32,413 nucleotides of DNA from a virus. A model generated the notes under the pieces. The model worked only from the letters and a program-made list of their open reading frames with translations, had not been told where the DNA came from and made no database searches. Shown here one piece after another: positions 1 through 32,413 of the stretch. The position numbers and the translations under genes were made by a program. The DNA lies in IMG/VR virus record IMGVR_UViG_3300034103_001300, positions 1 to 32,413 of that record; one strand, given 5' to 3'. The first letter of the stretch is position 1. Every line of letters starts with the position of its first letter.

Positions 1-47
1 AGTGCCCGATCAACTTCGAAGAATACCTGCGAGCCTATAACCTTTGA
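1..47 (+). CDS. C-terminal end of an upstream gene, truncated by the window
   Basis: An open frame starting at base 3 reads CPINFEEYLRAYNL and stops at TGA 45-47. It looks like ordinary coding sequence, but only 14 residues are visible, so no function can be given. Its stop codon lies inside the first TTGACA element, as also happens at the stop near 12057. It would belong to the gene just before the terminase small subunit. Confidence 0.35.
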   Translation, partial: CPINFEEYLRAYNL

Positions 48-49
48 CA
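44..49 (+). promoter_or_regulatory. TTGACA start-associated element, copy 1
   Basis: TTGACA lies 13 nt before the ATG at 63 (terminase small subunit). The TGA within it also ends the upstream reading frame. See the finding on this element. Confidence 0.5.
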
Positions 50-62
50 ATGGTTATGGGTT

Positions 63-650
63 ATGTCCCAAGGGTTATCGCAAGGCCAGATCGCCAAGGC
101 GCTCGGCATCAGCCAGCCAGCCGTTGCCAAAGCTGTAAAGCGCGGGATGCCTCTGACCAGCGTCGAGGCCGCGATGGAATGGCGGAGGATAAACCAGAGC
201 GCCAAGCGAAGCAAGACAGCCCCCGGTCAAACCTTAAAGGTCGAGCCGGTTGGGCTGTCGGCATTGCCAGAGTTACCCGACGAGTTGGCCGTGACAGATC
301 GGTTGCGGCGGATCGCCGTCAAAGACTTTGAGAACGCATCGACAATCCAAGAGCGCAGCGCGGCCAGCCGAACGGTCAAAGATGCCGAGGAAGCCCACGA
401 GACTAGGAAGCGTGATCTTGTTCGATCAGAGCAGGAGGCGCAAAATCTTATGCACCGCGATCAGGTGCAGTCGGTGATCGCCGAGGAGGTCGGAAAACTT
501 CGCGCCCTATTGGAAGCCATGCCTGGCGCTATCGCCCAAGCTGCCAACCCTCATGATCCTGAACTGGCCCGCGATGCCGTCGCCGACTACCTCGAACAAG
601 TCTTTTCAACCTTGAGCAATACCGGCCATGCGCTGCGAGTGGATTCCTAA
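63..650 (+). CDS. Terminase small subunit-like protein (Nu1-type, HTH)
   Basis: This 195-residue protein probably recognises phage DNA for packaging and partners with the large terminase encoded next. Residues about 4-30 form a helix-turn-helix (GLSQGQIAKALGIS, QPAVAKAVKRGMP) followed by a segment like the Nu1/MerR-type winged helix. The remainder is charged and largely helical (residues about 85-160, many Glu/Arg/Gln), fitting an oligomerisation region. Its position immediately before a GpA-type large terminase supports the call. The start at 63 places the HTH at the very N-terminus and lies 13 nt after a TTGACA element. Two earlier in-frame-looking ATGs nearby belong to another frame. The 3' end overlaps the large terminase start by 23 nt. 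Family assignment rests on the HTH and synteny, not on a full-length match. Confidence 0.75.
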   Translation: MSQGLSQGQIAKALGISQPAVAKAVKRGMPLTSVEAAMEWRRINQSAKRSKTAPGQTLKVEPVGLSALPELPDELAVTDRLRRIAVKDFENASTIQERSAASRTVKDAEEAHETRKRDLVRSEQEAQNLMHRDQVQSVIAEEVGKLRALLEAMPGAIAQAANPHDPELARDAVADYLEQVFSTLSNTGHALRVDS

Positions 651-2400
651 CAGCCGCGAGAAGGCGCTGGCCATGTGGCGCAGCCAATGGGTTCCCCATC
701 CTCGGCAAAGCGTCACCGAATGGGCTGAGTCAAACATCTCCTTTAGCTCCCGCTTCACATCGTCGCCGGGTCCGTTTCGCGTGCGGAGTTATCCCTATAT
801 GCGAGAATGGCTCGACGCATTCCATCCGGCCAGTGGCGTGCGCTCGATGGCGCTACTCTGCGGGGCACAGGTGGCGAAAAGCACGGCAATCCAAGTCGGC
901 ATGGCTTACCGCCTCGTTCGCGCACCGGCCCCCGCGCTGTGGGTGCTCGATACGCAAACAAACGCGCAATCATTCAGTGAGTCTCGCTGGCAAGTCATGA
1001 TCGACGACAACGAGGTGTTGCGCGCTCAGTTGCCCCGCAACAAAGACAAATTTAAAAACCTCGATCAAGCCTTTGCGCGGATGCACCTGTGGTTCATCGG
1101 CAGTAACAGCCCCGGTAACTTGGCCGGTCGTTCCATTTCGCTCCTCTGTCTCGACGAGGTGGACAAATACAAAACAAAGACCAAGCAGGAAGCTGCCGCC
1201 GTGCAGTTGGCCGTGCAGCGTGTCGCGTCCTTTCCGATGCACCTGATCGTCATGACCAGCACGCCGACCACTCAGGAAGGCTCAATCTGGAAAGCATGGC
1301 TCGAAGGCGACCAACGCCGATTCTGGTTGCCGTGTCCGCATTGCGGCGAGATGACGCTCCTATCGTGGCCCATGATGAAATGGGACGACGCTGCCCGCAT
1401 TGACCAGAATCAATGGGACTTGAAACGCGTCCGCGAAACCGCCCGCCTCGAGTGTCCGCATTGCAACGGCCACATCACCGACGCACTCAAGACCAAGATG
1501 CTACGGGGAGGGGAGTGGCGAGCCGAAAACGCCAACGCCCTGCCCGGCCACCGCAGCTATCACCTGTCCGCGCTCTACTCCGTCCGCCGTAGCTTTGGCG
1601 CCCTCGCCGTCAAATTCCTGCAAGACAAGCAATCCCTCATGGGCCTGCAAGATTTCGTCAACAGCATCCTCGCCGAGCCGTGGGAAGACGCCATGACCGA
1701 CGAAAGCCGCCCGCTCACCATCGGCGAATACAAGCTCCGCGACCCCATCGAAGAAGACACTGCCCGCATCATGGCCGTGGACGTGCAGCAGTCCTGCCTT
1801 TATTTCGTCTGCCGATCCTTCGCCAAAGACGGCAGTAGCAAACTCATCGACGAAGGCCAGTTGACTACATGGGCGGACTTGGAATTCAAAGTGCAAGAGC
1901 TCGGCCTCGACAAGCCCCGCAACATCGGCGGCACGATGGCGCGGTTGGTCGTGGTGGACTCCGGCTTTCGCACCGACGAAGTGCTCGATGTCTGCATCCG
2001 CAACCGCTACATCCCCGCCAAAGGCGAAGACCGCGCCGACGGCTACGGCGTGAAGGTCGGGCAAACCCTTCGCAAAGCCATCAGCGTGCTCAAGCCCTAC
2101 CGGCGCGGATGGTTCCTCATGCTCTTTTCCTCGCCCGCCGCGCAAGACGTTCTGGAATGGTTGCGAGGCGGGCGCGGCCCCGCATGGTCAATCGCCTCCG
2201 ATGCCTCCGAAGAATACAAAGCTCACCTCGACGCCCACCGCAAAGTGGTCAAACGCTCCGCGCTAACCGGACGCGAAAACTACATCTGGAAGCAAATCGG
2301 TCGCCGTCCTAACCACATGCTTGATTGCGAGCTCATGATTCTGGCCCTCGCCGAATACGGCAACATCATCAAGCCCAAGCTCGAGGACACCCCCGCCTAA
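628..2400 (+). CDS. Terminase large subunit, GpA family
   Basis: This is the ATP-driven packaging motor and nuclease of the head module, about 590 residues, close to lambda gpA in size. The ATPase half shows a Walker A-like GAQVAKST at 79-86, Walker B LLCLDEV at 172-178 and the coupling motif TSTPT at 210-214. Two CPHC knuckles at 236-239 and 276-279 form the zinc-binding insert typical of the GpA family. The RNase H-like nuclease half offers an acidic triad: D385 (IMAVD), D444 (VVVDSG) and D566 (HMLDCE). The start at 628 overlaps the small subunit gene. An in-frame ATG at 673 preceded by AGAAGG is an alternative, and would remove the overlap while keeping all motifs. No frame break is seen, so it should be functional. 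Confidence 0.93.
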   Translation: MRCEWIPNSREKALAMWRSQWVPHPRQSVTEWAESNISFSSRFTSSPGPFRVRSYPYMREWLDAFHPASGVRSMALLCGAQVAKSTAIQVGMAYRLVRAPAPALWVLDTQTNAQSFSESRWQVMIDDNEVLRAQLPRNKDKFKNLDQAFARMHLWFIGSNSPGNLAGRSISLLCLDEVDKYKTKTKQEAAAVQLAVQRVASFPMHLIVMTSTPTTQEGSIWKAWLEGDQRRFWLPCPHCGEMTLLSWPMMKWDDAARIDQNQWDLKRVRETARLECPHCNGHITDALKTKMLRGGEWRAENANALPGHRSYHLSALYSVRRSFGALAVKFLQDKQSLMGLQDFVNSILAEPWEDAMTDESRPLTIGEYKLRDPIEEDTARIMAVDVQQSCLYFVCRSFAKDGSSKLIDEGQLTTWADLEFKVQELGLDKPRNIGGTMARLVVVDSGFRTDEVLDVCIRNRYIPAKGEDRADGYGVKVGQTLRKAISVLKPYRRGWFLMLFSSPAAQDVLEWLRGGRGPAWSIASDASEEYKAHLDAHRKVVKRSALTGRENYIWKQIGRRPNHMLDCELMILALAEYGNIIKPKLEDTPA

Positions 2401-2402
2401 GT

Positions 2403-2408
2403 TTGACA
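2403..2408 (+). promoter_or_regulatory. TTGACA start-associated element, copy 2
   Basis: TTGACA lies 16 nt before the ATG at 2425, in the 24-nt gap after the terminase stop. The bases after it continue CCGCCGCG, a C/G-rich context shared by several other copies. Confidence 0.5.
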
Positions 2409-2424
2409 CCGCCGCGCGTTCACA

Positions 2425-2745
2425 ATGACGCCGCGCTCCTTTGTTTTCTCAGTCTGGGTAGCCAACAGCAAAGACGCGACAAAGACCGTTGCTGCGCTCG
2501 AGGCGATTGCCGCGAATAACTTCACCGTAGCCAAAGAGGGAGGGCGCGTCCTTGTCTCCGCCTCGATGGGGGGAAAGTCCTACTCATACACGCTCCCGCC
2601 CGACCAGACCGCAGGCACCGTTGCCGAGTTGGCGTTCTATGCGTGGAAGCAAATCAAAGACCTTTCGTCCGCCGACCTCGAGCTTTGGCTGACACGCAAA
2701 ACGTCGAAGACCTCCGTGGTCGCCTTCAATTACCCCCTCGTATGA
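2425..2745 (+). CDS. Small protein in the head-tail connector (gpW) position
   Basis: A 106-residue protein between the large terminase and the portal, where lambda carries the small head-completion gene W. I do not recognise the sequence. It looks like a mixed alpha/beta fold: a strand-rich first half (VFSVWVA, RVLVSAS), then a helix with AELAFYAWKQIKDL and a final strand. There is no signal peptide or membrane segment. The stop overlaps the portal start in an ATGA arrangement, implying coupled translation with the portal. Function is inferred only from position, and it is longer than gpW (68 residues). Confidence 0.65.
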   Translation: MTPRSFVFSVWVANSKDATKTVAALEAIAANNFTVAKEGGRVLVSASMGGKSYSYTLPPDQTAGTVAELAFYAWKQIKDLSSADLELWLTRKTSKTSVVAFNYPLV

Positions 2746-4238
2746 ACCTCGCCGACCGCTGGAAACTAGTCACCAAAGCCTTTAGCCCGAAGGCGCAAAG
2801 CTACGACGCCGCGCGCCCCTCGATCCAGCGCCGCTTCCCTTACAACGCCACCGCCGTTGATTCCCACATCGACGTCAGCGGAGCCGACCGCGAACGGCTC
2901 ATGAAACTCTCGCGCTGGGTGTATAACAACATGCCCTTCGTTCGCGGTCTGATCACTGAGAAAGCCCGCTACGTCACCGGCTCCGGCATCCGTCCGCAGG
3001 CGCGCTCGGGCGACGAAGCATGGGACGCCGCCGCCGAGGCTTTCTTCGAGCAATGGTCACGCGTGGCCGATATCCAAGGCCGTTACACATGGCGCGAAAT
3101 GCAACGCATCGCCTCCGTTGCCATCGACCGCGACGGCGAGGTGTTCTTCCGCACCACCGCGCAAGCGACCGGCTATCCCGCGCTGCAACTCATCCTTGCC
3201 CATCGCATCGGCGATGCGCGCAGTTCCATCTACGAGCCGAGCAATCCCGAAGCCCGCGAGATCGCCATGGGCGCAATCATCATCGACGGCGTGATCGTCA
3301 ATCAACAGATGCGCCCGGTGTCCTACCGCCATCTCATCGGCGACGGCGTTGATCCCTCCCAGCGATTTGAAGACATCCCCGCGCAGCAACTCATCCACGT
3401 CGGCGAGGCCAGCCAAGGCGACGAGCTCCGCTACGTCACCCCGCTCGCCCCCTCGATCAACCACCTCCGCGACGTGTCCGACGCCATCAGCTTTGAGAAA
3501 ATGGCGATCAAGATTTCCTCCTACGTTGCCCTTGCCATCAAGTCGAGCAACCCGCAAGGCGCAGACTTCTTTGGCGAATCCACCGCCAGCGTCAACGCCA
3601 ACGACAACTCCGAAGTCACCGTGGAATCCCTCGGCAACGCCGGGGGAGCCATCCCGCGTCTCGGCATGGGTGAAGACCTCGTGGCATGGAACAGCAATCG
3701 CCCGTCACAAAATTTCCGCGAGTTCTGCGACATGCTTCTCCGCGAAGTCTGCTTGAACATCGGCATCCCGTGGGAGTTCGCCGCGCGTCCTGCCGACGCC
3801 GGGGGAGCCGCCCTCCGTGCCGTGCTCGTCCGCGCCCAGCGCACCTTCGAGCAGCGCCAAGCCCTGCTTATCGACCGTCTCTGCTCCCGCGTTTGGGCGC
3901 ACGTCATCACGCTCGGGATGCAGCGCGGCCTCATCCCGCAAAACGACAACTGGTGGCGTGTCGAATGGCAGCGCCCCGCCGCCGCCTCCGTCGATTACGG
4001 ACGCGAAGCACAGGCCAACCTCAACGACGTCCGCGCCGGGCTTCGCACTTACTCGGAAGATTACAGCGAGCGCGGCCTCGAGTGGAAAGACGCCCTCCGC
4101 CAACGCGCCGCCGAGGCCAAATACCTTGCCGACCTTGCCGCCGAGTTTGGCATCAGCGCCGACAGCATCGCCACCTTCAACCCGAACCCCGCACCGGCCA
4201 CACCCGCCGAGACTTTGACACCGCAGCAAAGCCAATGA
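2742..4238 (+). CDS. Portal protein, lambda gpB family
   Basis: The portal forms the ring at the capsid vertex through which DNA is packaged and to which the tail joins. The 498-residue product matches the lambda-type portal in length and features. It has an N-terminal RRFPYNA segment, then RERLMKLSRWVYNNMPFVRG at about 50-70, typical of this family, followed by a region around DRDGEVFFR at about 125-135. Near the C-terminus IGIPWEF and a helical GAALRAVLVRAQRTFEQRQ stretch match the family's stem region. The start at 2742 overlaps the preceding stop (ATGA). The gene contains a TTGACA element in its last codons that serves the next gene. Confidence 0.92.
   Translation: MNLADRWKLVTKAFSPKAQSYDAARPSIQRRFPYNATAVDSHIDVSGADRERLMKLSRWVYNNMPFVRGLITEKARYVTGSGIRPQARSGDEAWDAAAEAFFEQWSRVADIQGRYTWREMQRIASVAIDRDGEVFFRTTAQATGYPALQLILAHRIGDARSSIYEPSNPEAREIAMGAIIIDGVIVNQQMRPVSYRHLIGDGVDPSQRFEDIPAQQLIHVGEASQGDELRYVTPLAPSINHLRDVSDAISFEKMAIKISSYVALAIKSSNPQGADFFGESTASVNANDNSEVTVESLGNAGGAIPRLGMGEDLVAWNSNRPSQNFREFCDMLLREVCLNIGIPWEFAARPADAGGAALRAVLVRAQRTFEQRQALLIDRLCSRVWAHVITLGMQRGLIPQNDNWWRVEWQRPAAASVDYGREAQANLNDVRAGLRTYSEDYSERGLEWKDALRQRAAEAKYLADLAAEFGISADSIATFNPNPAPATPAETLTPQQSQ
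4215..4220 (+). promoter_or_regulatory. TTGACA start-associated element, copy 3
   Basis: TTGACA lies 14 nt before the ATG at 4235. It lies inside the portal coding sequence (codons for E-T-L-T), so the element is kept even where it must also encode protein. Confidence 0.5.
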
Positions 4239-5317
4239 ACTCCGCCCGCTGGTATGCAATTCAACCGACCGATGACCGCGAAGCCCCCGAAAGCGTGGAG
4301 GTTTCGATCTACGACGAGATCGGGTTTGGCGGAGTCACCGCCAAGCAATTTGCCGCCGACATCAAAAAACTTAAAGGCCAGCACATCGACCTTCGCATCA
4401 ACAGCGTCGGCGGAAGCGTCACCGAAGGCGCAGCCATCTACAACGCCCTCAAGCGTCACAAAGGCGGCTTAACCGTTCACGTTGATGGACTTGCGGCCAG
4501 CATGGCCAGCGTCATTGCCATGGCCGGTGAGGAAACTCGCATGGCCGAAAACGCCCTCATCATGATTCACAACCCTTGGAGCATGACCATGGGCGACGCC
4601 GCCGACCTCCGCAAAGAAGCCGACGTGCTCGACAAACTCAAAGCCACCTTGGTCAACGCCTACGTCCGCAAAAGCGGCCAGCCCCGCGCGTCCATCGAGA
4701 AAATGATGGATGAGGAAACATGGCTCGATGCCGGTGAAGCCCTCCGCCTCGGCTTTGTGGACGAGATCGACGAACCGCTCGCCGCCGCAGCCTCCATCAC
4801 CCCCGAAGCCGCCCGCGCGCGATTCGCCACTTTTCAAAACTCTATGCAAGCCCCCGCTCCCCAAGCTCCCGCCGAGGAAGTCATCAGCGTCACCGACGCC
4901 CCCGTCACCGAAGGCGCGGTTGACATCTCCGAGGAAGATAACATGAACGCCGAACTCCAGGCCAAAGTTGACGCTCTGCAAATCGAGCTCAACGCCAAAG
5001 TCGAAGCCGAAGCCCTCGCCGCGCAAGTCGCCGAAGACACGGCCAAATCTCTCGAAGCCCTCAAGGCCGAAGTCGAGCGCCTCACCGCCGAAGTCGCCTC
5101 CAAGGATGACGAGATCCACGCGCTCAAAGCCGATGCCCAGAGCGCCGGTGCCCAAGCCGCCGCCATTGTCGCCAGCGTCGGCATTGATCCCGTGGTCGCC
5201 GCGCCCGTGGAAGCCGAGCTGACCGCCGCGCAGAAATTCGCCGCGATGGAAGGCCCGGATGCCGTCGCGTTCTACCGCGCGAACAAAGCCGCCATCCTCA
5301 AAACCTTTTACTCCTAA
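4235..5317 (+). CDS. ClpP-type prohead protease fused to a scaffold domain
   Basis: This 360-residue protein probably matures the prohead. Residues 1-200 form a ClpP/crotonase-fold serine protease: RINSVGGSV at 54-62, the nucleophile in GLAASMAS (Ser89), His112 in MIHNPWS, and an acidic residue near Asp159 in the MMDEETW segment. Residues about 237-320 are a long Ala/Glu/Lys coiled coil suited to a scaffold, and the last 40 residues (AAQKFAAMEG to LKTFYS) probably bind the capsid protein. This matches the lambda C/Nu3 design, although lambda C belongs to the S49 family rather than ClpP. It overlaps the portal stop by 4 nt and is followed after 21 nt by the major capsid gene. Confidence 0.92.
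   Translation: MNSARWYAIQPTDDREAPESVEVSIYDEIGFGGVTAKQFAADIKKLKGQHIDLRINSVGGSVTEGAAIYNALKRHKGGLTVHVDGLAASMASVIAMAGEETRMAENALIMIHNPWSMTMGDAADLRKEADVLDKLKATLVNAYVRKSGQPRASIEKMMDEETWLDAGEALRLGFVDEIDEPLAAAASITPEAARARFATFQNSMQAPAPQAPAEEVISVTDAPVTEGAVDISEEDNMNAELQAKVDALQIELNAKVEAEALAAQVAEDTAKSLEALKAEVERLTAEVASKDDEIHALKADAQSAGAQAAAIVASVGIDPVVAAPVEAELTAAQKFAAMEGPDAVAFYRANKAAILKTFYS
4920..4925 (+). promoter_or_regulatory. TTGACA start-associated element, copy 4 (internal)
   Basis: TTGACA lies inside the protease-scaffold gene, 17 nt before the in-frame ATG at 4943. It is followed by GAGGAA at 4931-4936, a plausible Shine-Dalgarno sequence 6 nt from that ATG. Confidence 0.5.
4943..5317 (+). CDS. Scaffold protein from an internal start (Nu3-like)
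   Basis: An in-frame ATG at codon 237 of the protease gene sits exactly at the boundary between the protease half and the coiled coil. It has its own GAGGAA ribosome-binding sequence and a TTGACA element upstream. Translation from here would give a 124-residue free scaffold starting MNAELQAKVDAL. Lambda makes its Nu3 scaffold in the same way from within gene C. The coiled coil shows a run of Leu/Ala heptads with Glu/Lys flanks. The internal product is an inference from signals and domain layout. Confidence 0.6.
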   Translation: MNAELQAKVDALQIELNAKVEAEALAAQVAEDTAKSLEALKAEVERLTAEVASKDDEIHALKADAQSAGAQAAAIVASVGIDPVVAAPVEAELTAAQKFAAMEGPDAVAFYRANKAAILKTFYS

Positions 5318-5338
5318 CCCCTAAACCCAAAAAACTCT

Positions 5339-6235
5339 ATGGCAACTATCTCAAGTTCCCTCAACGACAAGCTCATCGCGCAAGCCGCGCTTGAGTCCTT
5401 CACCGCAGACCTCGAACCGCTTTCCATCTTCACAACCTCGTATTCCAACGAAGTTGTCCGTCGTGGCGCGTCCGTCGAAGTTCCGCTCATCGCCAACCTC
5501 ACCGCGACCACCTTCGACAACTCCTACGAAGTCGACGGCGGCACGATGAACAAAGTCACGATCAATGTGGACACCCACCGCATCGTGACGGTTTCACTGT
5601 CCGACACCGAGTATTCCAAATCCTCGGTTGCCGAGATCACCAAGTTCGCCACGCAGCAAGGCCGCGCCTTGGCTCAGAGCGTGCTGACCTCGTTCTACAA
5701 CCTTTTTGTCACCACGGCTGGCAGCGCAGCGCAGTATAGCGCCTCGCTCACCAACCTCTCGGCCTTCACCATCACCAACGCCCGCGCCCTCCGCAAAGCG
5801 TTGTCCGATGAGAAAGCCCCGCTCACCGACCGCGCCCTCATCCTCAACACCGCGCTCTACGACAGCCTTCTGTCGCAGTCCGGCCTGTTGGATGCCAGCG
5901 CCTTCGGCAGCCGCGACGCCATCAGCGAAGGCCGCGTGCCCCGCGTGCTCGGCATGAACGTCTACGAGTCGATGATCCTGCCCGCCAACGGCATTAGCCT
6001 CTCCGCCATGGCCGTTCACCCCAGCGCCGCCGCCATCGCCGTCCGCGCCTTGGAACCCCAAGCGCCCAGCGAATACTTGGCCGCGACTGTGGTCAACGAT
6101 CCCGCCAGCGGCCTCGCCCTCGGCTATCGTCGCCACTACAACCCCTCGAGCGGCAAGCATTTCGTTTCCTTCGAGTGTGTGTTCGGCGCAAGCCGCGCGA
6201 TCACCGGCGCAGCGAAATTGGCTCTCGGAGCGTAG
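5339..6235 (+). CDS. Major capsid protein
   Basis: The 298-residue protein is the expected shell subunit: it follows the protease-scaffold gene directly and ends at a strong terminator. It has the look of a P22-type coat protein with the HK97 fold. There is a helical N-terminus (SLNDKLIAQAALESF), the GASVEVPLIA and VTINVDTHRIVTVSLSD strands at about 43-85, a long helix ITKFATQQGRALAQSV, and a C-terminal strand ending in VSFECVFGA. No delta-domain-like N-terminal extension is present, consistent with a separate scaffold. No TTGACA element or clear Shine-Dalgarno sequence precedes the start; the leader is A-rich. The function is firm by context; the subfamily is less certain. Confidence 0.85.
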   Translation: MATISSSLNDKLIAQAALESFTADLEPLSIFTTSYSNEVVRRGASVEVPLIANLTATTFDNSYEVDGGTMNKVTINVDTHRIVTVSLSDTEYSKSSVAEITKFATQQGRALAQSVLTSFYNLFVTTAGSAAQYSASLTNLSAFTITNARALRKALSDEKAPLTDRALILNTALYDSLLSQSGLLDASAFGSRDAISEGRVPRVLGMNVYESMILPANGISLSAMAVHPSAAAIAVRALEPQAPSEYLAATVVNDPASGLALGYRRHYNPSSGKHFVSFECVFGASRAITGAAKLALGA

Positions 6236-6269
6236 TTCGTCTCCATCTCCCCATAACTGCAACACGAAG

Positions 6270-6293
6270 CCCCCGGCCAACGCCGGGGGTTTT
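6270..6293 (+). terminator. Intrinsic terminator after the capsid gene
   Basis: CCCCCGGC (6270-6277) pairs perfectly with GCCGGGGG (6282-6289) around a CAAC loop and is followed by TTTTCGTTTT. It probably attenuates transcription between the capsid gene and the glycosyltransferase gene, 35 nt after the capsid stop. Confidence 0.85.
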
Positions 6294-6300
6294 CGTTTTG

Positions 6301-6306
6301 TTGACA
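6301..6306 (+). promoter_or_regulatory. TTGACA start-associated element, copy 5
   Basis: TTGACA lies 17 nt before the ATG at 6324 and immediately after the T-tract of the terminator. Confidence 0.5.
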
Positions 6307-6323
6307 ACCCATCTCCCGCCGAG

Positions 6324-8108
6324 ATGGAGAAAATCAGCCCACGCGAGCAGATCGCGCTTTGTGTTATCGTCGGCAACGAACCCAAACGCCTCGACCGTTG
6401 CCTCACTCAATTCGCCCCCGCCGTCGGCGAGATGGTTGTCGTTCACGCCTGCGGAGCCGAGGCCAAGAGTCTGAAAGTTGCCGAGGTTTGCCAGAAGCAC
6501 GGCGCGAAATACGACGTCTACACCAACGCGCCCGGCAACGAATGGCCGCATGTGGATTCGTTTTGCGATGCCCGGCAAAAGTCCTTCGACCTCGCCACGA
6601 AGCCTTGGGCGCTCTGGGTCGATAGCGACGACACACCCGGCCCGAACTTCGCCACCGCCCTGCACGAGCTTTTGGAAAAGCACGGCGAGAACTTCGATGC
6701 CTTCGCCCTGTATCACAACGTCGCCGGGCGCGGCATCGCTCACAACCTCCGCGAGCGTCTTGTTCGGCGAGACAAAGGCAAGTGGGTCAACCGCATCCAT
6801 GAGAATTTCCAGATGGACGCCGGCACGAACATCGCCCGCTGTGACGCCCCGACCGTGGTGCATTTGCCCGATGACGAACCCAAGCAGGGCAACCACCGCA
6901 ATCTGACCATTCTCGAAAGCATCCCCGAAGCCGAGCGCACCGTCAGCGAGCTTTACCATTTGCACGGCGAATACATGGGCCACGGACGCAAAGCCGAGGC
7001 CATCGCCCTCGCCAAACAAGCCCTCGCCCATCCCGACCTCAAAAGCACCGAACGCTATGAGCTTTGCCTTAACATCGCCGAGCTCGCCCGCCCGGAGATT
7101 TTGGAAACCGGCACGACCGAACACAACGCCATGCTGACCGCGCTGCACAGCGCCTACCGCACGCAGCCGAACCGCCGCGAAGCCTTGGCGCTGCTTGGGG
7201 CCATGCACCTTGACCTCGGCGACCTCGTGACCGCCGAGGCGTATTTACGCGCGATGATGGCCCTGCCGCGCCCCATCGAAAAACCATGGACGCACCGCGA
7301 CGGCCTTTACGGTTGGGCCGGGGAGGCGCTTTGGGCGCAATGGCTTCGCCTGACCGGCCAAGCCGACAAAGCCGACGCCATCGAACGCGCCCGCCTCGAG
7401 GGCCACAAGTATTCCATTAGCGTGTGCCATCCCACCCGAGGCCGCGCGCAACAGGCCGCGCTCACCCGCAAACGCTGGCTCGATGCCGCCGCCAACCCCG
7501 AGCGCATCGAATACATTTTCGGCTTTAGCGCGGACGACGAGGAATCGGTCGGCATCCTTTCCCGTTTCCGTCATGCCATCTCGCCAGCCGGAAACCTCAA
7601 TCGCATCGGCGGCACCGCCGTGCAGAATTACAACGCCGCCACCAACGCCGCGACCGGGCAAATCATCATCACCGCCCAAGACGATGTGTTCCCGCCGCTC
7701 CATTGGGATGTGGCCATCGAGGACGCCCTCCGCGCCCATGTGGACGCCAACCAGCCCGCCATTCTGAAAATCGCGGACGGCTACCGCAACGACGACCTCA
7801 TGGTCACGTTCTGCGTCACCCGCCCGACCTTCCCGCACCTCGGTTACGGCGAGCAAAACATCCTTACGCCCGAATACGCCGGGGTCTTTTCCGATACGGA
7901 GTTTTCCATGCGCGCGAAGCGCAGCGGCTTTCTTGTGCCGTCCGATCTGGTCTTCAAGCACGAGCACCCCTTCTGGAATCCCGCTGTGCCATCCGACGCC
8001 ACCTACGTTGCCGAAAACTCCGAGGATGCCTACCAAGTCGGCGAGGCCATCTTCCGCCGCCGCAACCCCGACCTCGTGCCTAAGGCTGACACCGCCCCCA
8101 GCGCATGA
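6324..8108 (+). CDS. Two-domain glycosyltransferase with a helical-repeat linker
   Basis: The 594-residue protein combines two GT-A-like domains. Residues 1-200 resemble family 2 glycosyltransferases: LCVIVGNEPKRLDRC at 12-26 and a metal-binding DSDD at 100-103. The middle (about 200-355) is helical with TPR-like pairs such as AEAIALAKQALAHP and REALALLGAMHLDLGD. A second nucleotide-sugar-type domain begins near 361 (ISVCHPTRGRA), with AQDD near 450 and KHEHPFW near 545. Lying between the capsid and head-tail joining genes, it probably modifies a virion protein or host surface sugar; the acceptor is unknown. The start at 6324 is supported by an element 17 nt upstream; longer frames into the terminator are rejected. 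The stop overlaps the next start (ATGA). Confidence 0.85.
   Translation: MEKISPREQIALCVIVGNEPKRLDRCLTQFAPAVGEMVVVHACGAEAKSLKVAEVCQKHGAKYDVYTNAPGNEWPHVDSFCDARQKSFDLATKPWALWVDSDDTPGPNFATALHELLEKHGENFDAFALYHNVAGRGIAHNLRERLVRRDKGKWVNRIHENFQMDAGTNIARCDAPTVVHLPDDEPKQGNHRNLTILESIPEAERTVSELYHLHGEYMGHGRKAEAIALAKQALAHPDLKSTERYELCLNIAELARPEILETGTTEHNAMLTALHSAYRTQPNRREALALLGAMHLDLGDLVTAEAYLRAMMALPRPIEKPWTHRDGLYGWAGEALWAQWLRLTGQADKADAIERARLEGHKYSISVCHPTRGRAQQAALTRKRWLDAAANPERIEYIFGFSADDEESVGILSRFRHAISPAGNLNRIGGTAVQNYNAATNAATGQIIITAQDDVFPPLHWDVAIEDALRAHVDANQPAILKIADGYRNDDLMVTFCVTRPTFPHLGYGEQNILTPEYAGVFSDTEFSMRAKRSGFLVPSDLVFKHEHPFWNPAVPSDATYVAENSEDAYQVGEAIFRRRNPDLVPKADTAPSA
8086..8091 (+). promoter_or_regulatory. 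CTGACA variant of the start-associated element
   Basis: CTGACA followed by CCGCC lies 13 nt before the ATG at 8105, within the last codons of the glycosyltransferase gene. Confidence 0.4.
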
Positions 8109-8410
8109 GCCAGTTCGCCCAAGCCTACACCGCCGCCACCGATGAAGCCGTGGCGACCATCGGCGACGAATGCACCTACCGCGAGCGCGTTTATCCTTGC
8201 GTCATCGGCGAGGAAACCTACGGCAACACGCTGGGCGAGGGCGGCTTCGAAGCCGCGCGCGAAGTCTCCGTCACGCTGGCCCGCAGCAACGCCCCGACCT
8301 TCCGCATGGGCGACCGCTGCAAGGTGAATGGACGCAGCTACCGCATCATCGGCATCGACACCGACCTCGCCGCCATTGACCTCCGCCTGCAATCCCCCGA
8401 CGCCCGCTAA
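8105..8410 (+). CDS. Putative head-tail joining protein (FII-like)
   Basis: This 101-residue protein stands where lambda and HK97-type phages encode the head closure or head-tail joining protein. The N-terminal helix (FAQAYTAATDEAV) is followed by a beta-rich body (REVSVTLARS, FRMGDRCKVNGRSYRIIGID, AAIDLRLQSP). That ending resembles the small beta-barrel of FII-type proteins, in which a 'GxxxxxNGxxYxI' strand pair is common. There are no membrane segments. It overlaps the glycosyltransferase stop and is followed after 3 nt by the next gene, so it is part of the head-tail operon. Assignment rests on position and general fold. Confidence 0.6.
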   Translation: MSQFAQAYTAATDEAVATIGDECTYRERVYPCVIGEETYGNTLGEGGFEAAREVSVTLARSNAPTFRMGDRCKVNGRSYRIIGIDTDLAAIDLRLQSPDAR

Positions 8411-8413
8411 CCC

Positions 8414-8905
8414 ATGAGCGCCCCCCTTTACAGCCTCGAAGAATCCCTTGAACGCAGCGTCGTGCAAACGCTCCAAGGCATCACCGCGCTTTCACCTTAC
8501 GCCATCGTAGCCGCCGATGTTTCCGAAGAAACCGACCTGCCGCTGATTTCCGTTCGCGCCGAACGCCAGGACGAAGTTGTCCTCGGAATGCAGACCTACA
8601 ACGCCCGCCTCGCCGTCACCATGACCGCCGCCGCCGATGAAACCTCCGACGAGGAACGCGACCAGCGCCGCGTGGCCGATTCTGAGGATGATGACGAGGG
8701 AGCCCCCGGCTTCAAAGCCGATTGGAAGACCCTCGCCGACACCCTTGCCGCCCCCGCTTTCAAGGATTCTCTCAACGCCCTTTCGCTTGTCCATGTCTGG
8801 GGCATGGAGCAAGAGCCCGTCACTTATGAAAACGCCGACCGCACCTTCTCCCGCACCTTCAACGCCCGCCTCTGGGTCAACGAAGTCCAAACGCTCCAAG
8901 CCTAA
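8414..8905 (+). CDS. Putative tail terminator or neck protein
   Basis: A 163-residue protein that begins three bases after the previous stop. Its order after the joining protein and before the tail tube candidate matches tail terminator proteins (lambda gpU). The opening SLEESLERSVVQTLQGITAL helix, the strands LPLISVRAERQDEV and YNARLAVTMTAAADE, and the ending FSRTFNARLWV fit the mixed alpha/beta fold of that family. Residues 75-100 are strongly acidic (SDEERDQ, SEDDDEG). The stop context and the coding-looking sequence after it, in the +1 frame, are discussed as a separate finding. Function is moderately supported by synteny only. Confidence 0.55.
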   Translation: MSAPLYSLEESLERSVVQTLQGITALSPYAIVAADVSEETDLPLISVRAERQDEVVLGMQTYNARLAVTMTAAADETSDEERDQRRVADSEDDDEGAPGFKADWKTLADTLAAPAFKDSLNALSLVHVWGMEQEPVTYENADRTFSRTFNARLWVNEVQTLQA

Positions 8906-9044
8906 CAGCGGCGACATCATCCGCCTCGCCAACTGGCCCGATTGTCTCTCCGACAAAGCCGTCGCCGAGTCCGTGGCCGAGGCTGTTTATGAGGGCTACG
9001 AGCAAAAATCCGGCCATCGCACCGGCCTCTATCGCGTGCGCTAG
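8826..9044 (+). CDS. Overlapping small gene or +1 extension of the preceding gene
   Basis: The region 8906-9044 clearly looks coding in the +1 frame relative to the 163-residue gene. It encodes SGDIIRLANWPDCLSDK and ends GHRTGLYRVR, with C/G-ending codons throughout. The only ATG that opens this frame is at 8826, giving 72 residues whose first 28 are a Pro/Ser/Thr-rich string overlapping the previous gene by 80 nt, which looks like frame shadow. The alternatives are a +1 frameshift near the GCC TAA C stop, a non-AUG start, or a sequencing or mutational indel. I do not recognise the protein. I list the 8826 start as the formal option, but the N-terminus is uncertain. Confidence 0.45.
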   Translation: MKTPTAPSPAPSTPASGSTKSKRSKPNSGDIIRLANWPDCLSDKAVAESVAEAVYEGYEQKSGHRTGLYRVR

Positions 9045-9045
9045 G

Positions 9046-9051
9046 TTGACA
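9046..9051 (+). promoter_or_regulatory. TTGACA start-associated element, copy 6
   Basis: TTGACA lies 16 nt before the ATG at 9068, one base after the preceding TAG stop. A TATTAT follows only 12 nt later, too close to serve as a sigma-70 -10 box. Confidence 0.5.
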
Positions 9052-9067
9052 TCGCTGCCTTGGTATT

Positions 9068-9415
9068 ATGGCAGCAACTATCGTCGGCATTTCTGGTCTT
9101 TCTTTTGGTGGCTCGGTTGAAACCGTGGCCGTTTTTACCTCTTTCTCGCAAACGTCAGACAGCGACAAAACCGTCGTGGTCGATGAGGACGGCGATCATG
9201 TGGCCGTGGCCTACCATGGCAAAAAGTCCGTCGCTTCCATGAGTGGGTATTTGAAATCTACCATGCCCACCATCGGCGCAAGCGTCACTTTGGCCAATGC
9301 CATCACCAGCCTTGGCGGTGTCTCAGGGGCATTTTATGTCGATTCCGTCGCCGTCTCCAAAGCCCCGAACGACTTCCATCAAGTGACGATCGGCGCAAGC
9401 TGCCACGGCTTCTAA
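9068..9415 (+). CDS. Small beta-rich structural protein, possible tail tube subunit
   Basis: A 115-residue protein rich in Ser, Thr, Val and Gly (ISGLSFGGSVETVAVFTSFSQ, KKSVASMSGYLKS, SGAFYVDSVAVSK). Alternating strands and a 'V-S-G-x-L' turn resemble tail tube monomers, which stack into the tube around the tape measure. The location between the terminator-like gene and the chaperones is where the tube gene usually lies. Against this, it is shorter than the usual 150-200 or more residues, so it could instead be a decoration or another minor structural protein. It has no signal peptide or membrane segment. Confidence 0.5.
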   Translation: MAATIVGISGLSFGGSVETVAVFTSFSQTSDSDKTVVVDEDGDHVAVAYHGKKSVASMSGYLKSTMPTIGASVTLANAITSLGGVSGAFYVDSVAVSKAPNDFHQVTIGASCHGF

Positions 9416-9449
9416 CCCGCGCTAACGCGCCCAACCTGAGATCGAGATC

Positions 9450-9851
9450 ATGCAAGCCGCTTACTACGCCACCACCGATACGAAAGTCGCCACCTGCCTT
9501 TGCACCGTTGGCGTCCCTCTGCGCCAGCAAGACCCGCTTTCCCGCGTCATGCAGAAAGGGCGCGAGATCGTCCACTACTGGTTTTCTTGCGACGGCGCGG
9601 GCGGACTTCCCACTGGCCAGATCGTCGAGGCCATCCTCGAGGGGCAAGACGCCTGCGAAGCCCTGCGCGACAAACTGCCCGACCTGCCCGGCGCGCGTGC
9701 CGCCCTCTACAACCGCGAGCTCCTGCTCGACGTCATCTTCAAAAAGACCCGCCGCCTCGTCATGGTCAATCTCCCGAACGGCGCGGTCATGCTCGCCGAC
9801 GAAAAACTCTCCCCCGACGTCAAACGCCAAGTCGCCGAGATGGTCATGTGA
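9450..9851 (+). CDS. Unrecognised tail-module protein
   Basis: A 133-residue protein that I do not recognise. It starts with a short strand-rich section containing two cysteines (ATCLCTVGVPL). Next comes GREIVHYWFSC, and then a largely helical C-terminal half (GQIVEAILEGQDACEALRDKL, ARAALYNRELLLDVIFKKT, SPDVKRQVAEM). The start at 9450 is preceded by GAGATCGAG, a partial Shine-Dalgarno match, rather than a TTGACA element. It sits between the tube candidate and the AT-rich insert gene and is followed by a strong hairpin, so it closes a transcription block. Confidence 0.6.
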   Translation: MQAAYYATTDTKVATCLCTVGVPLRQQDPLSRVMQKGREIVHYWFSCDGAGGLPTGQIVEAILEGQDACEALRDKLPDLPGARAALYNRELLLDVIFKKTRRLVMVNLPNGAVMLADEKLSPDVKRQVAEMVM

Positions 9852-9888
9852 TTTGCTGGTTAGTGTGTGTGTTTGTTTGTTCATAACT

Positions 9889-9914
9889 AAGGGCGGGGCT
9901 CCGGCTCCGCCCTT
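9889..9914. terminator. Strong hairpin with UCCG loop, probable terminator or processing site
   Basis: AAGGGCGGGGC (9889-9899) pairs with GCTCCGCCCTT (9904-9914) over 11 positions with one G-T wobble and a TCCG tetraloop. The downstream sequence CCTCTTG is only partly T-rich, so it may terminate weakly or protect transcripts instead. It is preceded by a TG/TTTG simple-sequence stretch (about 9863-9880). It separates the GC-rich module from the AT-rich gene at 9939. Confidence 0.6.
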
Positions 9915-9918
9915 CCTC

Positions 9919-9924
9919 TTGACA
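9919..9924 (+). promoter_or_regulatory. TTGACA start-associated element, copy 7
   Basis: TTGACA lies 14 nt before the ATG at 9939, just after the hairpin. The element has thus been kept in front of a gene of foreign composition. Confidence 0.5.
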
Positions 9925-9938
9925 GCCGACAAAAAGCT

Positions 9939-10622
9939 ATGGCGACTGTAAGACATTTGGGGCTGTTCCCTTGGTGCACCACCTATCATACGACACAGGA
10001 CATTGGAGCGGGGACACTTTGGCCCATCGGTTTAACAAAAAGCCAAATGCTCAAGTTCTATTGGTTGATCAAAAAAATAAAACTAACCTCTGAAGATGCG
10101 TCTCTTGTAACCATAGGAGAACACACGGATTTTTTTCCGTTTAATCCCGAACGCACAGAAAAAAATTTGGTATGCGCTCAAACATATTATGCACAAATTG
10201 TAGACGGTGATTTCGCTTTGAATTTCTTTGAAATTTGGTGGTCGCAAACACTTTATATAGAGTCAACAAGCCTTTTTTACCCTTATTTGCGACTGCAATT
10301 TATTACGTCGGAAGTAGCCGACCCATCGGAGCAAACAGATCCAAATATCGAACAAAGAAGTCGCAGCGTTGTAGCAGATTCTTACTGGAAAAGTTACACA
10401 TCAGGAACCACGCCGACTGAAGGAGGAGTTATTGATTTTTTTGGCGAGGAGCTTTCTATGGGTTATGGTTTTAGTGTGGACACAGGAACGGGTTCCGCTC
10501 CGCAAAGATACGGGCCGGGCACCATAGCTGCCGAAGAATACTGGCCCTACGACCCCGGCGACGGCCTCGGCCCCATCTACGACAGCACGACCGGCGAGCA
10601 GTTGCGCGAGTTCCCTGCCTAA
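9939..10622 (+). CDS. AT-rich insert gene of unknown function, chimeric 3' end
   Basis: The 227-residue product is unlike its neighbours. Its first about 186 codons use A/T-ending codons and are rich in Phe, Tyr, Trp, Ile and Lys (FYWLIKKIKLTSE, FALNFFEIWWSQTLYIES, FYPYLRLQFITSE). The last about 40 codons (YGPGTIAAEEYWPYDPGDGLGP onward) switch abruptly to the GC-rich style of the window near 10497. I do not recognise the family. The aromatic-rich beta pattern would suit a virion surface or receptor-type domain. Its place just before the tail chaperones, behind a hairpin, suggests a module exchanged between phages. No signal peptide is present. Confidence 0.75.
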   Translation: MATVRHLGLFPWCTTYHTTQDIGAGTLWPIGLTKSQMLKFYWLIKKIKLTSEDASLVTIGEHTDFFPFNPERTEKNLVCAQTYYAQIVDGDFALNFFEIWWSQTLYIESTSLFYPYLRLQFITSEVADPSEQTDPNIEQRSRSVVADSYWKSYTSGTTPTEGGVIDFFGEELSMGYGFSVDTGTGSAPQRYGPGTIAAEEYWPYDPGDGLGPIYDSTTGEQLREFPA

Positions 10623-10654
10623 AATCTGCCATTGCCAATTTCTCTTTCGCTGCG

Positions 10655-10660
10655 TTGACA
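10655..10660 (+). promoter_or_regulatory. TTGACA start-associated element, copy 8
   Basis: TTGACA lies 16 nt before the ATG at 10677 (tail assembly chaperone). Confidence 0.5.
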
Positions 10661-10676
10661 GCGGGCGCGGGTCGAT

Positions 10677-11072
10677 ATGGACATCGACCCAGAAAAAAGA
10701 TCGGGCCTCCTCGAGCAGGCGGCATTCAGCGGCAACCAAGAGATCCACGGCCTCGAGCTGCGCCCCGTCACGGCAGCGACTTGGAGCCTGCTCTCCCGCC
10801 TCGGCAACCATTTCGTCACCGGCGTGCCCAGCAGCGACAATGCTTTTGCCGTTTACAGCTTCGTCTATCTGCACAGCAAACCGCTGTCCGAAATCCGCCG
10901 CCGCATCGCCGTAATCGACGACCTCCGCGCCGACATCTACGACTTCATGGACGCACGCCCGGTCGAGGACATGTTCGCCTTCCTGCCGTGGATCACGGCG
11001 CAAATGGAGCACGTCGCCGCGACCATCACCGCAAGCGCCCCCGGAGCCGGAACCGCCGACCCAAAAGCCTAA
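10677..11072 (+). CDS. Tail assembly chaperone, short form (gpG-like)
   Basis: A 131-residue protein located directly upstream of the tape measure region, in the place of lambda gpG. It probably coats the tape measure during tail assembly. It is mainly helical (ATWSLLSRLGNHF, DNAFAVYSFVYLHSKPLSEI, DLRADIYDFMDARPVEDMF) with a flexible Ala/Gly/Pro end. Its last codons carry the slippery heptamer C CCA AAA six bases before the stop, the hallmark of this gene pair. The start at 10677 is 16 nt after a TTGACA element. Confidence 0.85.
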   Translation: MDIDPEKRSGLLEQAAFSGNQEIHGLELRPVTAATWSLLSRLGNHFVTGVPSSDNAFAVYSFVYLHSKPLSEIRRRIAVIDDLRADIYDFMDARPVEDMFAFLPWITAQMEHVAATITASAPGAGTADPKA

Positions 11073-11302
11073 ACGCCGCGCGTCCCGCGTGGCAGGTCGC
11101 CATCGCCGCGCGCGTGGCAAAATACGGCATCACCCTCGAGCAAGCCCTCTGGGAATTGCCGCTGGCACTCCTCAACCAACTCGTCATCTACGACGAACTG
11201 GCCAACGGACGCACCCCCCGCTGGTTCACCGACACCGAAACCAGCGCCCAATCCCTCGACGAACTCCTCGCCGCCGCGCTGACACCGCACCCAGAAGCAT
11301 GA
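10677..11302 (+). CDS. Tail assembly chaperone, frameshifted long form (gpGT-like)
   Basis: A -1 slip at 11060-11066 joins the first 130 codons of the short form to the overlapping frame. That frame continues SLNAARPAWQVAIAARVAKY and ends LLAAALTPHPEA at 11302. The fusion would be about 208 residues. The T-part lacks any start codon of its own near its beginning but is clearly coding (ITLEQALWELPLALLNQLVIYDEL), which is what a programmed frameshift predicts. In lambda the long form recruits tail tube subunits to the tape measure. The stop lies just after the next gene's ATG at 11299. Confidence 0.85.
11060..11066 (+). other. Programmed -1 frameshift site C CCA AAA
   Basis: In the zero frame the codons are GAC CCA AAA GCC TAA, and the heptamer CCCAAAA fits the X XXY YYZ rule with X=C and Y=A. 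Slipping back one base gives re-pairing as CCC AAA and continues in the frame of the T extension. The zero-frame stop lies one codon further on. Confidence 0.85.
11279..11284 (+). promoter_or_regulatory. CTGACA variant of the start-associated element, second case
   Basis: CTGACA followed by CCGCAC lies 14 nt before the ATG at 11299, inside the 3' end of the frameshift extension. The layout is the same as for the variant before 8105. Confidence 0.4.
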
Positions 11303-12057
11303 ACGTGACCGTAGAAGCCGACGCCAAAGCCATGCGCCGCTTCCACAGCGCGATCAACGACCTCCGCAAGATCAGCGGCAAGGATTTCGAGCAAGTCATC
11401 AAAGCCGAGCTGGGAGCCGCCTTGAGCAGCGCCGTCACCGCCACGCAAAAGGCCAGCGTCAAGAGCATCGAAAAGAACCACCGCGCCCAACCCGGCGCGC
11501 GCTACGCCATCGAATACGCTGGCCCCGTCTCCAGCACCGGCAAGAGCTACACCCCCGCCCAGATCGACGCCCTCAAGCGCCGTGCCGCCCGGCGTCGCGC
11601 CAATGCCAAGAATGGCAAGCTCGTCTATTATCTCAGCGGCAGCAACCAGTCGCATCAGCATCCCTCGTGGCTGTTCAGCCAGATCAAAGACTTCCGCGAC
11701 AAAAGCCTCGCCAACAAAAAGAAAGCGCGCGGCCTTGCCGCTTCGATGTGGGTCAAGATCGGCGAGGGGCTTGGCATTCCCGTCAAAGCCCCCGGCTACG
11801 TCAAAAATGCCGCGCATCACAAATCCGGCGACATGCGCCACTTGATCGAGCTCAAAAGCACCGGCAAAGGCAACAGCTACGAGATCGGCTTTATTAACAA
11901 GCTCTCCCATGTGAACAAATGGACGCGCGCCGGTGCGACCTTCCGCCAAGCCATGAACCGCCGTGCCAATTTCTTTTCCGCCTCGGTCAAACTGGCCGGA
12001 GCCAAGAAAATCAAAAGCGTCATGGCTCGCTATCCCGGCCTCGCCAGCGTGTCTTGA
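11299..12057 (+). CDS. Basic tail-module protein upstream of the tape measure
   Basis: A 252-residue basic protein between the chaperones and the tape measure gene. I do not recognise a named family. It contains a helical N-terminus (DAKAMRRFHSAINDLRKISG, VIKAELGAALSSAVTATQKA), a very basic patch (DALKRRAARRRANAKNGK, residues about 93-110) and a C-terminal half with GYVKNAAHHKSGDMRHLIELK and NKLSHVNKW. The opening resembles minor tail or virion morphogenesis proteins that begin with paired helices, but that is only an impression. The stop TGA (12055-12057) is part of the next TTGACA element. A structural or assembly role in the tail is inferred from position. Confidence 0.6.
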   Translation: MNVTVEADAKAMRRFHSAINDLRKISGKDFEQVIKAELGAALSSAVTATQKASVKSIEKNHRAQPGARYAIEYAGPVSSTGKSYTPAQIDALKRRAARRRANAKNGKLVYYLSGSNQSHQHPSWLFSQIKDFRDKSLANKKKARGLAASMWVKIGEGLGIPVKAPGYVKNAAHHKSGDMRHLIELKSTGKGNSYEIGFINKLSHVNKWTRAGATFRQAMNRRANFFSASVKLAGAKKIKSVMARYPGLASVS

Positions 12058-12059
12058 CA
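12054..12059 (+). promoter_or_regulatory. TTGACA start-associated element, copy 9
   Basis: TTGACA lies 15 nt before the ATG at 12075. The TGA inside it is the stop codon of the preceding gene, as at copy 1. Confidence 0.5.
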
Positions 12060-12074
12060 TGACCGCCTCGGCAA

Positions 12075-14027
12075 ATGGCTGACGGCAACATCGCATTTAA
12101 TGCTTCGCTCAACACCGCTGGTTTCGACAGCGGGGCCAAGCACCTGCAAAACGTCGCCTCGTCTGCCAGCGGGGCCATCACGCAGCACTTCGGCAAGATC
12201 GCCACCGCCGTCATCGGCATCGGCGCGGCCTTCATGGGTGTGCGTGCCGCTGCCCAAGCCTTCAACGCCGCCATCGCCATGGGCGGACAACTCAACGACC
12301 TCTCCGCCCGCACCGGCGAAAGCGCAGGCAACCTCGCCATCCTGCAACGTGCTTTTCAAAATGCCGGAGCCGGTGCCGATGCTGTCGGCCCGACCATCAA
12401 CCGCCTGCAACGCGCCATCATCGAGGCAGGCGAGGGGGGCAAACAGCAGGCCGAAGCCTTTGCCAAGCTGGGCTTGAGCTTTGCCGACATCCGCAACCTT
12501 TCCCCGACCGAGCAACTGCAAGCCGTCGCCAAAGCCCTGCAGGGCGTATCAAACGACTCCGACCGCAGTGCCATCGCCATGCAGCTTCTCGGACGCTCCG
12601 GCGGCGAACTCCTCCCGCTCCTCCGCGCCATGGGCACCGAACTGGACGTCGCTCGCGGGCAGCTCGGCAGCTTGCCCGGCGTGATCGACCGCACCAATGC
12701 TCACCTTGACGCCATCGGCGACAACTTCGCCGCCATCGGCGAGAAGGGCAAAGAGTTCATGGTTGGCTTTCTGGAAAAAGTCGCACCCGCCCTGGCTGAC
12801 CTTACCACCCGCATGGCCAACATCGACGCCGCCGGGTTCGGGGCCAAGCTCTCCGAATACGCCGAAAAGACCGGGCGCTGGATTGTCGAAACCTTCAAGC
12901 TCGGCGATGCCCTCAACAACATCGAGCTCGCCATCAAAGGCATCACCTCGGGCGATTTCGGCAAAGGCTTCGAGCTTCTTTTCGTCACCGCCCGCATCAC
13001 CGCCTCCAACGCCATCAACGAAATCGTCGCCATGGCCATGGCTGGCTTGAGCTCGCTGGGATCGTTTATTGTGGAAGTGCTTGGCCCCGACTCCGCCGCT
13101 TTTCGCATCATCAAAAACGGCTTCGATGTGCTTGCCACCAACCTAGGCATCAGCTTGGCCGAAGCCATTCTCAAAGCCATTGAGGGCATCCCCTTCCTCG
13201 ATGGCGTGCGGCAGAATATCCGCGAAACTATCGACTGGGCCAAAGACGACGTGGCCATGCTCATGTCGTGGATCAAAGAAGACGTGGGCGAAGTCGGCAC
13301 AGAATTGATCGAGGCGGGCAAAAAATTCCCGACCAGTTTCGCCGCCGCCTACGATTCCTACGCCAAATCCCCCCTCATCGACATCACCTCTGCCTTGGCC
13401 GAGCAGAAGCAGCTTTCCGCCGACCTCGCCGAAAACATCAAAGCCGCCGGGGTCAACGCGGGCGACTTCGCCAAGGCCATGCACTCCAACCCGCTTTATG
13501 CCGGCCTCGGCGCGCGTGGCATGATGAAAGAAGGCGAGCCCTTCAAGATGGATTACTCCAAGCTCTCGCTGGGCGCGCCCGACCACACGCTTGCCGATGG
13601 CGAAACCGGCGCAGGCGGCGGCGGTTCCCGCAGCAGCGGCCCCCAGACCGCCTTCTACAAACTTTCCGGCATGGCCAAAGACTTCGACAAAGGCGCCATG
13701 CGCGACATTGGCCGTATCACCGACCGCGCCGGAATCTACCAAGACAAAGCCGCCGATTACGCCAGCCGGGGGATGCACGGATCAGCCGCCAATGCCGCCG
13801 CCAAGGCCGAACAAATCCGCCAACAGGAAGCCGCCAAAGCTCTCGAGCGCATGGGCAAGAATGGAGCCAAGCCCGAAGCCCAGCGCAAAAAGGAAGAAGA
13901 AGCGGCAAAATCTTCCGCCGCCCCCGGCACCCCCGAAGACTCCGCCACCGCAATCTACACATGGCTCAAAGAAACCTTCATGGCCGAATTTAAAGACCGC
14001 CTGCCGCAAGCGGTTTTGACCTCTTAA
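12075..14027 (+). CDS. Tail tape measure protein
   Basis: At 650 residues this is the longest gene of the tail module and lies right behind the chaperones. It begins with the typical FNASLNTAGFDSGAKHLQN motif of tape measures. A hydrophobic helix follows at about 40-62 (IATAVIGIGAAFMGVRAAA), then LNDLSARTGESAGNLAILQRAF, a pattern common in the conserved tape-measure domain. A second apolar stretch lies near 310-345 and the end (about 545-625) is a charged Ala/Lys/Glu helix. It sets tail length; with roughly 0.15 nm per residue the tail would be near 100 nm, which is short for a siphovirus. This estimate uses the usual rule and is not measured. Confidence 0.88.
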   Translation: MADGNIAFNASLNTAGFDSGAKHLQNVASSASGAITQHFGKIATAVIGIGAAFMGVRAAAQAFNAAIAMGGQLNDLSARTGESAGNLAILQRAFQNAGAGADAVGPTINRLQRAIIEAGEGGKQQAEAFAKLGLSFADIRNLSPTEQLQAVAKALQGVSNDSDRSAIAMQLLGRSGGELLPLLRAMGTELDVARGQLGSLPGVIDRTNAHLDAIGDNFAAIGEKGKEFMVGFLEKVAPALADLTTRMANIDAAGFGAKLSEYAEKTGRWIVETFKLGDALNNIELAIKGITSGDFGKGFELLFVTARITASNAINEIVAMAMAGLSSLGSFIVEVLGPDSAAFRIIKNGFDVLATNLGISLAEAILKAIEGIPFLDGVRQNIRETIDWAKDDVAMLMSWIKEDVGEVGTELIEAGKKFPTSFAAAYDSYAKSPLIDITSALAEQKQLSADLAENIKAAGVNAGDFAKAMHSNPLYAGLGARGMMKEGEPFKMDYSKLSLGAPDHTLADGETGAGGGGSRSSGPQTAFYKLSGMAKDFDKGAMRDIGRITDRAGIYQDKAADYASRGMHGSAANAAAKAEQIRQQEAAKALERMGKNGAKPEAQRKKEEEAAKSSAAPGTPEDSATAIYTWLKETFMAEFKDRLPQAVLTS

Positions 14028-14031
14028 TACT

Positions 14032-14700
14032 ATGCCAGCCACGATAATTAAAAAACCGGGTTTGTCAGGGCGCTCGCTTATTTCGGCCAACGTGAACGTC
14101 GCCGATGACGGCCTCGTCACCGTCGCCGCAAGCTATTTGCTCAACAGTCCCGCCGAGCTCGGCGCGCTGTCCGTCGACGCGCCTGTATCCGACCCCTTCC
14201 AAGGCTTGCCAAACTTGCAAGGCGGATTGTTTGTCCTGAACCGCAGCACGAATAAACGCGGCGGATTGCTTTATTGTGACGTCGAACTGGTCGGCGCTCT
14301 CAACCCTCCGCGATACGTCGTCTTCGACGGCAAAGAAGTCCGCTCGTTTACCGGCACATTGCCGGATTCGATCACTTCGCTAGTAAACGTCGGTGTAGGC
14401 TTGCAACCTTATCGCACCGACTATTATGCGCCGTATCGCACAATCACTTGGACAAACATGGCCGGGCAAGTCGTTCGCCCCGGCAACGGCAACCCGGTCG
14501 AATCCATCGAGCGATTCAATACCCGCCAAGGCTTTCTGCTTTATGAAGCGCCAGACGGAGAAGACAACGTAAAGGTCGAAAAACTTTTGATTGGCGAACG
14601 CGCAAAGGAAATTTTTGTCGTCCAACTTTCCCAGCAAGAAGTTGGTCGCGTTGTGCGATCTACCTTGACCACAACCAAAATTCTCGAACCACAGGAGTAA
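14032..14700 (+). CDS. Putative tail protein behind the tape measure
   Basis: A 222-residue protein, mostly strands (SLISANVNVADDGLVTVAASY, RGGLLYCDVELVGA, YVVFDGKEVRSFTGTL, IFVVQLSQQEVGRVVRSTL). Its place just after the tape measure is where distal tail or baseplate hub proteins are encoded. I do not recognise the family, and at 222 residues it is shorter than most distal tail proteins. Codon usage is intermediate between the GC-rich core and the AT-rich gene at 15003. The preceding tape-measure stop is four bases upstream. It shows only a degenerate TTGACC 10 nt before the start. Confidence 0.55.
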   Translation: MPATIIKKPGLSGRSLISANVNVADDGLVTVAASYLLNSPAELGALSVDAPVSDPFQGLPNLQGGLFVLNRSTNKRGGLLYCDVELVGALNPPRYVVFDGKEVRSFTGTLPDSITSLVNVGVGLQPYRTDYYAPYRTITWTNMAGQVVRPGNGNPVESIERFNTRQGFLLYEAPDGEDNVKVEKLLIGERAKEIFVVQLSQQEVGRVVRSTLTTTKILEPQE

Positions 14701-14705
14701 TTTCA

Positions 14706-15002
14706 ATGAGCGTGCTTTACAAATTTGCGGAAAGTTTGACCGGCCAAGATAAATCCGGCCCGCCCTATAAAATCTCGGCTGGAAAGCTCGATCAGAATTT
14801 CCAAGCCTGCTCACCCATTCCGCAAGATGGCGATTCCGATATCATCGTCACCCAGACCAAAGACGGGTGGAAGTTGGAGCTGAAACAAGACTTGCTAGAT
14901 CAGGGCTCCGGTCTGCCAATAGCCCCAGAAGATGGAACGCTCTATGTTCTAACAAGCAAAAACGGACAATTATCGTGGACGGCCACGGAGGACTGCGACT
15001 AA
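14706..15002 (+). CDS. Small tail-region protein of unknown function
   Basis: A 98-residue acidic protein beginning MSVLYKFAESLTGQDK. It ends in strands that look like a small beta domain (SDIIVTQTKDGWKLELKQDLL, GTLYVLTSKNGQLSWTAT). A GGAG sequence lies about 9 nt upstream of the start. The stop abuts the next ATG (TAAATG), so the two genes are probably translated together. I do not recognise it; its layout suggests a chaperone or minor partner of the larger AT-rich protein that follows. Confidence 0.6.
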   Translation: MSVLYKFAESLTGQDKSGPPYKISAGKLDQNFQACSPIPQDGDSDIIVTQTKDGWKLELKQDLLDQGSGLPIAPEDGTLYVLTSKNGQLSWTATEDCD

Positions 15003-15761
15003 ATGGCAATCAAAACCACAGGAGAGGGGAGCAATCTTCGCGTTCTTACCAAGACAGTTGATGGTGAGCAACGAGTTAGCTGTTCGTGCTGTGAGGCGGG
15101 GTGCTGTATGTATTCAGCACAAGGGCTTGTTAACGGAGATTACACACTGGACGATTTGCCAGAAAAAATAGTAGCAAACTCAGATCGTGGCGATGGCTCT
15201 TTTGAATTAACATTAAACAAAAGCAGCTCCTCTTTAGATGCTTTCTTTTATTTCAGTGATAGTCAGACGGATTTAGTTTTGGTTTCTTTGTCAACCGAAC
15301 CTGAACCGATTTGGGATGTAGGTTTTCAAATTTATGATGCAAGCCTTGATCCTCCAATTAGATCATATGGCTTCACGTCTAAATGTCTTATTAAGGGCGA
15401 CGGCAATCTAACGCAAGAGGACGATTTGGTGGAGGATCAGTTTGCGGATGAATACAACGTGGAAATTACGGGTAAGGATAATTTTTCATTAAACGCAACT
15501 GTCACGCGCAATGAATTGTGTGTTTGGCAATATTCTGATGGGTCAACGGGCGTCACCCTTCAATTTTCTGACTTTCTTCAAAAGTGGATTGTGGATGGAT
15601 TGGAAGACGGCGGGGGACTTGTAAATTGGGCTACATTTGGGTTAAAAGAAAACCCACAAAATACCCCATTAGGAACATATGAAGTGACATCTGCTTTTAA
15701 TCTGGGCACTGGTGGTCAATTTAGCACGGCAGGCGTTACAATTACTGTCTCCGAAGCATGA
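15003..15761 (+). CDS. AT-rich tail-region protein with a cysteine cluster
   Basis: The 252-residue protein has clearly AT-rich codon usage, unlike the tape measure gene before it or the GC-rich genes after 15758. It starts MAIKTTGEGSNLRVL and has a dense cysteine motif at about 27-37 (SCSCCEAGCCMY), which could bind metal or form disulfides. The remainder is beta-rich (FELTLNKSSSSLDAFFYFSD, TDLVLVSLSTEPEPIWDVGF, SFSLNATV-like strands, GVTITVSEA at the end), as in fibre or tip proteins. No family is recognised. The composition suggests recent exchange, and the cysteine cluster is rare in tail proteins. The stop overlaps the next start by 4 nt. Confidence 0.75.
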   Translation: MAIKTTGEGSNLRVLTKTVDGEQRVSCSCCEAGCCMYSAQGLVNGDYTLDDLPEKIVANSDRGDGSFELTLNKSSSSLDAFFYFSDSQTDLVLVSLSTEPEPIWDVGFQIYDASLDPPIRSYGFTSKCLIKGDGNLTQEDDLVEDQFADEYNVEITGKDNFSLNATVTRNELCVWQYSDGSTGVTLQFSDFLQKWIVDGLEDGGGLVNWATFGLKENPQNTPLGTYEVTSAFNLGTGGQFSTAGVTITVSEA

Positions 15762-15979
15762 CCTGTCCCCACCAATCCCGCACCCGCGACCGAGGCCAAT
15801 TCCATTGTTCTTTGGGTTGGTATGGCGGGCGTCCGTGGCTTGGCAACTGCAATGAGTGCATGAAGCGCGGCGACAACACTCCCGAAGCGAAATCCGCCTT
15901 TGACGCCAAGGCCGCGCTCGCTCATCCCACCAACCGCCCGCGAATCTCCGGCTGCTGCGACCGTGCCGACCAAGCCTGA
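15758..15979 (+). CDS. Small cysteine-rich, probable zinc-binding protein
   Basis: The 73-residue product has paired ligands: CPH near the N-terminus, FHCSLGWYGGRPWLGNCNECM in the middle (given here as the segment around residues 16-36), and CC near the end. The 'YGGRP...C..C' pattern occurs in small proteins of other phages, as I recall, and looks like a treble-clef or knuckle zinc site. The gene overlaps the end of the AT-rich gene but has the GC-rich style. It may help assemble the tail tip. Function is unproven. Confidence 0.65.
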   Translation: MTCPHQSRTRDRGQFHCSLGWYGGRPWLGNCNECMKRGDNTPEAKSAFDAKAALAHPTNRPRISGCCDRADQA

Positions 15980-15997
15980 GCAGTCGGACATCTTACT

Positions 15998-16003
15998 TTG
16001 ACA
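15998..16003 (+). promoter_or_regulatory. TTGACA start-associated element, copy 10
   Basis: TTGACA lies 13 nt before a GTG start at 16017, which supports that non-ATG start. Confidence 0.5.
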
Positions 16004-16016
16004 CGCCGCTGCTGGC

Positions 16017-17108
16017 GTGGAGCCCCGCCGCTTTTTTCTCGACACGCAACGCCGTCAATTCGTCGCTTCGCCGGATAGTTCGCTACCGGCCAGCGGAGAC
16101 ACTTTCTTTCAGGAGGACGTCGAGAGCATCGCGCTCTACTTCCTCAAGCCTACGGGCTCTTTTACCGCGCCGTATGACTATGTGGACTACTCGGCCAACA
16201 CCGTCAAATTCGCCATCGGCTCCGTCGCGCCTGCCGCTTCGCAGAATAGCTGGACGCCCATCACCACCACCGTTACGCCGACCGTTTCCGAAGTCGTCGC
16301 CGGGGGCAGCGGGGCAAACGAGGTGCAGCGCGTCACCTTCAGCCAGTCGCCCATCAGCGGCAGCTTCGCCCTGCAACTGCCCCAGCGCGCCGTCACTGTC
16401 TCCGCCGTCGCCACCAACACCTTCACCGCCACCGATCACGGCCTCCTCGACGGGCAGCAAGTCACGCTGTCCGGCTTCACCACGCCGACCGGCTTTGCCA
16501 ACTCGACCAATTATTTCATCACCGCCCGCACCAAAGACACTTTCCGCATCGCCAACACAGCGGGCGGCGCGGCTCTGACCGTTTCCGTCGCCTCAGGCGG
16601 AGGCACCGCCACCCTCGGAGCCATCACGACCGGCGCACTGAGCCACAACGCCACCGCCTTGGACGTGCAAAACGCCCTCGTGCAAGCGGGCCTTGCCGTC
16701 AATGCCGCCGCGCAAATCATCGTCACAGGCAGCATCGCCACCGGCTTCACCTTCACCTTCGCCAACACGCAGGCCAACATCGCTTTCGGCGCTCTCTCCG
16801 TAGTCGGCAGCACCCTTGCCGCCGCCCCCGGCCTCACGGCCAACGTCTCCTTCAACACCGCCGAAGTCGCCGCGCTCATTCTCGCGGGCAACACGAGCAA
16901 CCTCAACATGGAGGTAGAGGTATCCAGCGGAGCCGTTCGCCAGACCTACCGCACCACGGCCAGCCTCTCGCCGCACATCATCACGAGCACCTCGCCATCG
17001 CCGCTCCCGCTCAACGTCGCCACGAGCTTCGACCTTTCCGATGGTGCCGGGGGAGTCTGGACAATCACCATCGACCCCAGCGGCACGCTCACTACTGCCA
17101 AACAATAG
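16017..17108 (+). CDS. Putative tail fibre or tip structural protein
   Basis: A 363-residue Ala/Thr/Ser-rich beta protein starting with GTG (EPRRFFLDTQRRQFV). The middle has repeated strand-turn units such as VTVSAVATNTFTATDHGLLDGQ and VTLSGFTTPTGFANSTNYFI, followed by an Ala-rich region and strands like ANVSFNTAEVAALI. The pattern fits phage tip or fibre domains of the Ig-like or adhesin type. The start is chosen because the next ATG lies far inside and a TTGACA element sits 13 nt upstream. It follows the cysteine-rich gene after 37 nt and is followed after 5 nt by the signal-peptide gene. No family could be named. Confidence 0.65.
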   Translation: MEPRRFFLDTQRRQFVASPDSSLPASGDTFFQEDVESIALYFLKPTGSFTAPYDYVDYSANTVKFAIGSVAPAASQNSWTPITTTVTPTVSEVVAGGSGANEVQRVTFSQSPISGSFALQLPQRAVTVSAVATNTFTATDHGLLDGQQVTLSGFTTPTGFANSTNYFITARTKDTFRIANTAGGAALTVSVASGGGTATLGAITTGALSHNATALDVQNALVQAGLAVNAAAQIIVTGSIATGFTFTFANTQANIAFGALSVVGSTLAAAPGLTANVSFNTAEVAALILAGNTSNLNMEVEVSSGAVRQTYRTTASLSPHIITSTSPSPLPLNVATSFDLSDGAGGVWTITIDPSGTLTTAKQ

Positions 17109-17113
17109 CCCCC

Positions 17114-17590
17114 ATGAAAGTCCCATACCTCCCATTGGTCGCCTTGCTCCTATTCCTCGCCGCCGCCACCGGCTACGGCCAGACCGTCAAGACCCTCGGC
17201 TACAATACGACCAACGGCCAAATCGTCTACGGCGGCACCAACTCGCTCACCTTTACCAACGCCTTCGCCTTTTCCACCAACACCCTCGCCGCCACCGTCC
17301 GCACCAACCTCGGCCTCGGCTGGTCCGCGCTCACCAATACCAATGCCGCCGACTTCCGCACGGCCATCGCTTTGTCCTGGAGCGGCCTCACAAACACGAA
17401 CGCCTCGACATTCCGCAGCGCGCTCGAAATCCCGTGGAGCGGCCTCACCAATACCAACGCTGCCGCCTTCCAAGCCGCCTTATTCCCCGCCACCAACGCC
17501 GCCCCGACCAACACCAACGCGCCCGTGCCGGATGCATGGCTCGACGTCCAAGTCGGCACGAACACCTACAAGCTCCCCCTCTGGCAATAG
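17114..17590 (+). CDS. Secreted-type repeat protein in the tail fibre cluster
   Basis: The 158-residue protein begins with a textbook signal peptide: basic start MKVPYLP, hydrophobic core LVALLLFLAAAT, and a likely cleavage after GYG. Then come three copies of a repeat of about 20 residues centred on W-S-(A/G)-L-T-N-T-N-A, starting near residues 74, 94 and 114. A fourth degenerate piece (TNAAPTNTNAPVP) follows. These repeats look like tail-fibre shaft repeats, but virion proteins normally lack signal peptides. The product may therefore be exported to the host envelope, for example to block receptors, or be anchored during lysis. The gene starts 5 nt after the previous stop and has no TTGACA element. 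Confidence 0.7.
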   Translation: MKVPYLPLVALLLFLAAATGYGQTVKTLGYNTTNGQIVYGGTNSLTFTNAFAFSTNTLAATVRTNLGLGWSALTNTNAADFRTAIALSWSGLTNTNASTFRSALEIPWSGLTNTNAAAFQAALFPATNAAPTNTNAPVPDAWLDVQVGTNTYKLPLWQ

Positions 17591-17594
17591 CCCT

Positions 17595-17600
17595 TTGACA
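17595..17600 (+). promoter_or_regulatory. TTGACA start-associated element, copy 11
   Basis: TTGACA followed by CCCCGCC lies 19 nt before the ATG at 17620, the longest gap of the set. Confidence 0.5.
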
Positions 17601-17619
17601 CCCCGCCCGCGATAACGCC

Positions 17620-17970
17620 ATGACACTCCCGCAGACCCTCGATCTTCTCATCCCGCAAGGCGCGACCTTCTCGCGGGTGATCCGCTGGAAAGCCGACAAC
17701 GCGAACGTCAACCTCACTGGCTACACCGCGCGGATGCAGCTTCGCACCAGCGCCGAAGCCATCGCGACGCTCGAAGACCTTACCACCGAGAATGGCGGCA
17801 TCACCCTCGGCGGCACCGCCGGAACCATCACCCTTTCACTCACCGCGACCGAAACCGCCGCCCTGCCCGCCACCCGCGCGGTCTACGACCTCGAACTCAT
17901 TTCCTCCGGCGGCGTCGTGACCCGCCTCGTCGAAGGCGTGGCCACCATCACCCGCAACATCACTCGCTAA
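17620..17970 (+). CDS. Putative baseplate/fibre adaptor protein (BppU-like N-terminal fold)
   Basis: A 116-residue beta protein. The order LDLLIPQGATFSRVIRWKA, then LTGYTARMQLRTS, then a TAGTITLSLTATETAAL strand and YDLELISSGGVVTRLVEGVATI matches a family common next to tail fibre genes. In that family 'TGYTARMQ(I/L)R' is a recognisable signature, and it is related in layout to the N-terminal domain of BppU-type baseplate proteins. It probably attaches the fibre encoded next to the tail tip. It is separated by only one base from the next start. The relation to BppU is from memory of the pattern. Confidence 0.6.
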   Translation: MTLPQTLDLLIPQGATFSRVIRWKADNANVNLTGYTARMQLRTSAEAIATLEDLTTENGGITLGGTAGTITLSLTATETAALPATRAVYDLELISSGGVVTRLVEGVATITRNITR

Positions 17971-17971
17971 C

Positions 17972-18901
17972 ATGGCCGACGAAATCATCATCGAAACCAC
18001 GAGCAGCGAACTTGTCGAAGTCGGCGTCCCCGGCCCGCAAGGCCCGAAAGGCGACACCGGCGACGTCGGCCCCGCTGGCCCGACCATCGCCGACGCCAAC
18101 GCTCCGGCGACCAACAACATCTTGTGGCAAATCCGCACGACGGCCTTCACTGCCGTTAGCGGCGGGCGCTACGTGTGCAACGGCACCTTCACCGTCACGA
18201 ACCCAGCCACCGGCAACAACGGCGAGCTATTCCAAGTCGTCGTCGCCAGCGGCACCGTGACCGTCAACGGCGTGGCCTACGGCGCCTCGCGCTGGCCCGT
18301 CACCGTGGCGCGTGTGTCTGGAGCATGGACAACGCTCGCCAACACGCTCACCGAAAATCTCACGCTCAATGGCACCAATTCGACCGCGCCGAATCAAACA
18401 GCGGCGAGCGGGTCGTCGGTCATGACGCGGGATTTGGTGGATGCGCGAACGTATTGGCGAGGAGTCGCGTTTTACGGCGCGTCGCAAACGGCTGCGGACC
18501 AAGCAAATTTTTTTGCAACAACAGGCGAAAATTATTTTTCAATAATTGCCGTGCCCTCAAAAATTGAACTGCACATTGAGGTCGAATTCACCACCGCGCC
18601 GCTTGCAGCAAACCCTGCAAATTTTGAATTACGCCTCGGGTTAAGAGATGTTGAGGCCGCCAACCTTAATACAAAAATTAATATCACGCGAGTGGCGGCG
18701 TCCAGCGTGACGAAAATCTCGGGCTACGAAAGGTATATTATCAAGGGCACAATCGACACCTTTCCCGCTACATGGGCCACGCGAATCAGCACGTATGGCG
18801 CGGCGGTAGTTTCAGACGTTGGCGAGTTGTTCAATTTAACTGGCGGCAGCTTGACGCTAACGGCCCAGAATAACCGCGTGCTATACAGAGTTTATTTATG
18901 A
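17972..18901 (+). CDS. Receptor-binding/tail fibre protein with collagen-like neck and swapped tip
   Basis: The 309-residue protein starts with a short strand (DEIIIETTSSELVEVGVPG). A collagen-like G-x-y run follows (GPQGPKGDTGDVGPAGP, residues about 16-32), a typical trimeric neck. The middle is Thr/Val-rich and GC-rich in codons. From about base 18420 (TRDLVDARTYWRGV onward) codons become AT-rich and the sequence changes character. It contains FFATTGENYFSIIAVPSKIELHIEVEF and ends LTAQNNRVLYRVYL, a jelly-roll-like pattern suited to a receptor-binding tip. This internal joint suggests exchange of the host-range domain. The stop overlaps the next start (ATGA). Confidence 0.72.
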   Translation: MADEIIIETTSSELVEVGVPGPQGPKGDTGDVGPAGPTIADANAPATNNILWQIRTTAFTAVSGGRYVCNGTFTVTNPATGNNGELFQVVVASGTVTVNGVAYGASRWPVTVARVSGAWTTLANTLTENLTLNGTNSTAPNQTAASGSSVMTRDLVDARTYWRGVAFYGASQTAADQANFFATTGENYFSIIAVPSKIELHIEVEFTTAPLAANPANFELRLGLRDVEAANLNTKINITRVAASSVTKISGYERYIIKGTIDTFPATWATRISTYGAAVVSDVGELFNLTGGSLTLTAQNNRVLYRVYL

Positions 18902-19257
18902 CCCTCCGACTCGCCAACCAAACTCTGACCCGCTACGTCCAGCGCAGCGGCTACGCCGCCGCCGAAAACGTCCCCCTCGACGGCCAACTTGGCGAAGTCG
19001 CCGCGAGCCTCCTCGCGTGGCTCTCGGGCCAACTCGCCACGGGCGAGACGCTGGCCGATGTGGTGCTGGAGAGCAGCGGACAAGTGGCGACCGAGTTCGA
19101 CGACGAAGGCGCGGCGACCGATTACCGCCCCGTCATCACCGCCGCCGTTTCCGTCCACGCGCCGCAGGGTTCACGCACATTCACAATGCCGAGCGAACTT
19201 TTGCCCGACGCGCTCCGCGATGGACTGCTCGCAGCTTGGGAGGCACTAATGCCATGA
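18898..19257 (+). CDS. Unrecognised protein after the tail fibre
   Basis: A 119-residue protein translated from an ATGA overlap with the fibre gene. It starts TLRLANQTLTRYVQRSGYA and contains a helix (VAASLLAWLSGQLATGETLADVVLES). It ends in strands and a helix (FTMPSELLPDALRDGLLAAWEALMP). Such small genes behind a fibre often encode fibre assembly chaperones, but nothing in the sequence proves this. Codon usage returns to the GC-rich style. Its stop overlaps the start of the first small membrane protein of the lysis cassette. Confidence 0.6.
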   Translation: MTLRLANQTLTRYVQRSGYAAAENVPLDGQLGEVAASLLAWLSGQLATGETLADVVLESSGQVATEFDDEGAATDYRPVITAAVSVHAPQGSRTFTMPSELLPDALRDGLLAAWEALMP

Positions 19258-19433
19258 GCTTCCACGACCCCTTAGACTTTCTCTCCCGCCCGGTCATCGG
19301 CGTTTCCACTTCACTCGGCAGCGTGATCGTCAGCTTGCTCCCGCACCTCGAGACGGGCATGAGGCTTTCGGCCTTGGCCCTCGGGCTTTTCGTAGCCGTC
19401 CTCGCCGCCCGCAAGGCGTGGCGCGATCGGTAG
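19254..19433 (+). CDS. Small membrane protein, holin candidate
   Basis: The 59-residue product has a weakly apolar segment (VIGVSTSLGSVIVSLLPHL, about 14-32) and a clear transmembrane helix (LSALALGLFVAVLAA, about 37-52). A basic tail follows (RKAWRDR). This architecture suits a class II holin or antiholin forming holes for the endolysin encoded downstream. It overlaps the previous stop in an ATGA arrangement. The alternative is a general inner-membrane lysis accessory. Confidence 0.6.
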   Translation: MSFHDPLDFLSRPVIGVSTSLGSVIVSLLPHLETGMRLSALALGLFVAVLAARKAWRDR

Positions 19434-19466
19434 GGCGCGACGTCCCCGGCGCGCCGCGTGCCCCCT

Positions 19467-19472
19467 TTGACA
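19467..19472 (+). promoter_or_regulatory. TTGACA start-associated element, copy 12
   Basis: TTGACA followed by CCCCGCCG lies 13 nt before the ATG at 19486, and is almost identical to copy 11. Confidence 0.5.
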
Positions 19473-19485
19473 CCCCGCCGCAGGC

Positions 19486-19647
19486 ATGGACTACCTGCTC
19501 TCTCAACTCGGTCAATCCTCCACATGGCGCGGCCTCATCCTTCTGGCCGGTGCGCTCGGCTGGCAACTCTCGCCGCAGCACAACGAGGCCATCATCGCCG
19601 CCGCCATCGCCCTCGTCGGTTTGATTAACGTCTTCCGCAAAGGCTAA
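19486..19647 (+). CDS. Second tiny membrane protein, holin candidate
   Basis: A 53-residue protein, MDYLLSQLGQSSTWRGLILL at its start. Two apolar helices are visible (RGLILLAGALGWQL, about 15-28, and AIIAAAIALVGLINVF, about 35-50), joined by a short polar turn SPQHNE and ending RKG. That is the shape of a two-helix holin. Together with the 59-residue neighbour it may form a holin/antiholin pair. The start is supported by a TTGACA element 13 nt upstream; the lipoprotein gene follows after two bases. Confidence 0.65.
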   Translation: MDYLLSQLGQSSTWRGLILLAGALGWQLSPQHNEAIIAAAIALVGLINVFRKG

Positions 19648-19649
19648 CA

Positions 19650-19790
19650 ATGCGCCTGCTCTGCCTCATGCTCGCGGCTCTTGCTCTTACCGGCTGCGCC
19701 GGATGGAAAATGGGCGGCGGATACGCTTTCGACACGCGGCAATTTTTCTTTTCCCTCGAACGCCCGCTTGAGCCGGGCTTCAAAAAATGA
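19650..19790 (+). CDS. Small lipoprotein of the lysis cassette (o-spanin-like)
   Basis: The 46-residue product has a lipoprotein signal: MRLLCLMLAALALTGC with lipobox LTGC, so the acylated cysteine would be Cys16. The short mature part (AGWKMGGGYAFDTRQFFF) ends in LEPGFKK. Outer-membrane spanins such as Rz1 are small lipoproteins in this position, and would fuse the outer membrane after endolysin action. However, the mature part is not proline-rich and no inner-membrane spanin partner is visible. The stop overlaps the endolysin start. Confidence 0.6.
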   Translation: MRLLCLMLAALALTGCAGWKMGGGYAFDTRQFFFSLERPLEPGFKK

Positions 19791-20368
19791 CGTTCCTTAC
19801 ATGGCTCTTCCAAAAACTATCGCCCGTGCGATATCGCACTGGCCAACCGGCGACCTCGCCGACCTCCTCAACCTTATCCATCTCGAAATCCACCACCGCG
19901 CCGACGAGCAGCGAAGCAAAAGCAAGCGAGTGGCAAGCCGACCCGCGAAGCGAGCGGAACCTCGCAACGCTTGAGCCCGTCACAGCCAAGCTCGCCCGCG
20001 AGCATTTGCGCCGATTAGCGGCGGAAGGCTACACGTTCAAGATCACCAGCGGCACCCGCACCTTTTCCGAACAGGCCGCCCTCTACGCCAAAGGCCGCAC
20101 ACAGCCGGGCGCAAAAGTCACGAACGCCAAGCCGGGAAGCTCGTGGCACAACTTTGGCCTCGCCTACGATCTGACCCTCTTCCAAGGCGACAAGAACCCG
20201 GTGTGGGAACATCCCGCCTACGACCTCGCCGGAAAGATCGGCAAAGACCTCGGCCTCCGCTGGGGAGGGGACTTCAAAAGCATTGTCGATCGCCCTCACT
20301 TCGAGCGTCCTATCGGTCTCACCCTTGCCGAAGCCCGGCAGAAATATCCGCTCGGTCGCGTGGCGTAG
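19787..20368 (+). CDS. Endolysin, M15-family peptidoglycan peptidase
   Basis: A 193-residue lysis enzyme of the VanY/L-alanyl-D-glutamate peptidase type, cleaving the stem peptide of peptidoglycan. Zinc ligands are clear: SWHNFGLAYD gives His121 and Asp128, and the final HFE gives His171. WGGDFKSIVDRPHF is the characteristic end of this family (residues about 159-172). SGTRTFSEQAALY at about 88-100 and SERNLATL at about 55-62 are also typical. Residues 20-50 are an unusual Ser/Thr-rich stretch that coincides with another open frame. The start at 19787 overlaps the lipoprotein stop; a GTG at 19826 is the only in-frame alternative before the domain. Confidence 0.88.
   Translation: MTFLTWLFQKLSPVRYRTGQPATSPTSSTLSISKSTTAPTSSEAKASEWQADPRSERNLATLEPVTAKLAREHLRRLAAEGYTFKITSGTRTFSEQAALYAKGRTQPGAKVTNAKPGSSWHNFGLAYDLTLFQGDKNPVWEHPAYDLAGKIGKDLGLRWGGDFKSIVDRPHFERPIGLTLAEARQKYPLGRVA
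19801..19974 (+). CDS. Possible overlapping small gene inside the endolysin 5' region
   Basis: The frame opened by ATG 19801 encodes 57 residues: MALPKTIARAISHWPTGD, then LADLLNLIHLEIHHRADEQ and a basic end (KSKRVASRPAKRAEPRNA). Its codons end mostly in C or G, matching the local coding style better than the endolysin frame does over the same bases. It would be a soluble helical protein with a basic tail. It could be a regulator of lysis or a remnant gene overprinted by the extended endolysin N-terminus. No ribosome-binding sequence is obvious. Confidence 0.4.
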   Translation: MALPKTIARAISHWPTGDLADLLNLIHLEIHHRADEQRSKSKRVASRPAKRAEPRNA

Positions 20369-20371
20369 CTT

Positions 20372-20427
20372 GGCGGGGTGCCGCCTGTCGGCCCGATGCG
20401 GGTTCAAAGCCCGGCCCCGCCCTTTTT
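20372..20427. terminator. tRNA-like three-way fold followed by a T-tract
   Basis: GGCGGGG (20372-20378) pairs perfectly with CCCCGCC (20415-20421) and encloses two hairpins. The first is GCCG/CGGC around CCTGT. The second is CGGG/CCCG around TTCAAAG, which is identical in form to a tRNA T-arm loop (GTTCAAAGC). CTTTTTC follows, so the structure can act as the terminator of the late operon, three bases after the endolysin stop. Only about 50 nt long and without an anticodon arm, it is not a tRNA. Confidence 0.6.
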
Positions 20428-20443
20428 CTCAGGCTTCATTGAG

Positions 20444-20464
20444 CTACCGAGGATTCCTCGGTAG
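20444..20464. repeat. Perfect 9-bp inverted repeat
   Basis: CTACCGAGG and CCTCGGTAG flank a 3-nt ATT. No T-tract follows on either strand, so it is not a simple terminator; it could be a protein-binding or recombination site or an RNA stem. Confidence 0.6.
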
Positions 20465-20471
20465 ATGGCAT

Positions 20472-20495
20472 CATTTTCGTGGCGTCACGAAAATG
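20472..20495. repeat. Perfect 10-bp inverted repeat
   Basis: CATTTTCGTG and CACGAAAATG flank a 4-nt GCGT. It lies 7 nt after the previous inverted repeat. Such a tandem pair between convergent operons suggests a shared structural or binding role. Confidence 0.6.
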
Positions 20496-20715
20496 GTCTG
20501 TTTGACGCGCGCCCATCATCCGCAACTTGTGGCAAACTGTATGCTTCTGCACACAAAGTAATACATTTTGCAACGTGTCGCCCCTCGGCAACATTCCCGA
20601 GCGGGGCTAAATCGCCACACGGCGGCCAGATTTTGCCCGAAAGGGTATAGAGCGGGAATGTTTGGTCTGGCGGCGGCAGATGGAGCCGCGCTTGATTAAC
20701 AACGGCGCGAATTAA
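20496..20715. other. Non-coding spacer between convergent operons
   Basis: No convincing gene is visible in this stretch. It contains an imperfect hairpin at about 20580-20607 (GCCCC and TCGG pairing with CCGA and GGGGC across a two-base bulge) and a TAATACATTTTGCAACGTGT stretch. A further GC-rich segment near 20615-20660 has no clear structure. Short open frames through it have no start signals or coding-like composition. Confidence 0.5.
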
Positions 20716-20753
20716 ACACGTTATTACAACGTGTATAAAAACACGTGTTTTTT
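20716..20753. terminator. Inverted repeat plus palindromic terminator of the minus-strand operon
   Basis: ACACGTT (20716-20722) and AACGTGT (20728-20734) form a 7-bp inverted repeat around ATTAC. Next to it, AAAAACACGTGTTTTT (20737-20752) is a perfect 16-bp palindrome. The palindrome touches the stop codon of the DUF3310 gene on the minus strand and gives a T-run in both directions, so it can stop transcription from both sides. The repeated ACACGT core also links the two elements. Confidence 0.6.
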
Positions 20754-20979
20754 AGACACTACGGCTGGCCGAAGGATACTCAATCGCCAGCAGCAGTTCT
20801 AAACAATGAATGGCCTTCTCGATGTCCTGCCGCCCGTTCTTTTGCCCGTGCCGCGAGATATACCGAACGACGCAGCTTTCGAGGTAGGGGAGGCGGTTGC
20901 GCTGGCAAAACTCGGCGGGCTGAATAGCCATGCCCTTGTAATGCGAACCGGCGACCTGTTTGTCTAATGCTGTGCTCAT
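20752..20979 (-). CDS. DUF3310 family protein
   Basis: A 75-residue protein matching the DUF3310 pattern found in many phages: a HYKGMAIQPAEFCQRN opening, LESCVVRYISRHGQKNG, and a DIEKAIHCLELLLAIE helix. The family's biochemical role is unknown to me, although it is often near nucleotide-metabolism genes. The start at 20979 overlaps the stop of the upstream GNAT gene (ATGA), and this start sets the domain at the very N-terminus. Longer frames upstream are shadow. It is the last gene of the minus-strand operon and ends at a palindromic terminator. Confidence 0.85.
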   Translation of the reverse strand: MSTALDKQVAGSHYKGMAIQPAEFCQRNRLPYLESCVVRYISRHGQKNGRQDIEKAIHCLELLLAIEYPSASRSV

Positions 20980-21398
20980 TGTGTCTTTAAGGTCTTGCGA
21001 AAATACAACGCCGCCGTCCCGCCCCACCGATGCTCCGGGCGATACAGGCGAAAGCCGCAGGCGATCAAAGAATTGGCCGAGGCGAGGTTCTCCGGCACGC
21101 AATACGTCACAACCTCGTGCATCCCGAGCCGCCGCGCCTCCCGCAGCCGCGCGCGGATCATGCGCTTTTGCAGCCCGCGTCCACGATGCGAACTCAACAC
21201 GCCCGCCCGTGAAAGAAACGCCAGCCCGCGATTGAACGGCTCTCGGCAAGGACGCAGACCCGCATAGGCCACCGTCGCCCCATCGTCACAAACGACCCAC
21301 CACGAACTTTCCTCGGGCTTCACCCGCTCATCTGCCGGGAAACACACCGCATCGAGCGCAACGATCAGGTCGTGGTTCTGCTCGCGGCGAAGTTTCAT
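20976..21398 (-). CDS. GNAT-family N-acetyltransferase
   Basis: The 140-residue protein has the GNAT fold. The central acetyl-CoA-binding motif is LSSHRGRGLQKRMI (R-G-x-G-x-type pyrophosphate loop, about residues 69-82), followed by a helix (RARLREARRLGM). The strand VTYCVPENLASANSLIACGF is motif B, with the classic 'N-x-x-S-x-x-x-x-x-x-x-G-F' ending. The substrate cannot be predicted; phage GNATs may modify proteins, antibiotics or DNA-related targets. It overlaps both neighbours by 4 nt and is therefore part of a tightly coupled minus-strand operon. The residue order from strands 1 to 7 is complete. Confidence 0.85.
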   Translation of the reverse strand: MKLRREQNHDLIVALDAVCFPADERVKPEESSWWVVCDDGATVAYAGLRPCREPFNRGLAFLSRAGVLSSHRGRGLQKRMIRARLREARRLGMHEVVTYCVPENLASANSLIACGFRLYRPEHRWGGTAALYFRKTLKTQ

Positions 21399-21649
21399 TT
21401 TACCCTTTTGTAGTGCGGCACCGGAAACGGCCCGCGCCCGGTCATCACGCGAAAGGTTTTCTTTTGTAGTTCACCGCGCTTGAAAGCCGCGCTCACTAAA
21501 CTCGACGTTTGCTCCCGACTTTTTTTGATTTTTTCTGCCAACTCCAAGACGGTAAACCAACCCGGCGGCACTTTGTCGGGCGTTCGGGGAACCTGCAAAG
21601 TTGCGAGCCAAGCGGCATTTTCCAAATCTTCGGCGGTGATTTTTTTCAT
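21395..21649 (-). CDS. Small winged-helix-like protein
   Basis: An 84-residue protein starting MKKITAEDLENAAWLATLQ. The section WFTVLELAEKIKKSREQTSSLVSAAFKRGEL resembles a helix-turn-helix with a recognition helix, followed by a basic wing-like hairpin (QKKTFRVMTGRG, PVPHYKRVK). It may bind DNA and regulate the operon. I recall similar small proteins in phages but cannot name a family. It overlaps both the phosphoesterase stop and the GNAT start by 4 nt. Confidence 0.65.
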   Translation of the reverse strand: MKKITAEDLENAAWLATLQVPRTPDKVPPGWFTVLELAEKIKKSREQTSSLVSAAFKRGELQKKTFRVMTGRGPFPVPHYKRVK

Positions 21650-22464
21650 AGCTCGGCTACGTCGGGAGCGGGCGGATTGAAATGGATGTTGTGGACTTGC
21701 GGCAGCGATCCTTCAGGCCGATCACGCCAATCGAGCACCATCACGGAAGGGCGGGGGATCGCGTCTGGAACGACCTTGTGCGCGTGGCGGGTGAGGAACT
21801 GCCATCCGCCCGTGATGCACAGCATGGAGGCTCCGTCGCTAAACCATCCGCCGCAATGCCGGTGCGCTCGCAAAAACACTTGGGCGGGCGGGTGACCGGC
21901 GCGCAGTGAGTTTAGCCTGGCATTGCCCATCGCAATGCTCATGGCCGTGGCTTCGAGGTAACTGCGCGACGTGACGCCGATGTGATGCGTGGCGTCGATC
22001 AAGCAGCCGTGAATGCGAAAAAGCCACTTGTCGCGTGCGACCAGATCGCGCGCGCCGAGCAGTTTGGCGAGATAGGTTTCAATGTCGTGCGTGTGGCATT
22101 CGGTGCCCTTGACCACGAGAGTCTCAGCCGCGCGCTGCGTAAAGGGACGCAGAGCTTCCGCCGCCATCGCGCAATGGTTCTCGATCAACGAGGCGACAAC
22201 CTCGGGGCTTCGATGGTGGATGCCCTCGGTTGCGTCGCCGTTGACCAACAGGGCAAGCGGATCGTTGCCAGCGATGCGCGCAACTTCTTTCTGCGCCGTT
22301 TGCCAATTCTCCCAAAGCCAAGCTTGGTGGACGTTGCGGCCAAAGCCAATGGTGTTTCCCGCCATGTTCTCCGAATCTGGAGGCATGAGGCCGACAGTTG
22401 AGCCGCAATGCAGGTCGCTCACAACCACGAGCATCTGCGGGCGGCGGGGCTTGTTCTTCGCCAT
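21646..22464 (-). CDS. Calcineurin-like metallophosphoesterase
   Basis: The 272-residue protein carries the metal-binding blocks of the family: VVVSDLHCGS (Asp17, His19), LLVNGDATEG (Asp77), a GTECHTHD segment at about 120-127 in place of the usual GNHE/D, a THHIG histidine and RAHRHCGGW. The altered third block is unusual and could change metal binding. Substrates could be nucleotides, cyclic nucleotides or DNA ends; none can be chosen. The start at 22464 puts the first beta strand directly after a basic N-terminus and is supported by a TTGACA element 14 nt upstream. An upstream in-frame ATG at 22551 would add a Gly-rich segment that is probably not translated. It is the first gene of the minus-strand operon. 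Confidence 0.85.
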   Translation of the reverse strand: MAKNKPRRPQMLVVVSDLHCGSTVGLMPPDSENMAGNTIGFGRNVHQAWLWENWQTAQKEVARIAGNDPLALLVNGDATEGIHHRSPEVVASLIENHCAMAAEALRPFTQRAAETLVVKGTECHTHDIETYLAKLLGARDLVARDKWLFRIHGCLIDATHHIGVTSRSYLEATAMSIAMGNARLNSLRAGHPPAQVFLRAHRHCGGWFSDGASMLCITGGWQFLTRHAHKVVPDAIPRPSVMVLDWRDRPEGSLPQVHNIHFNPPAPDVAEL

Positions 22465-22592
22465 TGTTCCGCCGCGTATGTCAAAGTGGCCGTGTCCTAA
22501 ATCGCCCACCAAGCCTGCAAATCCGCCAAGGCCAACTATCCATTTTCCCACAAAGTATTGACTTATGGCGATACGCTAAGATTAGTTGCTGT
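22465..22592. promoter_or_regulatory. Divergent intergenic region between the minus-strand and early operons
   Basis: The 128 bp separate two outward-facing genes and should hold both promoters. A TTGACT at 22558-22563 faces right, but the nearest -10-like hexamers (TAAGAT at 22577, TTAGTT at 22582) are poorly spaced or weak. I therefore cannot define the exact promoters. The left-facing gene has a TTGACA element here. Confidence 0.45.
22479..22484 (-). promoter_or_regulatory. TTGACA start-associated element on the minus strand
   Basis: The plus strand reads TGTCAA, so the minus strand carries TTGACA 14 nt before the ATG at 22464. This is the only minus-strand copy I found near a gene start. 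Confidence 0.5.
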
Positions 22593-22946
22593 ATGGCGAT
22601 TTGCCCTCACTGCGGCCAAAAGATGCCCAAAGCGCGGTTGCCCGCATGGGCGAAGGATTACGAGAGGTTGGGGGAGGTGAGGAAACGCACGGCGCAAATG
22701 CTCCGGGAGGCCGACCCGCTGGAAGGATTGCCCGCCCAAGCCAAGAAAGCCCTTGGCGGAGTGGGGGCCGACGCCCCGGAGAAAATCGCCCGCGCCTTGC
22801 AATACAAATTAGTCACACGGCAGACCAAAGGCGTGGGTGATCGCACCTACGCGAAGATCGAAAAGTGGCTTTTCACGAGGGGAATCATGCGCGTCTCGGA
22901 GGACGAAAACTTTTTTTACCGGGGGACAAAAAAATTGTTGACGTAA
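22593..22946 (+). CDS. Early gene with an N-terminal zinc knuckle
   Basis: The 117-residue protein starts MAICPHCGQKMPKARLP; the CPHC pair is a zinc-binding half-site. A helical charged region follows (KDYERLGEVRKRTAQMLREA) and then a section EKIARALQYKLVTRQTKGVGD. The end is strand-like (KWLFTRGIMRVSEDENFFYRG). I do not recognise the family. As the first gene of the rightward early operon it may be a regulator. Its last codons overlap the -35 region of the next promoter. Confidence 0.65.
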   Translation: MAICPHCGQKMPKARLPAWAKDYERLGEVRKRTAQMLREADPLEGLPAQAKKALGGVGADAPEKIARALQYKLVTRQTKGVGDRTYAKIEKWLFTRGIMRVSEDENFFYRGTKKLLT

Positions 22947-22979
22947 GACGAGTGTTCATGTATTACGCATCATGAACAC
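22938..22979 (+). promoter_or_regulatory. Promoter with an overlapping operator (autoregulation likely)
   Basis: TTGACG (22938-22943) and TATTAC (22961-22966) are spaced by 17 bp, fitting a sigma-70 promoter. A 9-bp inverted repeat, GTGTTCATG (22952-22960) and CATGAACAC (22971-22979), brackets the -10 box with a 10-bp spacer and includes the ATG of the next gene at 22972. A protein bound here would block the promoter. The gene it controls encodes a ribbon-helix-helix-like protein, the kind that binds such operators. Confidence 0.6.
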
Positions 22980-23226
22980 ACGAAAAAACGAGATGAACGA
23001 CAACGGCAACGGAAGTAATAAGCTCAAGAAAATGCGGAGCCCCGAGCACGCGGTGGTTTGCGTCAGTCTTCCGCGCATCATGAAAAACGCTATCGCCCGG
23101 CGCGCGCGGCAGCGCGACATGAACGTAAGCACGATGATTCGGGACTGGCTCCTGCCGACCTTGCTCGACCGTGACGAGCAGTTTGCCCGCGAATGGGAAC
23201 TACGCATGAATCGCATCAAATACTAA
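22972..23226 (+). CDS. Ribbon-helix-helix-like small DNA-binding protein
   Basis: An 84-residue protein with an N-terminal Asn/Lys-rich arm (NTRKNEMNDNGNGSNKLKKM), then a beta strand VVCVSLPRIM and helices (KNAIARRARQRDMNVSTMIRDWLLPTLL). This is the ribbon-helix-helix layout of Arc/CopG-type regulators, where the strand contacts DNA. It probably represses its own promoter through the inverted repeat over its start. An internal ATG at 22993 is an alternative start that would remove much of the arm. Confidence 0.65.
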   Translation: MNTRKNEMNDNGNGSNKLKKMRSPEHAVVCVSLPRIMKNAIARRARQRDMNVSTMIRDWLLPTLLDRDEQFAREWELRMNRIKY

Positions 23227-23247
23227 ACGCCCGTCATAACCCACTTT

Positions 23248-23487
23248 ATGCCCGTAATACACGCCCAAATCCGTCCGTCCGCTGCCGTCGAGCGGGTATC
23301 CACGAAGAATAATACGCAACCCGAAGACCTCAATAGTCAATTGTACATGACATATAGAGTCGTTGCCGACCCTATCGGGTTGGAGTCGGATGTGTGGGAT
23401 AAGATTGATGCAAAGTGCGTGGAGTTAGGGTGTTCTGCGGCGGAGTTTTTTGCGGCGTGCGCGGAACACATTTTGGAGATGGAGTAA
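23248..23487 (+). CDS. Small early protein, possibly RHH-like
   Basis: A 79-residue product. The section SDVWDKIDAKCVELGCSAAEFFAACAEHIL resembles the two helices of a ribbon-helix-helix domain, preceded by MTYRVVADPIGLE. An internal ATG at 23347 would give only this 46-residue domain. The longer start at 23248 is followed at once by CGTAATAC (23253-23260), a copy of the repeated motif of this cluster. The stop overlaps the next start by one base (TAATG). Function is only suggested by shape. Confidence 0.5.
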   Translation: MPVIHAQIRPSAAVERVSTKNNTQPEDLNSQLYMTYRVVADPIGLESDVWDKIDAKCVELGCSAAEFFAACAEHILEME

Positions 23488-23699
23488 TGGAGCGTAATAA
23501 CATGAATGACGCAAATACGTTGCAGCCGGTCACAATACGGCTGGCACCGGGAGTTTTAAGCGTAGCCCGCGCGGAGGGAGAGTTCCGCAAAGGGGGAACA
23601 AGCGCGGTGCTAAGAGACTGGCTGAAGCGAGGTATGGGCAACAAGCGAATTTTTTGCGGCAAAGACGTATTACGCCGTAATACAACCCAAAAACACTAA
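23487..23699 (+). CDS. Second ribbon-helix-helix-like protein
   Basis: A 70-residue protein with strand PVTIRLAPGVLS and helices (VARAEGEFRKGGTSAVLRDW), matching the same fold as the gene at 22972. A basic tail (KRGMGNKRIFCGKDVLRR) completes it. It starts at ATG 23487 overlapping the preceding stop. Its last codons contain a perfect inverted repeat at 23667-23683. Confidence 0.6.
   Translation: MERNNMNDANTLQPVTIRLAPGVLSVARAEGEFRKGGTSAVLRDWLKRGMGNKRIFCGKDVLRRNTTQKH
23667..23683. repeat. Inverted repeat GTATTAC / GTAATAC
   Basis: GTATTAC (23667-23673) and GTAATAC (23677-23683) form a perfect 7-bp palindromic pair around GCC. Copies of the half-site occur at 22960-22967 and 23253-23260. The repeat could be a binding site for the local ribbon-helix-helix proteins and lies 20 nt before the next gene. 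Confidence 0.55.
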
Positions 23700-23703
23700 A
23701 CAC

Positions 23704-23913
23704 ATGGACACATTAACAATCATTGCAATGTTGGGCGGGGCGTCGGCTTTTGCTGGGCTGTTGTATGTCTCGGCCTACGAAGCCGGACGGAAAAGCGGAC
23801 GTGCGGCGGAGCGGTTGCTCGCGGATCGTCGGGTTAACGGCGTGCTGGCGGAGGTGAGTCAACTGCCGAAGTTGACTAAAACTCCGAAGCGCAAACGGAG
23901 GGCGAGCAAGTGA
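23704..23913 (+). CDS. Small membrane protein of the early region
   Basis: The 69-residue product has an N-terminal transmembrane helix (LTIIAMLGGASAFAGLLYVSA, taken as residues about 4-24). A basic cytoplasmic part follows (GRKSGRAAERLLADRR, then KTPKRKRRASK at the end). The arrangement suggests a protein that anchors to the membrane and touches nucleic acid or a partner. It overlaps the next gene's GTG start by 4 nt. I recognise no family. Confidence 0.6.
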   Translation: MDTLTIIAMLGGASAFAGLLYVSAYEAGRKSGRAAERLLADRRVNGVLAEVSQLPKLTKTPKRKRRASK

Positions 23914-24101
23914 GCGTCGTTCTTTGCGTGCTGTCGGTCGTGTCGGCCCTCGTGGCGACCTATTTCGGCCTGTGCTCGCTGCAAGCGTGGCAGCAGTCAC
24001 GCCGGATTGCCGATGCGTTGGCACGGGGTGCGCGGGAGTCGGAGGCCATGCGGGTGGCTATTCAAGCGGCCATGGCGAAGAAGCACGTGATTAACAACTG
24101 A
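23910..24101 (+). CDS. Small membrane protein, GTG start
   Basis: A 63-residue protein starting with GTG inside the previous stop. It has one transmembrane helix (VVLCVLSVVSALVATYFGL) followed by an amphipathic helix (QAWQQSRRIADALARGARESEA). It looks like the predicted partner of the preceding membrane protein, as both have one helix and a soluble basic or amphipathic tail. No family is recognised. Confidence 0.6.
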   Translation: MSVVLCVLSVVSALVATYFGLCSLQAWQQSRRIADALARGARESEAMRVAIQAAMAKKHVINN

Positions 24102-24106
24102 CGGCC

Positions 24107-24199
24107 ATGCACGCACCCGACCCCGCCCTGATCGCGCTCGGCCTCATCGCCGCCGCATGGATGGCTTTCACTTGGGCGCTTACGAATTTCTGGAAATGA
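24107..24199 (+). CDS. 30-residue membrane micro-protein
   Basis: The frame from ATG 24107 encodes MHAPDPALIALGLI, then a hydrophobic AAAWMAFTWALTNFWK. The segment of about 20 apolar residues spans one membrane. It lies five bases after the preceding stop and its stop overlaps the next start (ATGA), consistent with a translated member of the operon despite its tiny size. Function is unknown. Confidence 0.5.
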   Translation: MHAPDPALIALGLIAAAWMAFTWALTNFWK

Positions 24200-24486
24200 C
24201 AAAAACTTTGCAGACACGGAGCACGAAGGGATTCCTCGGAAAGCCGACTTTCTCGTTTGTTCGGCGGAAGCGCGGAACTAACACCCTTCGCCGTCCTGCG
24301 AGCGGCGGGTCGGCTCAAATGGGAGTGGTTGCCCGCGCTGGCCGTCCCCGCCGCTCAACTTATTTCGCCACCGGCTGCGTGCTTCTTCTGGCGGAGGTTT
24401 GCCGAGGCACGGCGACTTATCACGATGCGCTGGTGCTGCTCGATGCAGCGAGGGCGATTGATGCGAAGAGGGAGAAAAAAATATGA
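24196..24486 (+). CDS. Unrecognised basic early protein
   Basis: A 96-residue basic protein from an ATGA overlap. It begins MTKTLQTRSTKGFLGKP, has a low-complexity basic middle (VARAGRPRRSTYFATG) and ends in a helix (TYHDALVLLDAARAIDAKREKK). The end overlaps the next start by 4 nt. One other frame is open over part of it, but this one has better C/G third positions and the right overlaps. Function cannot be given. Confidence 0.5.
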   Translation: MTKTLQTRSTKGFLGKPTFSFVRRKRGTNTLRRPASGGSAQMGVVARAGRPRRSTYFATGCVLLLAEVCRGTATYHDALVLLDAARAIDAKREKKI

Positions 24487-25301
24487 GCGACTACACGCTG
24501 GGCAAAGTTGAATTTGAGCGGCACGCCGATGCCGTGATGACTTCGCTGGCCGATTCGGTCGTTCAGCACATGGCCGAGCTGGAAGAGGCGAATGCGCGCA
24601 TTGCTGTGCTTGAAGAGGAGCAAAAGGTTTTGGTGCGGGAGCGGGACGAGGCTTTGGCGGCGGTCACTGAGGGCGGCACTGGAAATTCCGGGGTCGAGCG
24701 ACCTGAGCCGTCGCCACACTTTTCGGAAACGGTAGCGTTTTTGCGTACGTTTAACCGCTGGCGGCGGGGGGATGAAACGCTTGAGCAGCCGAGCCCGCGG
24801 GAGGTCGGCTGGGCGATTGACGCCGCGTGTGACGAGATCGAGCGGCTGCAAGCTGGCGGCTGCGCACGCGATCAGCGGACGACGCAGTTTTGCGCGGAGG
24901 CGGTAAGCGCGATTCAAGAGCGGGATGAACTCCGTCGCGAGCGCGATGAAGCGCTGGTGTTGGCCGGCGGGGCGAGCACGCTGCGTGAGTTGGCCAATTT
25001 GCACGTCGAGGCGTTACTGTGTTGGAGCACGGCAGAGCGCGAGCGCGACGAGGAAAGGGCGATAACATTTCGCCAAGCCGATTATATGGATGAGCTTGAA
25101 CGCGAGCGGGATGAGGCGCGGGCGGCTTTGCTTTGGGCCGTAGAATGGCTGGACACGATCACGGGGCGGTTTCCGGAGGATGGCAGCGTGGACGAAATGT
25201 TTAAGGAGCTGGCGAAAGATCGGCTCACGAACACGGCGCTCGACGCGGCTTGGGATCAAGTCGGTTGGACGCAGGCGGTGGCGAAGGAGGTGCGGGGATG
25301 A
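24483..25301 (+). CDS. Coiled-coil protein with repeated E/R-E-R-D-E motifs
   Basis: A 272-residue protein, largely helical. The motif (V/R/E)-R-E-R-D-E-A recurs four times: VRERDEALAAV near 51, RRERDEALVLA near 152, then ERERDEERAIT and ERERDEARAAL further on, with similar helices between. Such spaced heptads suggest a segmented coiled coil or spectrin-like bundle. Its start has a purine-rich GAGGGAGAAAAAAAT leader and overlaps the previous stop; the stop overlaps the resolvase start, which has a perfect AAGGAGGT sequence. The family resembles 'ead/Ea22'-type phage proteins of unknown role, which is only an impression. Confidence 0.7.
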   Translation: MSDYTLGKVEFERHADAVMTSLADSVVQHMAELEEANARIAVLEEEQKVLVRERDEALAAVTEGGTGNSGVERPEPSPHFSETVAFLRTFNRWRRGDETLEQPSPREVGWAIDAACDEIERLQAGGCARDQRTTQFCAEAVSAIQERDELRRERDEALVLAGGASTLRELANLHVEALLCWSTAERERDEERAITFRQADYMDELERERDEARAALLWAVEWLDTITGRFPEDGSVDEMFKELAKDRLTNTALDAAWDQVGWTQAVAKEVRG

Positions 25302-25783
25302 GTCGGGAGCGCGTCGTCGGCATTGATCCGGGCACTACCCAATCGGCGTGGGTTGTTTTCGACGGACGAGAAATCGTGGGGCACGGGTGGCGGGAGAACG
25401 AGCATTTGCTCAATCACGGCCTCTGGACGCACGAGCACATTTATTGCGAGATGATTGCGAGCTACGGCATGGCGGTCGGCGCGTCGGTTTTTGAAACGTG
25501 CGTGTGGATCGGGCGCTTTATGCAGTCCGCGGAATTTTACGGCGGCAAGGTGCAAAAGGTTTTTCGCAAGGACATCAAGCTGCACCTGTGCAATTCGCCG
25601 CGCGCGAAGGATGCGAACGTGCGGCAGGCGCTTATTGATCGCCTCGGGCCTCAAGGAACTAAGAAGTCGCCGGGGCCGACTTACGGCGTCAAGAGCCACG
25701 AATGGGCTGCGCTCGCGGTGGCGGTTTACGGCTGGGATCAACTTTTCGGACGGCAAAGCAACAACGCGGTGCCGCCCGCATGA
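25298..25783 (+). CDS. RuvC-like Holliday junction resolvase
   Basis: A 161-residue nuclease of the RNase H-like RuvC type found in many phages. VVGIDPGTTQSAWVVFDG at about 6-23 gives the first catalytic Asp (Asp10). A CEMIASYGM segment supplies the acidic residue of the second strand, and FRKDIKLHLCNS with KDANVRQALIDRLG follows. KSHEWAALAVAVYG ends the domain where canonical RuvC has H-x-x-D-A; here Trp replaces the usual Asp, as I recall from some phage members. It should resolve branched DNA during recombination and before packaging. The start has AAGGAGGT 7 nt upstream, the strongest ribosome site in the region. Confidence 0.85.
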   Translation: MSRERVVGIDPGTTQSAWVVFDGREIVGHGWRENEHLLNHGLWTHEHIYCEMIASYGMAVGASVFETCVWIGRFMQSAEFYGGKVQKVFRKDIKLHLCNSPRAKDANVRQALIDRLGPQGTKKSPGPTYGVKSHEWAALAVAVYGWDQLFGRQSNNAVPPA

Positions 25784-25831
25784 ACAAAACCAAGACGCCG
25801 GGAGGCGGCAACCCCCCGGCGCAATTAGCAC

Positions 25832-26419
25832 ATGAACACAGAACAAGCGAACATAGTGCAGCCCATAGGCAAAGCCATTGCCGCTGCATTTGTCAAGGCA
25901 CAGGCGGAGTTTGGCCCTGCGCTAAAAACCAGCACCAACCCACATTTCAAGAGCAAGTATGCGGGACTTGAAGAGTGTGTAGAAGCAGTTAGCCCTGCGC
26001 TTCACAAAAACGGCATTGCCATCATTCAACGCACGCAGCTTTGTGAAAATGGCATCATTGTAGAGACGGTGCTCGTGCATACGAGCGGCGAGACTTTGAG
26101 CGGAGGTCTTTTGCACGTCCCGGCGAGTAAGAATGACCCGCAGGGCTACGGCTCAGCACTTACTTACGCGCGGAGATACAGCCTGATGGCGACCTGCGGC
26201 ATTGCTGCCGAGGACGATGACGGCAATGCGGCATCTAAGCCCGTGTCCTATACGACCCAGCGCAAGCCGACTGCGCGCACGACCGACGAAATCGAAAGCA
26301 TCGCGGCTGATGTGATCAAGCTCAACCGCCCCGACAAACCTCTTCCGCCCGGCAAGGCGGCAGCAAAAACCGAAGCGGCAACTTCATCGAAGGACGATGA
26401 CGACCTGCCGTGGAACTAA
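25832..26419 (+). CDS. ERF-family single-strand annealing protein
   Basis: A 195-residue recombinase of the ERF superfamily. NPHFKSKYAGLEECVEAVSPAL at about 36-57 and the family hallmark GYGSALTYARRYSLMA at about 105-120, followed by AAEDDDGN, are diagnostic. The C-terminal tail ends in SKDDDDLPWN, an acidic tip that may bind partners in the same way as SSB tails. It pairs complementary strands exposed by the exonuclease encoded downstream. Start at 25832, without an SD sequence but in an A-rich leader; the gap from the resolvase is 48 nt. No frame break is seen. Confidence 0.92.
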   Translation: MNTEQANIVQPIGKAIAAAFVKAQAEFGPALKTSTNPHFKSKYAGLEECVEAVSPALHKNGIAIIQRTQLCENGIIVETVLVHTSGETLSGGLLHVPASKNDPQGYGSALTYARRYSLMATCGIAAEDDDGNAASKPVSYTTQRKPTARTTDEIESIAADVIKLNRPDKPLPPGKAAAKTEAATSSKDDDDLPWN

Positions 26420-26442
26420 CACGAACACAGAACACACAGAAC

Positions 26443-26721
26443 ATGATCAGTCTATCAATCAAAACAGAGAAGCTTGAGAGAGAGCACATCATCGAGGGCA
26501 AGAACGGCAAGATCGTTGCCGTGGTCTTGTTTGAGAACAAGGACGGCAAGAGCCAATACGGCGATGACGGCTATGCTAGGCAAAGCGTCAGCAAGGAAGC
26601 ACGCGAAGCTGGGGTGCGTGGCCCGATTGTCGGCAACTGGCGCTACATCGGCCAAGGGGCCAGCGCGCCGAAGGCAAAGCCCGAAGCCAGCGAAATGGCG
26701 GATTCAGACATTCCGTTTTGA
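26443..26721 (+). CDS. SSB-like protein of the phage recombination module
   Basis: A 92-residue protein. The body MISLSIKTEKLEREHIIEG, then VAVVLFENKDGKSQYGDDG and SVSKEAREAGVRGPIVGNWRYIG is a compact strand-rich fold seen in small phage proteins annotated as ssDNA-binding. The C-terminus, after a Lys/Pro/Ala linker, ends in ADSDIPF, which closely matches the bacterial SSB tip (DDDIPF) that recruits repair proteins. It therefore probably binds ssDNA or competes for SSB partners. Start is the ATG at 26443, 23 nt after the ERF stop in an AC-rich leader. Confidence 0.75.
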   Translation: MISLSIKTEKLEREHIIEGKNGKIVAVVLFENKDGKSQYGDDGYARQSVSKEAREAGVRGPIVGNWRYIGQGASAPKAKPEASEMADSDIPF

Positions 26722-26726
26722 AGCTC

Positions 26727-27572
26727 ATGAGAACCTTCAAATATGGAACCAGCGGCGTGTTTCACGACATGCTGGAGCAGGAATATCGCGCTCAAACGGC
26801 GATTGCCGGGAGCGACGCCAAGCACATCTTGCCGCCGAAAACGCCAGCGCATTACGCCGCGCATATGGCTGGCGAGACAAGGAAGGAACAGTCCCGCGCC
26901 ATGCTCATGGGCACGATGTCGCACCTTGCGGTGCTGGAGCCCGAAAAGCTCGACGCGGCTTTTGTGGAGAAACCCGAAGGCATCGACTTCCGCACGAAGG
27001 AGGGCAAGGAATGGAAGGCCCAAGTCGGAACAACGCCTATCCTCGACGCAGAGGAAGCGCGGGCGGTGCGGGGAATACGCGACTCAATCGCGGCGCATGA
27101 TGCGGCGAAGGAGTTGCTCAAAGGCACGCAGAGCGAGGTTGCCATGTTTGCCGAGCACCGCACCGGCCTTTGGATCAAGGGCCGCGTGGATGCGCTGAAG
27201 GTGGAGAGCGACAACGAGGCCGTCATTGTGGACGTGAAGACCACGTCAGCGGGTGCGGACTACGGCACGTTCTCACGGCAGGCGGCGCAGTTGAATTACC
27301 ATCTGAGCGCGGCGTGGTATTGCCACTTGGCGGGGCTGAATGGCCTGCCGCCGGTGCGGTTTTACTGGGTGGCGGTGGAGGTGGCCCCGCCGTTCGCTGT
27401 CGCGGTCTATGAGATTCACCCGGACGCGCTGGATTTGGGCGTTGCCATGATGAATGACGCGCTGGAGCTGATCGCGCGCTGCGAGGATGTTGGCTACTGG
27501 CCGGCTTACGAGCTTGAGGCGCAAATGTTAAACCTGCCCGCGTGGGCTTATGGAAAGGCGGTGGCGGCATGA
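26727..27572 (+). CDS. RecE-like exonuclease, PDDEXK fold (DUF3799 type)
   Basis: A 281-residue nuclease. MGTMSHLAVLEPEKL at about 61-75 is the family's start-of-core motif. GRVDAL (Asp155) and VIVDVKTT (Asp169, Lys171) give the D-(E/D)xK active site, and QAAQLNYHLSAAWY at about 185-198 is the typical Q-x-x-x-Y helix. It would resect double-stranded ends to feed the ERF protein. An in-frame TTG at 26718 would extend it by three residues; I prefer the ATG at 26727. The stop overlaps the next start (ATGA). Confidence 0.88.
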   Translation: MRTFKYGTSGVFHDMLEQEYRAQTAIAGSDAKHILPPKTPAHYAAHMAGETRKEQSRAMLMGTMSHLAVLEPEKLDAAFVEKPEGIDFRTKEGKEWKAQVGTTPILDAEEARAVRGIRDSIAAHDAAKELLKGTQSEVAMFAEHRTGLWIKGRVDALKVESDNEAVIVDVKTTSAGADYGTFSRQAAQLNYHLSAAWYCHLAGLNGLPPVRFYWVAVEVAPPFAVAVYEIHPDALDLGVAMMNDALELIARCEDVGYWPAYELEAQMLNLPAWAYGKAVAA

Positions 27573-27934
27573 CTTGGCAACCTGACTTGTTCGACACGGG
27601 GAGCGCGGCTGTTATCGACGTTTCCCCGGTGCGGCACACCGACCCGGAGACGTGTGAGGAGGCGCGGAAGGACGCGCTATCGAACGCGGCACGGGGGCGG
27701 AAGATTGCGTTGGATTTGCTATTTGCGAACCCGGAAGGGCTGACGGATTTCGAGTTGGCCGAGCTTTCGGGGTGGCAGCAAACGTCCATCGGCAAACGGC
27801 GCGGGGAATTGCGCGACCTCGGACTGGTCGAGGACTCGGGCCTTCGCCGGCCAAGTCCAAGCGGCAGCAAGGCGATTGTCTGGAGGGTGGTCGAAACGTC
27901 CAACGCAAAAAGAGTGGCGGAGTATTACATATGA
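27569..27934 (+). CDS. Winged helix-turn-helix protein
   Basis: A 121-residue protein. DFELAELSGWQQTSIGKRRGEL at about 54-75 is a helix-turn-helix with recognition helix TSIGKRRGEL, followed by DLGLVEDSGL and a wing (RRPSPSGSKAIVWRV). This layout is widespread in phage early regions. The N-terminal TCEEARKDALSNAARGRK helix may oligomerise. It probably binds DNA as a replication or transcription partner. It overlaps both neighbours by 4 nt; the final codons hold the sequence GTATTACAT before the next ATG. Confidence 0.8.
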   Translation: MTWQPDLFDTGSAAVIDVSPVRHTDPETCEEARKDALSNAARGRKIALDLLFANPEGLTDFELAELSGWQQTSIGKRRGELRDLGLVEDSGLRRPSPSGSKAIVWRVVETSNAKRVAEYYI

Positions 27935-30141
27935 ACTACGACGACTTCCTAACTGCCAAGCTGCGTCGCCCGGCTGCATCAGGTTTTGAGCCGAAAAACA
28001 TCAATTCGAATCTGTTTGAGTGGCAACAGAAGATTGTCGAATGGGCCGTGCGACGTGGACGTTGCGCGCTGTTTGAAGACTGCGGACTTGGCAAGACTGC
28101 ACAGCAACTTGAGTGGGCGCGGCAAGTGGCCGAGCACACGCAAGGGCCGGTGCTGATTCTTGCACCGTTGGCTGTTACAGAACAAACCGTCGAAGAAGGC
28201 GCGAAGTTTGGCATCAAAGTCACACTTTGCCGTCAGCCGGAGCAGATGCCTGAGCGGGGTATAGGTATCACTAACTATGACCGCCTTGAGCTTTTCGAGG
28301 ATGTGACTCGAAAGGTCGCCGGGGTGGTGCTGGATGAATCGAGCATACTCAAGGCTTTCAACGGCAAAACGCGAATGGCGATCACTAAGGCGTTTGCCGA
28401 GACGCCGTATCGTTTGGCTTGCACGGCTACACCATCGCCTAACGATCTGATGGAGTTGAGCAACCATGCGGAGTTTTTGGGCCTGATGTCTGGCGCTCAA
28501 ATGCTGGCAACGTGGTTTATCAATGACACGTTCGACACTGGAAGCTGGAGGCTAAAGCGACACGCCGAGGATGATTTCTGGCAATGGGTGTCTTCTTGGG
28601 CGGCTTGCGTCAGTAATCCTCGTGACTTGGGATTTGAGATGAAAGGTTTCGACCTTCCGCCTCTGAACGTGGAAACGATCATGGTAGAGGCTGGGGAGAT
28701 TCCTGCGGCTGCGGATGAATTGTTTGCGGTGCCAGTGGCTTTATCGGCCACGGATGTCCGCAAAGAAAAGAAGCGCACTCTGGAAGAAAGATGCCAGGCC
28801 GCGGCAAAGATCGCCACGGAAACCACGGGGCCGGTCCTAATCTGGTGCGACCTTAACGATGAGTCCGATATGCTGGTGGATTTGTTGCCAGCGGATGAGA
28901 CGGTCGAGGTTCGAGGAAGCGACAAGCCAGAGCATAAAGAGCGCAAGCTGTTGGCGTTCACTCACGGCGAGAAGCGCATCATGGTCACAAAGCCGTCGAT
29001 CGCGGGGTATGGGCTCAACTGGCAACATTGCGCCGACGTGGTGTTTGTCGGGGTAACGTATTCCTTCGAGGACTTTTACCAGGCCGTTCGGCGCAACTAC
29101 CGCTTCGGGCAGAAAAGACCCGTCCATGTGCGGTGCATAACGACTGAGGCTGACGCGCCCGTATTTGCGGCGCTGCGTCGCAAGATGGAGCAACACGAAA
29201 CGATGCACGCAGAGATGCAAAAGCACGCTGCGGGCTTTTTGGAGAAAAGAACCAACCTAATTATGAAGACAACGATTGATGCCGAAAGCTGCGAAGGGTG
29301 GACGCTATATCATGGTGATTGTGTCCGTGCGGCCAAGGAAATTGAAAGCGAAAGCGTCGGCTTGTCCGTGTTTTCGCCGCCGTTTGCGGACCTATTCACC
29401 TACTCAAACGATCAGCAGGACATGGGGAACTGTGCCAACACTGGCGAATTTATGGAGCACTTCGGGTTTATGATTGACGAGCTAAAGCGCGTCATGATGC
29501 CGGGGCGCGAAGTGGCCGTGCATTGCTGTGATTTGCTTTCAACTAAGTGGAAAGACGGAGCCATTGAGTTTCGTGATTTCAGCGGCGAGATCATTCGGGC
29601 CTTTCGTGCTCGCGGGTTTTTGCTGCATAGCCGTATTACAATCTGGAAGTCGCCCGTCACCGAAATGCAGCGCACTAAGGCGCACGGACTACTGTATAAG
29701 ACGGTGTGCAAAGACAGCGCAAACAGTCGCGTTGGGGCACCCGACTACTTGCTTGCCTTCCGCAAGCCGGGGCAAAATCCGAAGCCGATTGAGCACACGC
29801 CCGAAGACCTTCCGCTTGATTTGTGGCAGGAAATCGCTTCGCCGGTCTGGATGACCGTCGATCAAGGAAAGGTGCTAAACGGTCATTGCGCCAAGGAGCA
29901 GTGCGACGAGCGGCACATCTGCCCGTTGCAACTCGACGTGATTAACCGCGCGCTGCATTTGTGGAGCGCCAAAGATGATCTGGTTTATTCGCCGTTCACG
30001 GGCATCGGGTCGGAGGGCTATTGCGCGCTGAAGATGGGCCGGCGGTTTGTCGGCAGCGAACTCAAAAAAAGCTATTTCGACACGGCTTGCGACAATTTGC
30101 GGGCGGCAAAGGCACAACTGGAGCTGACGCTGGCGGCATGA
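27931..30141 (+). CDS. SNF2-type helicase fused to an N4-type DNA methyltransferase
   Basis: The 736-residue protein has two enzymes in one chain. Residues 1 to about 430 are a superfamily 2 helicase: Walker A CGLGKTAQQ (51-59), motif II VVLDESS (132-138), motif III CTATPSP (164-170) and motif VI QAVRRNYRFGQKRP near 384. Met445 (base 29263) begins a methyltransferase: TLYHGDC, then SPPF at 482-485 (motif IV), and FTGIGSEG near 688-696 (motif I). The IV-before-I order is the beta arrangement and SPPF is seen in N4-cytosine enzymes such as M.PvuII. It may protect phage DNA or support replication. It overlaps the neighbouring genes by 4 nt. Confidence 0.9.
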   Translation: MNYDDFLTAKLRRPAASGFEPKNINSNLFEWQQKIVEWAVRRGRCALFEDCGLGKTAQQLEWARQVAEHTQGPVLILAPLAVTEQTVEEGAKFGIKVTLCRQPEQMPERGIGITNYDRLELFEDVTRKVAGVVLDESSILKAFNGKTRMAITKAFAETPYRLACTATPSPNDLMELSNHAEFLGLMSGAQMLATWFINDTFDTGSWRLKRHAEDDFWQWVSSWAACVSNPRDLGFEMKGFDLPPLNVETIMVEAGEIPAAADELFAVPVALSATDVRKEKKRTLEERCQAAAKIATETTGPVLIWCDLNDESDMLVDLLPADETVEVRGSDKPEHKERKLLAFTHGEKRIMVTKPSIAGYGLNWQHCADVVFVGVTYSFEDFYQAVRRNYRFGQKRPVHVRCITTEADAPVFAALRRKMEQHETMHAEMQKHAAGFLEKRTNLIMKTTIDAESCEGWTLYHGDCVRAAKEIESESVGLSVFSPPFADLFTYSNDQQDMGNCANTGEFMEHFGFMIDELKRVMMPGREVAVHCCDLLSTKWKDGAIEFRDFSGEIIRAFRARGFLLHSRITIWKSPVTEMQRTKAHGLLYKTVCKDSANSRVGAPDYLLAFRKPGQNPKPIEHTPEDLPLDLWQEIASPVWMTVDQGKVLNGHCAKEQCDERHICPLQLDVINRALHLWSAKDDLVYSPFTGIGSEGYCALKMGRRFVGSELKKSYFDTACDNLRAAKAQLELTLAA

Positions 30142-31106
30142 TCTGGCTAAACCTTAAAACAACAACCCTGCGCTCGCCCGAATATGCCGGGAGCGAGCCG
30201 GTGCAGCGGGCCACTTGGCTCAACATTCTGGCCTATTGCTGCGAGCAGGAGAACGGCGGCAAAATCGAGGGCTGTGGCGGCTGGAAGGATCGCCAATGGC
30301 AGCAGACGCTTGGGGTGACGTTGGCCGAAGTGCAGGACGATTGCGCGCTGTGGCATTGGGAGGGCGAGACGTTGTGCGTGGCGTTTTATCCGACCGACAA
30401 ACAGGAGGAAGTGAAGGCCAAGCGGGACGCTGGAAAACGGGGCGGAAAACGCTCTGGAAAGTCCCGCCGCGAAGCAGTCCGCGAAGCACAGCTTGAAGGA
30501 GTGCTTGAAGCACAGCTTGAAGCAGAGCTTCAACCAAACCGCATTTTGCTTGAAGCTGAGCTTGAACGGAAAGGAAAGGAAGGGGAATGGAAAGATAAAG
30601 GAAAGGAAACACTGACTGTCGTCAGTGACGCACCGCAGTTGGAGGATTTGCTGCACGTTGCCCCGACTTTGCCGCAAGTCATCGAAGCCGGAAGACGCTC
30701 GTCCATTCCCGAGGACGTGTGCCGAGCCTATCACGACGACCGCGAGGGCGCGGGGTGGCTGGACGGCAAAGGCAGGCCGGTTAAGTCCATGCCTCACGAT
30801 CTTTCGGGATTTTGGCGCAAGTGGCAGAGCAACCGCAGCCCGAAGCAGTTTGGCAATGGCACGGTGGCCTCGAACGGAAACCCGAAGCCGGGCGAGGGCG
30901 TGTGGCATCTGGAAAAACGCATTGGGGCCGCGCAAGCGGAAATCTCACAACTCCAAGGCGACCCGAATAACAAAGAGCCGGTCAACCCGGAGACACCGTG
31001 GGATCGACGGCTGAAGCCCGACGTGGCGAAGCGGATTGCCGAACTCAAGACGGGCATTGCCGCGATGCGTCGGCAACTGGCCGGTGGGGAAGGGGTGGCC
31101 GCGTGA
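30138..31106 (+). CDS. Replication initiator-like protein carrying an internal repeat array
   Basis: A 322-residue protein that occupies the position of lambda gene O behind the recombination genes. The N-terminal domain (LKTTTLRSPEYAGSEPVQRA, then WLNILAYCCEQENGGKIEG) resembles the winged-helix start of phage replication proteins. Residues about 95-160 are very charged and repetitive (SRREAVREAQLEGVLEAQLE, LLEAELERKGKEGEW), encoded by iteron-like DNA. The C-terminal part (IPEDVCRAYHDDREGAGWLDGKG, then DLSGFWRKW) resembles the DNA-binding end of such proteins, followed by a coiled coil. Function as initiator is inferred. Confidence 0.65.
   Translation: MIWLNLKTTTLRSPEYAGSEPVQRATWLNILAYCCEQENGGKIEGCGGWKDRQWQQTLGVTLAEVQDDCALWHWEGETLCVAFYPTDKQEEVKAKRDAGKRGGKRSGKSRREAVREAQLEGVLEAQLEAELQPNRILLEAELERKGKEGEWKDKGKETLTVVSDAPQLEDLLHVAPTLPQVIEAGRRSSIPEDVCRAYHDDREGAGWLDGKGRPVKSMPHDLSGFWRKWQSNRSPKQFGNGTVASNGNPKPGEGVWHLEKRIGAAQAEISQLQGDPNNKEPVNPETPWDRRLKPDVAKRIAELKTGIAAMRRQLAGGEGVAA
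30483..30627 (+). other. Putative replication origin inside the initiator gene
   Basis: The 16-mer GAAGCACAGCTTGAAG occurs at 30483-30498 and again at 30507-30522. The core GCTTGAA recurs in a 12-bp register at 30491, 30503, 30515, a variant at 30527, then 30548 and 30560. Directly downstream, about 30566-30609 is almost pure purine (runs of GGAAAGGAAAGGAAGGGG type). A perfect 7-bp hairpin follows, CACTGAC (30610-30616) and GTCAGTG (30621-30627) around TGTC. Iterons followed by an easily melted stretch inside the initiator gene is the lambda O arrangement. Confidence 0.5.
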
Positions 31107-31306
31107 GCGAATCCCTTCGCGCTTATATCGCCGCCCGTGGACTCGACGCCCGGCTGGTCATGAATGAACTGCAAGAGCACAACGTGATTTCAGACAATGC
31201 CGTGCACGTGGAAGACGTAGGCAATGGCGGTGCAGCTATTGCTTTCCTCGAAAAACGCGACCAGCGGGCTTTACGGGCGCGGAATGAGGCAAGGAGGGCG
31301 GCATGA
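31103..31306 (+). CDS. Small early protein, GTG start
   Basis: A 67-residue protein starting with GTG inside the previous stop. It reads SESLRAYIAARGLDARLVMN and then an acidic-hydrophobic part (QEHNVISDNAVHVEDVGN), ending in a basic helix (EKRDQRALRARNEARRA). It has a mixed alpha/beta look, with no membrane segment. I do not recognise it. The stop overlaps the next start by 4 nt. Confidence 0.6.
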   Translation: MSESLRAYIAARGLDARLVMNELQEHNVISDNAVHVEDVGNGGAAIAFLEKRDQRALRARNEARRAA

Positions 31307-31473
31307 GCATCCCGAAACCGTTGCCCAAAAACGCTGGGCATTACGGACGAAGCCCCATCCGGCCGATTGGTACGCGATTGGCGCGCAAGCGGACCAAACG
31401 CAAACACGACCGAGCCAAAGCCAAAACGAGACGACTTATGCAAAAACTCAGCAGACGGAGGAACCGTAGATGA
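31303..31473 (+). CDS. 56-residue arginine/lysine-rich protein
   Basis: The frame begins at ATG 31303, with AAGGAGGG 4 nt upstream, the best Shine-Dalgarno match in this part of the window. The product MSIPKPLPKNAGHYGRSPIR ends in a very basic string (RLARKRTKRKHDRAKAKTRR, then QKLSRRRNRR), with about 40% Arg or Lys. It probably binds nucleic acid or a negatively charged host target. The stop TGA overlaps the next ATG. The short length explains why it could be missed by size-limited gene calling. Confidence 0.6.
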   Translation: MSIPKPLPKNAGHYGRSPIRPIGTRLARKRTKRKHDRAKAKTRRLMQKLSRRRNRR

Positions 31474-32057
31474 TTGACATGAAACGCGCGCAAATGCTTG
31501 GAGGCGACCCCGCAGACCGCAAAGAGGCCAGCTATTGGCCGGAACACGAGGACAGGCCGGAGGACATCTGGGCGGACGAATGGCTGGAAATGTGCCGAAG
31601 GGACGACGTGACCGTTTGCCCGGACGCTGTGACGCATGGCAAGGCGGCAGTGCTCAAGGTGCTCAAGGTCACTGACCAAGACGCGCATCGGCTGGCGCAA
31701 CGCGAGGCCATTGTGCGTTTCCTGCAACAGGCGCGCGAGGTGTCGGCGTGTCCCGATTTGCAATATTTCGTGGCGTGCTGGCAGGCGGCTTTCGAGCTCG
31801 AAGACCGCGACGAGGACAAGACGCAGACGGCCATCGCCAAGCAGTTCGACGTATCGCGTGCGGCGGTATCGAAGCGCGTGGTGGAGATTCGAAAAGCGGC
31901 CAATGACAAGACGATTGCACGTTCACAGAAAAGCATTGCGGCAAGGAAAGTTTACGCCCTTCGGCAAATGATCGTTGGGCAGACCAGAAAGAAAATCGAC
32001 CTAACCTCAACACAGAAAGAGACATCAGACCTATGGACATCAACGGGAAACAACTAA
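31470..32057 (+). CDS. HTH regulator-like protein
   Basis: The 195-residue protein has a helix-turn-helix in its centre-right part, TQTAIAKQFDVSRAAVSKRVVEIRKA at about residues 112-137. TAIAKQF and SRAAVSKRV resemble sigma-factor-like or Trp-repressor-type HTHs. The N-terminal half is acidic (WPEHEDRPEDIWADEWLEM), followed by KVLKVTDQDAHRLAQREAIV. Such proteins often control late genes in phages. An in-frame ATG at 31494 lies 14 nt after a TTGACA and could be the real start, omitting eight residues. The 3' end overlaps the next gene by 25 nt. Confidence 0.6.
   Translation: MIDMKRAQMLGGDPADRKEASYWPEHEDRPEDIWADEWLEMCRRDDVTVCPDAVTHGKAAVLKVLKVTDQDAHRLAQREAIVRFLQQAREVSACPDLQYFVACWQAAFELEDRDEDKTQTAIAKQFDVSRAAVSKRVVEIRKAANDKTIARSQKSIAARKVYALRQMIVGQTRKKIDLTSTQKETSDLWTSTGNN
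31474..31479 (+). promoter_or_regulatory. TTGACA element inside the HTH gene
   Basis: TTGACA lies 14 nt before the in-frame ATG at 31494, raising the possibility that translation begins there rather than at 31470. It is the only exact copy I found in the early module on the plus strand. Confidence 0.35.
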
Positions 32058-32413
32058 CGGCGGTATCGCTGGAACAACTGCGAGCGTTAAGCGAGCGGAT
32101 CAAGGAAGCCAAGGCGGGAGCTATTGGCAACATGAAGGAAGCAGCCGAGGCCATGCACGAGCAAGGCCGGCTACTTATCCAAGCCGAGATGGAGCTTGGC
32201 GACGCGTTCGACACGTTCGTCGATTCGCTGGCCAATGAGGGCATCGACCCGAATCAGGCGCGCTACAACATCAAACTGGCCAAGAAGCACAAGGAAGTGC
32301 GGTCGCTGTTTACTGACCCATCAGCGGCCAAGCAGTTGGTGCTTCAGAACTTTGCGCCGCCTACACCACCGAAGCCGGTGATCGAGGGCGGGAAGACGTC
32401 GCTGCCGTTCAGC
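32033..32413 (+). CDS. Early gene, truncated at the window end
   Basis: The frame starting at ATG 32033 stays open to the last base (127 codons). It encodes MDINGKQLTAVSLEQLRALS, then long helices (RIKEAKAGAIGNMKEAAEAMHEQ, DAFDTFVDSLANEGIDPNQARYNIK). The end, LFTDPSAAKQLVLQNFAPPTPP, resembles the DUF3102-like or phage regulatory helix bundles that contain 'L-x-Q-A-E-x-E-L' stretches; this is a weak resemblance. It overlaps the previous gene by 25 nt and continues outside the window. Confidence 0.55.
   Translation, partial: MDINGKQLTAVSLEQLRALSERIKEAKAGAIGNMKEAAEAMHEQGRLLIQAEMELGDAFDTFVDSLANEGIDPNQARYNIKLAKKHKEVRSLFTDPSAAKQLVLQNFAPPTPPKPVIEGGKTSLPFS

Follow-up and report, generated by a model that had tools for sequence, protein, structure and literature searches.

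A start-proximal TTGACA element as a candidate late promoter for leaderless or near-leaderless mRNAs in a phage lineage

The window analysed here is the whole of a 32.4 kb IMG/VR virus record, in which genes for TerL, a portal protein, a ClpP-like protease, a capsid protein and a tape measure protein were recognised. A full scan returned 13 exact copies of TTGACA on the plus strand and three on the minus strand. The first-pass annotation had placed all 13 plus-strand copies 13–19 nt upstream of a start codon and had assigned the same spacing to two CTGACA variants and one minus-strand copy, and every one of these positions proved correct. The sites are given below (coordinates span the hexamer and the gap, i.e., the nucleotides between the hexamer and the start codon).

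44..62, plus strand: TTGACA, gap 13, before ATG 63 of a TerS-like gene
2403..2424, plus strand: TTGACA, gap 16, before ATG 2425; 69 homologous contexts
4215..4234, plus strand: TTGACA, gap 14, before ATG 4235 of a ClpP-like head protease gene
4920..4942, plus strand: TTGACA, gap 17, before the internal in-frame ATG 4943 within the protease gene
6301..6323, plus strand: TTGACA, gap 17, before ATG 6324 of a glycosyltransferase-like gene
8086..8104, plus strand: CTGACA variant, gap 13, before ATG 8105 of a head-tail attachment gene
9046..9067, plus strand: TTGACA, gap 16, before ATG 9068
9919, plus strand: TTGACA, gap 14, before ATG 9939
10655..10676, plus strand: TTGACA, gap 16, before ATG 10677
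11279..11298, plus strand: CTGACA variant, gap 14, before ATG 11299
12054..12074, plus strand: TTGACA including the TGA stop of the upstream gene, gap 15, before ATG 12075 of the tape measure gene
15998..16016, plus strand: TTGACA, gap 13, before GTG 16017
17595..17619, plus strand: TTGACA, gap 19 (an outlier), before ATG 17620
19467..19485, plus strand: TTGACA, gap 13, before ATG 19486 of a 53-codon gene
22465..22484, minus strand: TTGACA (hexamer at 22479), gap 14, before ATG 22464 of the first gene of a leftward unit
31474..31493, plus strand: TTGACA, gap 14, before ATG 31494 of a helix-turn-helix (HTH) gene

Several genes next to these sites are tightly joined to their neighbours: TerL at 628 overlaps the TerS-like gene, the portal gene at 2742 comes after gene 2425 via an ATGA overlap, and the two genes after 22464 in the leftward unit are joined by ATGA overlaps. 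The hexamer before the internal ATG 4943 is conserved in 76 contexts with a gap of 14 or 17 nt, and this ATG may open a nested scaffold-like gene, whose sequence is coiled-coil-like by inspection. A nested scaffold gene within a protease gene is likewise found in lambda (C/Nu3).

The number of copies in the window is unremarkable (16, compared with 11.7 expected on both strands), but their position is not. The chance of finding 12 of the 13 plus-strand copies at 13–17 nt is 6e-11 when any ATG, GTG or TTG opening 40 codons is permitted as a start, and about 2e-27 when curated starts are used, so the placement of TTGACA is non-random while copy number alone stays near chance. A third CTGACA (2689) and the minus-strand TTGACA copies at 15289 and 25891 lie away from starts. 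When scanned with controls for copies outside start-proximal positions, the association between hexamer and start codon held.

The same arrangement was found in the phage family to which the window belongs, i.e., 76 related viral contigs retrieved by TerL, which from the record names are probably of freshwater origin. Related loci contain 406 copies on the plus and 19 on the minus strand, and 391 of 405 copies in the related contigs stand before a start, with gaps forming a sharp box at 13–17 nt and almost none at 12 or 18 nt. These sites represent 63 independent sequence contexts (<60% identity), which points to repeated selection rather than a single inherited stretch. In loci collected by the capsid gene, 236 of 243 copies precede starts, and in clades with TerL 53–57% identical to the L069 query, 62 of 77 and 127 of 164 copies do so. 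Phages related by a 48%-identical helicase alone do not have the signal. Late loci mostly carry 4–8 copies per 10 kb and early-region loci eight plus-strand copies in 68 kb; the signal is thus restricted to late, structural genes and most early genes are without it. Together with the 388 Verrucomicrobiota genomes, which have no clear excess of TTGACA at 13–17 over 22–26 nt, this distribution supports the earlier proposal of a phage-specific late control signal.

The hexamer is strict in sequence. Among 18 single-base variants examined at 13–17 nt, CTGACA alone is clearly enriched, and variants of the G:U type stay at background level. The hexamer is the exact sigma70 −35 sequence, yet it does not show the degeneracy usual for −35 boxes. 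Related contigs have no strongly conserved base outside it, and of the CCGCC extension noted in the first-pass annotation only a weak C bias directly after the hexamer remains, with no fuller CCGCC motif. The stretch between hexamer and start is GC-rich (62% GC) and has no −10 element 16–18 nt after the hexamer, information being flat except at the start codon; the absence of TATAAT and the lack of a Shine-Dalgarno (SD) sequence in the majority of element-bearing genes, both noted previously, were therefore borne out. A weak second element, RGY, lies 11–13 nt after the hexamer (G12, z=6.4; C13, z=4.8). When a 4-nt matrix built from the nucleotides preceding ATG in gap-13 sites was applied to gap-15, -16 and -17 sites, it scored best at nt 10–13 after the hexamer and not before the ATG, which indicates that RGY keeps its register with the hexamer rather than with the start codon. 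Start codons begin 0–4 nt after RGY.

Away from starts, TTGACA is avoided. Compared with synonymous-codon shuffles of plus-strand genes, the family has three copies on the sense strand where 83 are expected (ratio 0.04) and 12 on the antisense strand where 51 are expected (ratio 0.23), and the sense/antisense ratios are 0.12/0.20 in clade B and 0.15/0.25 in clade C; loci within each set are homologous and the counts non-independent, and the three clades agree. P8625-type phages show no depletion (0.81/1.02), other hexamers in the same shuffle test gave ratios of 0.33–1.5, and unrelated phages, for which a coarser gene set with ORFs taken on both strands was used, gave 1.19/0.99. In L242–L244, a small sample of phages with the short spacing, sense depletion is absent (0.76). 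Since a translation signal depends on a start codon and acts on the sense strand alone, depletion on both strands favours a signal acting at the level of DNA.

The element also adjoins transcription terminators, of which two lie in the window:

6265..6306, plus strand: intrinsic terminator (MFE −26.3) downstream of the major capsid gene, its T-run continuing into TTGACA 6301
9888..9924, plus strand: intrinsic terminator, MFE −21.1, running into TTGACA 9919

Distinct terminator-like sites with [TC]TGACA within the following 20 nt number 13 of 20 in the family, five of ten in clade B and one of ten in clade C. The 13 family cases are strong hairpin-plus-T-run terminators ending 1–13 nt upstream of the hexamer, and the other seven look, by eye, like stem-loops of coding sequence. 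Late genes without the element, on the other hand, are mostly placed for translational coupling, as 10 of 12 overlap the upstream stop or start at most 5 nt from it. The capsid gene lies 21 nt from the upstream stop in the window and a few nt from it in many relatives. This complementarity does not by itself separate the readings discussed below, because a leaderless promoter predicts it equally.

A different spacing was observed at early genes, where two sites conserved in relatives have the form of leaderless-type promoters:

22558..22592, plus strand: putative early leaderless-type promoter, TTGACT-N29-ATG 22593
22938..22971, plus strand: putative early leaderless-type promoter, TTGACG-N17-TATTAC-N5-ATG 22972

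Their spacing of 28–29 nt is the distance expected between a −35 box and a leaderless ATG, suggesting conventional leaderless promoters. Late genes of P8625-type phages have TTGACA 28–30 nt before ATG, and close relatives within a single capsid group fall into both spacing classes (13–17 nt in L242–L244, 28–30 nt in L236–L241). In P8625 itself (L105), the TTGACA-N30-ATG sites at 5411, 10735 and 15557 enclose a GTATCC..GGATAC palindrome, imperfect in the third; the L241 spacer has CTAAC..GTTAG and that of L236 has CCAAT at a constant position. An RNA hairpin looping out the 28–30 nt spacers was rejected as a general rule for P8625-type phages (mean shuffle rank 0.42), such hairpins being clear at some sites and missing at others.

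A verrucomicrobial host is plausible from the capsid protein, which shares 31% identity with its counterpart in Verrucomicrobia phage P8625, and from TerL, whose many relatives include the TerL of an Akkermansia phage; when 84,980 genomes were searched with TerL, no relative exceeded 33% identity. Use of the 13–17 nt signal by the host was considered for Verrucomicrobiota with high TTGACA..ATG counts and rejected, as the sampled genomes have no peak and a shifted pattern reached scores just as high. In several Verrucomicrobiota, TTGACA is commoner 27–31 than 22–26 nt from ATG (188 vs 64 in G161 and 271 vs 129 in G018, examples picked by eye from the genome tables), in keeping with leaderless host promoters. 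The sections of PMC10783764 consulted list SD-scarce Verrucomicrobia and make no mention of TTGACA.

One gene behind the element could encode its reader:

31494..32057, plus strand: HTH protein of 187 aa, candidate reader, its own gene behind TTGACA

Clades B and C have homologs of this gene, which is conserved in the family and was not detected in the complete P8625 genome. Of the loci collected by HTH homology (L338–L376), most of which belong to lineages already counted, 38 of 39 have at least one plus-strand TTGACA at a start, the exception being L350. The protein weakly resembles many families, including Sigma70_r4 (Pfam best E 0.004); a PDB sequence search with it gave no match below 0.1, and a structure model (mean pLDDT 69) no confident fold match. 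That it reads the element is speculative.

Considering these findings, we propose that TTGACA-N10-RGY is probably a late promoter of this phage lineage, giving leaderless or near-leaderless mRNAs; promoter activity, start point and leaderless translation are what we infer from the sequence patterns. A phage factor, for which the HTH protein is the best candidate, would redirect host RNA polymerase to the hexamer late in infection. RNA would begin 11–14 nt downstream of the hexamer, at or just past RGY, placing the hexamer at roughly −19 to −14, and the start codon would follow 0–4 nt further, so that late mRNAs would be (nearly) leaderless and require no SD site. Each late transcription unit would carry one hexamer, with downstream genes translated through stop-start coupling. 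A start at or just after RGY would explain both edges of the 13–17 nt box, since an ATG cannot precede the transcript start, which sets the lower limit of 13, and leaders counted from nt 14 would be 0–4 nt long. This reading is favoured by the position of the hexamer before starts, the depletion on both strands, the RGY register, the adjoining terminators, the coupled genes without the element, the 28–30 nt promoters of early genes and P8625-type phages, and the distribution of the HTH gene. Several observations count against it: the DNA that would have to melt is rich in GC and has no −10 element, antisense depletion in the family is weaker than sense depletion, L242–L244 show no sense depletion, only one of ten clade C terminators adjoins the element, RGY is weak, and so is the likeness of the HTH protein to sigma region 4. 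TTGACA is the sigma70 −35 consensus and would here act 15 nt closer, which is a further point against a promoter. To our knowledge, an element about 14–19 nt upstream of the transcript start matches no known sigma class. The more specific picture of a small phage that has no polymerase of its own, whose HTH protein directs host polymerase to one-hexamer promoters (TTGACA-N10-RGY) of the individual units, with initiation at the start codon in every case, and whose whole late regulon is leaderless, is put forward tentatively.

The first-pass annotation had also considered a translation-start signal, in which UUGACA 13–17 nt before AUG would be bound by the ribosome, a ribosome-associated protein or a phage protein and would replace SD in late mRNAs. 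The narrow range of distances to the start codon, similar in tolerance to SD spacing, the GC-rich gap without a −10, the presence of the element where coupling is absent and its occurrence before the nested scaffold start would all fit, but such a signal would not call for the depletion of start-less copies (about 25-fold in sense, 4-fold in antisense), for RGY fixed relative to the hexamer, or for terminators adjoining it, and it was disfavoured on these grounds. Early genes manage without the element, and the Verrucomicrobiota genomes lack it as a clear 13–17 nt excess. Pairing with rRNA is further opposed by the lack of G:U-wobble variants and by a sequence non-complementary to an AGGAGG-type 16S tail, although the host's tail may differ. 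A phage ribosomal protein as reader was rejected, as neither bS21 nor S1 was matched by the window proteins scanned with Pfam. We regard a translation element as rather unlikely.

Cleavage of mRNA by an endoribonuclease that recognises UUGACA and cuts 11–13 nt downstream would also yield leaderless mRNAs and would account for both the strong sense depletion and the hexamer-locked RGY; it leaves the antisense depletion and the directly upstream terminators unexplained and appears very unlikely. An ordinary sigma70 promoter, with TTGACA as −35 and with the −10 and start site within the gene, has the exact consensus and the 28–30 nt placement in P8625-type phages in its favour. However, a −10-like signal is missing at all distances, the single-base variants typical of −35 boxes are unused, and the transcript would lose a start codon (ATG or GTG) that is conserved across homologs, making this highly improbable. 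The earlier statement that these are not ordinary promoters therefore stands as regards the sigma70 type, while a promoter of another kind remains the likeliest function.

Compared with known systems, the proposed promoter shares features with several and coincides with none of them. T4 late promoters use a phage factor on host polymerase and have one AT-rich element, which precedes the start by about 10 nt; the likeness lies in a single short element without a −35/−10 pair before many late genes and in the phage factor proposed here, whereas in the studied phages TTGACA would lie about 14–19 nt upstream, with a GC-rich gap. The promoters of P8625 and of the early genes in the window, presumably leaderless and of sigma70 type, likewise have TTGAC(A), and there too the supposed transcript start falls at a start codon, but they differ in spacing (28–30 vs 13–17 nt), in a −10-like sequence at some sites and in the absence of depletion elsewhere. 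SD and non-SD translation signals likewise occupy a window at a fixed place upstream of start codons; the hexamer differs in sequence and distance and in the avoidance of start-less and antisense copies. Phages with their own multisubunit RNA polymerase use late promoters such as AACA-N6-T[A/G] in AR9 and TATG in phiKZ and resemble the present case in a short motif at a small set distance from the start, in many individually promoted late genes and in internal promoters able to yield truncated products (PMC5312081). There, on the other hand, the polymerase is phage-encoded, the motifs lie nearer the start and AR9 leaders measure 26–491 nt (PMC5312081), while the studied phages have genomes of about 32–37 kb and putative leaders of 0–4 nt; no multisubunit RNA polymerase gene was found among the window proteins scanned. 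In the part of the open-access literature covered, no comparable signal is described, and a description elsewhere is possible.

If correct, the proposal would describe a promoter geometry without a match known to us among described sigma classes in a widespread uncultured phage group, with late transcription tied directly to leaderless translation, and hence an unusual mode of turning on phage genes. Besides, the hexamer can serve in practice to locate gene starts in such phages, as it corrects the starts at 31494 and 22464 and exposes the nested scaffold-like gene.

Other features of the window were also observed. Before the Erf-like gene at 25832, a GC-rich hairpin (25793–25823) with GGCGGCAAC in its loop is conserved in clades B and C, where the changes in its stem appear to compensate one another, and matches no Rfam family. 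A conserved hairpin at 9416–9449 is followed in relatives by AGAGAT..AGATT directly 5' of ATG 9450. Near early genes, a GTATTACG/CGTAATAC inverted repeat at 23660–23685 and 22958–22966 is possibly an operator. Finally, CCCAAAAG at 11060–11072, just 5' of the stop of gene 10677–11072 with the −1 frame open to 11302, is a probable tail-chaperone frameshift site.
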